Below, one piece after another: positions 1 through 64,000 of a DNA stretch of 64,000 nt. A program made the translations under genes and the position numbers. This DNA is from Rhynochetos jubatus. Taxonomy: Eukaryota; Chordata; Aves; Eurypygiformes; Rhynochetidae. Each line of letters begins with the position of its first letter. The first letter of the stretch is position 1. Under the pieces are notes generated by a model. That model ran no database searches and was not told where the DNA came from. It saw only the letters and a program-made list of their open reading frames with translations. Where the stretch lies: positions 12,660,404 through 12,724,403 of the forward strand of contig CM050657.1 of the NCBI GenBank assembly GCA_027574665.1. The letters are read 5' to 3'.

Positions 1-84
1 TGGGTGGAGTGTTTTGCTGCTCTTGGCAGGCCTTTGCAATGCCAGCTAGCCCTGGAGCTGTGGGCTTTCTGGTTCTCCGGACGC

Positions 85-105
85 TAACCCTAAGCGTAAC
101 CCTAA
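85..105 (-). promoter_or_regulatory. Paired TRF1/TRF2-type telomeric sites (first example, repeated per monomer)
   Basis: Two TAACCCTAA nonamers (85-93 and 97-105) are separated by GCG. On the - strand each reads TTAGGGTTA and matches YTAGGGTTR, the Myb-domain recognition sequence of the shelterin proteins TRF1 and TRF2. The centres are 12 bp apart, close to one helical turn. The same pair recurs in almost every monomer. The common TAGGCG variant changes the first site to CTAGGGTTA, which still fits because Y can be C. Few monomers lose a site: 42837 has CTAATCC, 53051 and 54100 have CCCTGC, 58146 has GTAAGCC, 58852 has AACACTAA and 60774 has CTTACCC. Binding is inferred from the consensus only. 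Confidence 0.6.
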
Positions 106-115
106 TTGTTAGGGT
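99..115. repeat. Inverted telomeric hexamer pair (type A monomers, first example)
   Basis: ACCCTAA and TTAGGGT face each other across a TTG spacer, forming a 7-bp-arm inverted repeat within one monomer. Type A monomers carry it throughout the array, interleaved with type B monomers where the right arm is replaced by ATTTGACG or ATTTAACG. The order C-strand then G-strand is opposite to a chromosome end fusion, which reads (TTAGGG)n(CCCTAA)n. It is therefore not a fusion scar. Confidence 0.85.
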
Positions 116-152
116 GCGCGGTTTCCGGCCCCGGCCCCCCTGGGTTCTGGCT

Positions 153-158
153 AATAAA
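153..158 (+). promoter_or_regulatory. AATAAA hexamer in the LANK-type monomers (first example)
   Basis: CTAATAAAGG occurs in a subset of monomers where others have CTAGGGAAGG, CTAGGAAAGG, CTAGGGCAGG or CTAATACAGG. It is followed within ~20-45 bp by the GT-rich run TGTGGGTGCAGTGTTTTG. Together these resemble a poly(A) signal with a downstream element on the + strand. It could be chance within a repeat, and transcription is not shown by the sequence. Confidence 0.35.
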
Positions 159-255
159 GTTGGGGAGGCAGCAATGTGGGTGCAGTGTTTTGCTCCTCTT
201 GGCAGGCCTTTGCAATGCCAGCTAGCCCTGGAGCTGTGGGCTTTCTGGTTCTCCG
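159..255 (+). repeat. Near-invariant core of the monomer (first example)
   Basis: The ~100-bp stretch from GGTGGGGAGGCAGC to the CTCCGG is almost identical in all ~363 copies. The one common polymorphism is C/G in TTTTGCTSCTCTTGG. Others are rare, such as CTTTGTGG for CTTTCTGG, GGAGGGAGC for GGAGGCAGC, and single-copy changes at 4441, 22049, 26603, 37509, 39635 and 58953. It contains AGGCCT, GCTAGC and small inverted repeats (TGGCA/TGCCA and CAGCT/AGCTG). It contrasts with the variable GC-rich stretch beside it. Confidence 0.8.
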
Positions 256-351
256 GACGCTAACCCTAAGCGTAACCCTAATATTTGACGTGCGCGGTTT
301 CCGGCCCCGGCCCCTGTGGGTTCTGGCTAATAAAGGTGGGGAGGCAGCAAT
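176..351 (+). repeat. Representative complete type B monomer
   Basis: A full 176-bp unit in landmark phase. The order is core from the ATG (176), AGGCCT (204-209), GCTAGC (220-225), CTCCGGACG, telomere-like pair (261-281), type B segment ATATTTGACGTGCG, GC-rich CCGGCCCCGGCCCC, GGTTCTGG, CTAATAAAGG, and GGGGAGGCAGC. The type B segment differs from type A at five linked positions within seven bases. The open frame from 176 extends half-way into the next copy, to 439, and is not considered coding. Confidence 0.9.
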
Positions 352-527
352 GTGGGTGCAGTGTTTTGCTGCTCTTGGCAGGCCTTTGCAATGCCAGCTA
401 GCCCTGGAGCTGTGGGCTTTCTGGTTCTCCGGACGCTAACCCTAAGCGTAACCCTAATTGTTAGGGTGCGCGGTTTCCGGCCCCGGCCCCTCTGGGTTCT
501 GGCTAATAAAGGTGGGGAGGCAGCAAT
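352..527 (+). repeat. Representative complete type A monomer
   Basis: Same layout as the type B monomer but with ATTGTTAGGGTGCG after the telomere-like pair, giving the inverted telomeric arms. It carries the G allele at the core dimorphism (TTTTGCTGCTC). Confidence 0.9.
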
Positions 528-1407
528 GTGGGTGCAGTGTTTTGCTCCTCTTGGCAGGCCTTTGCAATGCCAGCTAGCCCTGGAGCTGTGGGCTTTCTGG
601 TTCTCCGGACGCTAACCCTAAGCGTAACCCTAATTGTTAGGGTGCGCGGTTTCCGGCCCCGGCCCGTCTGGGTTCTGGCTAGGGAAGGTGGGGAGGCAGC
701 AATGTGGGTGCAGTGTTTTGCTCCTCTTGGCAGGCCTTTGCAATGCCAGCTAGCCCTGGAGCTGTGGGCTTTCTGGTTCTCCGGACGCTAACCCTAAGCG
801 TAACCCTAATATTTGACGTGCGCGGTTTCCGGCCCCGGCCCCTGTGGGTTCTGGTTAGGGCAGGTGGGGAGGCAGCAATGTGGGTGCAGTGTTTTGCTGC
901 TCTTGGCAGGCCTTTGCAATGCCAGCTAGCCCTGGAGCTGTGGGCTTTCTGGTTCTCCGGACGCTAACCCTAAGCGTAACCCTAATTGTTAGGGTGCGCG
1001 GTTTCCGGCCCAGGCCCCTCTGGGTTCTGGCTAGGAAAGGTGGGGAGGCAGCAATGTGGGTGCAGTGTTTTGCTGCTCTTGGCAGGCCTTTGCAATGCCA
1101 GCTAGCCCTGGAGCTGTGGGCTTTCTGGTTCTCCGGACGCTAACCCTAGGCGTAACCCTAATATTTGACGTGCGCGGTTTCCGGCCCCGGCCCCCCTGGG
1201 TTCTGGCTAATAAAGGTGGGGAGGCAGCAATGTGGGTGCAGTGTTTTGCTGCTCTTGGCAGGCCTTTGCAATGCCAGCTAGCCCTGGAGCTGTGGGCTTT
1301 CTGGTTCTCCAGACGCTAACCCTAAGCGTAACCCTAATTGTTAGGGTGCGCGGTTTCCGTCCCCGGCCCCTGTGGGTTCTGGCTAGGGAAGGTGGGGAGG
1401 CAGCAAT

Positions 1408-3167
1408 GTGGGTGCAGTGTTTTGCTGCTCTTGGCAGGCCTTTGCAATGCCAGCTAGCCCTGGAGCTGTGGGCTTTCTGGTTCTCCGGACGCTAACCCTA
1501 GGCGTAACCCTAATATTTAACGTGCGCGGTTTCCGGCCCCGGCCCCTGTGGGTTCTGGCTAGGAAAGGTGGGGAGGCAGCAATGTGGGTGCAGTGTTTTG
1601 CTGCTCTTGGCAGGCCTTTGCAATGCCAGCTAGCCCTGGAGCTGTGGGCTTTCTGGTTCTCCGGACGCTAACCCTAAGCGTAACCCTAATATTTAACGTG
1701 CGCGGTTTGCGTCCCTGGCCCCTGTGGGTTCTGGCTAATAAAGGTGGGGAGGGAGCAATGTGGGTGCAGTGTTTTGCTGCTCTTGGCAGGCCTTTGCAAT
1801 GCCAGCTAGCCCTGGAGCTGTGGGCTTTCTGGTTTTCCGGACGCTAACCCTAAGCGTAACCCTAATTGTTAGGGTGCGCGGTTTCCAGCCCCAGCCCCCC
1901 TGGGTTCTGGCTAGGAAAGGTGGGGAGGCAGCAATGTGGGTGCAGTGTTTTGCTCCTCTTGGCAGGCCTTTGCAATGCCAGCTAGCCCTGGAGCTGTGGG
2001 CTTTCTGGTTCTCCGGACGCTAACCCTAAGCGTAACCCTAATTGTTAGGGTGCGCGGTTTCCAGCCCCAGCCCCCCTGGGTTCTGGCTAGGAAAGGTGGG
2101 GAGGCAGCAATGTGGGTGCAGTGTTTTGCTCCTCTTGGCAGGCCTTTGCAATGCCAGCTAGCCCTGGAGCTGTGGGCTTTGTGGTTCTCCGGACGCTAAC
2201 CCTAAGCGTAACCCTAATATTTGACGTGCGCGGTTTCCGGCCCCGGCCCCTCTGGGTTCTGGCTAGGGCAGGTGGGGAGGCAGCAATGTGGGTGCAGTGT
2301 TTTGCTCCTCTTGGCAGGCCTTTGCAATGCCAGCTAGCCCTGGAGCTGTGGGCTTTGTGGTTCTCCGGACGCTAACCCTAGGCGTAACCCTAATATTTAA
2401 CGTGTGCGGTTTCTGGCCCCGGCCCCTGTGGGTTCTGGCTAGGAAAGGTGGGGAGGCAGCAATGTGGGTGCAGTGTTTTGCTGCTCTTGGCAGGCCTTTG
2501 CAATGCCAGCTAGCCCTGGAGCTGTGGGCTTTCTGGTTCTCCGGACGCTAACCCTAAGCGTAACCCTAATATTTAACGTGCGCGGTTTGCGTCCCTGGCC
2601 CCTGTGGGTTCTGGCTAATAAAGGTGGGGAGGGAGCAATGTGGGTGCAGTGTTTTGCTGCTCTTGGCAGGCCTTTGCAATGCCAGCTAGCCCTGGAGCTG
2701 TGGGCTTTCTGGTTCTCCGGACGCTAACCCTAAGCGTAACCCTAATTGTTAGGGTGCGCGGTTTCCAGCCCCAGCCCCCCTGGGTTCTGGCTAGGGAAGG
2801 TGGGGAGGCAGCAATGTGGGTGCAGTGTTTTGCTGCTCTTGGCAGGCCTTTGCAATGCCAGCTAGCCCTGGAGCTGTGGGCTTTCTGGTTCTCCGGACGC
2901 TAACCCTAAGCGTAACCCTAATATTTAACGTGCGCGGTTTGCGTCCCTGGCCCCTGTGGGTTCTGGCTAATAAAGGTGGGGAGGGAGCAATGTGGGTGCA
3001 GTGTTTTGCTGCTCTTGGCAGGCCTTTGCAATGCCAGCTAGCCCTGGAGCTGTGGGCTTTCTGGTTCTCCGGACGCTAACCCTAAGCGTAACCCTAATTG
3101 TTAGGGTGCGCGGTTTCCAGCCCCAGCCCCTCTGGGTTCTGGCTAGGAAAGGTGGGGAGGCAGCAAT
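1408..3167 (+). repeat. Short higher-order repeats (5-mer and dimer) of left region
   Basis: Monomers 1408-1935 recur at 2288-2815 (offset 880 bp, five monomers). They are recognisable by the rare GCGGTTTGCGTCCCTGGCC segment with GGAGGGAGC in the monomers at 1584 and 2464. The 2464-2815 dimer is then repeated at 2816-3167 (offset 352 bp). The partner monomers carry CCAGCCCCAGCCCCCC, a subtype largely limited to the first ~5.3 kb. Duplicates differ at a few positions, so these are not the youngest events. Confidence 0.75.
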
Positions 3168-3252
3168 GTGGGTGCAGTGTTTTGCTCCTCTTGGCAGGCC
3201 TTTGCAATGCCAGCTAGCCCTGGAGCTGTGGGCTTTCTGGTTCTCCGGACGC

Positions 3253-3273
3253 TAACCATAACCCTAACCCTAA
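3253..3273 (+). repeat. Extended telomeric run with one mismatch
   Basis: The motif reads as (TAACCC)3TAA with one C>A in the first hexamer, instead of the usual TAAGCG/TAGGCG interruption. It is an isolated member of the uninterrupted class that dominates 6421-6963. Confidence 0.8.
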
Positions 3274-4223
3274 TATTTGACGTGCGCGGTTTCCGGCCCC
3301 GGCCCCTCTGGGTTCTGGCTAGGGCAGGTGGGGAGGCAGCAATGTGGGTGCAGTGTTTTGCTCCTCTTGGCAGGCCTTTGCAATGCCAGCTAGCCCTGGA
3401 GCTGTGGGCTTTCTGGTCCTCCGGACGCTAACCCTAAGTGTAACCCTAATTGTTAGGGTGCGCGGTTTCCGTCCCCGGCCCCTGTGGGTTCTGGATAGGG
3501 AAGGTGGGGAGGCAGCAATGTGGGTGCAGTGTTTTGCTGCTCTTGGCAGGCCTTTGCAATGCCAGCTAGCCCTGGAGCTGTGGGCTTTCTGGTTCTCCGG
3601 ACGCTAACCCTAAGCGTAACCCTAATTGTTAGGGTGCGCGGTTTCCGGCCCCGGCCCCTGTGGGTTTTGGCTAGGGAAGGTGGGGAGGCAGCAATGTGGG
3701 TGCAGTGTTTTGCTGCTCTTGGCAGGCCTTTGCAATGCCAGCTAGCCCTGGAGCTGTGGGCTTTCTGGTTCTCCGGACGCTAACCCTAGGCGTAACCCTA
3801 ATATTTGACGTGCGCGGTTTCCGGCCCCAGCCCCCCTGGGTTCTGGCTAGGGCAGGTGGGGAGGCAGCAATGTGGGTGCAGTGTTTTGCTCCTCTTGGCA
3901 GGCCTTTGCAATGCCAGCTAGCCCTGGAGCTGTGGGCTTTCTGGTTCTCCGGACGCTAACCCTAAGCGTAACCCTAATTGTTAGGGTGCGCGGTTTCCGG
4001 CCCCGGCCCCTCTGTGTTCTGGCTAATAAAGGTGGGGAGGCAGCAATGTGGGTGCAGTGTTTTGCTCCTCTTGGCAGGCCTTTGCAATGCCAGCTAGCCC
4101 TGGAGCTGTGGGCTTTCTGGTTCTCCGGACGCTAACCCTAGGCGTAACCCTAATATTTGACGTGCGCGGTTTCCATCCCCGGCCCCTGTGGGTTCTGGCT
4201 AGGGAAGGTGGGGAGGCAGCAAT

Positions 4224-4575
4224 GTGGGTGCAGTGTTTTGCTCCTCTTGGCAGGCCTTTGCAATGCCAGCTAGCCCTGGAGCTGTGGGCTTTCTGGTTCT
4301 CCGGACGCTAACCCTAAGCGTAACCCTAATTGTTAGGGTGCGCGGTTTCCAGCCCCAGCCCCCCTGGGTTCTGGCTAGGAAAGGTGGGGAGGCAGCAATG
4401 TGGGTGCAGTGTTTTGCTCCTCTTGGCAGGCCTTTGCAATTCCAGCTAGCCCTGGAGCTGTGGGCTTTCTGGTTCTCCGGACGCTAACCCTAAGCGTAAC
4501 CCTAATTGTTAGGGTGCGCGGTTTCCAGCCCCAGCCCCCCTGGGTTCTGGCTAGGAAAGGTGGGGAGGCAGCAAT
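4224..4575 (+). repeat. Duplicate of the 1760-2111 dimer region
   Basis: The monomers at 4224 and 4400 both carry CCAGCCCCAGCCCCCC with CTAGGAAAGG, like those at 1760 and 1936 (offset 2464 bp, 14 monomers). The 4400 monomer has a private G>T (AATTCCAGC) at 4441. Confidence 0.55.
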
Positions 4576-6420
4576 GTGGGTGCAGTGTTTTGCTCCTCTT
4601 GGCAGGCCTTTGCAATGCCAGCTAGCCCTGGAGCTGTGGGCTTTCTGGTTCTCCGGACGCTAACCCTAAGCGTAACCCTAATTGTTAGGGTGCGCGGTTT
4701 CCGGCCCCGGCCCCTGTGGGTTCTGGCTAGGGAAGGTGGGGAGGCAGCAATGTGGGTGCAGTGTTTTGCTGCTCTTGGCAGGCCTTTGCAATGCCAGCTA
4801 GCCCTGGAGCTGTGGGCTTTCTGGTTCTCCGGACGCTAACCCTAAGCGTAACCCTAATTGTTAGGGTGCGCGGTTTCCGGCCCCAGCCTCCCTGGGTTCT
4901 GGCTAGGGAAGGTGGGGAGGCAGCAATGTGGGTGCAGTGTTTTGCTGCTCTTGGCAGGCCTTTGCAATGCCAGCTAGCCCTGGAGCTGTGGGCTTTCTGG
5001 TTCTCCGGACGCTAACCCTAAGCGTAACCCTAATTGTTAGGGTGCGCGGTTTCCGGCCCCGGCCCCTGTGGGTTCTGGCTAATAAAGGTGGGGAGGCAGC
5101 AATGTGGGTGCAGTGTTTTGCTCCTCTTGGCAGGCCTTTGCAATGCCAGCTAGCCCTGGAGCTGTGGGCTTTCTGGTTCTCCGGACGCTAACCCTAGGCG
5201 TAACCCTAATATTTGACGTGCGCGGTTTCCAGCCCCAGCCCCTCTGGGTTCTGGCTAATAAAGGTGGGGAGGCAGCAATGTGGGTGCAGTGTTTTGCTCC
5301 TCTTGGCAGGCCTTTGCAATGCCAGCTAGCCCTGGAGCTGTGGGCTTTCTGGTTCTCCGGACGCTAACCCTAAGCGTAACCCTAATATTTGACGTGCGCG
5401 GTTTCCATCCCCGGCCCCTGTGGGTTCTGGCTAGGGAAGGTGGGGAGGCAGCAATGTGGGTGCAGTGTTTTGCTGCTCTTGGCAGGCCTTTGCAATGCCA
5501 GCTAGCCCTGGAGCTGTGGGCTTTCTGGTTCTCCGGACGCTAACCCTAAGCGTAACCCTAATTGTTAGGGTGCGCGGTTTCCGTCCCCGGCCCCTGTGGG
5601 TTCTGGCTAGGGAAGGTGGGGAGGCAGCAATGTGGGTGCAGTGTTTTGCTGCTCTTGGCAGGCCTTTGCAATGCCAGCTAGCCCTGGAGCTGTGGGCTTT
5701 CTGGTTCTCCGGACGCTAACCCTAGGCGTAACCCTAATATTTGACGTGCGCGGTTTCCGGCCCCAGCCCCCCTGGGTTCTGGCTAGGGCAGGTGGGGAGG
5801 CAGCAATGTGGGTGCAGTGTTTTGCTGCTCTTGGCAGGCCTTTGCAATGCCAGCTAGCCCTGGAGCTGTGGGCTTTCTGGTTCTCCGGACGCTAACCCTA
5901 AGCATAACCCTAATTGTTAGGGTGCGCGGTTTCCGGCCCCAGCCCCCCTGGGTTCTGGCTAGGGAAGGTGGGGAGGCAGCAATGTGGGTGCAGTGTTTTG
6001 CTGCTCTTGGCAGGCCTTTGCAATGCCAGCTAGCCCTGGAGCTGTGGGCTTTCTGGTTCTCCGTACGCTAACCCTAGGCGTAACCCTAATATTTGACGTG
6101 CGCGGTTTCCGGCCCCGGCCCCTGTGGGTTCTGGCTAGGGCAGGTGGGGAGGCAGCAATGTGGGTGCAGTGTTTTGCTCCTCTTGGCAGGCCTTTGCAAT
6201 GCCAGCTAGCCCTGGAGCTGTGGGCTTTCTGGTTCTCCGGACGCTAACCCTAAGCGTAACCCTAATTGTTAGGGTGCGCATTTTCCGGTCCCGTCCCCTC
6301 TGGTTTCTGGCTAATAAAGGTGGGGAGGCAGCAATGTGGGTGCAGTGTTTTGCTCCTCTTGGCAGGCCTTTGCAATGCCAGCTAGCCCTGGAGCTGTGGG
6401 CTTTCTGGTTCTCCGGACGC

Positions 6421-6963
6421 TAACCCTAACCCTAACCCTAATATTTGACGTGCGCGGTTTCCGCCCCCGGCCCCTGTGGGTTCTGGCTAGGAAAGGTGGG
6501 GAGGCAGCAATGTGGGTGCAGTGTTTTGCTCCTCTTGGCAGGCCTTTGCAATGCCAGCTAGCCCTGGAGCTGTGGGCTTTCTGGTTCTCCGGACGCTAAC
6601 CCTAACCCTAACCCTAATATTTGACGTGCGCGGTTTCCGGCCGCGGCCCCTCCGGACTCTGGCTAATAAAGGTGGGGAGGCAGCAATGTGGGTGCAGTGT
6701 TTTGCTCCTCTTGGCAGGCCTTTGCAATGCCAGCTAGCCCTGGAGCTGTGGGCTTTCTGGTTCTCCGGACGCTAACCCTAACCCTAACCCTAATATTTGA
6801 CGTGCGCGGTTTCCGGCCCCGGCCCCTGTGGGTTCTGGCTAATAAAGCTGGGGAGGGAGCAATGTGGGTGCAGTGTTTTGCTCCTCTTGGCAGGCCTTTG
6901 CAATGCCAGCTAGCCCTGGAGCTGTGGGCTTTCTGGTTCTCCGGACGCTAACCCTAACCCTAA
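6421..6963 (+). repeat. Cluster of monomers with uninterrupted telomeric hexamers
   Basis: Four consecutive monomers carry perfect runs. Those at 6421-6441, 6597-6617 and 6773-6793 are (TAACCC)3TAA, and 6949-6963 is (TAACCC)2TAA. The last is one hexamer shorter and makes a 170-bp monomer (6864-7033). All four are type B. Elsewhere the middle hexamer is almost always degenerate (AAGCG or AGGCG), so this is a local, homogenised island of the canonical sequence. Confidence 0.92.
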
Positions 6964-7033
6964 TATTTGACGTGCGCGGTTTCCGCCCCCGGCCCCTGTG
7001 GGTTCTGGCTAATAAAGGTGGGGAGGCAGCAAT
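6864..7033 (+). repeat. 170-bp monomer, one telomeric hexamer short
   Basis: The telomeric run at 6949-6963 has two hexamers instead of three, which shortens the unit by exactly 6 bp. A whole-hexamer loss suggests slippage inside a pure TAACCC run like those in the preceding three monomers. Two other 170-bp monomers occur at 52782 and 53831. Confidence 0.9.
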
Positions 7034-7913
7034 GTGGGTGCAGTGTTTTGCTCCTCTTGGCAGGCCTTTGCAATGCCAGCTAGCCCTGGAGCTGTGGGCT
7101 TTGTGGTTCTCCGGACGCTAACCCTAAGCGTAACCCTAATTGTTAGGGTGCGCGGTTTCCGGCCCCGGCCCCTGTGGGTTCTGGCTAGGGAAGGTGGGGA
7201 GGCAGCAATGTGGGTGCAGTGTTTTGCTCCTCTTGGCAGGCCTTTGCAATGCCAGCTAGCCCTGGAGCTGTGGGCTTTCTGGTTCTCCGGACGCTAACCC
7301 TAAGCGTAACCCTAATTGTTAGGGTGCGCATTTTCCGGTCCCGGCCCGTCTGGGTTCTGGCTAATAAAGGTGGGGAGGCAGCAATGTGGGTGCAGTGTTT
7401 TGCTCCTCTTGGCAGGCCTTTGCAATGCCAGCTAGCCCTGGAGCTGTGGGCTTTCTGGTTCTCCGGACGCTAACCCTAAGCGTAACCCTAATTGTTAGGG
7501 TGCGCGGTTTCCGGCCCCGGCCCCTGTGGGTTCTGGCTAATAAAGGTGGGGAGGCAGCAATGTGGGTGCAGTGTTTTGCTGCTCTTGGCAGGCCTTTTCA
7601 ATGCCAGCTAGCCCTGGAGCTGTGGGCTTTCTGGTTCTCCGGACGCTAACCCTAAGCGTAACCCTAATTGTTCGGGTGCGCGGTTTCCGGCCCTGGCCCC
7701 TCTGGGTTCTGGCTAATACAGGTGGGGAGGCAGCAATGTGGGTGCAGTGTTTTGCTCCTCTTGGCAGGCCTTTGCAATGCCAGCTAGCCCTGGAGCTGTG
7801 GGCTTTCTGGTTCTCCGGACGCTAACCCTAGGCGTAACCCTAATATTTAACGTGCGCGGTTTCCGGCCCCGGCCCCTCTGGGTTCTGGCTAATACAGGTG
7901 GGGAGGCAGCAAT
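7034..7913 (+). repeat. Five-monomer block, copy 1 (880 bp)
   Basis: Matches 9498-10377 at an offset of 2464 bp (14 monomers). Shared rare markers in order are CTTTGTGG, GCGCATTTTCCGGTCCCGG with CCCGTCTGG, GGCCTTTTCAATGCC, ATTGTTCGGG and CTAATACAGG. Copies differ at scattered bases, for example GTTAGGGTG versus GTTACGGTG. Confidence 0.85.
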
Positions 7914-8089
7914 GTGGGTGCAGTGTTTTGCTCCTCTTGGCAGGCCTTTGCAATGCCAGCTAGCCCTGGAGCTGTGGGCTTTCTGGTTCTCCGGACGCTA
8001 ACCCTAAGCGTAACCCTAATATTTGACGTGCGCGGTTTCCGTCCCCGGCCCCTCTGCGTTCTGGCTAGGGAAGGTGGGGAGGCAGCAAT

Positions 8090-9497
8090 GTGGGTGCAGT
8101 GTTTTGCTGCTCTTGGCAGGCCTTTGCAATGCCAGCTAGCCCTGGAGCTGTGGGCTTTCTGGTTCTCCGGACGCTAACCCTAAGCGTAACCCTAATTGTT
8201 AGGGTGCGCGGTTTCCGGCCCCGGCCCCTCTGCGTTCTGGCTAGGGAAGGTGGGGAGGCAGCAATGTGGGTGCAGTGTTTTGCTCCTCTTGGCAGGCCTT
8301 TGCAATGCCAGCTAGCCCTGGAGCTGTGGGCTTTCTGGTTCTCCGGACGCTAACCCTAGGCGTAACCCTAATATTTAACTTGCGCGGTTTCCGTCCTCGG
8401 CCCCTCTGCGTTCTGGCTAGGGAAGGTGGGGAGGCAGCAATGTGGGTGCAGTGTTTTGCTCCTCTTGGCAGGCCTTTGCAATGCCAGCTAGCCCTGGAGC
8501 TGTGGGCTTTCTGGTTCTCCGGACGCTAACCCTAAGCGTAACCCTAATTGTTAGGGTGCGCGGTTTCCGTCCCCGGCCCCTGTGGGTTCTGGCTAGGGAA
8601 GGTGGGGAGGCAGCAATGTGGGTGCAGTGTTTTGCTCCTCTTGGCAGGCCTTTGCAATGCCAGCTAGCCCTGGAGCTGTGGGCTTTCTGGTTCTCCGGAC
8701 GCTAACCCTAAGCGTAACCCTAATTGTTAGGGTGCGCGGTTTCCGGCCCCGGCCCCTGTGGGTTCTGGCTAGGGAAGGTGGGGAGGCAGCAATGTGGGTG
8801 CAGTGTTTTGCTGCTCTTGGCAGGCCTTTGCAATGCCAGCTAGCCCTGGAGCTGTGGGCTTTCTGGTTCTCCGGACGCTAACCCTAGGCGTAACCCTAAT
8901 ATTTGACGTGCGCGGTTTCCGTCCCCGGCCACTGTGGGTTCTGGCTAGGGAAGGTGGGGAGGCAGCAATGTGGGTGCAGTGTTTTGCTGCTCTTGGCAGG
9001 CCTTTGCAATGCCAGCTAGCCCTGGAGCTGTGGGCTTTCTGGTTCTCCGGACGCTAACCCTAAGCGTAACCCTAATTGTTAGGGTGCACGGTTTCCGGCC
9101 CGGGCCCCTCTGGGTTCTGGCTAGGAAAGGTGGGGAGGCAGCAATGTGGGTGCAGTGTTTTGCTGCTCTTGGCAGGCCTTTGCAATGCCAGCTAGCCCTG
9201 GAGCTGTGGGCTTTCTGGTTCTCCGGACGCTAACCCTAAGCCTAACCCTAATTGTTAGGGTGCGTGCTTTCCGACCCCGGCCCCCCTGGGTTCTGGCTAG
9301 GGAAGGTGGGGAGGCAGCAATGTGGGTGCAGTGTTTTGCTCCTCCTGGCAGGCCTTTGCAATGCCAGCTAGCCCTGGAGCTGTGGGCTTTCTGGTTCTCC
9401 AGACGCTAACCCTAAGCGTAACCCTAATATTTGACGTGCGCGGTTTCCGGCCCCGGCCCCTGTGGGTTCTGGCTAGGAAAAGTGGGGAGGCAGCAAT
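8090..9497 (+). repeat. Eight-monomer block, ancestor-like copy
   Basis: Corresponds to 12138-14073, which has three extra monomers: the offset grows from 23 to 24 to 26 monomers along the block. Shared rare markers are ATTTAACTTGCGCGG with CGTCCTCGG, GGCCACTGTGG, GTGCACGG with CCCGGGCCCC, GCGTGCTTTCCGACC, CTCCTCCTGG and GGAAAAGTGG. It shows insertion of whole monomers during or after duplication. Confidence 0.8.
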
Positions 9498-10377
9498 GTG
9501 GGTGCAGTGTTTTGCTGCTCTTGGCAGGCCTTTGCAATGCCAGCTAGCCCTGGAGCTGTGGGCTTTGTGGTTCTCCGGACGCTAACCCTAAGCGTAACCC
9601 TAATTGTTAGGGTGCGCGGTTTCCGGCCCCGGCCCCTGTGGGTTCTGGCTAGGGAAGGTGGGGAGGCAGCAATGTGGGTGCAGTGTTTTGCTCCTCTTGG
9701 CAGGCCTTTGCAATGCCAGCTAGCCCTGGAGCTGTGGGCTTTCTGGTTCTCCGGACGCTAACCCTAAGCGTAACCCTAATTGTTACGGTGCGCATTTTCC
9801 GGTCCCGGCCCGTCTGGGTTCTGGCTAATAAAGGTGGGGAGGCAGCAATGTGGGTGCAGTGTTTTGCTCCTCTTGGCAGGCCTTTGCAATGCCAGCTAGC
9901 CCTGGAGCTGTGGGCTTTCTGGTTCTCCGGACGCTAACCCTAAGCGTAACCCTAATTGTTAGGGTGCGCGGTTTCCGGCCCCGGCCCCTGTGGGTTCTGG
10001 CTAATAAAGGTGGGGAGGCAGCAATGTGGGTGCAGTGTTTTGCTGCTCTTGGCAGGCCTTTTCAATGCCAGCTAGCCCTGGAGCTGTGGGCTTTCTGGTT
10101 CTCCGGACGCTAACCCTAAGCGTAACCCTAATTGTTCGGGTGCGCGGTTTCCGGCCCCGGCCCCTCTGGGTTCTGGCTAATACAGGTGGGGAGGCAGCAA
10201 TGTGGGTGCAGTGTTTTGCTCCTCTTGGCAGGCCTTTGCAATGCCAGCTAGCCCTGGAGCTGTGGGCTTTCTGGTTCTCCGGACGCTAACCCTAGGCGTA
10301 ACCCTAATATTTAACGTGCGCGGTTTCCGGCCCCGGCCCCTCTGGGTTCTGGCTAATACAGGTGGGGAGGCAGCAAT
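9498..10377 (+). repeat. Five-monomer block, copy 2 (880 bp)
   Basis: Second copy of 7034-7913. Its first monomer has the G allele at the core dimorphism, so the homologous segment probably starts inside that monomer. After 10378 the sequence switches to a telomere-rich monomer with GGCCAATCCGG, which resembles the 6512 monomer. Confidence 0.85.
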
Positions 10378-10462
10378 GTGGGTGCAGTGTTTTGCTCCTC
10401 TTGGCAGGCCTTTGCAATGCCAGCTAGCCCTGGAGCTGTGGGCTTTCTGGTTCTCCGGACGC

Positions 10463-11363
10463 TAACCCTAACCCTAACCGTAATATTTGACGTGCGCGGT
10501 TTCCAGCCCCGGCCAATCCGGATTCTGGCTAATAAAGGTGGGGAGGCAGCAATGTGGGTGCAGTGTTTTGCTGCTCTTGGCAGGCCTTTGCAATGCCAGC
10601 TAGCCCTGGAGCTGTGGGCTTTCTGGTTCTCCGGACGCTAACCCTAAGCGTAACCCTAATATTTGACGTGCGCGGTTTCCGGCCCCGGCCCCTCTGGGTT
10701 CTGGCTAATAAAGCTGGGGAGGGAGCAATGTGGGTGCAGTGTTTTGCTCCTCTTGGCAGGCCTTTGCAATGCCAGCTAGCCCTGGAGCTGTGGGCTTTGT
10801 GGTTCTCCGGACGCTAACCCTAAGCGTAACCCTAATTGTTAGGGTGCGCGGTTTCCGGCCCCGGACCCTGTGGGTTCTGGCTAATAAAGGTGGGGAGGCA
10901 GCAATGTGGGTGCAGTGTTTTGCTCCTCTTGGCAGGCCTTTGCAATGCCAGCTAGCCCTGGAGCTGTGGGCTTTCTGGTTCTCCGGACGCTAACCCTAAC
11001 CCTAACTCTAATATTTGACGTGCTCGGTTTCCGGCCCCGGCCCCTCTGGGTTCTGGCTAATACAGGTGGGGAGGCAGCAATGTGGGTGCAGTGTTTTGCT
11101 CCTCTTGGCAGGCCTTTGCAATGCCAGCTAGCCCTGGAGCTGTGGGCTTTCTGGTTCTCCGGACGCTAACCCTAAGCGTAACCCTAATTGTTAGGGTGCG
11201 CGGTTTCCGGCCCCGGCCCCTGTGGGTTCTGGCTAATAAAGGTGGGGATGCAGCAATGTGGGTGCAGTGTTTTGCTCCTCTTGGCAGGCCTTTGCAATGC
11301 CAGCTAGCCCTGGAGCTGTGGGCTTTCTGGTTCTCCGGACGCTAACCCTAACCCTAACTCTAA
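10463..11363 (+). repeat. Three near-perfect telomeric runs
   Basis: Runs of three hexamers occur at 10463-10483 (last hexamer TAACCG), 10991-11011 and 11343-11363 (last hexamer TAACTC in both). The two TAACTC monomers also share GACGTGCTCGG. They are copied by the large block duplication to 17327-17347 and 17679-17699. Confidence 0.88.
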
Positions 11364-12137
11364 TATTTGACGTGCTCGGTTTCCGGCCCCGGCCCCTGTG
11401 GGTTCTGGCTAGGGCAGGTGGGGAGGCAGCAATGTGGGTGCAGTGTTTTGCTCCTCTTGGCAGGCCTTTGCAATGCCAGCTAGCCCTGGAGCTGTGGGCT
11501 TTCTGGTTCTCCGGACGCTAACCCTAAGCGTAACCCTAATTGTTAGGGTGCGTGGTTTCCGGCCCCGGCCCCTCTGGGTTCTGGCTAGGAAAGGTGGGGA
11601 GGCAGCAATGTGGGTGCAGTGTTTTGCTCCTCTTGGCAGGCCTTTGCAATGCCAGCTAGCCCTGGAGCTGTGGGCTTTCTGGTTCTCCGGACGCTAACCC
11701 TAAGCGTAACCCTAATATTTGACGTGCGCGGTTTCCGTCCCCGGCCCCTCTGCGTTCTGGCTAGGGAAGGTGGGGAGGCAGCAATGTGGGTGCAGTGTTT
11801 TGCTCCTCTTGGCAGGCCTTTGCAATGCCAGCTAGCCCTGGAGCTGTGGGCTTTCTGGTTCTCCGGACGCTAACCCTAAGCGTAACCCTAATATTTGACG
11901 TGCGCGGTTTCCGTCCCCGGCCCCTCTGCGTTCTGGCTAGGGAAGGTGGGGAGGCAGCAATGTGGGTGCAGTGTTTTGCTGCTCTTGGCAGGCCTTTGCA
12001 ATGCCAGCTAGCCCTGGAGCTCTGGGCTTTCTGGTTCTCCGGACGCTAACCCTAAGCGTAACCCTAATTGTTAAAGTGCGCGGTTTCCGGCCCCGACCCT
12101 TCTGGGTTCTGGCTAGGGAAGGTGGGGAGGCAGCAAT

Positions 12138-14073
12138 GTGGGTGCAGTGTTTTGCTGCTCTTGGCAGGCCTTTGCAATGCCAGCTAGCCCTGGAGCTGTG
12201 GGCTTTCTGGTTCTCCGGACGCTAACCCTAAGCGTAACCCTAATTGTTAGGGTGCGCGGTTTCCGGCCCCGGCCCCTCTGCGTTCTGGCTAGGGAAGGTG
12301 GGGAGGCAGCAATGTGGGTGCAGTGTTTTGCTCCTCTTGGCAGGCCTTTGCAATGCCAGCTAGCCCTGGAGCTGTGGGCTTTCTGGTTCTCCGGACGCTA
12401 ACCCTAGGCGTAACCCTAATATTTAACTTGCGCGGTTTCCGTCCTCGGCCCCTCTGCGTTCTGGCTAGGGAAGGTGGGGAGGCAGCAATGTGGGTGCAGT
12501 GTTTTGCTCCTCTTGGCAGGCCTTTGCAATGCCAGCTAGCCCTGGAGCTGTGGGCTTTCTGGTTCTCCGGACGCTAACCCTAAGCGTAACCCTAATTGTT
12601 AGGGTGCGCGGTTTCCGTCCCCGGCCCCTGTGGGTTCTGGCTAGGGAAGGTGGGGAGGCAGCAATGTGGGTGCAGTGTTTTGCTCCTCTTGGCAGGCCTT
12701 TGCAATGCCAGCTAGCCCTGGAGCTGTGGGCTTTCTGGTTCTCCGGACGCTAACCCTAGGCGTAACCCTAATATTTAACTTGCGCGGTTTCCGTCCCCGG
12801 CCCCTCTGCGTTCTGGCTAGGGAAGGTGGGGAGGCAGCAATGTGGGTGCAGTGTTTTGCTCCTCTTGGCAGGCCTTTGCAATGCCAGCTAGCCCTGGAGC
12901 TGTGGGCTTTCTGGTTCTCCGGACGCTAACCCTAAGCGTAACCCTAATTGTTAGGGTGCGCGGTTTCCGGCCCCGGCCCCTGTGGGTTCTGGCTAGGGAA
13001 GGTGGGGAGGCAGCAATGTGGGTGCAGTGTTTTGCTGCTCTTGGCAGGCCTTTGCAATGCCAGCTAGCCCTGGAGCTGTGGGCTTTCTGGTTCTCCGGAC
13101 GCTAACCCTAGGCGTAACCCTAATATTTGACGTGCGCGGTTTCCGTCCCCGGCCACTGTGGGTTCTGGCTAGGGAAGGTGGGGAGGCAGCAATGTGGGTG
13201 CAGTGTTTTGCTCCTCTTGGCAGGCCTTTGCAATGCCAGCTAGCCCTGGAGCTGTGGGCTTTCTGGTTCTGCAGACGCTAACCCTAAGCGTAACCCTAAT
13301 TGTTAGGGTGCGCGGTTTCCGGCCCGGGCCCCTCTGGGTTCTGGCTAGGAAAGGTGGGGAGGCAGCAATGTGGGTGCAGTGTTTTGCTGCTCTTGGCAGG
13401 CCTTTGCAATGCCAGCTAGCCCTGGAGCTGTGGGCTTTCTGGTTCTCCGGACGCTAACCCTAAGCATAACCCTAATTGTTAGGGTGCGCGGTTTCCGTCC
13501 CCGGCCCCTGTGGGTTCTGGCTAGGGAAGGTGGGGAGGCAGCAATGTGGGTGCAGTGTTTTGCTGCTCTTGGCAGGCCTTTGCAATGCCAGCTAGCCCTG
13601 GAGCTGTGGGCTTTCTGGTTCTCCGGACGCTAACCCTAAGCGTAACCCTAATTGTTAGGGTGCACGGTTTCCGGCCCGGGCCCCTCTGGGTTCTGGCTAG
13701 GAAAGGTGGGGAGGCAGCAATGTGGGTGCAGTGTTTTGCTGCTCTTGGCAGGCCTTTGCAATGCCAGCTAGCCCTGGAGCTGTGGGCTTTCTGGTTCTCC
13801 GGACGCTAACCCTAAGCCTAACCCTAATTGTTAGGGTGCGTGCTTTCCGACCCCGGCCCCCCTGGGTTCTGGCTAGGGAAGGTGGGGAGGCAGCAATGTG
13901 GGTGCAGTGTTTTGCTCCTCCTGGCAGGCCTTTGCAATGCCAGCTAGCCCTGGAGCTGTGGGCTTTCTGGTTCTCCGGACGCTAACCCTAAGCATAACCC
14001 TAATATTTGACGTGCGCGGTTTCCGGCCCCGGCCCCTGTGGGTTCTGGCTAGGAAAAGTGGGGAGGCAGCAAT
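12138..14073 (+). repeat. Eleven-monomer expanded copy of the 8090-9497 block
   Basis: Carries the same ordered markers as 8090-9497 but with an additional ATTTAACTTG monomer (12666) and two additional monomers around 13194-13545, including the CTGCAGACG one. It was then carried into 18474-20409 by the 36-monomer duplication, so the duplications are nested. Confidence 0.78.
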
Positions 14074-14601
14074 GTGGGTGCAGTGTTTTGCTGCTCTTGG
14101 CAGGCCTTTGCAATGCCAGCTAGCCCTGGAGCTGTGGGCTTTCTGGTTCTCCGGACGCTAACCCTAGGCGTAACCCTAATTGTTAGGGTGCGCGGTTTCC
14201 GTCCCCGGCCCCTGTGGGTTCTGGCTAATAAAGGTGGGGAGGCAGCAATGTGGATGCAGTGTTTTGCTCCTCTTGGCAGGCCTTTGCAATGCCAGCTAGC
14301 CCTGGAGCTGTGGGCTTTCTGGTTCTCCGGACGCTAACCCTAAGCGTAACCCTAATATTTGACGTGCGCGGTTTCCGGCCCCGGCCCCTCTGGGTTCTGG
14401 CTAGGAAAGGTGGGGAGGCAGCAATGTGGGTGCAGTGTTTTGCTCCTCTTGGCAGGCCTTTGCAATGCCAGCTAGCCCTGGAGCTGTGGGCTTTCTGGTT
14501 CTCCGGACGCTAACCCTAAGCGTAACCCTAATTGTTAGGGTGCGCGGTTTCCGGCCCCGGCCCCTGTGGGTTCTGGCTAGGGAAGGTGGGGAGGCAGCAA
14601 T

Positions 14602-15305
14602 GTGGGTGCAGTGTTTTGCTCCTCTTGGCAGGCCTTTGCAATGCCAGCTAGCCCTGGAGCTGTGGGCTTTCTGGTTCTCCGGACGCTAACCCTAAGCGTA
14701 ACCCTAATTGTTAGGGTGCGCGGTTTCCGGCCCCGGCCCCTGTGGGTTCTGGCTAGGGAAGGTGGGGAGGCAGCAATGTGGGTGCAGTGTTTTGCTGCTC
14801 TTGGCAGGCCTTTGCAATGCCAGCTAGCCCTGGAGCTGTGGGCTTTCTGGTTCTCCGGACGCTAACCCTAGGCGTAACCCTAATATTTAACGTGCGCAGT
14901 TTCCGTCCCCGGCCCCTCTGTGTTCTGGCTAGGGAAGGTGGGGAGGCAGCAATGTGGGTGCAGTGTTTTGCTCCTCTTGGCAGGCCTTTGCAATGCCAGC
15001 TAGCCCTGGAGCTGTGGGCTTTCTGGTTCTCCGGACGCTAACCCTAAGCGTAACCCTAATTGTTAGGGTGCGCGGTTTCCGGCCCCGGCCCCTGTGGGTT
15101 CTGGCTAGGGAAGGTGGGGAGGCAGCAATGTGGGTGCAGTGTTTTGCTCCTCTTGGCAGGCCTTTGCAATGCCAGCTAGCCCTGGAGCTGTGGGCTTTCT
15201 GGTTCTCCGGACGCTAACCCTAAGCGTAACCCTAATTGTTAGGGTGCGCGGTTTCCGTCCCCGGCCCCTGTGGGTTCTGGCTAGGGAAGGTGGGGAGGCA
15301 GCAAT
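14602..15305 (+). repeat. Four-monomer segment absent from the second large block
   Basis: These 704 bp lie in copy 1 between segments that are contiguous in copy 2 (junction near 20938). The difference is an exact multiple of the monomer, as expected from unequal exchange or slippage in register. Whether it was lost from copy 2 or gained in copy 1 cannot be decided here. Confidence 0.8.
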
Positions 15306-15792
15306 GTGGGTGCAGTGTTTTGCTCCTCTTGGCAGGCCTTTGCAATGCCAGCTAGCCCTGGAGCTGTGGGCTTTCTGGTTCTCCGGACGCTAACCCTAAG
15401 CGTAACCCTAATATTTGACGTGCGCGGTTTCCGTCCCCGGCCCCTCTGCGTTCTGGCTAGGGAAGGTGGGGAGGCAGCAATGTGGGTGCAGTGTTTTGCT
15501 GCTCTTGGCAGGCCTTTGCAATGCCAGCTAGCCCTGGAGCTGTGGGCTTTCTGGTTCTCCGGACGCTAACCCTAGGCGTAACCCTAATATTTGACGTGCG
15601 CGTTTTCCGGCCCCGGCCCCTGTGGGTTCTGGCTAGGGAAGGTGGGGAGGCAGCAATGTGGGTGCAGTGTTTTGCTGCTCTTGGCAGGCCTTTGCAATGC
15701 CAGCTAGCCCTGGAGCTGTGGGCTTTCTGGTTCTCCGGACGCTAACCCTAAGCGTAACCCTAATTGTTAGGGTGCGCGGTTTCCGGCCCGGG

Positions 15793-15798
15793 CATATG
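15793..15798. other. CATATG-bearing monomer marker (first of nine)
   Basis: CCCGGGCATATGTGGG replaces the usual CCCCGGCCCCTGTGGG. CATATG lies at 15793, 21425, 25121, 27585, 36200, 39365, 44117, 44645 and 45173, always 135 bp after the landmark ATG. None is found in the first 15 kb or after 45.2 kb. It marks one monomer lineage and its spread, and is useful as an NdeI-type physical marker. Confidence 0.9.
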
Positions 15799-16889
15799 TG
15801 GGTTCTGGCTAGGAAAGGTGGGGAGGCAGCAATGTGGGTGCAGTGTTTTGCTCCTCTTGGCAGGCCTTTGCAATGCCAGCTAGCCCTGGAGCTGTGGGCT
15901 TTCTGGTTCTCCGGACGCTAACCCTAAGCGTAACCCTAATTGTTAGGGTGCGCGGTTTCCGGCCCCGGCCCCTCTGGGTTCTGGCTAGGAAAGGTGGGGA
16001 GGCAGCAATGTGGGTGCAGTGTTTTGCTCCTCTTGGCAGGCCTTTGCAATGCCAGCTAGCCCTGGAGCTGTGGGCTTTCTGGTTCTCCGGACGCTAACCC
16101 TAAGCGTAACCCTAATTGTTAGGGTGCGCGGTTTCCGGCCCCGGCCCCTGTGGGTTCTGGCTAGGGAAGGTGGGGAGGCAGCAATGTGGGTGCAGTGTTT
16201 TGCTCCTCTTGGCAGGCCTTTGCAATGCCAGCTAGCCCTGGAGCTGTGGGCTTTCTGGTTCTCCGGACGCTAACCCTAGGCGTAACCCTAATATTTGACG
16301 TGCGCGTTTTCCGGCCCCGGCCCCTGTGGGTTCTGGCTAGGGAAGGTGGGGAGGCAGCAATGTGGGTGCAGTGTTTTGCTGCTCTTGGCAGGCCTTTGCA
16401 ATGCCAGCTAGCCCTGGAGCTGTGGGCTTTCTGGTTCTCCGGACGCTAACCCTAGGCGTAACCCTAATATTTAACGTGCGCGGTTTCCGTCCCCGGCCCC
16501 TCTGTGTTCTGGCTAGGGAAGGTGGGGAGGCAGCAATGTGGGTGCAGTGTTTTGCTCCTCTTGGCAGGCCTTTGCAATGCCAGCTAGCCCTGGAGCTGTG
16601 GGCTTTCTGGTTCTCCGGACGCTAACCCTAGGCGTAACCCTAATATTTGACGTGCGCGGTTTCCGTCCCCGGCCCCTGTGGGTTCTGGCTAGGGAAGGTG
16701 GGGAGGCAGCAATGTGGGTGCAGTGTTTTGCTCCTCTTGGCAGGCCTTTGCAATGCCAGCTAGCCCTGGAGCTGTGGGCTTTCTGGTTCTGCAGACGCTA
16801 ACCCTAAGCGTAACCCTAATTGTTAGGGTGCGCGGTTTCCGGCCCGGGCCCCTCTGGGTTCTGGCTAGGAAAGGTGGGGAGGCAGCAAT

Positions 16890-19800
16890 GTGGGTGCAGT
16901 GTTTTGCTGCTCTTGGCAGGCCTTTGCAATGCCAGCTAGCCCTGGAGCTGTGGGCTTTCTGGTTCTCCGGACGCTAACCCTAAGCGTAACCCTAATATTT
17001 GACGTGCGCGGTTTCCGGCCCCGGCCCCTCTGGGTTCTGGCTAATAAAGCTGGGGAGGGAGCAATGTGGGTGCAGTGTTTTGCTCCTCTTGGCAGGCCTT
17101 TGCAATGCCAGCTAGCCCTGGAGCTGTGGGCTTTGTGGTTCTCCGGACGCTAACCCTAAGCGTAACCCTAATTGTTAGGGTGCGCGGTTTCCGGCCCCGG
17201 ACCCTGTGGGTTCTGGCTAATAAAGGTGGGGAGGCAGCAATGTGGGTGCAGTGTTTTGCTCCTCTTGGCAGGCCTTTGCAATGCCAGCTAGCCCTGGAGC
17301 TGTGGGCTTTCTGGTTCTCCGGACGCTAACCCTAACCCTAACTCTAATATTTGACGTGCTCGGTTTCCGGCCCCGGCCCCTCTGGGTTCTGGCTAATACA
17401 GGTGGGGAGGCAGCAATGTGGGTGCAGTGTTTTGCTCCTCTTGGCAGGCCTTTGCAATGCCAGCTAGCCCTGGAGCTGTGGGCTTTCTGGTTCTCCGGAC
17501 GCTAACCCTAAGCGTAACCCTAATTGTTAGGGTGCGCGGTTTCCGGCCCCGGCCCCTGTGGGTTCTGGCTAATAAAGGTGGGGATGCAGCAATGTGGGTG
17601 CAGTGTTTTGCTCCTCTTGGCAGGCCTTTGCAATGCCAGCTAGCCCTGGAGCTGTGGGCTTTCTGGTTCTCCGGACGCTAACCCTAACCCTAACTCTAAT
17701 ATTTGACGTGCTCGGTTTCCGGCCCCGGCCCCTGTGGGTTCTGGCTAGGGCAGGTGGGGAGGCAGCAATGTGGGTGCAGTGTTTTGCTCCTCTTGGCAGG
17801 CCTTTGCAATGCCAGCTAGCCCTGGAGCTGTGGGCTTTCTGGTTCTCCGGACGCTAACCCTAAGCGTAACCCTAATTGTTAGGGTGCGTGGTTTCCGGCC
17901 CCGGCCCCTCTGGGTTCTGGCTAGGAAAGGTGGGGAGGCAGCAATGTGGGTGCAGTGTTTTGCTCCTCTTGGCAGGCCTTTGCAATGCCAGCTAGCCCTG
18001 GAGCTGTGGGCTTTCTGGTTCTCCGGACGCTAACCCTAAGCGTAACCCTAATATTTGACGTGCGCGGTTTCCGTCCCCGGCCCCTCTGCGTTCTGGCTAG
18101 GGAAGGTGGGGAGGCAGCAATGTGGGTGCAGTGTTTTGCTCCTCTTGGCAGGCCTTTGCAATGCCAGCTAGCCCTGGAGCTGTGGGCTTTCTGGTTCTCC
18201 GGACGCTAACCCTAAGCGTAACCCTAATATTTGACGTGCGCGGTTTCCGTCCCCGGCCCCTCTGCGTTCTGGCTAGGGAAGGTGGGGAGGCAGCAATGTG
18301 GGTGCAGTGTTTTGCTGCTCTTGGCAGGCCTTTGCAATGCCAGCTAGCCCTGGAGCTCTGGGCTTTCTGGTTCTCCGGACGCTAACCCTAAGCGTAACCC
18401 TAATTGTTAAAGTGCGCGGTTTCCGGCCCCGACCCTTCTGGGTTCTGGCTAGGGAAGGTGGGGAGGCAGCAATGTGGGTGCAGTGTTTTGCTGCTCTTGG
18501 CAGGCCTTTGCAATGCCAGCTAGCCCTGGAGCTGTGGGCTTTCTGGTTCTCCGGACGCTAACCCTAAGCGTAACCCTAATTGTTAGGGTGCGCGGTTTCC
18601 GGCCCCGGCCCCTCTGCGTTCTGGCTAGGGAAGGTGGGGAGGCAGCAATGTGGGTGCAGTGTTTTGCTCCTCTTGGCAGGCCTTTGCAATGCCAGCTAGC
18701 CCTGGAGCTGTGGGCTTTCTGGTTCTCCGGACGCTAACCCTAGGCGTAACCCTAATATTTAACTTGCGCGGTTTCCGTCCTCGGCCCCTCTGCGTTCTGG
18801 CTAGGGAAGGTGGGGAGGCAGCAATGTGGGTGCAGTGTTTTGCTCCTCTTGGCAGGCCTTTGCAATGCCAGCTAGCCCTGGAGCTGTGGGCTTTCTGGTT
18901 CTCCGGACGCTAACCCTAAGCGTAACCCTAATTGTTAGGGTGCGCGGTTTCCGTCCCCGGCCCCTGTGGGTTCTGGCTAGGGAAGGTGGGGAGGCAGCAA
19001 TGTGGGTGCAGTGTTTTGCTCCTCTTGGCAGGCCTTTGCAATGCCAGCTAGCCCTGGAGCTGTGGGCTTTCTGGTTCTCCGGACGCTAACCCTAGGCGTA
19101 ACCCTAATATTTAACTTGCGCGGTTTCCGTCCCCGGCCCCTCTGCGTTCTGGCTAGGGAAGGTGGGGAGGCAGCAATGTGGGTGCAGTGTTTTGCTCCTC
19201 TTGGCAGGCCTTTGCAATGCCAGCTAGCCCTGGAGCTGTGGGCTTTCTGGTTCTCCGGACGCTAACCCTAAGCGTAACCCTAATTGTTAGGGTGCGCGGT
19301 TTCCGGCCCCGGCCCCTGTGGGTTCTGGCTAGGGAAGGTGGGGAGGCAGCAATGTGGGTGCAGTGTTTTGCTGCTCTTGGCAGGCCTTTGCAATGCCAGC
19401 TAGCCCTGGAGCTGTGGGCTTTCTGGTTCTCCGGACGCTAACCCTAGGCGTAACCCTAATATTTGACGTGCGCGGTTTCCGTCCCCGGCCACTGTGGGTT
19501 CTGGCTAGGGAAGGTGGGGAGGCAGCAATGTGGGTGCAGTGTTTTGCTCCTCTTGGCAGGCCTTTGCAATGCCAGCTAGCCCTGGAGCTGTGGGCTTTCT
19601 GGTTCTGCAGACGCTAACCCTAAGCGTAACCCTAATTGTTAGGGTGCGCGGTTTCCGGCCCGGGCCCCTCTGGGTTCTGGCTAGGAAAGGTGGGGAGGCA
19701 GCAATGTGGGTGCAGTGTTTTGCTGCTCTTGGCAGGCCTTTGCAATGCCAGCTAGCCCTGGAGCTGTGGGCTTTCTGGTTCTCCGGACGCTAACCCTAAG

Positions 19801-22521
19801 CATAACCCTAATTGTTAGGGTGCGCGGTTTCCGTCCCCGGCCCCTGTGGGTTCTGGCTAGGGAAGGTGGGGAGGCAGCAATGTGGGTGCAGTGTTTTGCT
19901 GCTCTTGGCAGGCCTTTGCAATGCCAGCTAGCCCTGGAGCTGTGGGCTTTCTGGTTCTCCGGACGCTAACCCTAAGCGTAACCCTAATTGTTAGGGTGCA
20001 CGGTTTCCGGCCCGGGCCCCTCTGGGTTCTGGCTAGGAAAGGTGGGGAGGCAGCAATGTGGGTGCAGTGTTTTGCTGCTCTTGGCAGGCCTTTGCAATGC
20101 CAGCTAGCCCTGGAGCTGTGGGCTTTCTGGTTCTCCGGACGCTAACCCTAAGCCTAACCCTAATTGTTAGGGTGCGTGCTTTCCGACCCCGGCCCCCCTG
20201 GGTTCTGGCTAGGGAAGGTGGGGAGGCAGCAATGTGGGTGCAGTGTTTTGCTCCTCCTGGCAGGCCTTTGCAATGCCAGCTAGCCCTGGAGCTGTGGGCT
20301 TTCTGGTTCTCCGGACGCTAACCCTAAGCATAACCCTAATATTTGACGTGCGCGGTTTCCGGCCCCGGCCCCTGTGGGTTCTGGCTAGGAAAAGTGGGGA
20401 GGCAGCAATGTGGGTGCAGTGTTTTGCTGCTCTTGGCAGGCCTTTGCAATGCCAGCTAGCCCTGGAGCTGTGGGCTTTCTGGTTCTCCGGACGCTAACCC
20501 TAGGCGTAACCCTAATTGTTAGGGTGCGCGGTTTCCGTCCCCGGCCCCTGTGGGTTCTGGCTAATAAAGGTGGGGAGGCAGCAATGTGGATGCAGTGTTT
20601 TGCTCCTCTTGGCAGGCCTTTGCAATGCCAGCTAGCCCTGGAGCTGTGGGCTTTCTGGTTCTCCGGACGCTAACCCTAAGCGTAACCCTAATATTTGACG
20701 TGCGCGGTTTCCGGCCCCGGCCCCTCTGGGTTCTGGCTAGGAAAGGTGGGGAGGCAGCAATGTGGGTGCAGTGTTTTGCTCCTCTTGGCAGGCCTTTGCA
20801 ATGCCAGCTAGCCCTGGAGCTGTGGGCTTTCTGGTTCTCCGGACGCTAACCCTAAGCGTAACCCTAATTGTTAGGGTGCGCGGTTTCCGGCCCCGGCCCC
20901 TGTGGGTTCTGGCTAGGGAAGGTGGGGAGGCAGCAATGTGGGTGCAGTGTTTTGCTCCTCTTGGCAGGCCTTTGCAATGCCAGCTAGCCCTGGAGCTGTG
21001 GGCTTTCTGGTTCTCCGGACGCTAACCCTAAGCGTAACCCTAATATTTGACGTGCGCGGTTTCCGTCCCCGGCCCCTCTGCGTTCTGGCTAGGGAAGGTG
21101 GGGAGGCAGCAATGTGGGTGCAGTGTTTTGCTGCTCTTGGCAGGCCTTTGCAATGCCAGCTAGCCCTGGAGCTGTGGGCTTTCTGGTTCTCCGGACGCTA
21201 ACCCTAGGCGTAACCCTAATATTTGACGTGCGCGTTTTCCGGCCCCGGCCCCTGTGGGTTCTGGCTAGGGAAGGTGGGGAGGCAGCAATGTGGGTGCAGT
21301 GTTTTGCTGCTCTTGGCAGGCCTTTGCAATGCCAGCTAGCCCTGGAGCTGTGGGCTTTCTGGTTCTCCGGACGCTAACCCTAAGCGTAACCCTAATTGTT
21401 AGGGTGCGCGGTTTCCGGCCCGGGCATATGTGGGTTCTGGCTAGGAAAGGTGGGGAGGCAGCAATGTGGGTGCAGTGTTTTGCTCCTCTTGGCAGGCCTT
21501 TGCAATGCCAGCTAGCCCTGGAGCTGTGGGCTTTCTGGTTCTCCGGACGCTAACCCTAAGCGTAACCCTAATTGTTAGGGTGCGCGGTTTCCGGCCCCGG
21601 CCCCTCTGGGTTCTGGCTAGGAAAGGTGGGGAGGCAGCAATGTGGGTGCAGTGTTTTGCTCCTCTTGGCAGGCCTTTGCAATGCCAGCTAGCCCTGGAGC
21701 TGTGGGCTTTCTGGTTCTCCGGACGCTAACCCTAAGCGTAACCCTAATTGTTAGGGTGCGCGGTTTCCGGCCCCGGCCCCTGTGGGTTCTGGCTAGGGAA
21801 GGTGGGGAGGCAGCAATGTGGGTGCAGTGTTTTGCTCCTCTTGGCAGGCCTTTGCAATGCCAGCTAGCCCTGGAGCTGTGGGCTTTCTGGTTCTCCGGAC
21901 GCTAACCCTAGGCGTAACCCTAATATTTGACGTGCGCGTTTTCCGGCCCCGGCCCCTGTGGGTTCTGGCTAGGGAAGGTGGGGAGGCAGCAATGTGGGTG
22001 CAGTGTTTTGCTGCTCTTGGCAGGCCTTTGCAATGCCAGCTAGCCCTGCAGCTGTGGGCTTTCTGGTTCTCCGGACGCTAACCCTAGGCGTAACCCTAAT
22101 ATTTAACGTGCGCGGTTTCCGTCCCCGGCCCCTCTGTGTTCTGGCTAGGGAAGGTGGGGAGGCAGCAATGTGGGTGCAGTGTTTTGCTCCTCTTGGCAGG
22201 CCTTTGCAATGCCAGCTAGCCCTGGAGCTGTGGGCTTTCTGGTTCTCCGGACGCTAACCCTAGGCGTAACCCTAATATTTGACGTGCGCGGTTTCCGTCC
22301 CCGGCCCCTGTGGGTTCTGGCTAGGGAAGGTGGGGAGGCAGCAATGTGGGTGCAGTGTTTTGCTCCTCTTGGCAGGCCTTTGCAATGCCAGCTAGCCCTG
22401 GAGCTGTGGGCTTTCTGGTTCTGCAGACGCTAACCCTAAGCGTAACCCTAATTGTTAGGGTGCGCGGTTTCCGGCCCGGGCCCCTCTGGGTTCTGGCTAG
22501 GAAAGGTGGGGAGGCAGCAAT
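16890..22521 (+). repeat. Large higher-order block, copy 2 (32 monomers, 5632 bp)
   Basis: Immediately adjacent tandem copy of 10554-16889 minus four monomers. Private differences are few, for example G>C in CCCTGCAGCTG at about 22049. The end of copy 1 and the end of copy 2 carry the same CTGCAGACG monomer (16714 and 22346). In copy 1 it is followed by the block start. In copy 2 it is followed by a monomer like 13370 and 19706, so the exchange point lies in or next to this monomer. Confidence 0.92.
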
Positions 22522-25500
22522 GTGGGTGCAGTGTTTTGCTGCTCTTGGCAGGCCTTTGCAATGCCAGCTAGCCCTGGAGCTGTGGGCTTTCTGGTTCTCC
22601 GGACGCTAACCCTAAGCATAACCCTAATTGTTAGGGTGCGCGGTTTCCGTCCCCGGCCCCTGTGGGTTCTGGCTAGGGAAGGTGGGGAGGCAGCAATGTG
22701 GGTGCAGTGTTTTGCTGCTCTTGGCAGGCCTTTGCAATGCCAGCTAGCCCTGGAGCTGTGGGCTTTCTGGTTCTCCGGACGCTAACCCTAAGCGTAACCC
22801 TAATTGTTAGGGTGCACGGTTTCCGGCCCCGGCCCCTCTGGGTTCTGGCTAGGAAAGGTGGGGAGGCAGCAATGTGGGTGCAGTGTTTTGCTGCTCTTGG
22901 CAGGCCTTTGCAATGCCAGCTAGCCCTGGAGCTGTGGGCTTTCTGGTTCTCCGGACGCTAACCCTAAGCCTAACCCTAATTGTTAGGGTGCGTGCTTTCC
23001 GACCCCGGCCCCCCTGGGTTCTGGCTAGGGAAGGTGGGGAGGCAGCAATGTGGGTGCAGTGTTTTGCTCCTCCTGGCAGGCCTTTGCAATGCCAGCTAGC
23101 CCTGGAGCTGTGGGCTTTCTGGTTCTCCGGACGCTAACCCTAAGCGTAACCCTAATATTTGACGTGCGCGGTTTCCGTCCCGGGCCCCTGTGGATTCTGG
23201 CTAGGAAAGGTGGGGAGGCAGCAATGTGGGTGCAGTGTTTTGCTGCTCTTGGCAGGCCTTTGCAATGCCAGCTAGCCCTGGAGCTGTGGGCTTTGTGGTT
23301 CTCTGGACGCTAACCCTAAGCGTAACCCTAATATTTGACGTGCGCGGTTTCCGGCCCGGGCCCCTCTGGGTTCTGGCTAGGGCAGGTGGGGAGGCAGCAA
23401 TGTGGGTGCAGTGTTTTGCTGCTCTTGGCAGGCCTTTGCAATGCCAGCTAGCCCTGGAGCTGTGGGCTTTCTGGTTCTCCGGACGCTAACCCTAGGCGTA
23501 ACCCTAATTGTTAGGGTGCGCGGTTTCCGTCCCCGGCCCCTGTGGGTTCTGGCTAATAAAGGTGGGGAGGCAGCAATGTGGATGCAGTGTTTTGCTCCTC
23601 TTGGCAGGCCTTTGCAATGCCAGCTAGCCCTGGAGCTGTGGGCTTTCTGGTTCTCCGGACGCTAACCCTAAGCGTAACCCTAATATTTGACGTGCGCGGT
23701 TTCCGGCCCCGGCCCCTCTGGGTTCTGGCTAGGAAAGGTGGGGAGGCAGCAATGTGGGTGCAGTGTTTTGCTGCTCTTGGCAGGCCTTTGCAATGCCAGC
23801 TAGCCCTGGAGCTGTGGGCTTTCTGGTTCTCCGGACGCTAACCCTAAGCGTAACCCTAATTGTTAGGGTGCGCGGTTTCCGGCCCCGGCCCCTGTGGGTT
23901 CTGGCTAGGGAAGGTGGGGAGGCAGCAATGTGGGTGCAGTGTTTTGCTCCTCTTGGCAGGCCTTTGCAATGCCAGCTAGCCCTGGAGCTGTGGGCTTTCT
24001 GGTTCTCCGGACGCTAACCCTAAGCGTAACCCTAATTGTTAGGGTGCGCGGTTTCCGGCCCCGGCCCCTGTGGGTTCTGGCTAGGGAAGGTGGGGAGGCA
24101 GCAATGTGGGTGCAGTGTTTTGCTGCTCTTGGCAGGCCTTTGCAATGCCAGCTAGCCCTGGAGCTGTGGGCTTTCTGGTTCTCCGGACGCTAACCCTAAG
24201 CGTAACCCTAATTGTTAGGGTGCGCGGTTTCCGGCCCCGGCCCCTGTGGGTTCTGGCTAGTTAAGGTGGGGAGGCAGCAATGTGGGTGCAGTGTTTTGCT
24301 CCTCTTGGCAGGCCTTTGCAATGCCAGCTAGCCCTGGAGCTGTGGGCTTTCTGGTTCTCCGGACGCTAACCCTAAGCGTAACCCTAATATTTGACGTGCG
24401 CGGTTTCCGTCCCCGGCCCCTCTGCGTTCTGGCTAGGGAAGGTGGGGAGGCAGCAATGTGGGTGCAGTGTTTTGCTGCTCTTGGCAGGCCTTTGCAATGC
24501 CAGCTAGCCCTGGAGCTGTGGGCTTTCTGGTTCTCCGGACGCTAACCCTAAGCGTAACCCTAATTGTTAGGGTGCGCGGTTTCCGTCCCCGGCCCCTGTG
24601 GGTTCTGGCTAGGGAAGGTGGGGAGGCAGCAATGTGGGTGCAGTGTTTTGCTCCTCTTGGCAGGCCTTTGCAATGCCAGCTAGCCCTGGAGCTGTGGGCT
24701 TTCTGGTTCTCCGGACGCTAACCCTAAGCGTAACCCTAATATTTGACGTGCGCGGTTTCCGTCCCCGGCCCCTCTGCGTTCTGGCTAGGGAAGGTGGGGA
24801 GGCAGCAATGTGGGTGCAGTGTTTTGCTGCTCTTGGCAGGCCTTTGCAATGCCAGCTAGCCCTGGAGCTGTGGGCTTTCTGGTTCTCCGGACGCTAACCC
24901 TAGGCGTAACCCTAATATTTGACGTGCGCGGTTTCCGGCCCCGGCCCCTGTGGGTTCTGGCTAGGGAAGGTGGGGAGGCAGCAATGTGGGTGCAGTGTTT
25001 TGCTGCTCTTGGCAGGCCTTTGCAATGCCAGCTAGCCCTGGAGCTGTGGGCTTTCTGGTTCTCCGGACGCTAACCCTAAGCGTAACCCTAATTGTTAGGG
25101 TGCGCGGTTTCCGGCCCGGGCATATGTGGGTTCTGGCTAGGAAAGGTGGGGAGGCAGCAATGTGGGTGCAGTGTTTTGCTCCTCTTGGCAGGCCTTTGCA
25201 ATGCCAGCTAGCCCTGGAGCTGTGGGCTTTCTGGTTCTCCGGACGCTAACCCTAAGCGTAACCCTAATTGTTAGGGTGCGCGGTTTCCGGCCCCGGCCCC
25301 TCTGGGTTCTGACTAGGAAAGGTGGGGAGGCAGCAATGTGGGTGCAGTGTTTTGCTCCTCTTGGCAGGCCTTTGCAATGCCAGCTAGCCCTGGAGCTGTG
25401 GGCTTTCTGGTTCTCCGGACGCTAACCCTAAGCATAACCCTAATTGTTAGGGTGCGCGGTTTCCGGCCCGGGCCCCTCTGGGTTCTGGCTAGGGAAGGTG

Positions 25501-27977
25501 GGGAGGCAGCAATGTGGGTGCAGTGTTTTGCTGCTCTTGGCAGGCCTTTGCAATGCCAGCTAGCCCTGGAGCTGTGGGCTTTCTGGTTCTCCGGACGCTA
25601 ACCCTAAGCGTAACCCTAATATTTGACGTGCGCGGTTTCCGGCCCGGGCCCCTCTGGGTTCTGGCTAGGAAAGGTGGGGAGGCAGCAATGTGGGTGCAGT
25701 GTTTTGCTGCTCTTGGCAGGCCTTTGCAATGCCAGCTAGCCCTGGAGCTGTGGGCTTTGTGGTTCTCTGGACGCTAACCCTAAGCGTAACCCTAATATTT
25801 GACGTGCGCGGTTTCCGGCCCGGGCCCCTCTGGGTTCTGGCTAGGGCAGGTGGGGAGGCAGCAATGTGGGTGCAGTGTTTTGCTGCTCTTGGCAGGCCTT
25901 TGCAATGCCAGCTAGCCCTGGAGCTGTGGGCTTTCTGGTTCTCCGGACGCTAACCCTAGGCGTAACCCTAATTGTTAGGGTGCGCGGTTTCCGTCCCCGG
26001 CCCCTGTGGGTTCTGGCTAATAAAGGTGGGGAGGCAGCAATGTGGATGCAGTGTTTTGCTCCTCTTGGCAGGCCTTTGCAATGCCAGCTAGCCCTGGAGC
26101 TGTGGGCTTTCTGGTTCTCCGGACGCTAACCCTAAGCGTAACCCTAATATTTGACGTGCGCGGCTTCCGGCCCCGGCCCCTGTGGGTTCTGGCTAGGAAA
26201 GGTGGGGAGGCAGCAATGTGGGTGCAGTGTTTTGCTGCTCTTGGCAGGCCTTTGCAATGCCAGCTAGCCCTGGAGCTGTGGGCTTTCTGGTTCTCCGGAC
26301 GCTAACCCTAAACGTAACCCTAATTGTTAGGGTGCGCGGTTTCCGTCCCCGGCCCCCCTGGGTTCTGGCTAGGGAAGGTGGGGAGGCAGCAATGTGGGTG
26401 CAGTGTTTTGCTCCTCCTGGCAGGCCTTTGCAATGCCAGCTAGCCCTGGAGCTGTGGGCTTTCTGGTTCTCCGGACGCTAACCCTAAGCGTAACCCTAAT
26501 ATTTGACGTGCGCGGTTTCCGGCCCCGGCCCCTGTGGGTTCTGGCTAGGAAAGGTGGGGAGGCAGCAATGTGGGTGCAGTGTTTTGCTGCTCTTGGCAGG
26601 CCATTGCAATGCCAGCTAGCCCTGGAGCTGTGGGCTTTGTGGTTCTCTGGACGCTAACCCTAAGCGTAACCCTAATATTTGACGTGCGCGGTTTCCGTCC
26701 CCGGCCCCTCTGGGTTCTGGCTAGGGCAGGTGGGGAGGCAGCAATGTGGGTGCAGTGTTTTGCTGCTCTTGGCAGGCCTTTGCAATGCCAGCTAGCCCTG
26801 GAGCTGTGGGCTTTCTGGTTCTCCGGACGCTAACCCTAGGCGTAACCCTAATTGTTAGGGTGCGCGGTTTCCGTCCCCGGCCCCTGTGGGTTCTGGCTAA
26901 TAAAGGTGGGGAGGCAGCAATGTGGATGCAGTGTTTTGCTGCTCTTGGCAGGCCTTTGCAATGCCAGCTAGCCCTGGAGCTGTGGGCTTTCTGGTTCTCC
27001 GGACGCTAACCCTAAGCGTAACCCTAATTGTTAGGGTGCGCGGTTTCCGTCCCCGGCCCCTGTGGGTTCTGGCTAATAAAGGTGGGGAGGCAGCAGTGTG
27101 GGTGCAGTGTTTTGCTCCTCTTGGCAGGCCTTTGCAATGCCAGCTAGCCCTGGAGCTGTGGGCTTTCTGGTTCTCCGGACGCTAACCCTAAGCGTAACCC
27201 TAATATTTGACGTGCGCGGTTTCCGTCCCCGGCCCCTCTGCGTTCTGGCTAGGGAAGGTGGGGAGGCAGCAATGTGGGTGCAGTGTTTTGCTGCTCTTGG
27301 CAGGCCTTTGCAATGCCAGCTAGCCCTGGAGCTGTGGGCTTTCTGGTTCTCCGGACGCTAACCCTAGGCGTAACCCTAATATTTGACGTGTGCGTTTTCC
27401 GGCCCCGGCCCCTGTGGGTTCTGGCTAGGGAAGGTGGGGAGGCAGCAATGTGGGTGCAGTGTTTTGCTGCTCTTGGCAGGCCTTTGCAATGCCAGCTAGC
27501 CCTGGAGCTGTGGGCTTTCTGGTTCTCCGGACGCTAACCCTAAGCGTAACCCTAATTGTTAGGGTGCGCGGTTTCCGGCCCGGGCATATGTGGGTTCTGG
27601 CTAGGAAAGGTGGGGAGGCAGCAATGTGGGTGCAGTGTTTTGCTGCTCTTGGCAGGCCTTTGCAATGCCAGCTAGCCCTGGAGCTGTGGGCTTTCTGGTT
27701 CTCCGGACGCTAACCCTAGGCGTAACCCTAATATTTGACGTGCGCGTTTTCCGGCCCCGGCCCCTGTGGGTTCTGGCTAGGGAAGGTGGGGAGGCAGCAA
27801 TGTGGGTGCAGTGTTTTGCTCCTCTTGGCAGGCCTTTGCAATGCCAGCTAGCCCTGGAGCTGTGGGCTTTCTGGTTCTCCGGACGCTAACCCTAAGCGTA
27901 ACCCTAATTGTTAGGGTGCGCGGTTTCCGGCCCCGGCCCCTGTGGGTTCTGGCTAGGAAAGGTGGGGAGGCAGCAAT
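22522..27977 (+). repeat. Turnover zone with a partial 14-monomer period
   Basis: The start (22522-23225) resembles 13370-14073 and 19706-20409. Markers then recur at 2464 bp (14 monomers): CTTTGTGGTTCTCTGGACG monomers at 23226 and 25690, TGTGGATGCAG at 23578 and 26042, and CATATG at 25121 and 27585. The correspondence is interrupted by exchanged monomers, for example 26218-26745. One monomer (24106) has CTAGTTAAGG in place of CTAGGGAAGG. Confidence 0.7.
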
Positions 27978-30262
27978 GTGGGTGCAGTGTTTTGCTGCTC
28001 TTGGCAGGCCTTTGCAATGCCAGCTAGCCCTGGAGCTGTGGGCTTTCTGGTTCTCCGGACGCTAACCCTAAGCATAACCCTAATTAGGGTGCGCGGTTTC
28101 CGGCCCCGGCCCCTCTGGGTTCTGACTAGGAAAGGTGGGGAGGCAGCAATGTGGGTGCAGTGTTTTGCTCCTCTTGGCAGGCCTTTGCAATGCCAGCTAG
28201 CCCTGGAGCTGTGGGCTTTCTGGTTCTCCGGACGCTAACCCTAGGCGTAACCCTAATATTTGACGTGCGCGGTTTCCGTCCCCGGCCCCTGTGGGTTCTG
28301 GCTAGGGAAGGTGGGGAGGCAGCAATGTGGGTGCAGTGTTTTGCTCCTCTTGGCAGGCCTTTGCAATGCCAGCTAGCCCTGGAGCTGTGGGCTTTCTGGT
28401 TCTCCGGACGCTAACCCTAAGCATAACCCTAATTGTTAGGGTGCGCGGTTTCCGGCCCGGGCCCCTCTGGGTTCTGGCTAGGAAAGGTGGGGAGGCAGCA
28501 ATGTGGGTGCAGTGTTTTGCTGCTCTTGGCAGGCCTTTGCAATGCCAGCTAGCCCTGGAGCTGTGGGCTTTGTGGTTCTCCGGACGCTAACCCTAAGCAT
28601 AACCCTAATTGTTAGGGTGCGCGGTTTCCGTCCCCGGCCCCTGTGGGTTCTGGCTAGGGAAGGTGGGGAGGCAGCAATGTGGGTGCAGTGTTTTGCTGCT
28701 CTTGGCAGGCCTTTGCAATGCCAGCTAGCCCTGGAGCTGTGGGCTTTCTGGTTCTCTGGACGCTAACCCTAAGCGTAACCCTAATTGTTAGGGTGCACGG
28801 TTTCCGGCCCGGGCCCCTCTGGGTTCTGGCTAGGGAAGGTGGGGAGGCAGCAATGTGGGTGCAGTGTTTTGCTGCTCTTGGCAGGCCTTTGCAATGCCAG
28901 CTAGCCCTGGAGCTGTGGGCTTTGTGGTTCTCCGGACGCTAACCCTAAGCGTAACCCTAATTGTAAGGGTGCGTGCTTTCCGACCCCGGCCCCCCTGGGT
29001 TCTGGCTAGGGAAGGTGGGGAGGCAGCAATGTGGGTGCAGTGTTTTGCTCCTCCTGGCAGGCCTTTGCAATGCCAGCTAGCCCTGGAGCTGTGGGCTTTC
29101 TGGTTCTCCGGACGCTAACCCTAAGCGTAACCCTAATATTTGACGTGCGCGGTTTCCGGCCCGGGCCGCTGTGGGTTCTGGCTAGGAAAGGTGGGGAGGC
29201 AGCAATGTGGGTGCAGTGTTTTGCTGCTCTTGGCAGGCCTTTGCAATGCCAGCTAGCCCTGGAGCTGTGGGCTTTGTGGTTCTCTGGACGCTAACCCTAA
29301 GCGTAACCCTAATATTTGACGTGCGCGGTTTCCGGCCCGGGCCCCTCTGGGTTCTGGCTAGGGCAGGTGGGGAGGCAGCAATGTGGGTGCAGTGTTTTGC
29401 TGCTCTTGGCAGGCCTTTGCAATGCCAGCTAGCCCTGGAGCTGTGGGCTTTCTGGTTCTCCGGACGCTAACCCTAGGCGTAACCCTAATATTTAACGTGC
29501 GTGGTTTCCGTCCCCGGCCCCTCTGTGTTCTGGCTAGGGAAGGTGGGGAGGCAGCAATGTGGGTGCAGTGTTTTGCTCCTCTTGGCAGGCCTTTGCAATG
29601 CCAGCTAGCCCTGGAGCTGTGGGCTTTCTGGTTCTCCGGACGCTAACCCTAAGCGTAACCCTAATTGTTAGGGTGCGCGGTTTCCGGCCCCGGCCCCTGT
29701 GGGTTCTGGCTAGGGAAGGTGGGGAGGCAGCAATGTGGGTGCAGTGTTTTGCTCCTCTTGGCAGGCCTTTGCAATGCCAGCTAGCCCTGGAGCTGTGGGC
29801 TTTCTGGTTCTCCGGACGCTAACCCTAAGCGTAACCCTAATATTTGACGTGCGCGGTTTCCGTCCCCGGCCCCTCTGCGTTCTGGCTAGGGAAGGTGGGG
29901 AGGCAGCAATGTGGGTGCAGTGTTTTGCTGCTCTTGGCAGGCCTTTGCAATGCCAGCTAGCCCTGGAGCTGTGGGCTTTCTGGTTCTCCGGACGCTAACC
30001 CTAGGCGTAACCCTAATATTTGACGTGCGCGTTTTCCGGCCCCGGCCCCTGTGGGTTCTGGCTAGGGAAGGTGGGGAGGCAGCAATGTGGGTGCAGTGTT
30101 TTGCTGCTCTTGGCAGGCCTTTGCAATGCCAGCTAGCCCTGGAGCTGTGGGCTTTCTGGTTCTCCGGACGCTAACCCTAAGCGTAACCCTAATTGTTAGG
30201 GTGCGCGGTTTCCGGCCCCGGCCCCTGTGGGTTCTGGCTAGGAAAGGTGGGGAGGCAGCAAT
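27978..30262 (+). repeat. 13-monomer higher-order period (2285 bp)
   Basis: Begins with the 173-bp monomer and ends just before the next one. The first eight monomers run through the GTGCACGG, GCGTGCTTTCCGACC and CTCTGGACG types. The last five run from the ATTTAACGTGCGTGG type to a CTAGGAAAGG type. The next two periods repeat the first eight. Confidence 0.85.
28077..28090. repeat. 14-bp perfect telomeric palindrome in a 173-bp monomer
   Basis: Loss of the 3-bp TTG spacer fuses the two arms into ACCCTAATTAGGGT, a perfect palindrome. The same lesion occurs at 30362-30375, 33527-33540 and 36692-36705, always with AGCATAAC before it and TTCTGACTAGG after it. All four are therefore copies of one founder monomer, spaced 2285, 3165 and 3165 bp. 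Confidence 0.93.
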
Positions 30263-33200
30263 GTGGGTGCAGTGTTTTGCTGCTCTTGGCAGGCCTTTGC
30301 AATGCCAGCTAGCCCTGGAGCTGTGGGCTTTCTGGTTCTCCGGACGCTAACCCTAAGCATAACCCTAATTAGGGTGCGCGGTTTCCGGCCCCGGCCCCTC
30401 TGGGTTCTGACTAGGAAAGGTGGGGAGGCAGCAATGTGGGTGCAGTGTTTTGCTCCTCTTGGCAGGCCTTTGCAATGCCAGCTAGCCCTGGAGCTGTGGG
30501 CTTTCTGGTTCTCCGGACGCTAACCCTAGGCGTAACCCTAATATTTGACGTGCGCGGTTTCCGTCCCCGGCCCCTGTGGGTTCTGGCTAGGGAAGGTGGG
30601 GAGGCAGCAATGTGGGTGCAGTGTTTTGCTCCTCTTGGCAGGCCTTTGCAATGCCAGCTAGCCCTGGAGCTGTGGGCTTTCTGGTTCTCCGGACGCTAAC
30701 CCTAAGCATAACCCTAATTGTTAGGGTGCGCGGTTTCCGGCCCGGGCCCCTCTGGGTTCTGGCTAGGAAAGGTGGGGAGGCAGCAATGTGGGTGCAGTGT
30801 TTTGCTGCTCTTGGCAGGCCTTTGCAATGCCAGCTAGCCCTGGAGCTGTGGGCTTTCTGGTTCTCCGGACGCTAACCCTAAGCATAACCCTAATTGTTAG
30901 GGTGCGCGGTTTCCGTCCCCGGCCCCTGTGGGTTCTGGCTAGGGAAGGTGGGGAGGCAGCAATGTGGGTGCAGTGTTTTGCTGCTCTTGGCAGGCCTTTG
31001 CAATGCCAGCTAGCCCTGGAGCTGTGGGCTTTCTGGTTCTCTGGACGCTAACCCTAAGCGTAACCCTAATTGTTAGGGTGCACGGTTTCCGGCCCGGGCC
31101 CCTCTGGGTTCTGGCTAGGGAAGGTGGGGAGGCAGCAATGTGGGTGCAGTGTTTTGCTGCTCTTGGCAGGCCTTTGCAATGCCAGCTAGCCCTGGAGCTG
31201 TGGGCTTTCTGGTTCTCCGGACGCTAACCCTAAGCGTAACCCTAATTGTAAGGGTGCGTGCTTTCCGACCCCGGCCCCCCTGGGTTCTGGCTAGGGAAGG
31301 TGGGGAGGCAGCAATGTGGGTGCAGTGTTTTGCTCCTCCTGGCAGGCCTTTGCAATGCCAGCTAGCCCTGGAGCTGTGGGCTTTCTGGTTCTCCGGACGC
31401 TAACCCTAAGCGTAACCCTAATATTTGACGTGCGCGGTTTCCGGCCCCGGCCCCTGTGGGTTCTGGCTAGGAAAGGTGGGGAGGCAGCAATGTGGGTGCA
31501 GTGTTTTGCTGCTCTTGGCAGGCCTTTGCAATGCCAGCTAGCCCTGGAGCTGTGGGCTTTGTGGTTCTCTGGACGCTAACCCTAAGCGTAACCCTAATAT
31601 TTGACGTGCGCGGTTTCCGGCCCGGGCCCCTCTGGGTTCTGGCTAGGGCAGGTGGGGAGGCAGCAATGTGGGTGCAGTGTTTTGCTGCTCTTGGCAGGCC
31701 TTTGCAATGCCAGCTAGCCCTGGAGCTGTGGGCTTTCTGGTTCTCCGGACGCTAACCCTAGGCGTAACCCTAATTGTTAGGGTGCGCGGTTTCCGTCCCC
31801 GGCCCCTGTGGGTTCTGGCTAATAAAGGTGGGGAGGCAGCAATGTGGATGCAGTGTTTTGCTCCTCTTGGCAGGCCTTTGCAATGCCAGCTAGCCCTGGA
31901 GCTGTGGGCTTTCTGGTTCTCTGGACGCTAACCCTAAGCGTAACCCTAATTGTTAGGGTGCACGGTTTCCGGCCCGGGCCCCTCTGGGTTCTGGCTAGGG
32001 AAGGTGGGGAGGCAGCAATGTGGGTGCAGTGTTTTGCTGCTCTTGGCAGGCCTTTGCAATGCCAGCTAGCCCTGGAGCTGTGGGCTTTGTGGTTCTCCGG
32101 ACGCTAACCCTAAGCGTAACCCTAATTGTAAGGGTGCGTGCTTTCCGACCCCGGCCCCCCTGGGTTCTGGCTAGGGAAGGTGGGGAGGCAGCAATGTGGG
32201 TGCAGTGTTTTGCTCCTCCTGGCAGGCCTTTGCAATGCCAGCTAGCCCTGGAGCTGTGGGCTTTCTGGTTCTCCGGACGCTAACCCTAAGCGTAACCCTA
32301 ATATTTGACGTGCGCGGTTTCCGGCCCCGGCCCCTGTGGGTTCTGGCTAGGAAAGGTGGGGAGGCAGCAATGTGGGTGCAGTGTTTTGCTGCTCTTGGCA
32401 GGCCTTTGCAATGCCAGCTAGCCCTGGAGCTGTGGGCTTTGTGGTTCTCTGGACGCTAACCCTAAGCGTAACCCTAATATTTGACGTGCGCGGTTTCCGG
32501 CCCGGGCCCCTCTGGGTTCTGGCTAGGGCAGGTGGGGAGGCAGCAATGTGGGTGCAGTGTTTTGCTGCTCTTGGCAGGCCTTTGCAATGCCAGCTAGCCC
32601 TGGAGCTGTGGGCTTTCTGGTTCTCCGGACGCTAACCCTAGGCGTAACCCTAATATTTAACGTGCGTGGTTTCCGTCCCCGGCCCCTCTGTGTTCTGGCT
32701 AGGGAAGGTGGGGAGGCAGCAATGTGGGTGCAGTGTTTTGCTCCTCTTGGCAGGCCTTTGCAATGCCAGCTAGCCCTGGAGCTGTGGGCTTTCTGGTTCT
32801 CCGGACGCTAACCCTAAGCGTAACCCTAATTGTTAGGGTGCGCGGTTTCCGGCCCCGGCCCCTGTGGGTTCTGGCTAGGGAAGGTGGGGAGGCAGCAATG
32901 TGGGTGCAGTGTTTTGCTCCTCTTGGCAGGCCTTTGCAATGCCAGCTAGCCCTGGAGCTGTGGGCTTTCTGGTTCTCCGGACGCTAACCCTAAGCGTAAC
33001 CCTAATATTTGACGTGCGCGGTTTCCGTCCCCGGCCCCTCTGCGTTCTGGCTAGGGAAGGTGGGGAGGCAGCAATGTGGGTGCAGTGTTTTGCTGCTCTT
33101 GGCAGGCCTTTGCAATGCCAGCTAGCCCTGGAGCTGTGGGCTTTCTGGTTCTCCGGACGCTAACCCTAGGCGTAACCCTAATATTTGACGTGCGCGTTTT

Positions 33201-33427
33201 CCGGCCCCGGCCCCTGTGGGTTCTGGCTAGGGAAGGTGGGGAGGCAGCAATGTGGGTGCAGTGTTTTGCTGCTCTTGGCAGGCCTTTGCAATGCCAGCTA
33301 GCCCTGGAGCTGTGGGCTTTCTGGTTCTCCGGACGCTAACCCTAAGCGTAACCCTAATTGTTAGGGTGCGCGGTTTCCGGCCCCGGCCCCTGTGGGTTCT
33401 GGCTAGGAAAGGTGGGGAGGCAGCAAT
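30263..33427 (+). repeat. 18-monomer higher-order period, first (3165 bp)
   Basis: Same eight leading and five trailing monomers as 27978-30262, with five monomers (31668-32547, 880 bp) inserted between them. The insert largely repeats the preceding GTGCACGG to CTCTGGACG series. It begins with a TGTGGATGCAG-associated monomer. Monomer 31844 is a chimera of the TGTGGATGCAG type and the GTGCACGG type. Confidence 0.85.
31668..32547 (+). repeat. Five-monomer internal duplication (880 bp)
   Basis: The monomers at 31844, 32020, 32196 and 32372 repeat the series at 30964, 31140, 31316 and 31492, including ATTGTAAGGGTGCGTGC and CTCCTCCTGG. The monomer at 31668 links the two copies. It explains why this period has 18 monomers instead of 13. 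Confidence 0.8.
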
Positions 33428-36400
33428 GTGGGTGCAGTGTTTTGCTGCTCTTGGCAGGCCTTTGCAATGCCAGCTAGCCCTGGAGCTGTGGGCTTTCTGG
33501 TTCTCCGGACGCTAACCCTAAGCATAACCCTAATTAGGGTGCGCGGTTTCCGGCCCCGGCCCCTCTGGGTTCTGACTAGGAAAGGTGGGGAGGCAGCAAT
33601 GTGGGTGCAGTGTTTTGCTCCTCTTGGCAGGCCTTTGCAATGCCAGCTAGCCCTGGAGCTGTGGGCTTTCTGGTTCTCCGGACGCTAACCCTAGGCGTAA
33701 CCCTAATATTTGACGTGCGCGGTTTCCGTCCCCGGCCCCTGTGGGTTCTGGCTAGGGAAGGTGGGGAGGCAGCAATGTGGGTGCAGTGTTTTGCTCCTCT
33801 TGGCAGGCCTTTGCAATGCCAGCTAGCCCTGGAGCTGTGGGCTTTCTGGTTCTCCGGACGCTAACCCTAAGCATAACCCTAATTGTTAGGGTGCGCGGTT
33901 TCCGGCCCGGGCCCCTCTGGGTTCTGGCTAGGAAAGGTGGGGAGGCAGCAATGTGGGTGCAGTGTTTTGCTGCTCTTGGCAGGCCTTTGCAATGCCAGCT
34001 AGCCCTGGAGCTGTGGGCTTTCTGGTTCTCCGGACGCTAACCCTAAGCATAACCCTAATTGTTAGGGTGCGCGGTTTCCGTCCCCGGCCCCTGTGGGTTC
34101 TGGCTAGGGAAGGTGGGGAGGCAGCAATGTGGGTGCAGTGTTTTGCTGCTCTTGGCAGGCCTTTGCAATGCCAGCTAGCCCTGGAGCTGTGGGCTTTCTG
34201 GTTCTCTGGACGCTAACCCTAAGCGTAACCCTAATTGTTAGGGTGCACGGTTTCCGGCCCGGGCCCCTCTGGGTTCTGGCTAGGGAAGGTGGGGAGGCAG
34301 CAATGTGGGTGCAGTGTTTTGCTGCTCTTGGCAGGCCTTTGCAATGCCAGCTAGCCCTGGAGCTGTGGGCTTTCTGGTTCTCCGGACGCTAACCCTAAGC
34401 GTAACCCTAATTGTAAGGGTGCGTGCTTTCCGACCCCGGCCCCCCTGGGTTCTGGCTAGGGAAGGTGGGAAGGCAGCAATGTGGGTGCAGCATTTTGCTC
34501 CTCCTGGCAGGCCTTTGCAATGCCAGCTAGCCCTGGAGCTGTGGGCTTTCTGGTTCTCCGGACGCTAACCCTAAGCGTAACCCTAATATTTGACGTGCGC
34601 GGTTTCCGGCCCCGGCCCCTGTGGGTTCTGGCTAGGAAAGGTGGGGAGGCAGCAATGTGGGTGCAGTGTTTTGCTGCTCTTGGCAGGCCTTTGCAATGCC
34701 AGCTAGCCCTGGAGCTGTGGGCTTTGTGGTTCTCTGGACGCTAACCCTAAGCGTAACCCTAATATTTGACGTGCGCGGTTTCCGGCCCGGGCCCCTCTGG
34801 GTTCTGGCTAGGGCAGGTGGGGAGGCAGCAATGTGGGTGCAGTGTTTTGCTGCTCTTGGCAGGCCTTTGCAATGCCAGCTAGCCCTGGAGCTGTGGGCTT
34901 TCTGGTTCTCCGGACGCTAACCCTAGGCGTAACCCTAATTGTTAGGGTGCGCGGTTTCCGTCCCCGGCCCCTGTGGGTTCTGGCTAATAAAGGTGGGGAG
35001 GCAGCAATGTGGATGCAGTGTTTTGCTCCTCTTGGCAGGCCTTTGCAATGCCAGCTAGCCCTGGAGCTGTGGGCTTTCTGGTTCTCCGGACGCTAACCCT
35101 AAGCGTAACCCTAATATTTGACGTGCGCGGCTTCCGGCCCCGGCCCCTGTGGGTTCTGGCTAGGAAAGGTGGGGAGGCAGCAATGTGGGTGCAGTGTTTT
35201 GCTGCTCTTGGCAGGCCTTTGCAATGCCAGCTAGCCCTGGAGCTGTGGGCTTTCTGGTTCTCCGGACGCTAACCCTAAACGTAACCCTAATTGTTAGGGT
35301 GCGCGGTTTCCGTCCCCGGCCCCTCTGCGTTCTGGCTAGGGAAGGTGGGGAGGCAGCAATGTGGGTGCAGTGTTTTGCTGCTCTTGGCAGGCCTTTGCAA
35401 TGCCAGCTAGCCCTGGAGCTGTGGGCTTTCTGGTTCTCCGGACGCTAACCCTAGGCGTAACCCTAATATTTAACGTGCGTGGTTTCCGTCCCCGGCCCCT
35501 CTGTGTTCTGGCTAGGGAAGGTGGGGAGGCAGCAATGTGGGTGCAGTGTTTTGCTCCTCTTGGCAGGCCTTTGCAATGCCAGCTAGCCCTGGAGCTGTGG
35601 GCTTTCTGGTTCTCCGGACGCTAACCCTAAGCGTAACCCTAATTGTTAGGGTGCGCGGTTTCCGGCCCCGGCCCCTGTGGGTTCTGGCTAGGGAAGGTGG
35701 GGAGGCAGCAATGTGGGTGCAGTGTTTTGCTCCTCTTGGCAGGCCTTTGCAATGCCAGCTAGCCCTGGAGCTGTGGGCTTTCTGGTTCTCCGGACGCTAA
35801 CCCTAAGCGTAACCCTAATATTTGACGTGCGCGGTTTCCGTCCCCGGCCCCTCTGCGTTCTGGCTAGGGAAGGTGGGGAGGCAGCAATGTGGGTGCAGTG
35901 TTTTGCTGCTCTTGGCAGGCCTTTGCAATGCCAGCTAGCCCTGGAGCTGTGGGCTTTCTGGTTCTCCGGACGCTAACCCTAGGCGTAACCCTAATATTTG
36001 ACGTGCGCGTTTTCCGGCCCCGGCCCCTGTGGGTTCTGGCTAGGGAAGGTGGGGAGGCAGCAATGTGGGTGCAGTGTTTTGCTGCTCTTGGCAGGCCTTT
36101 GCAATGCCAGCTAGCCCTGGAGCTGTGGGCTTTCTGGTTCTCCGGACGCTAACCCTAAGCGTAACCCTAATTGTTAGGGTGCGCGGTTTCCGGCCCGGGC
36201 ATATGTGGGTTCTGGCTAGGAAAGGTGGGGAGGCAGCAATGTGGGTGCAGTGTTTTGCTGCTCTTGGCAGGCCTTTGCAATGCCAGCTAGCCCTGGAGCT
36301 GTGGGCTTTCTGGTTCTCCGGACGCTAACCCTAGGCGTAACCCTAATATTTGACGTGCGCGTTTTCCGGCCCCGGCCCCTGTGGGTTCTGGCTAGGGAAG

Positions 36401-36592
36401 GTGGGGAGGCAGCAATGTGGGTGCAGTGTTTTGCTCCTCTTGGCAGGCCTTTGCAATGCCAGCTAGCCCTGGAGCTGTGGGCTTTCTGGTTCTACGGACG
36501 CTAACCCTAAGCGTAACCCTAATTGTTAGGGTGCGCGGTTTCCGGCCCCGGCCCCTGTGGGTTCTGGCTAGGGAAGGTGGGGAGGCAGCAAT
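33428..36592 (+). repeat. 18-monomer higher-order period, second (3165 bp)
   Basis: Same length as the preceding period but different content. After the same eight leading monomers it has three monomers (34833-35360), then the ATTTAACGTGCGTGG series, then a CATATG monomer and two more before the next 173-bp monomer at 36593. A private C>T/G>A cluster (GTGGGAAGG, GCAGCATTTTG) marks monomers 34305-34481. Confidence 0.82.
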
Positions 36593-38173
36593 GTGGGTGC
36601 AGTGTTTTGCTGCTCTTGGCAGGCCTTTGCAATGCCAGCTAGCCCTGGAGCTGTGGGCTTTCTGGTTCTCCGGACGCTAACCCTAAGCATAACCCTAATT
36701 AGGGTGCGCGGTTTCCGGCCCCGGCCCCTCTGGGTTCTGACTAGGAAAGGTGGGGAGGCAGCAATGTGGGTGCAGTGTTTTGCTCCTCTTGGCAGGCCTT
36801 TGCAATGCCAGCTAGCCCTGGAGCTGTGGGCTTTCTGGTTCTCCGGACGCTAACCCTAGGCGTAACCCTAATATTTGACGTGCGCGGTTTCCGTCCCCGG
36901 CCCCTGTGGGTTCTGGCTAGGGAAGGTGGGGAGGCAGCAATGTGGGTGCAGTGTTTTGCTCCTCTTGGCAGGCCTTTGCAATGCCAGCTAGCCCTGGAGC
37001 TGTGGGCTTTCTGGTTCTCCGGACGCTAACCCTAAGCATAACCCTAATTGTTAGGGTGCGCGGTTTCCGTCCCCGGCCCCTGTGGGTTCTGGCTAGGGAA
37101 GGTGGGGAGGCAGCAATGTGGGTGCAGTGTTTTGCTGCTCTTGGCAGGCCTTTGCAATGCCAGCTAGCCCTGGAGCTGTGGGCTTTCTGGTTCTCCGGAC
37201 GCTAACCCTAGGCGTAACCCTAATTGTTAGGGTGCGCGGTTTCCGTCCCCGGCCCCTGTGGGTTCTGGCTAATAAAGGTGGGGAGGCAGCAATGTGGATG
37301 CAGTGTTTTGCTCCTCTTGGCAGGCCTTTGCAATGCCAGCTAGCCCTGGAGCTGTGGGCTTTCTGGTTCTCCGGACGCTAACCCTAAGCGTAACCCTAAT
37401 ATTTGACGTGCGCGGCTTCCGGCCCCGGCCCCTGTGGGTTCTGGCTAGGAAAGGTGGGGAGGCAGCAATGTGGGTGCAGTGTTTTGCTGCTCTTGGCAGG
37501 CCTTTGCAGTGCCAGCTAGCCCTGGAGCTGTGGGCTTTCTGGTTCTCCGGACGCTAACCCTAGGCGTAACCCTAATATTTAACGTGCGTGGTTTCCGTCC
37601 CCGGCCCCTCTGTGTTCTGGCTAGGGAAGGTGGGGAGGCAGCAATGTGGGTGCAGTGTTTTGCTCCTCTTGGCAGGCCTTTGCAATGCCAGCTAGCCCTG
37701 GAGCTGTGGGCTTTCTGGTTCTCCGGACGCTAACCCTAAGCGTAACCCTAATTGTTAGGGTGCGCGGTTTCCGGCCCCGGCCCCTGTGGGTTCTGGCTAG
37801 GGAAGGTGGGGAGGCAGCAATGTGGGTGCAGTGTTTTGCTCCTCTTGGCAGGCCTTTGCAATGCCAGCTAGCCCTGGAGCTGTGGGCTTTCTGGTTCTCC
37901 GGACGCTAACCCTAAGCGTAACCCTAATATTTGACGTGCGCGGTTTCCGTCCCCGGCCCCTCTGCGTTCTGGCTAGGGAAGGTGGGGAGGCAGCAATGTG
38001 GGTGCAGTGTTTTGCTGCTCTTGGCAGGCCTTTGCAATGCCAGCTAGCCCTGGAGCTGTGGGCTTTCTGGTTCTCCGGACGCTAACCCTAGGCGTAACCC
38101 TAATATTTGACGTGCGCGTTTTCCGGCCCCGGCCCCTGTGGGTTCTGGCTAGGGAAGGTGGGGAGGCAGCAAT

Positions 38174-39405
38174 GTGGGTGCAGTGTTTTGCTGCTCTTGG
38201 CAGGCCTTTGCAATGCCAGCTAGCCCTGGAGCTGTGGGCTTTCTGGTTCTCCGGACGCTAACCCTAGGCGTAACCCTAATATTTAACGTGCGCGGTTTCC
38301 GTCCCCGGCCCCTCTGTGTTCTGGCTAGGGAAGGTGGGGAGGCAGCAATGTGGGTGCAGTGTTTTGCTCCTCTTGGCAGGCCTTTGCAATGCCAGCTAGC
38401 CCTGGAGCTGTGGGCTTTCTGGTTCTCCGGACGCTAACCCTAAGCGTAACCCTAATTGTTAGGGTGCGCGGTTTCCGTCCCCGGCCCCTGTGGGTTTTGG
38501 CTAGGGAAGGTGGGGAGGCAGCAATGTGGGTGCAGTGTTTTGCTCCTCTTGGCAGGCCTTTGCAATGCCAGCTAGCCCTGGAGCTGTGGGCTTTCTGGTT
38601 CTCCGGACGCTAACCCTAGGCGTAACCCTAATATTTGACGTGCGCGTTTTCCGGCCCCGGCCCCTGTGGGTTCTGGCTAGGGAAGGTGGGGAGGCAGCAA
38701 TGTGGGTGCAGTGTTTTGCTGCTCTTGGCAGGCCTTTGCAATGCCAGCTAGCCCTGGAGCTGTGGGCTTTCTGGTTCTCCGGACGCTAACCCTAAGCGTA
38801 ACCCTAATTGTTAGGGTGCGCGGTTTCCGTCCCCGGCCCCTGTGGGTTCTGGCTAGGAAAGGTGGGGAGGCAGCAATGTGGGTGCAGTGTTTTGCTGCTC
38901 TTGGCAGGCCTTTGCAATGCCAGCTAGCCCTGGAGCTGTGGGCTTTCTGGTTCTCCGGACGCTAACCCTAAGCGTAACCCTAATTGTTAGGGTGCACGGT
39001 TTCCGGCCCGGGCCCCTCTGGGTTCTGGCTAGGAAAGGTGGGGAGGCAGCAATGTGGGTGCAGTGTTTTGCTGCTCTTGGCAGGCCTTTGCAATGCCAGC
39101 TAGCCCTGGAGCTGTGGGCTTTCTGGTTCTCCGGACGCTAACCCTAAGCGTAACCCTAATATTTGACGTGCGCGGTTTCCGGCCCCGGCCCCTGTGGGTT
39201 CTGGCTAGGAAAGGTGGGGAGGCAGCAATGTGGGTGCAGTGTTTTGCTGCTCTTGGCAGGCCTTTGCAATGCCAGCTAGCCCTGGAGCTGTGGGCTTTGT
39301 GGTTCTCTGGACGCTAACCCTAAGCGTAACCCTAATTGTTAGGGTGCGCGGTTTCCGGCCCGGGCATATGTGGGTTCTGGCTAGGAAAGGTGGGGAGGCA
39401 GCAAT
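38174..39405 (+). repeat. Seven-monomer block, copy 1 (1232 bp)
   Basis: Corresponds to 41342-42573 at an offset of 3168 bp (18 full monomers). Shared series: ATTTAACGTGCGCGG with CTCTGTGTTCTGG, type A, GACGTGCGCGTTTTCC, type A, GTGCACGG with CCCGGGCCCC, type B, and the CTCTGGACG monomer, after which the copies diverge. Confidence 0.72.
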
Positions 39406-40637
39406 GTGGGTGCAGTGTTTTGCTGCTCTTGGCAGGCCTTTGCAATGCCAGCTAGCCCTGGAGCTGTGGGCTTTCTGGTTCTCCGGACGCTAACCCTAGG
39501 CGTAACCCTAATATTTGACGTGCGCGGCTTCCGGCCCCGGCCCCTGTGGGTTCTGGCTAGGAAAGGTGGGGAGGCAGCAATGTGGGTGCAGTGTTTTGCT
39601 CCTCTTGGCAGGCCTTTGCAATGCCAGCTAGCCCAGGAGCTGTGGGCTTTCTGGTTCTCCGGACGCTAACCCTAAACGTAACCCTAATTGTTAGGGTGCG
39701 CGGTTTCCGTCCCCGGCCCCTCTGCGTTCTGGCTAGGGAAGGTGGGGAGGCAGCAATGTGGGTGCAGTGTTTTGCTGCTCTTGGCAGGCCTTTGCAATGC
39801 CAGCTAGCCCTGGAGCTGTGGGCTTTCTGGTTCTCCGGACGCTAACCCTAGGCGTAACCCTAATATTTAACGTGCGTGGTTTCCGTCCCCGGCCCCTCTG
39901 TGTTCTGGCTAGGGAAGGTGGGGAGGCAGCAATGTGGGTGCAGTGTTTTGCTCCTCTTGGCAGGCCTTTGCAATGCCAGCTAGCCCTGGAGCTGTGGGCT
40001 TTCTGGTTCTCCGGACGCTAACCCTAAGCGTAACCCTAATTGTTAGGGTGCGCGGTTTCCGTCCCCGGCCCCTCTGGGTTCTGGCTAGGGAAGGTGGGGA
40101 GGCAGCAATGTGGGTGCAGTGTTTTGCTGCTCTTGGCAGGCCTTTGCAATGCCAGCTAGCCCTGGAGCTGTGGGCTTTCTGGTTCTCCGGACGCTAACCC
40201 TAAGCGTAACCCTAATTGTTAGGGTGCGCGGTTTCCGGCCCCGGCCCCTGTGGGTTCTGGCTAGGGAAGGTGGGGAGGCAGCAATGTGGGTGCAGTGTTT
40301 TGCTCCTCTTGGCAGGCCTTTGCAATGCCAGCTAGCCCTGGAGCTGTGGGCTTTCTGGTTCTCCGGACGCTAACCCTAAGCGTAACCCTAATATTTGACG
40401 TGCGCGGTTTCCGTCCCCGGCCCCTCTGCGTTCTGGCTAGGGAAGGTGGGGAGGCAGCAATGTGGGTGCAGTGTTTTGCTGCTCTTGGCAGGCCTTTGCA
40501 ATGCCAGCTAGCCCTGGAGCTGTGGGCTTTCTGGTTCTCCGGACGCTAACCCTAGGCGTAACCCTAATATTTGACGTGCGCGTTTTCCGGCCCCGGCCCC
40601 TGTGGGTTCTGGCTAGGGAAGGTGGGGAGGCAGCAAT

Positions 40638-41869
40638 GTGGGTGCAGTGTTTTGCTGCTCTTGGCAGGCCTTTGCAATGCCAGCTAGCCCTGGAGCTGTG
40701 GGCTTTCTGGTTCTCCGGACGCTAACCCTAGGCGTAACCCTAATATTTAACGTGCGCGGTTTCCGTCCCCGGCCCCTCTGTGTTCTGGCTAGGGAAGGTG
40801 GGGAGGCAGCAATGTGGGTGCAGTGTTTTGCTCCTCTTGGCAGGCCTTTGCAATGCCAGCTAGCCCTGGAGCTGTGGGCTTTCTGGTTCTCCGGACGCTA
40901 ACCCTAAGCGTAACCCTAATTGTTAGGGTGCGCGGTTTCCGGCCCCGGCCCCTGTGGGTTCTGGCTAGGGAAGGTGGGGAGGCAGCAATGTGGGTGCAGT
41001 GTTTTGCTCCTCTTGGCAGGCCTTTGCAATGCCAGCTAGCCCTGGAGCTGTGGGCTTTCTGGTTCTCCGGACGCTAACCCTAAGCGTAACCCTAATTGTT
41101 AGGGTGCGCGGTTTCCGTCCCCGGCCCCTGTGGGTTTTGGCTAGGGAAGGTGGGGAGGCAGCAATGTGGGTGCAGTGTTTTGCTGCTCTTGGCAGGCCTT
41201 TGCAATGCCAGCTAGCCCTGGAGCTGTGGGCTTTCTGGTTCTCCGGACGCTAACCCTAGGCGTAACCCTAATATTTGACGTGCGCGTTTTCCGGCCCCGG
41301 CCCCTGTGGGTTCTGGCTAGGGAAGGTGGGGAGGCAGCAATGTGGGTGCAGTGTTTTGCTCCTCTTGGCAGGCCTTTGCAATGCCAGCTAGCCCTGGAGC
41401 TGTGGGCTTTCTGGTTCTCCGGACGCTAACCCTAGGCGTAACCCTAATATTTAACGTGCGCGGTTTCCGTCCCCGGCCCCTCTGTGTTCTGGCTAGGGAA
41501 GGTGGGGAGGCAGCAATGTGGGTGCAGTGTTTTGCTCCTCTTGGCAGGCCTTTGCAATGCCAGCTAGCCCTGGAGCTGTGGGCTTTCTGGTTCTCCGGAC
41601 GCTAACCCTAAGCGTAACCCTAATTGTTAGGGTGCGCGGTTTCCGGCCCCGGCCCCTGTGGGTTTTGGCTAGGGAAGGTGGGGAGGCAGCAATGTGGGTG
41701 CAGTGTTTTGCTCCTCTTGGCAGGCCTTTGCAATGCCAGCTAGCCCTGGAGCTGTGGGCTTTCTGGTTCTCCGGACGCTAACCCTAGGCGTAACCCTAAT
41801 ATTTGACGTGCGCGTTTTCCGGCCCCGGCCCCTGTGGGTTCTGGCTAGGGAAGGTGGGGAGGCAGCAAT
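40638..41869 (+). repeat. Tandem 3- to 4-monomer periods
   Basis: ATTTAACGTGCG monomers with CTCTGTGTTCTGG recur at 37470, 38174, 39758, 40638 and 41342 (spacings 704, 1584, 880 and 704 bp). Each is followed by one or two type A monomers and a GACGTGCGCGTTTTCC monomer. This is a small higher-order period with variable copy of its middle monomer. Confidence 0.68.
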
Positions 41870-42573
41870 GTGGGTGCAGTGTTTTGCTCCTCTTGGCAGG
41901 CCTTTGCAATGCCAGCTAGCCCTGGAGCTGTGGGCTTTCTGGTTCTCCGGACGCTAACCCTAAGCGTAACCCTAATTGTTAGGGTGCGCGGTTTCCGTCC
42001 CCGGCCCCTGTGGGTTCTGGCTAGGGAAGGTGGGGAGGCAGCAATGTGGGTGCAGTGTTTTGCTGCTCTTGGCAGGCCTTTGCAATGCCAGCTAGCCCTG
42101 GAGCTGTGGGCTTTCTGGTTCTCCGGACGCTAACCCTAAGCGTAACCCTAATTGTTAGGGTGCACGGTTTCCGGCCCGGGCCCCTCTGGGTTCTGGCTAG
42201 GAAAGGTGGGGAGGCAGCAATGTGGGTGCAGTGTTTTGCTGCTCTTGGCAGGCCTTTGCAATGCCAGCTAGCCCTGGAGCTGTGGGCTTTCTGGTTCTCC
42301 GGACGCTAACCCTAAGCGTAACCCTAATATTTGACGTGCGCGGTTTCCGGCCCCGGCCCCTGTGGGTTCTGGCTAGGAAAGGTGGGGAGGCAGCAATGTG
42401 GGTGCAGTGTTTTGCTGCTCTTGGCAGGCCTTTGCAATGCCAGCTAGCCCTGGAGCTGTGGGCTTTGTGGTTCTCTGGACGCTAACCCTAAGCGTAACCC
42501 TAATATTTGGCGTGCGCGGTTTCCGGCCCGGGCCCCTCTGGGTTCTGGCTAGGGCAGGTGGGGAGGCAGCAAT
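41342..42573 (+). repeat. Seven-monomer block, copy 2 (1232 bp)
   Basis: Second copy of 38174-39405. Private changes include CTAATCCTAGG at 42836-42846, just downstream, and TTTGGCGTGCG near 42509. Confidence 0.7.
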
Positions 42574-43981
42574 GTGGGTGCAGTGTTTTGCTGCTCTTGG
42601 CAGGCCTTTGCAATGCCAGCTAGCCCTGGAGCTGTGGGCTTTCTGGTTCTCCGGACGCTAACCCTAGGCGTAACCCTAATTGTTAGGGTGCGCGGTTTCC
42701 GTCCCCGGCCCCTGTGGGTTCTGGCTAATAAAGGTGGGGAGGCAGCAATGTGGATGCAGTGTTTTGCTCCTCTTGGCAGGCCTTTGCAATGCCAGCTAGC
42801 CCTGGAGCTGTGGGCTTTCTGGTTCTCCAGACGCTAATCCTAGGCGTAACCCTAATATTTGACGTGCGCAGTTTCCGGCCCCGGCCCCTGTGGGTTCTGG
42901 CTAGGAAAGGTGGGGAGGCAGCAATGTGGGTGCAGTGTTTTGCTCCTCTTGGCAGGCCTTTGCAATGCCAGCTAGCCCTGGAGCTGTGGGCTTTCTGGTT
43001 CTCCGGACGCTAACCCTAGGCGTAACCCTAATATTTAACGTGCGCGGTTTCCGTCCCCGGCCCCTCTGGGTTCTGGCTAGGGAAGGTGGGGAGGCAGCAA
43101 TGTGGGTGCAGTGTTTTGCTGCTCTTGGCAGGCCTTTGCAATGCCAGCTAGCCCTGGAGCTGTGGGCTTTCTGGTTCTCCGGACGCTAACCCTAAGCGTA
43201 ACCCTAATTGTTAGGGTGCGTGGTTTCCGGCACCGGCCCCTGTGGGTTCTGGCTAGGAAAGGTGGGGAGGCAGCAATGTGGGTGCAGTGTTTTGCTCCTC
43301 TTGGCAGGCCTTTGCAATGCCAGCTAGCCCTGGAGCTGTGGGCTTTCTGGTTCTCTGGACGCTAACCCTAAGCGTAACCCTAATTGTTAGGGTGCGTGGT
43401 TTCCGTCCCCGGCCACTCTGCGTTCTGGCTAGGGAAGGTGGGGAGGCAGCAATGTGGGTGCAGTGTTTTGCTGCTCTTGGCAGGCCTTTGCAATGCCAGC
43501 TAGCCCTGGAGCTGTGGGCTTTCTGGTTCTCCGGACGCTAACCCTAAGCGTAACCCTAATATTTAACGTGCGTGGTTTCCGTCCCCGGACCCTCTGCGTT
43601 CTGGCTAGGGAAGGTGGGGAGGCAGCAATGTGGGTGCAGTGTTTTGCTCCTCTTGGCAGGCCTTTGCAATGCCAGCTAGCCCTGGAGCTGTGGGCTTTCT
43701 GGTTCTCCGGACGCTAACCCTAAGCGTAACCCTAATTGTTAGGGTGCGCGGTTTCCGGCCCCGGCCCCTGTGGGTTCTGGCTAGGGAAGGTGGGGAGGCA
43801 GCAATGTGGGTGCAGTGTTTTGCTGCTCTTGGCAGGCCTTTGCAATGCCAGCTAGCCCTGGAGCTGTGGGCTTTCTGGTTCTCCGGACGCTAACCCTAAG
43901 CGTAACCCTAATATTTGACGTGCGCGGTTTCCGTCCCCGGCCCCTCTGCGTTATGGCTAGGGAAGGTGGGGAGGCAGCAAT

Positions 43982-45213
43982 GTGGGTGCAGTGTTTTGCT
44001 CCTCTTGGCAGGCCTTTGCAATGCCAGCTAGCCCTGGAGCTGTGGGCTTTCTGGTTCTCCGGACGCTAACCCTAAGCGTAACCCTAATTGTTAGGGTGCG
44101 CGGTTTCCGGCCCGGGCATATGTGGGTTCTGGCTAGGAAAGGTGGGGAGGCAGCAATGTGGGTGCAGTGTTTTGCTGCTCTTGGCAGGCCTTTGCAATGC
44201 CAGCTAGCCCTGGAGCTGTGGGCTTTCTGGTTCTCCGGACGCTAACCCTAGGCGTAACCCTAATATTTGACGTGCGCGGTTTCCGTCCCCGGCCCCTCTG
44301 CGTTCTGGCTAGGGAAGGTGGGGAGGCAGCAATGTGGGTGCAGTGTTTTGCTGCTCTTGGCAGGCCTTTGCAATGCCAGCTAGCCCTGGAGCTGTGGGCT
44401 TTCTGGTTCTCCGGACGCTAACCCTAGGCGTAACCCTAATATTTGACGTGCGCGTTTTCCGGCCCCGGCCCCTGTGGGTTCTGGCTAGGAAAGGTGGGGA
44501 GGCAGCAATGTGGGTGCAGTGTTTTGCTGCTCTTGGCAGGCCTTTGCAATGCCAGCTAGCCCTGGAGCTGTGGGCTTTCTGGTTCTCCGGACGCTAACCC
44601 TAAGCGTAACCCTAATTGTTAGGGTGCGTGGTTTCCGGCCCGGGCATATGTGGGTTCTGGCTAGGAAAGGTGGGGAGGCAGCAATGTGGGTGCAGTGTTT
44701 TGCTCCTCTTGGCAGGCCTTTGCAATGCCAGCTAGCCCTGGAGCTGTGGGCTTTCTGGTTCTCCGGACGCTAACCCTAGGCGTAACCCTAATTGTTAGGG
44801 TGCGCGGTTTCCGTCCCCGGCCCCTGTGGGTTCTGGCTAATAAAGGTGGGGAGGCAGCAATGTGGGTGCAGTGTTTTGCTCCTCTTGGCAGGCCTTTGCA
44901 ATGCCAGCTAGCCCTGGAGCTGTGGGCTTTCTGGTTCTCCGGACGCTAACCCTAAGCGTAACCCTAATATTAGACGTGCGCGGTTTCCGTCCCCGGCCCC
45001 TCTGCGTTCTGGCTAGGGAAGGTGGGGAGGCAGCAATGTGGGTGCAGTGTTTTGCTGCTCTTGGCAGGCCTTTGCAATGCCAGCTAGCCCTGGAGCTGTG
45101 GGCTTTCTGGTTCTCCGGACGCTAACCCTAAGCGTAACCCTAATTGTTAGGGTGCGCGGTTTCCGGCCCGGGCATATGTGGGTTCTGGCTAGGAAAGGTG
45201 GGGAGGCAGCAAT
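43982..45213 (+). repeat. Three CATATG monomers at 3-monomer spacing
   Basis: CATATG at 44117, 44645 and 45173 is spaced exactly 528 bp. Elsewhere these monomers are 2.4-8.6 kb apart. The intervening dimers are not identical, so the spacing combines local duplication with later exchange. Confidence 0.75.
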
Positions 45214-48200
45214 GTGGGTGCAGTGTTTTGCTCCTCTTGGCAGGCCTTTGCAATGCCAGCTAGCCCTGGAGCTGTGGGCTTTCTGGTTCTCCGGACGCTA
45301 ACCCTAGGCGTAACCCTAATATTTGACGTGCGCGTTTTCCGGCCCCGGCCCCTGTGGGTTCTGACTAGGGAAGGTGGGGAGGCAGCAATGTGGGTGCAGT
45401 GTTTTGCTGCTCTTGGCAGGCCTTTGCAATGCCAGCTAGCCCTGGAGCTGTGGGCTTTCTGGTTCTCCGGACGCTAACCCTAAGCGTAACCCTAATTGTT
45501 AGGGTGCGCGGTTTCCGTCCCCGGCCCCTGTGGGTTCTGGCTAGGAAAGGTGGGGAGGCAGCAATGTGGGTGCAGTGTTTTGCTCCTCTTGGCAGGCCTT
45601 TGCAATGCCAGCTAGCCCTGGAGCTGTGGGCATTCTGGTTCTCCGGACGCTAACCCTAAGCGTAACCCTAATATTTGACGTGCGCGATTTCCTTCCACGG
45701 CCCCTCTGCGTTCTGGCTAGGGAAGGTGGGGAGGCAGCAATGTGGGTGCAGTGTTTTGCTGCTCTTGGCAGGCCTTTGCAATGCCAGCTAGCCCTGGAGC
45801 TGTGGGCTTTCTGGTTCTCCGGACGCTAACCCTAGGCGTAACCCTAATATTTGACGTGTGCGGTTTCCGTCCCAGGCCCCTCTGGGTTCTGGCTAGGGAA
45901 GGTGGGGAGGCAGCAATGTAGGTGCAGTGTTTTGCTCCTCTTGGCAGGCCTTTGCAATGCCAGCTAGCCCTGGAGCTGTGGGCTTTCTGGTTCTCCGGAC
46001 GCTAACCCTAAGCGTAACCCTAATATTTGACGTCCTCGGTTTCCGGACCCGTCCCATCTGGGTTCTGGCTAGGAAAGGTGGGGAGGCAGCAATGTGGGTG
46101 CAGTGTTTTGCTCCTCTTGGCAGGCCTTTGCAATGCCAGCTAGCCCTGGAGCTGTGGGCTTTCTGGTTCTCCGGACGCTAACCCTAAGCGTAACCCTAAT
46201 ATTTGACGTGCGCGGTTTCCGGCCCCGGCCCCTGTGGGTTCTGGCTAGGAAAGGTGGGGAGGCAGCAATGTGGGTGCAGTGTTTTGCTCCTCTTGGCAGG
46301 CCTTTGCAATGCCAGCTAGCCCTGGAGCTGTGGGCTTTCTGGTTCTCCGGACGCCAACCCTAGGCGTAACCCTAATTGTTAGGGTGCGCGGTTTCCGGCC
46401 CCGGCCCCCCTGGGTTCTGGCTAATAAAGGTGGGGAGGCAGCAATGTGGGTGCAGTGTTTTGCTGCTCTTGGCAGGCCTTTGCAATGCCAGCTAGCCCTG
46501 GAGCTGTGGGCTTTCTGGTTCTCCGGACGCTAACCCTAGGCGTAACCCTAATTGTTAGGGTGCGCGTTTTCCGGCCCCGGCCCCTGTGGGTTCTGGCTAA
46601 TAAAGGTGGGGAGGCAGCAATGTGGATGCAGTGTTTTGCTCCTCTTGGCAGGCCTTTGCAATGCCAGCTAGCCCTGGAGCTGTGGGCTTTCTGGTTCTCC
46701 GGACGCTAACCCTAAGCGTAACCCTAATATTTGACGTGCGCGATTTCCTTCCACGGCCCCTCTGGGTTCTGGCTAGGGAAGGTGGGGAGGCAGCAATGTG
46801 GGTGCAGTGTTTTGCTGCTCTTGGCAGGCCTTTGCAATGCCAGCTAGCCCTGGAGCTGTGGGCTTTCTGGTTCTCCGGACGCTAACCCTAAGCGTAACCC
46901 TAATTATTAGGGTGCGCGGTTTCCTTCCCCGGCCCCTGTGGGTTCTGGCTAGGAAAGGTGGGGAGGCAGCAATGTGGGTGCAGTGTTTTGCTCCTCTTGG
47001 CAGGCCTTTGCAATGCCAGCTAGCCCTGGAGCTGTGGGCTTTCTGGTTCTCCGGACGCTAACCCTAGGCGTAACCCTAATTGTTAGGGTGCGCGGTTTCC
47101 GGCCCCGGCCCCCCTGGGTCCTGGCTAATAAAGGTGGGGAGGCAGCAATGTGGGTGCAGTGTTTTGCTGCTCTTGGCAGGCCTTTGCAATGCCAGCTAGC
47201 CCTGGAGCTGTGGGCTTTCTGGTTCTCCGGACGCTAACCCTAAGCGTAACCCTAATATTTGACGTGCGCGGTTTCCGGCCCCGGCCGCTGTGGGTTCTGG
47301 CTAGGGAAGGTGGGGAGGCAGCAATGTGGGTGCAGTGTTTTGCTGCTCTTGGCAGGCCTTTGCAATGCCAGCTAGCCCTGGAGCTGTGGGCTTTCTGGTT
47401 CTCCGGACGCTAACCCTAAGCGTAACCCTAATATTTGACGTGCGCGGTTTCCGGCCCCGGCCCCTGTGGGTTCTGGCTAGGAAAGGTGGGGAGGCAGCAA
47501 TGTGGGTGCAGTGTTTTGCTCCTCTTGGCAGGCCTTTGCAATGCCAGCTAGCCCTGGAGCTGTGGGCTTTCTGGTTCTCCGGACGCTAACCCTAAGCGTA
47601 ACCCTAATTGTTAGGGTGCGCGTTTTCCGGCCCCGGCCCCCCTGGGTTCTGGCTAGGGAAGGTGGGGAGGCAGCAATGTGGGTGCAGTGTTTTGCTGCTC
47701 TTGGCAGGCCTTTGCAATGCCAGCTAGCCCTGGAGCTGTGGGCTTTCTGGTTCTCCGGACGCTAACCCTAGGCGTAACCCTAATATTTGACGTGCGCGGT
47801 TTCCGTCCCCGGCCCCTGTGGGTTCTGGCTAGGAAAGGTGGGGAGGCAGCAATGTGGGTGCAGTGTTTTGCTCCTCTTGGCAGGCCTTTGCAATGCCAGC
47901 TAGCCCTGGAGCTGTGGGCTTTCTGGTTCTCCGGACGCTAACCCTAAGCGTAACCCTAATATTTGACGTGCGCGGTTTCCAGCCCCGGCCCCTGTGGGTT
48001 CTGGCTAGGAAAGGTGGGGAGGCAGCAATGTGGGTGCAGTGTTTTGCTCCTCTTGGCAGGCCTTTGCAATGCCAGCTAGCCCTGGAGCTGTGGGCTTTCT
48101 GGTTCTCCGGACGCTAACCCTAAGCGTAACCCTAATTGTTAGGGTGCGCGGTTTCCGTCCCCGGCCCCCCTGGGTTCTGGCTAATAAAGGTGGGGAGGCA

Positions 48201-48557
48201 GCAATGTGGGTGCAGTGTTTTGCTGCTCTTGGCAGGCCTTTGCAATGCCAGCTAGCCCTGGAGCTGTGGGCTTTCTGGTTCTCCGGACGCTAACCCTAAG
48301 CGTAACCCTAATATTTGACGTGCGCGGTTTCCGGCCCCGGCCGCTGTGGGTTCTGGTTAGGGAAGGTGGGGAGGCAGCAATGTGGGTGCAGTGTTTTGCT
48401 CCTCTTGGCAGGCCTTTGCAATGCCAGCTAGCCCTGGAGCTGTGGGCTTTCTGGTTCTCCAGATGCTAACCCTAAGCGTAACCCTAATTGTTCGGGTGTG
48501 CGGTTTCCGGCCCCGGCCCCCCTGGGTCCTGGCTAATAAAGGTGGGGAGGCAGCAAT

Positions 48558-50669
48558 GTGGGTGCAGTGTTTTGATCCTCTTGGCAGGCCTTTGCAATGC
48601 CAGCTAGCCCTGGAGCTGTGGGCTTTCTGGTTCTCCGGACGCTAACCCTAAGCGTAACCCTAATATTTGACGTGCGCGGTTTCCGGCCCCGGCCGCTGTG
48701 GGTTCTGGCTAGGGAAGGTGGGGAGGCAGCAATGTGGGTGCAGTGTTTTGCTGCTCTTGGCAGGCCTTTGCAATGCCAGCTAGCCCTGGAGCTGTGGGCT
48801 TTCTGGTTCTCCGGACGCTAACCCTAAGCGTAACCCTAATATTTGACGTGCGCGGTTTCCGGCCCCGGCCCCTCTGGGTTCTGGCTAGGAAAGGTGGGGA
48901 GGCAGCAATGTGGGTGCAGTGTTTTGCTCCTCTTGGCAGGCCTTTGCAATGCCAGCTAGCCCTGGAGCTGTGGGCTTTCTGGTTCTCCGGACGCTAACCC
49001 TAAGCGTAACCCTAATTGTTCGGGTGCGTGGTTTCCGTCCCCGGCCCCTCTGGGTTCTGGCTAGGGAAGGTGGGGAGGCAGCAATGTGGGTGCAGTGTTT
49101 TGCTCCTCTTGGCAGGCCTTTGCAATGCCAGCTAGCCCTGGAGCTGTGGGCTTTCTGGTTCTCCGGACGCTAACCCTAAGCGTAACCCTAATTGTTAGGG
49201 TGCGCGTTTTCCTGCCCCGGCCCCCCTGGGTTCTGGCTAGGGAAGGTGGGGAGGCAGCAATGTGGGTGCAGTGTTTTGCTGCTCTTGGCAGGCCTTTGCA
49301 ATGCCAGCTAGCCCTGGAGCTGTGGGCTTTCTGGTTCTCCGGACGCTAACCCTAGGCGTAACCCTAATATTTGACGTGCGCGGTTTCCGTCCCCGGCCCC
49401 TGTGGGTTCTGGCTAGGAAAGGTGGGGAGGCAGCAATGTGGGTGCAGTGTTTTGCTCCTCTTGGCAGGCCTTTGCAATGCCAGCTAGCCCTGGAGCTGTG
49501 GGCTTTCTGGTTCTCCGGACGCTAACCCTAAGCGTAACCCTAATATTTGACGTGCGCGGTTTCCAGCCCCGGCCCCTGTGGGTTCTGGCTAGGAAAGGTG
49601 GGGAGGCAGCAATGTGGGTGCAGTGTTTTGATCCTCTTGGCAGGCCTTTGCAATGCCAGCTAGCCCTGGAGCTGTGGGCTTTCTGGTTCTCCGGACGCTA
49701 ACCCTAAGCGTAACCCTAATATTTGACGTGCGCGGTTTCCGGCCCCGGCCGCTGTGGGTTCTGGCTAGGGAAGGTGGGGAGGCAGCAATGTGGGTGCAGT
49801 GTTTTGCTGCTCTTGGCAGGCCTTTGCAATGCCAGCTAGCCCTGGAGCTGTGGGCTTTCTGGTTCTCCGGACGCTAACCCTAAGCGTAACCCTAATATTT
49901 GACGTGCGCGGTTTCCGGCCCCGGCCCCTCTGGGTTCTGGCTAGGAAAGGTGGGGAGGCAGCAATGTGGGTGCAGTGTTTTGCTCCTCTTGGCAGGCCTT
50001 TGCAATGCCAGCTAGCCCTGGAGCTGTGGGCTTTCTGGTTCTCCGGACGCTAACCCTAAGCGTAACCCTAATTGTTCGGGTGCGTGGTTTCCGTCCCCGG
50101 CCCCTCTGGGTTCTGGCTAGGGAAGGTGGGGAGGCAGCAATGTGGGTGCAGTGTTTTGCTCCTCTTGGCAGGCCTTTGCAATGCCAGCTAGCCCTGGAGC
50201 TGTGGGCTTTCTGGTTCTCCGGACGCTAACCCTAAGCGTAACCCTAATTGTTAGGGTGCGCGTTTTCCGGCCCCGGCCCCCCTGGGTTCTGGCTAGGGAA
50301 GGTGGGGAGGCAGCAATGTGGGTGCAGTGTTTTGCTGCTCTTGGCAGGCCTTTGCAATGCCAGCTAGCCCTGGAGCTGTGGGCTTTCTGGTTCTCCGGAC
50401 GCTAACCCTAGGCGTAACCCTAATATTTGACGTGCGCGGTTTCCGTCCCCGGCCCCTGTGGGTTCTGGCTAGGAAAGGTGGGGAGGCAGCAATGTGGGTG
50501 CAGTGTTTTGCTCCTCTTGGCAGGCCTTTGCAATGCCAGCTAGCCCTGGAGCTGTGGGCTTTCTGGTTCTCCGGACGCCAACCCTAGGCGTAACCCTAAT
50601 TGTTAGGGTGCGCGGTTTCCGGCCCCGGCCCCCCTGGGTTCTGGCTAATAAAGGTGGGGAGGCAGCAAT
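48558..50669 (+). repeat. Two tandem six-monomer units (1056 bp each)
   Basis: 48558-49613 and 49614-50669 share, in order, GTGTTTTGATCC (unique to this zone), GGCCGCTGTGG, type B CTCTGGG, ATTGTTCGGGTGCGTGG, GCGCGTTTTCC with CCCCCC, and GGCGTAACC type B monomers. GTTTTGATCC recurs once more at 51394, after a 16-monomer offset (48382 to 51198). In these monomers the G>T... GCTCC to GATCC change creates GATC in the otherwise invariant core. Confidence 0.8.
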
Positions 50670-51021
50670 GTGGGTGCAGTGTTTTGCTGCTCTTGGCAGG
50701 CCTTTGCAATGCCAGCTAGCCCTGGAGCTGTGGGCTTTCTGGTTCTCCGGACGCTAACCCTAGGCGTAACCCTAATATTTGACGTGCGCGGTTTCCGTCC
50801 CCGGCCCCTGTGGGTTCTGGCTAGGAAAGGTGGGGAGGCAGCAATGTGGGTGCAGTGTTTTGCTGCTCTTGGCAGGCCTTTGCAATGCCAGCTAGCCCTG
50901 GAGCTGTGGGCTTTCTGGTTCTCCGGACGCCAACCCTAGGCGTAACCCTAATTGTTAGGGTGCGCGGTTTCCGGCCCCGGCCCCCCTGGGTTCTGGCTAA
51001 TAAAGGTGGGGAGGCAGCAAT
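50318..51021 (+). repeat. Tandem dimer with GACGCCAACCC
   Basis: 50318-50669 is repeated at 50670-51021 (352 bp). The second monomer of each begins its telomeric motif with CGCCAACCCTAGG instead of CGCTAACCC, which removes the first T of the nonamer. The same variant is at 46352, 52688 and 55491, so it marks one lineage in the right third. Confidence 0.78.
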
Positions 51022-52605
51022 GTGGGTGCAGTGTTTTGCTGCTCTTGGCAGGCCTTTGCAATGCCAGCTAGCCCTGGAGCTGTGGGCTTTCTGGTTCTCC
51101 GGACGCTAACCCTAAGCGTAACCCTAATATTTGACGTGCGCGGTTTCCGGCCCCGGCCGCTGTGGGTTCTGGCTAGGGAAGGTGGGGAGGCAGCAATGTG
51201 GGTGCAGTGTTTTGCTCCTCTTGGCAGGCCTTTGCAATGCCAGCTAGCCCTGGAGCTGTGGGCTTTCTGGTTCTCCAGATGCTAACCCTAAGCGTAACCC
51301 TAATTGTTCGGGTGCGCGGTTTCCGGCCCCGGCCCCCCTGGGTCCTGGCTAATAAAGGTGGGGAGGCAGCAATGTGGGTGCAGTGTTTTGATCCTCTTGG
51401 CAGGCCTTTGCAATGCCAGCTAGCCCTGGAGCTGTGGGCTTTCTGGTTCTCCGGACGCTAACCCTAAGCGTAACCCTAATATTTGACGTGCGCGGTTTCC
51501 GGCCCCGGCCGCTGTGGGTTCTGGCTAGGGAAGGTGGGGAGGCAGCAATGTGGGTGCAGTGTTTTGCTCCTCTTGGCAGGCCTTTGCAATGCCAGCTAGC
51601 CCTGGAGCTGTGGGCTTTCTGGTTCTCCGGACGCTAACCCTAAGCGTAACCCTAATATTTGACGTGCGCGGTTTCCGGCCCCGGCCCCTCTGGGTTCTGG
51701 CTAGGAAAGGTGGGGAGGCAGCAATGTGGGTGCAGTGTTTTGCTCCTCTTGGCAGGCCTTTGCAATGCCAGCTAGCCCTGGAGCTGTGGGCTTTCTGGTT
51801 CTCCGGACGCTAACCCTAAGCGTAACCCTAATATTTGACGTGCGCGGTTTCCGGCCCCGGCCCCTCTGGGTTCTGGCTAGGAAAGGTGGGGAGGCAGCAA
51901 TGTGGGTGCAGTGTTTTGCTCCTCTTGGCAGGCCTTTGCAATGCCAGCTAGCCCTGGAGCTGTGGGCTTTCTGGTTCTCCGGACGCTAACCCTAAGCGTA
52001 ACCCTAATTGTTCGGGTGCGTGGTTTCCGTCCCCGGCCCCTCTGGGTTCTGGCTAGGGAAGGTGGGGAGGCAGCAATGTGGGTGCAGTGTTTTGCTCCTC
52101 TTGGCAGGCCTTTGCAATGCCAGCTAGCCCTGGAGCTGTGGGCTTTCTGGTTCTCCGGACGCTAACCCTAAGCGTAACCCTAATTGTTCGGGTGCGTGGT
52201 TTCCGTCCCCGGCCCCTCTGGGTTCTGGCTAGGGAAGGTGGGGAGGCAGCAATGTGGGTGCAGTGTTTTGCTGCTCTTGGCAGGCCTTTGCAATGCCAGC
52301 TAGCCCTGGAGCTGTGGGCTTTCTGGTTCTCCGGACGCTAACCCTAGGCGTAACCCTAATATTTGACGTGCGCGGTTTCCGTCCCCGGCCCCTGTGGGTT
52401 CTGGCTAGGAAAGGTGGGGAGGCAGCAATGTGGGTGCAGTGTTTTGCTCCTCTTGGCAGGCCTTTGCAATGCCAGCTAGCCCTGGAGCTGTGGGCTTTCT
52501 GGTTCTCCGGACGCTAACCCTAAGCGTAACCCTAATATTTGACGTGCGCGGTTTCCAGCCCCGGCCCCTGTGGGTTCTGGCTAGGAAAGGTGGGGAGGCA
52601 GCAAT

Positions 52606-53127
52606 GTGGGTGCAGTGTTTTGCTGCTCTTGGCAGGCCTTTGCAATGCCAGCTAGCCCTGGAGCTGTGGGCTTTCTGGTTCTCCGGACGCCAACCCTAGG
52701 CGTAACCCTAATTGTTAGGGTGCGCGGTTTCCGCCCCCGCCCCCTCTGGGTTCTGGCTAGGGAAGGTGGGGAGGGAGCAATGTGGGTGCAGTGTTTTGCT
52801 GCTCTTGGCAGGCCTTTGCAATGCCAGCTAGCCCTGGAGCTGTGGGCTTTCTGGTTCTCCGGACGCTAACCCTAACCCTAATATTTGACGTGCGCGGTTT
52901 CCGTCCCCGGCCCCTCTGGGTTCTGGCTAATAAAGGTGGGGAGGCAGCAATGTGGGTGCAGTGTTTTGCTCCTCTTGGCAGGCCTTTGCAATGCCAGCTA
53001 GCCCTGGAGCTGTGGGCTTTCTGGTTCTCCGGACGCTAACCCTAAGCGTAACCCTGCTTCTTAGGGTGTGCGGTTTCCGGTCCCGGCCCCTCTGGGTTCT
53101 GGCTAGGAAAGGTGGGGCAGCAGCAAT
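52606..53127 (+). repeat. Three-monomer block with a 170-bp unit, copy 1
   Basis: Matches 53655-54176 at 1049 bp. Shared markers: CCGCCCCCGCCCCCTC with GGAGGGAGC, a (TAACCC)2TAA run (52867-52881) in the 170-bp monomer, and ACCCTGCTTCTTAGGG (53051), which removes the second nonamer. The odd offset of 1049 is 5 x 176 + 170 - 1 and includes the 175-bp monomer at 53304. Confidence 0.87.
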
Positions 53128-53303
53128 GTGGGTGCAGTGTTTTGCTGCTCTTGGCAGGCCTTTGCAATGCCAGCTAGCCCTGGAGCTGTGGGCTTTCTGG
53201 TTCTCCGGACGCTAACCCTAAGCGTAACCCTAATATTTGACGTGCGCGGTTTCCGGCCCCGGCCCCTGTGGGTTCTGGCTAGGGAAGGTGGGGAGGCAGC
53301 AAT

Positions 53304-53478
53304 GTGGGTGCAGTGTTTTGCTCCTCTTGGCAGGCCTTTGCAATGCCAGCTAGCCCTGGAGCTGTGGGCTTTGTGGTTCTCCGGACGCTAACCCTAAGCG
53401 TAACCCTAATATTTGACGTGCGCGGTTCCGGCCCGGGCCCCTCTGGGTTCTGGCTAGGGCAGGTGGGGAGGCAGCAAT
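53304..53478 (+). repeat. 175-bp monomer (one base deleted)
   Basis: GCGGTTCCGG replaces GCGGTTTCCGG near 53422, a single T loss. It is the only 175-bp unit in the window, which supports a private mutation or a sequencing error in a short homopolymer. Confidence 0.85.
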
Positions 53479-53654
53479 GTGGGTGCAGTGTTTTGCTGCT
53501 CTTGGCAGGCCTTTGCAATGCCAGCTAGCCCTGGAGCTGTGGGCTTTCTGGTTCTCCAGATGCTAACCCTAAGCGTAACCCTAATTGTTAGGGTGCGCGG
53601 TTTCCGGCCCGGGCCCCTCTGGGTTCTGGCTAGGAAAGGTGGGGAGGCAGCAAT

Positions 53655-54176
53655 GTGGGTGCAGTGTTTTGCTCCTCTTGGCAGGCCTTTGCAATGCCAG
53701 CTAGCCCTGGAGCTGTGGGCTTTGTGGTTCTCCGGACGCTAACCCTAAGCGTAACCCTAATTGTTAGGGTGCGCGGTTTCCGCCCCCGCCCCCTCTGGGT
53801 TCTGGCTAGGGAAGGTGGGGAGGGAGCAATGTGGGTGCAGTGTTTTGCTGCTCTTGGCAGGCCTTTGCAATGCCAGCTAGCCCTGGAGCTGTGGGCTTTC
53901 TGGTTCTCCGGACGCTAACCCTAACCCTAATATTTGACGTGCGCGGTTTCCGTCCCCGGCCCCTCTGGGTTCTGGCTAATAAAGGTGGGGAGGCAGCAAT
54001 GTGGGTGCAGTGTTTTGCTCCTCTTGGCAGGCCTTTGCAATGCCAGCTAGCCCTGGAGCTGTGGGCTTTCTGGTTCTCCGGACGCTAACCCTAAGCGTAA
54101 CCCTGCTTCTTAGGGTGTGCGGTTTCCGGTCCCGGCCCCTCTGGGTTCTGGCTAGGAAAGGTGGGGAGGCAGCAAT
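53655..54176 (+). repeat. Three-monomer block with a 170-bp unit, copy 2
   Basis: Second copy of 52606-53127, with the telomeric run at 53916-53930 and the ACCCTGCTTCTTAGGG variant at 54100. Copy 1 has a private GGGGCAGCAGC at 53117 where copy 2 keeps GGGGAGGCAGC. Confidence 0.87.
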
Positions 54177-55760
54177 GTGGGTGCAGTGTTTTGCTCCTCT
54201 TGGCAGGCCTTTGCAATGCCAGCTAGCCCTGGAGCTGTGGGCTTTCTGGTTCTCCGGACGCTAACCCTAAGCGTAACCCTAATTGTTCGGGTGCGTGGTT
54301 TCCGGCCCCGGCCCCTCTGGGTTCTGGCTAATAAAAGTGGGGAGGCAGCAATGTGGATGCAGTGTTTTGCTGCTCTTGGCAGGCCTTTGCAATGCCAGCT
54401 AGCCCTGGAGCTGTGGGCTTTCTGGTTCTCCGGACGCTAACCCTAAGCGTAACCCTAATTGTTAGAGTGCGCGGTTTCCGGCCCCGACCCCTCTGGGTTC
54501 TGGCTAGGGAAGGTGGGGAGGCAGCAATGTGGGTGCAGTGTTTTGCTCCTCTTGGCAGGCCTTTGCAATGCCAGCTAGCCCTGGAGCTGTGGGCTTTCTG
54601 GTTCTCCGGACGCTAACCCTAAGCGTAACCCTAATATTTGACATGCGCGGTTTCCCGCCCCGGCCCGTCTGGGTTCTGGCTAGGAAAGGTGGGGAGGCAG
54701 CAATGTGGGTGCAGTGTTTTGCTCCTTTTGGCAGGCCTTTGCAATGCCAGCTAGCCCTGGAGCTGTGGGCTTTCTGGTTCTCCGGACGCTAACCCTAAGC
54801 GTAACCCTAATATTTGACGTGCGCGGTTTCCGGCCCCGGCCGCTGTGGGTTCTGGCTAGGGAAGGTGGGGAGGCAGCAATGTGGGTGCAGTGTTTTGCTC
54901 CTCTTGGCAGGCCTTTGCAATGCCAGCTAGCCCTGGAGCTGTGGGCTTTCTGGTTCTCCGGACGCTAACCCTAAGCGTAACCCTAATATTTGACGTGCGC
55001 GGTTTCCGGCCCCGGCCCCTGTGGGTTCTGGCTAGGGAAGGTGGGGAGGCAGCAATGTGGGTGCAGTGTTTTGCTCCTCTTGGCAGGCCTTTGCAATGCC
55101 AGCTAGCCCTGGAGCTGTGGGCTTTCTGGTTCTCCGGACGCTAACCCTAAGCATAACCCTAATTGTTAGGGTGCGCGGTTTCCGGCCCCGGCCCCTCTGG
55201 ATTCTGGCTAGGAAAGGTGGGGAGGCAGCAATGTGGGTGCAGTGTTTTGCTCCTCTTGGCAGGCCTTTGCAATGCCAGCTAGCCCTGGAGCTGTGGGCTT
55301 TCTGGTTCTCCGGACGCTAACCCTAAGCGTAACCCTAATATTTGACGTGCGCGGTTTCCAGCCCCGGCCCCTGTGGGTTCTGGCTAGGAAAGGTGGGGAG
55401 GCAGCAATGTGGGTGCAGTGTTTTGCTCCTCTTGGCAGGCCTTTGCAATGCCAGCTAGCCCTGGAGCTGTGGGCTTTCTGGTTCTCCGGACGCCAACCCT
55501 AGGCGTAACCCTAATTGTTAGGGTGCGCGGTTTCCGGCCCCGGCCCCCCTGGGTTCTGGCTAATAAAGGTGGGGAGGCAGCAATGTGGGTGCAGTGTTTT
55601 GCTGCTCTTGGCAGGCCTTTGCAATGCCAGCTAGCCCTGGAGCTGTGGGCTTTCTGGTTCTCCGGACGCTAACCCTAAGCGTAACCCTAATATTTGACAT
55701 GCGCGGTTTCCGGCCCCGGCCCGTCTGGGTTCTGGCTAGGAAAGGTGGGGAGGCAGCAAT

Positions 55761-56288
55761 GTGGGTGCAGTGTTTTGCTCCTCTTGGCAGGCCTTTGCAA
55801 TGCCAGCTAGCCCTGGAGCTGTGGGCTTTCTGGTTCTCCGGACGCTAACCCTAAGCGTAACCCTAATATTTGACGTGCGCGGTTTCCGGCCCGGGCCGCT
55901 GTGGGTTCTGGCTAGGAAAGGTGGGGAGGCAGCAATGTGGGTGCAGTGTTTTGCTCCTCTTGGCAGGCCTTTGCAATGCCAGCTAGCCCTGGAGCTGTGG
56001 GCTTTCTGGTTCTCCGGACGCTAACCCTAAACGTAACCCTAATTGTTAGGGTGCGTGGTTTCCGGCCCTGGCCACTCTGGGTTCTGGCTAATAAAGGTGG
56101 GGAGGCAGCAATGTGGGTGCAGTGTTTTGCTGCTCTTGGCAGGCCTTTGCAATGCCAGCTAGCCCTGGAGCTGTGGGCTTGCTGGTTCTCCGGACGCTAA
56201 CCCTAAGCGTAACCCTAATTGTTAGGGTGCGCCTTTTCCGGCCCCGGCCCCTGTGGGTTCTGGCTAGGGAAGGTGGGGAGGCAGCAAT
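55761..56288 (+). repeat. Three-monomer block, copy 1 (528 bp)
   Basis: Corresponds to 57169-57696 at 1408 bp (eight monomers). Shared: CCCGGGCCGCTGTGG, AAACGTAACC with GCGTGGTTTCCGGCCCTGGCCACTC, and GGGCTTGCTGG in the core. Copies differ by GCGCCTTTTCC versus GCGCAGTTTCC. Confidence 0.8.
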
Positions 56289-56640
56289 GTGGGTGCAGTG
56301 TTTTGCTGCTCTTGGCAGGCCTTTGCAATGCCAGCTAGCCCTGGAGCTGTGGGCTTTCTGGTTCTCCGGACGCTAACCCTAAGCGTAACCCTAATATTTA
56401 ACGTGTGCGGTTTCCGTCCCCGGCCCCTGTGGGTTCTGGCTAATAAAGGTGGGGAGGCAGCAACGTGGGTGCAGTGTTTTGCTGCTCTTGGCAGGCCTTT
56501 GCAATGCCAGCTAGCCCTGGAGCTGTGGGCTTTCTGGTTCTCCAGATGCTAACCCTAAGCGTAACCCTAATTGTTCGGGTGCGCGGTTTCCGGCCCCGGC
56601 CCCTGTGGGTTCTGGCTAATAAAGGTGGGGAGGCAGCAAT
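56289..56640 (+). repeat. Dimer with GCAACGTGGG and CCAGATG
   Basis: Recurs at 59457-59808 (offset 3168 bp, 18 monomers). GCAACGTGGG destroys the landmark ATG (T>C) and creates a rare CpG in the core. CTCCAGATG carries two CpG-type transitions. GCAACG is also at 61917 and 62623. Confidence 0.78.
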
Positions 56641-58224
56641 GTGGGTGCAGTGTTTTGCTCCTCTTGGCAGGCCTTTGCAATGCCAGCTAGCCCTGGAGCT
56701 GTGGGCTTTCTGGTTCTCCGGACGCTAACCCTAAGCGTAACCCTAATATTTGACGTGCGCGGTTTCCGGCCCCGGCCGCTGTGGGTTCTGGCTAGGGAAG
56801 GTGGGGAGGCAGCAATGTGGGTGCAGTGTTTTGCTCCTCTTGGCAGGCCTTTGCAATGCCAGCTAGCCCTGGAGCTGTGGGCTTTCTGGTTCTCCAGATG
56901 CTAACCCTAAGCGTAACCCTAATTGTTAGGGTGCGCGGTTTCCGGCCCCGGCCCCTGTGGGTTCTGGCTAATAAAAGTGGGGAGGCAGCAATGTGGGTGC
57001 AGTGTTTTGCTCCTCTTGGCAGGCCTTTGCAATGCCAGCTAGCCCTGGAGCTGTGGGCTTTCTGGTTCTCCGGACGCTAACCCTAAGCGTAACCCTAATT
57101 GTTAGGGTGCGCGGTTTCCGTCCCCGGCACCTGTGGGTTCTGGCTAGGGAAGGTGGGGAGGCAGCAATGTGGGTGCAGTGTTTTGCTCCTCTTGGCAGGC
57201 CTTTGCAATGCCAGCTAGCCCTGGAGCTGTGGGCTTTCTGGTTCTCCGGACGCTAACCCTACGCGTAACCCTAATATTTGACGTGCGCGGTTTCCGGCCC
57301 GGGCCGCTGTGGGTTCTGGCTAGGAAAGGTGGGGAGGCAGCAATGTGGGTGCAGTGTTTTGCTCCTCTTGGCAGGCCTTTGCAATGCCAGCTAGCCCTGG
57401 AGCTGTGGGCTTTCTGGTTCTCCGGACGCTAACCCTAAACGTAACCCTAATTGTTAGGGTGCGTGGTTTCCGGCCCTGGCCACTCTGGGTTCTGGCTAAT
57501 AAAGGTGGGGAGGCAGCAATGTGGGTGCAGTGTTTTGCTGCTCTTGGCAGGCCTTTGCAATGCCAGCTAGCCCTGGAGCTGTGGGCTTGCTGGTTCTCCG
57601 GACGCTAACCCTAAGCGTAACCCTAATTGTTAGGGTGCGCAGTTTCCGTCCCCGGCCCCTGTGGGTTCTGGCTAGGGAAGGTGGGGAGGCAGCAATGTGG
57701 GTGCAGTGTTTTGCTCCTCTTGGCAGGCCTTTGCAATGCCAGCTAGCCCTGGAGCTGTGGGCTTTCTGGTTCTCCGGACGCTAACCCTAAGCGTAACCCT
57801 AATATTTGACGTGCCCGATTTCCGTCCCCGGCCGCTGTGGGTTCTGGCTAGGGAAGGTGGGGAGGCAGCAATGTGGGTGCAGTGTTTTGCTCCTCTTGGC
57901 AGGCCTTTGCAATGCCAGCTAGCCCTGGAGCTGTGGGCTTTCTGGTTCTCCGGACGCTAACCCTAAGCGTAACCCTAATATTTGACGTGCGCGGTTTCCG
58001 GCCCCGGCCGCTGTGGGTTCTGGCTAGGGAAGGTGGGGAGGCAGCAATGTGGGTGCAGTGTTTTGCTGCTCTTGGCAGGCCTTTGCAATGCCAGCTAGCC
58101 CTGGAGCTGTGGGCTTTCTGGTTCTCCGGATGCTAACCCTAAGCGTAAGCCTAATTGTTAGGGTGCGCGGTTTCCGTCCCCGGCACCTGTGGGTTCTGGC
58201 TAGGGAAGGTGGGGAGGCAGCAAT

Positions 58225-58928
58225 GTGGGTGCAGTGTTTTGCTGCTCTTGGCAGGCCTTTGCAATGCCAGCTAGCCCTGGAGCTGTGGGCTTTCTGGTTC
58301 TCCGGACGCTAACCCTAAGCGTAACCCTAATTGTTAGGGTGCGCGGTTTCTCTCCCCGGCCCCTGTGGGTTCTGGCTAGGGAAGGTGGGGAGGCAGCAAT
58401 GTGGGTGCAGTGTTTTGCTCCTCTTGGCAGGCCTTTGCAATGCCAGCTAGCCCTGGAGCTGTGGGCTTTCTGGTTCTCCGGACGCTAACCCTACGCGTAA
58501 CCCTAATATTTGACGTGCGCGGTTTCCGTCCCCGGCCCCCCTGGGTTCTGGCTAGGGAAGGTGGGGAGGCAGCAATGTGGGTGCAGTGTTTTGCTGCTCT
58601 TGGCAGGCCTTTGCAATGCCAGCTAGCCCTGGAGCTGTGGGCTTTCTGGTTCTCCGGACGCTAACCCTAAGCGTAACCCTAATTGTTAGGGTGCGCGGTT
58701 TCTCTCCCCGGCCCCTGTGGGTTCTGGCTAGGGAAGGTGGGGAGGCAGCAATGTGGGTGCAGTGTTTTGCTGCTCTTGGCAGGCCTTTGCAATGCCAGCT
58801 AGCCCTGGAGCTGTGGGCTTTCTGGTTCTCCGGACGCTAACCCTAAGCGTAACACTAATATTTGACGTGCGCGGTTTCCGGCCCCGGCCCCCCTGGGTTC
58901 TGGCTAGGGAAGGTGGGGAGGCAGCAAT
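58225..58928 (+). repeat. Tandem dimer with GGTTTCTCTCCCCGG
   Basis: 58225-58576 and 58577-58928 share the rare TTTCTCTCCCC segment in the first monomer and a CCCCCC type B monomer second. A private AACACTAA at 58852 breaks the second nonamer. Confidence 0.75.
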
Positions 58929-61568
58929 GTGGGTGCAGTGTTGTACTGCTCTTGGCAGGCCTTTGCAATGCCAGCTAGCCCTGGAGGTGTGGGCTTTCTG
59001 GTTCTCCGGACGCTAACCCTAGGCGTAACCCTAATATTTGACGTGCGCGGTTTCCGTCCCCGGCCGCTGTGGGTTCTGGCTAGGGAAGGTGGGGAGGCAG
59101 CAATGTGGGTGCAGTGTTTTGCTGCTCTTGGCAGGCCTTTGCAATGCCAGCTAGCCCTGGAGCTGTGGGCTTTCTGGTTCTCCGGTCGCTAACCCTAAGC
59201 GTAACCCTAATATTTAACGTGCGCGGTTTCCGTCCCCGGCCCCTCTGCGTTCTGGCTAGGAAAGGTGGGGAGGCAGCAATGTGGGTGCAGTGTTTTGCTC
59301 CTCTTGGCAAGCCTTTGCAATGCCAGCTAGCCCTGGAGCTGTGGCCTTTCTGGTTCTCCGGACGCTAACCCTAAGCGTAACCCTAATTGTTAGGGTGCGC
59401 GGTTTCCGGCCCTGGCCCCTCTTGGTTCTGGCTACTAAAGGTGGGGAGGCAGCAATGTGGGTGCAGTGTTTTGCTCCTCTTGGCAGGCCTTTGCAATGCC
59501 AGCTAGCCCTGGAGCTGTGGGCTTTCTGGTTCTCCGGACGCTAACCCTAAGCGTAACCCTAATATTTAACGTGTGCGGTTTCCGTCCCCGGCCCCTGTGG
59601 GTTCTGGCTAATAAAGGTGGGGAGGCAGCAACGTGGGTGCAGTGTTTTGCTCCTCTTGGCAGGCCTTTGCAATGCCAGCTAGCCCTGGAGCTGTGGGCTT
59701 TCTGGTTCTCCAGATGCTAACCCTAAGCGTAACCCTAATTGTTCGGGTGCGCGGTTTCCGGCCCCGGCCCCTGTGGGTTCTGGCTAATAAAGGTGGGGAG
59801 GCAGCAATGTGGGTGCAGTGTTTTGCTGCTCTTGGCAGGCCTTTGCAATGCCAGCTAGCCCTGGAGCTGTGGGCTTTCTGGTTCTCCGGACGCTAACCCT
59901 AAGCGTAACCCTAATATTTGACGTGCGCGGTTTCCGGCCCGGGCCGCTGTGGGTTCTGGCTAGGAAAGGTGGGGAGGCAGCAATGTGGGTGCAGTGTTTT
60001 GCTCCTCTTGGCAGGCCTTTGCAATGCCAGCTAGCCCTGGAGCTGTGGGCTTTCTGGTTCTCCGGACGCTAACCCTAAGCGTAACCCTAATATTTGACGT
60101 GCGCGGTTTCCGGCCCGGGCCGCTGTGGGTTCTGGCTAGGAAAGGTGGGGAGGCAGCAATGTGGGTGCAGTGTTTTGCTCCTCTTGGCAGGCCTTTGCAA
60201 TGCCAGCTAGCCCTGGAGCTGTGGGCTTTCTGGTTCTCCGGACGCTAACCCTAAACGTAACCCTAATTGTTAGGGTGCGTGGTTTCCGGCCCTGGCCCCT
60301 CTGGGTTCTGGCTAATAAAGGTGGGGAGGCAGCAATGTGGGTGCAGTGTTTTGCTCCTCTTGGCAGGCCTTTGCAATGCCAGCTAGCCCTGGAGCTGTGG
60401 GCTTTCTGGTTCTCCAGATGCTAACCCTAAGCGTAACCCTAATTGTTCGGGTGCGCGGTTTCCGGCCCCGGCCCCTGTGGGTTCTGGCTAATAAAGGTGG
60501 GGAGGCAGCAATGTGGGTGCAGTGTTTTGCTCCTCTTGGCAGGCCTTTGCAATGCCAGCTAGCCCTGGAGCTGTGGGCTTTCTGGTTCTCCGGACGCTAA
60601 CCCTAAGCGTAACCCTAATATTTGACGTGCGCGGTTTCCGTCCCCGGCCCCCCTGGGTTCTGGCTAGGAAAGGTGGGGAGGCAGCAATGTGGGTGCAGTG
60701 TTTTGCTCCTCTTGGCAAGCCTTTGCAATGCCAGCTAGCCCTGGAGCTGTGGGCTTTCTGGTTCTCCGGACGCTTACCCTAAGCGTAACCCTAATTGTTA
60801 GGGTGCGCGGTTTCCGGCCCGGGCCCCTCTGGGTTCTGGCTAGGGAAGGTGGGGAGGCAGCAATGTGGGTGCAGTGTTTTGCTGCTCTTGGCAGGCCTTT
60901 GCAATGCCAGCTAGCCCTGGAGCTGTGGCCTTTCTGGTTCTCCGGACGCTAACCCTAAGCGTAACCCTAATATTTAACGTGTGCGGTTTCCGTCCCCGGC
61001 CCCTGTGGGTTCTGGCTAATAAAGGTGGGGAGGCAGCAATGTGGGTGCAGTGTTTTGCTCCTCTTGGCAGGCCTTTGCAATGCCAGCTAGCCCTGGAGCT
61101 GTGGGCTTTCTGGTTCTCCGGACGCTAACCCTAGGCGTAACCCTAATTGTTAGGGTGCGCGGTTTCCGGCCCCGTCCCCTCTGGGTTCTGGCTAATAAAG
61201 GTGGGGAGGCAGCAATGTGGGTGCAGTGTTTTGCTGCTCTTGGCAGGCCTTTGCAATGCCAGCTAGCCCTGGAGCTGTGGGCTTGCTGGTTCTCCGGACG
61301 CTAACCCTAAGCGTAACCCTAATTGTTAGGGTGCGCGGTTTCCGTCCCCGGCCCCTGTGGGTTCTGGCTAGGGAAGGTGGGGAGGCAGCAATGTGGGTGC
61401 AGTGTTTTGCTCCTCTTGGCAGGCCTTTGCAATGCCAGCTAGCCCTGGAGCTGTGGGCTTTCTGGTTCTCCAGATGCTAACCCTAAGCGTAACCCTAATT
61501 GTTAGGGTGCGCGGTTTCCGGCCCCGGCCCCTGTGGGTTCTGGCTAGGAAAGGTGGGGAGGCAGCAAT

Positions 61569-62273
61569 GTGGGTGCAGTGTTTTGCTCCTCTTGGCAGGC
61601 CTTTGCAATGCCAGCTAGCCCTGGAGCTGTGGGCTTTCTGGTTCTCCGGACGCTAACCCTAGGCGTAACCCTAATTGTTAGGGTGCGCCTTTTCCGGCCC
61701 CGGCCCCTGTGGGTTCTGGCTAGGGAAGGTGGGGAGGCAGCAATGTGGGTGCAGTGTTTTGCTGCTCTTGGCAGGCCTTTGCAATGCCAGCTAGCCCTGG
61801 AGCTGTGGCCTTTCTGGTTCTCCGGACGCTAACCCTAAGCGTAACCCTAATATTTAACGTGTGCGGTTTCCGTCTCCGTCCCCTGTGGGTTCTGGCTAAT
61901 AAAGGTGGGGAGGCAGCAACGTGGGTACAGTGTTTTGCTGCTCTTGGCAGGCCTTTGCAATGCCAGCTAGCCCTGGAGCTGTGGGCTTTCTGGTTCTCCG
62001 GACGCTAACCCTAGGTGTAACCCTAATATTTGACGTGCGCGTTTTCCGGCCCCGGCCCCCCTGGGTTCTGGCTAGGAAAGGTGGGGAGGCAGCAATGTGG
62101 GTGCAGTGTTTTGCTCCTCTTGGCAGGTCTTTGCAATGCCAGCTAGCCCTGGAGCTGTGGGCTTTCTGGTTCTCCAGATGCTAACCCTAAGCGTAACCCT
62201 AATTGTTCGGGTGCGCGGTTTTCCGTCCCCGGCCCCTGTGGGTTCTGGCTAGGAAAGGTGGGGAGGCAGCAAT
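61569..62273 (+). repeat. Four-monomer unit, copy 1 (705 bp)
   Basis: Tandemly repeated at 62274-62978. Shared markers: GCGCCTTTTCC, TGTGGCCTTTC, GCAACGTGGGTACAG, TAGGTGTAACC, GGCAGGTCTTTGC (loss of AGGCCT) and CGGTTTTCCGTCC. The extra T in the last makes the 177-bp monomers at 62097 and 62802. Copies differ at very few positions (for example CGTCTCCGTCC versus CGTCCCCGGCC), so this is one of the youngest duplications in the window. Confidence 0.93.
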
Positions 62274-62978
62274 GTGGGTGCAGTATTTTGCTGCTCTTGG
62301 CAGGCCTTTGCAATGCCAGCTAGCCCTGGAGCTGTGGGCTTTCTGGTTCTCCGGACGCTAACCCTAGGCGTAACCCTAATTGTTAGGGTGCGCCTTTTCC
62401 GGCCCCGGCCCCTGTGGGTTCTGGCTAGGGAAGGTGGGGAGGCAGCAATGTGGGTGCAGTGTTTTGCTGCTCTTGGCAGGCCTTTGCAATGCCAGCTAGC
62501 CCTGGAGCTGTGGCCTTTCTGGTTCTCCGGACGCTAACCCTAAGCGTAACCCTAATATTTAACGTGTGCGGTTTCCGTCCCCGGCCCCTGTGGGTTCTGG
62601 CTAATAAAGGTGGGGAGGCAGCAACGTGGGTACAGTGTTTTGCTGCTCTTGGCAGGCCTTTGCAATGCCAGCTAGCCCTGGAGCTGTGGGCTTTCTGGTT
62701 CTCCGGACGCTAACCCTAGGTGTAACCCTAATATTTGACGTGCGCGTTTTCCGGCCCCGGCCCCCCTGGGTTCTGGCTAGGAAAGGTGGGGAGGCAGCAA
62801 TGTGGGTGCAGTGTTTTGCTCCTCTTGGCAGGTCTTTGCAATGCCAGCTAGCCCTGGAGCTGTGGGCTTTCTGGTTCTCCAGATGCTAACCCTAAGCGTA
62901 ACCCTAATTGTTCGGGTGCGCGGTTTTCCGTCCCCGGCCCCTGTGGGTTCTGGCTAGGAAAGGTGGGGAGGCAGCAAT
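62274..62978 (+). repeat. Four-monomer unit, copy 2 (705 bp)
   Basis: Second copy of 61569-62273. Its first monomer has GCAGTATTTTG, which also appears in the monomer that follows the block (62979) but not at 61569. This places the exchange boundary just before that segment. The 177-bp monomer is 62802-62978. Confidence 0.93.
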
Positions 62979-63858
62979 GTGGGTGCAGTATTTTGCTGCT
63001 CTTGGCAGGCCTTTGCAATGCCAGCTAGCCCTGGAGCTGTGGGCTTTCTGGTTCTCCGGACGCTAACCCTAGGCGTAACCCTAATATTTGACGTGCGCGG
63101 TTTCCGGCCCCGGCCCCTGTGGGTTCTGGCTAGGGAAGTTGGGGAGGCAGCAATGTGGGTGCAGTGTTTTGCTCCTCTTGGCAGGCCTTTGCAATGCCAG
63201 CTAGCCCTGGAGCTGTGGGCTTTCTGGTTCTCCGGACGCTAACCCTAAGCGTAACCCTAATTGTTAGGGTGCGCGGTTTCCGTCCCCGGCCCCTGTGGGT
63301 TCTGGCTAGGGAAGGTGGGGAGGCAGCAATGTGGGTGCAGTGTTTTGCTCCTCTTGGCAGGCCTTTGCAATGCCAGCTAGCCCTGGAGCTGTGGGCTTTC
63401 TGGTTCTCCGGACGCTAACCCTAGGCGTAACCCTAATTGTTAGGGTGCGCGGTTTCCGGCCCTTGCCCCTCTGGGTTCTGGCTAATAAAGGTGGGGAGGC
63501 AGCAATGTGGGTGCAGTGTTTTGCTGCTCTTGGCAGGCCTTTGCAATGCCAGCTAGCCCTGGAGCTGTGGGCTTTCTGGTTCTCCGGACGCTAACCCTAA
63601 GCGTAACCCTAATTGTTAGGGTGCGCGGCTTCCGGCTGCGGCCCCTGTGGGTTCTGGCTAGGAAAGGTGGAGAGGCAGCAATGTGGGTGCAGTGTTTTGC
63701 TGCTCTTGGCAGGCCTTTGCAATGCCAGCTAGCCCTGGAGCTGTGGGCTTTCTGGTTCTCCGGACGCTAACCCTAAGCGTAACCCTAATATTTGACGTGC
63801 GCGGTTTCCGGCCCCGGCCCCCCTGGGTTCTGGCTAGGAAAGGTGGGGAGGCAGCAAT

Positions 63859-64000
63859 GTGGGTGCAGTGTTTTGCTCCTTTTGGCAGGCCTTTGCAATG
63901 CCAGCTAGCCCTGGAGCTGTGGGCTTTCTGGTTCTCCGGACGCTAACCCTAGGCGTAACCCTAATATTTGATGTGCGCGGTTTCCGTCCACGGCCCCTCT
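63859..64000 (+). repeat. Last monomer, cut by the window end
   Basis: 142 bp of a type B monomer, ending in CGGCCCCTCT. It carries GCTCCTTTTGG and TTTGATGTGCG, a CpG transition of TTTGACGTGCG. The array continues beyond the window. Confidence 0.9.

Follow-up and report, generated by a model that had tools for sequence, protein, structure and literature searches.

The centromere cores of chicken chromosomes often encompass (TTAGGG)n, and the sub/metacentric chromosomes of this bird usually have chromosome-specific tandem repeats, as described in the chicken genome paper (PMC9974502), so that a bird satellite with a telomere-like tract inside its repeat unit fits known biology. The chicken centromeric repeats covered by that paper, namely the 41-bp CNM repeat and the sub/metacentric repeats, resemble the 176-bp satellite of the present study in occurring in a bird, in forming large tandem arrays and in having telomere sequence at centromere DNA (PMC9974502). 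However, the 176-bp satellite carries the tract inside the monomer, has no higher-order repeats in the window analyzed here, and is one satellite common to several chromosomes. In owls (Strigidae), a centromeric satellite of 174 bp is reported to be present on all chromosomes, and its likeness to the 176-bp unit is the near-equal length. The alpha satellite of primates is similar in its nucleosome-sized unit and its megabase internal arrays (in part after PMC8122249), whereas the 176-bp satellite is without a CENP-B box (best match 6/9), is without higher-order repeats in the window and has a GC content of 59%. In the heterochromatic interstitial telomeric sequences (het-ITS), a telomere motif is likewise amplified at internal, probably centromeric sites, and the review in PMC9693754 mentions the het-ITS of the frog Boana faber as suggested parts of centromeric satellite units. 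In contrast to the het-ITS, the satellite has only 3.5 telomere hexamers per unit, and the middle hexamer is altered in most copies.

No description of the 176-bp satellite was found in the literature: words of the satellite occurred in none of the papers searched, and searches by length and theme, judged by titles and the openings of abstracts, brought up no match. A tract that lies within the repeat unit and exists in tens of thousands of copies makes the question of whether telomere proteins occur at bird centromeres directly testable. Satellites also hold a trap for this kind of work, which is that a motif may look conserved merely through recent amplification of the unit. A motif of this type therefore has to be set against the remaining positions of its unit and against the copies on other chromosomes.

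Repeat unit and telomere-hexamer tract

The window, which is the whole stretch of 64,000 nt that was analyzed (C12:12,660,404-12,724,403), consisted of a single unbroken tandem array (1-64000, plus strand) with 363.8 copies of a 176-bp unit and 94% matches between copies. This array was part of a longer one of about 1.80 Mb, located at about C12:12,299,800-14,102,120, and the GC content of the window varied from 0.585 to 0.593 in 4-kb steps. The first complete monomer (176-351, plus strand) was used as the example unit, with monomer position 1 at window position 176. Its conserved core (monomer 1-77; 176-252, plus strand) had the fewest rare variants per site. The core is followed by the first TRF-consensus nonamer (monomer 86-94; 261-269), which reads TTAGGGTTA on the minus strand, by a GCG spacer (monomer 95-97; 270-272, plus strand), which is the degenerate part of a middle telomere hexamer and is more variable than the flanking nonamers, and by the second nonamer (monomer 98-106; 273-281, minus strand), which also matches the consensus. 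In the variable part (monomer 107-158; 282-333, plus strand), two haplotypes are distinguished, with TTGTTAGGG for the T type and TATTTGACG for the A type.

The word TAACCCTAR occurred 718 times in the window, compared with a mean of 1.79 and a maximum of 5 in dinucleotide shuffles, and all among the 200 matches listed were on the plus strand. The TRF consensus YTAGGGTTR was found 723 times, every one on the minus strand. Paired consensus nonamers exactly 3 nt apart were present in 345 of the 362 complete window monomers, and the spacer was GCG in 310 of the 362, in agreement with the initial annotation, which had described two nonamers separated by GCG in almost every monomer and about 700 copies in all. 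Counted per complete monomer, as the same annotation had suggested, YTAGGGTTR was present twice in 351, once in 8 and three times in 3, and at least one consensus site was retained in every one of the 941 monomers sampled. The exact TAACCCTAAGCGTAACCCTAA was carried by 225 of the 362 monomers and its TAG form by 80. The polymorphism between TAA and TAG before the GCG was also real; position 94 was G in 88 of the 362 monomers, which changes TTAGGGTTA to CTAGGGTTA as had been noted. Over the 1.33-Gb assembly of 148 contigs, word counts gave 33,209 exact paired-nonamer words and 41,605 copies of a core word at a tolerance of three mismatches, of which 19,068 were in the forward and 22,537 in the reverse orientation.

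Read together, the two nonamers and the GCG span 3.5 telomere hexamers without a change of register (TAACCC-TAAGCG-TAACCC-TAA), with 19 of the 21 bases matching. None of 2000 shuffled monomers reached this value, the best being 16. Because the hexamers share one register and the array is internal, the tract qualifies as an interstitial telomeric sequence, and the middle hexamer was perfect in 58 of the 941 monomers. On C12, 35 of 592 sampled monomers had this perfect form, with C at positions 95 and 97, as had 23 of 136 on C8; it was absent from the 155 monomers of C17 and the 58 of C18. One such variant monomer has the perfect tract TAACCCTAACCCTAACCCTAA at 6421-6441 (plus strand). A 2.5-hexamer tract is located at 3259-3273 (plus strand) in a 170-bp monomer that is one hexamer short. 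Nine of the 941 monomers were 170 bases long, and in eight of them precisely one hexamer of the tract was missing; the ninth (from locus L008) and the sole 182-base monomer differed outside the tract. The loss of a whole hexamer is the outcome that slippage in telomere-like repeats would give. Among the 64 perfect or one-hexamer-shorter tracts, 56 were on A-type units. The hexamer register, the perfect variants on both C12 and C8 and the hexamer-sized deletions support an origin in which telomeric DNA seeded the repeat and was then amplified, one of the two options offered in the initial annotation. Seeding of the satellite unit by telomere DNA is likely, early or late in its history. The perfect-tract monomers were also considered as an older layer, since they looked more diverged; when they were split by haplotype, the difference was not significant (p=0.088 and 0.28).

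The CENP-B box has an essential core of nine bases, and this box is not required at centromeres. No CENP-B box was found in the satellite unit, in which the best site had 6 of the 9 essential bases and 8/16 of the 17-mer given in PMC8122249. Two perfect inverted repeats were located around the nonamers. Dyad 1 (ACGCT-AACCCTA-AGCGT), exemplified at 81-97 (plus strand) in the first, partial monomer, has its loop within the first nonamer. Dyad 2 (ACCCTAA-TTG-TTAGGGT; 99-115, plus strand) exists in the T type only, and one of its arms holds the second nonamer. Satellites are known to contain dyads (PMC8122249), and in chicken, dyad symmetry has been described for CNM and for a W repeat (PMC9974502).

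Chromosomal location and array structure

The interiors and flanks of arrays on C8, C12, C17 and C18 were sampled as separate loci. The C12 array lies in a contig of 31,633,907 bases, with 12.3 Mb of the contig to its left and 17.5 Mb to its right, the window lying 12.7 Mb inside, and it has a non-satellite interruption that begins just after 12,300,064 and is over before 12,305,000. The other arrays extend from 25.872 to 28.243-28.250 Mb of 42.58 Mb on C8, from 14.286 to 15.920-15.940 Mb of 24.07 Mb on C17, and from 5.401 to 6.150-6.200 Mb of 22.07 Mb on C18. By this sampling, four chromosomes carry an internal megabase-scale array of nucleosome-sized units, three of more than 1.6 Mb and that of C18 of about 0.75-0.8 Mb.

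The right end of C12 consists of TTAGGG to the last base and is adjoined by a 61-bp tandem repeat, and the left end of C8 consists of CCCTAA plus a 62-bp repeat. Apart from the telomere word itself, the 176-bp satellite was not found at these two ends. The sampled left ends of C12 and C18 and the sampled right end of C8 were without a run of three telomere hexamers, and the start of C17 was N. The proposed position of the array next to a telomere was contradicted, as the C12 array is internal and the real telomere at the right end is 17.5 Mb away beside a different repeat; the satellite is not a subtelomeric or telomere-adjacent repeat. Among 49 sampled loci outside the satellite (57,821 bases, of which 3,000 were N), no long tandem array was found except at two contig ends. 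The exception consisted of telomere sequence with the 61-62-bp repeats.

At 176 bp per copy, the arrays of C12 and C18 together have room for about 14,500-14,800 copies in the forward orientation, compared with the 19,068 forward core copies counted. It is therefore probable that a further forward array of about 0.75 Mb, if not more than one, is present. No satellite was found on C1-C7 among the matches listed.

The globin genes of the assembly point to a bird, without a closer placement. Three globin hits lay near one another on C19 and a cluster was present on C2, and an alpha chain assembled from three exons of locus L082 matched, along its entire length, PDB entries titled 'Hemoglobin subunit alpha-A', which are mostly from birds; the top totals in this comparison belonged to human constructs with two alpha copies. 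Cytochrome b gave no hit.

No higher-order period was detected in the window, where identity was 0.945-0.953 at lags of 1-60 units. Thus, in the window the satellite is not of the higher-order-repeat kind and has only local exact duplications. A stretch of 4,175 bp at 10534-14708 (plus strand) has an exact copy at 16870-21044, representing either a recent segment duplication or an assembly error. A second stretch, of 2,136 bp at 29169-31304 (plus strand), was identified by its exact identity with 32334-34469. The spacings are 6.3 and 3.2 kb, respectively, and assembly error is possible for both pairs. A division of the window into subfamily blocks was considered and rejected, as the haplotypes at positions 108-114 were intermixed along it. 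Linkage between polymorphic sites inside the monomer fades over about 15-30 bp, which points to frequent short exchanges among units. Mean divergence was 0.042-0.056 between chromosomes compared with 0.035-0.052 within them, and among the 40 candidates scored out of 675, a two-unit query from C18 matched C8 sequence at 99%.

The array edges were examined as possible oldest copies. The left edge of C8 has 2.5 hexamers with one change, the outermost monomer at the left edge of C17 is without the telomere tract, and the outermost full monomer at the left edge of C18 has the intact GCG form. On C12, the left edge is truncated inside the tract, and the right edge has the GCG form with an A-type end. 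These five edges disagree on whether the ancestral unit bore the tract. The conflict between C17 and C18 in particular is compatible with more than one order of events.

Variability of the nonamers

Variation was scored in 941 monomers, cut with a strict anchor out of the window and out of 43 loci sampled across C8, C12, C17 and C18; seven overlapping monomers were excluded from the count. Locus L001 (which overlaps the window), the edge loci L065, L089 and L109-L111, and the 250-bp probes were left out. Variants at less than 2% within a chromosome were classed as rare and counted at non-CpG sites as rough independent events. The nonamers had 1.67 rare variants per non-CpG site, and the whole of the unit beyond the motif had 1.66 (p=0.79; 941 monomers). 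The nonamers were more variable than the core, with 0.94 (p=0.026), less variable than positions 107-158, with 2.73 (p=0.024), and not significantly different from positions 159-176, with 2.17 (p=0.34). Among all 9-bp windows of the unit, the nonamers were mid-rank (62nd and 48th percentile). The mean variability per site in the window was 0.28% for the first nonamer without its last base and 0.34% for the second, 0.88% for the core (positions 1-77; median 0), 4.6% for the GCG, 10.2% for positions 107-158 and 0.43% for positions 159-176. A conserved block of some 100 bp has the nonamers at its margin.

The initial annotation had proposed a comparison of the nonamers with the adjacent GC-rich stretch, and there the nonamers were indeed less variable; however, when the whole unit was taken for comparison, the difference was gone. 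A TRF platform under selection would have fewer substitutions in the nonamers than elsewhere in the unit, and they were fewer only in relation to positions 107-158. A table of 932 monomers, in which gaps were allowed in the anchor and which has a cutting artefact at position 176, contained 26 types of nonamer variant, of which 3 keep the consensus and 23 break it. Counted by copies in the same table, 125 of 177 changed nonamer bases keep the consensus, 116 of them being the change A94G, which is limited to C12. In the 941-monomer set, A94G was carried by 116 of 592 monomers on C12 and by none of 349 on the other three chromosomes, and it therefore looks most simply like one variant that was amplified and spread on one chromosome. 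Since nonamer variation equals the background and A94G is limited to C12, the sequence gives no sign of site-specific selection on the nonamers. The proposal that the sites are kept as a TRF platform is not supported by nonamer variation that matches the background and exceeds that of the core. Of the initial interpretation as a whole, telomeric seeding was supported as the origin, whereas the telomere-adjacent location and the selection-kept platform were not supported.

Candidate centromeric satellite and competing explanations

The explanation favored here, with a probability of roughly 0.6, is that the repeat is a megabase-scale, nucleosome-sized bird satellite that is most likely centromeric on at least four chromosomes, that its telomere tract was acquired and copied, and that its TRF half-sites are a by-product of amplification. 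The call as a candidate centromere rests on position and structure, which comprise the size and period of the arrays, the lack of higher-order repeats in the window, the exact duplications and a divergence between chromosomes that nearly equals that within them. The simplest reading of a nucleosome-sized satellite in internal megabase arrays on several chromosomes is a centromeric (or pericentromeric) one, and such a satellite would be expected to carry CENP-A. At some stage, the unit would have gained the tract, which unequal exchange, segment duplication and short-tract conversion may then have copied together with the other positions of the unit. The TRF half-sites, tens of thousands in number, would then have arisen with the amplification and would not be maintained at each base by selection, and any binding of shelterin at the satellite would be a consequence, not a cause. 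The centromere would act epigenetically, with CENP-A and H3 nucleosomes phased at regular intervals of 176 bp. The dyads perhaps help in place of a CENP-B box, which is a conjecture. Several observations were counted against the centromeric reading, namely the sharing of one satellite by several chromosomes, given that the sub/metacentric repeats of chicken are described as chromosome-specific (PMC9974502), the missing CENP-B box and the conflicting edges of C17 and C18.

The repeat could also form heterochromatin, pericentromeric or other, without being the site of the kinetochore, and the true centromere would then be a smaller repeat or unique sequence nearby, which is rather unlikely; the 49 loci outside the arrays had no other long tandem array, two contig ends aside, although a smaller repeat could escape such sampling. 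The arrays might instead mark ancestral chromosome joints, in which case the tract would descend directly from fused telomeres. The telomere register of the tract and the internal arrays on four chromosomes are consistent with such a history, and the chicken genome paper (PMC9974502) proposes that the sub/metacentric repeats formed on fusion. However, the tract is one short piece within a complex 176-bp unit, and no two adjacent telomere hexamers, in either orientation, were found at six edge loci (two at C12 left and one each at C12 right, C8 left, C17 left and C18 left), which makes an origin of this kind improbable. A more structural alternative is that the GCG and its flanks make perfect dyads and that the likeness to telomeres is a by-product of them. 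The T-type 44-mer does fold better than shuffles (z -2.09, 8/200 as good); the A-type 44-mer (z -0.34, 70/200 as good) and a conserved 43-mer of the core (z 0.09) do not. The dyads fail to explain the 19/21 match to the hexamer register, and dyad 1 is broken in the perfect-hexamer versions, so that this alternative is very doubtful. In its favor, all 8 monomers with C at position 86, among the 932, also bear G at position 94, but these paired changes may represent one or two inherited events.

The favored reading of a centromeric satellite has also to be weighed against a direct role of telomere proteins. TRF1 and TRF2 would bind the paired sites, and the satellite might be retained for the recruitment of shelterin to an internal locus, with roles in cohesion, replication or nuclear positioning. 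In keeping with such a role, two consensus half-sites in the same orientation lie 12 bp apart in 345 of 362 window monomers, no sampled monomer is devoid of a site, most nonamer changes by copies keep the consensus (though nearly all of these are the C12-only A94G), and the nonamers vary less than positions 107-158. Furthermore, a review regards interstitial telomere repeats in heterochromatin as possible binding sites of TRF1, TRF2 and RAP1 (PMC9693754), and GFP-TRF1 foci in hamster cells were interpreted as telomeric plus interstitial blocks (PMC3488537). Against it, the variability of the nonamers matches that of the other sites taken together and exceeds that of the core, 23 of the 26 variant types break the consensus, and the array is distant from the telomere. 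Moreover, the density of half-sites is by arithmetic 2 per 176 bp, compared with about 29 in pure telomere DNA. Retention for shelterin is accordingly hard to credit. Binding of TRF to the satellite is possible in view of that review, but the sequence holds no indication that it is what keeps the satellite. A search of the genome for TRF genes gave no signal for the family, nor did it in any control genome. In its boldest form, the idea is that the shelterin-recognized motif in nearly every unit recruits TRF1/TRF2, or telomerase- or TERRA-linked factors, to several centromeres and thereby takes the place that CENP-B has in mammals, which would be the most improbable of the readings weighed here. 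The lack of base-level constraint is nevertheless compatible with TRF recruitment, since more than 40,000 units, with two tolerant half-sites apiece, would be highly redundant.

Edges and number of the satellite arrays

The forward-strand copies of the 176-bp satellite counted genome-wide amounted to 19,068, which is about 4,300 above the capacity of the arrays on contigs C12 and C18; therefore, at least one further satellite array should exist on another contig. At the left edge of the C12 array, the main array is separated from a short outer satellite piece by at least 530 bp of other sequence, which starts just after C12:12,300,064 and ends before 12,305,000. In the C17 array, the most diverged monomer was found to be the outermost one (locus L109, C17 about 14,286,250-14,286,420), in which positions 1-78 were kept at about 85% identity and the telomere tract, 3.5 telomere hexamers in one register in the 176-bp monomer, was absent. 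Judging from this monomer sequence, the tract may have been inserted into the satellite later, or may have decayed here.

Exact repeat within the window

Window positions 10534-14708 and 16870-21044 represent two copies of a 4,175-bp repeat with zero differences between them. The array units are about 95% alike, whereas this repeat is identical throughout, so the segment was either duplicated very recently or repeated by an error in the assembly.

Repeats at the chromosome ends

A subtelomeric tandem repeat of 61-62 bp was observed at two real chromosome ends, on C12 (locus L078, C12:31,631,000-31,633,907) and on C8 (locus L022, C8:1-3000). At both loci, many units contain words like ACTACAGTTCCCGGCATGC, which we take to resemble the ZNF143/THAP11 motif. 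Moreover, TTCGGG variant repeats were present within the C12 telomere itself.
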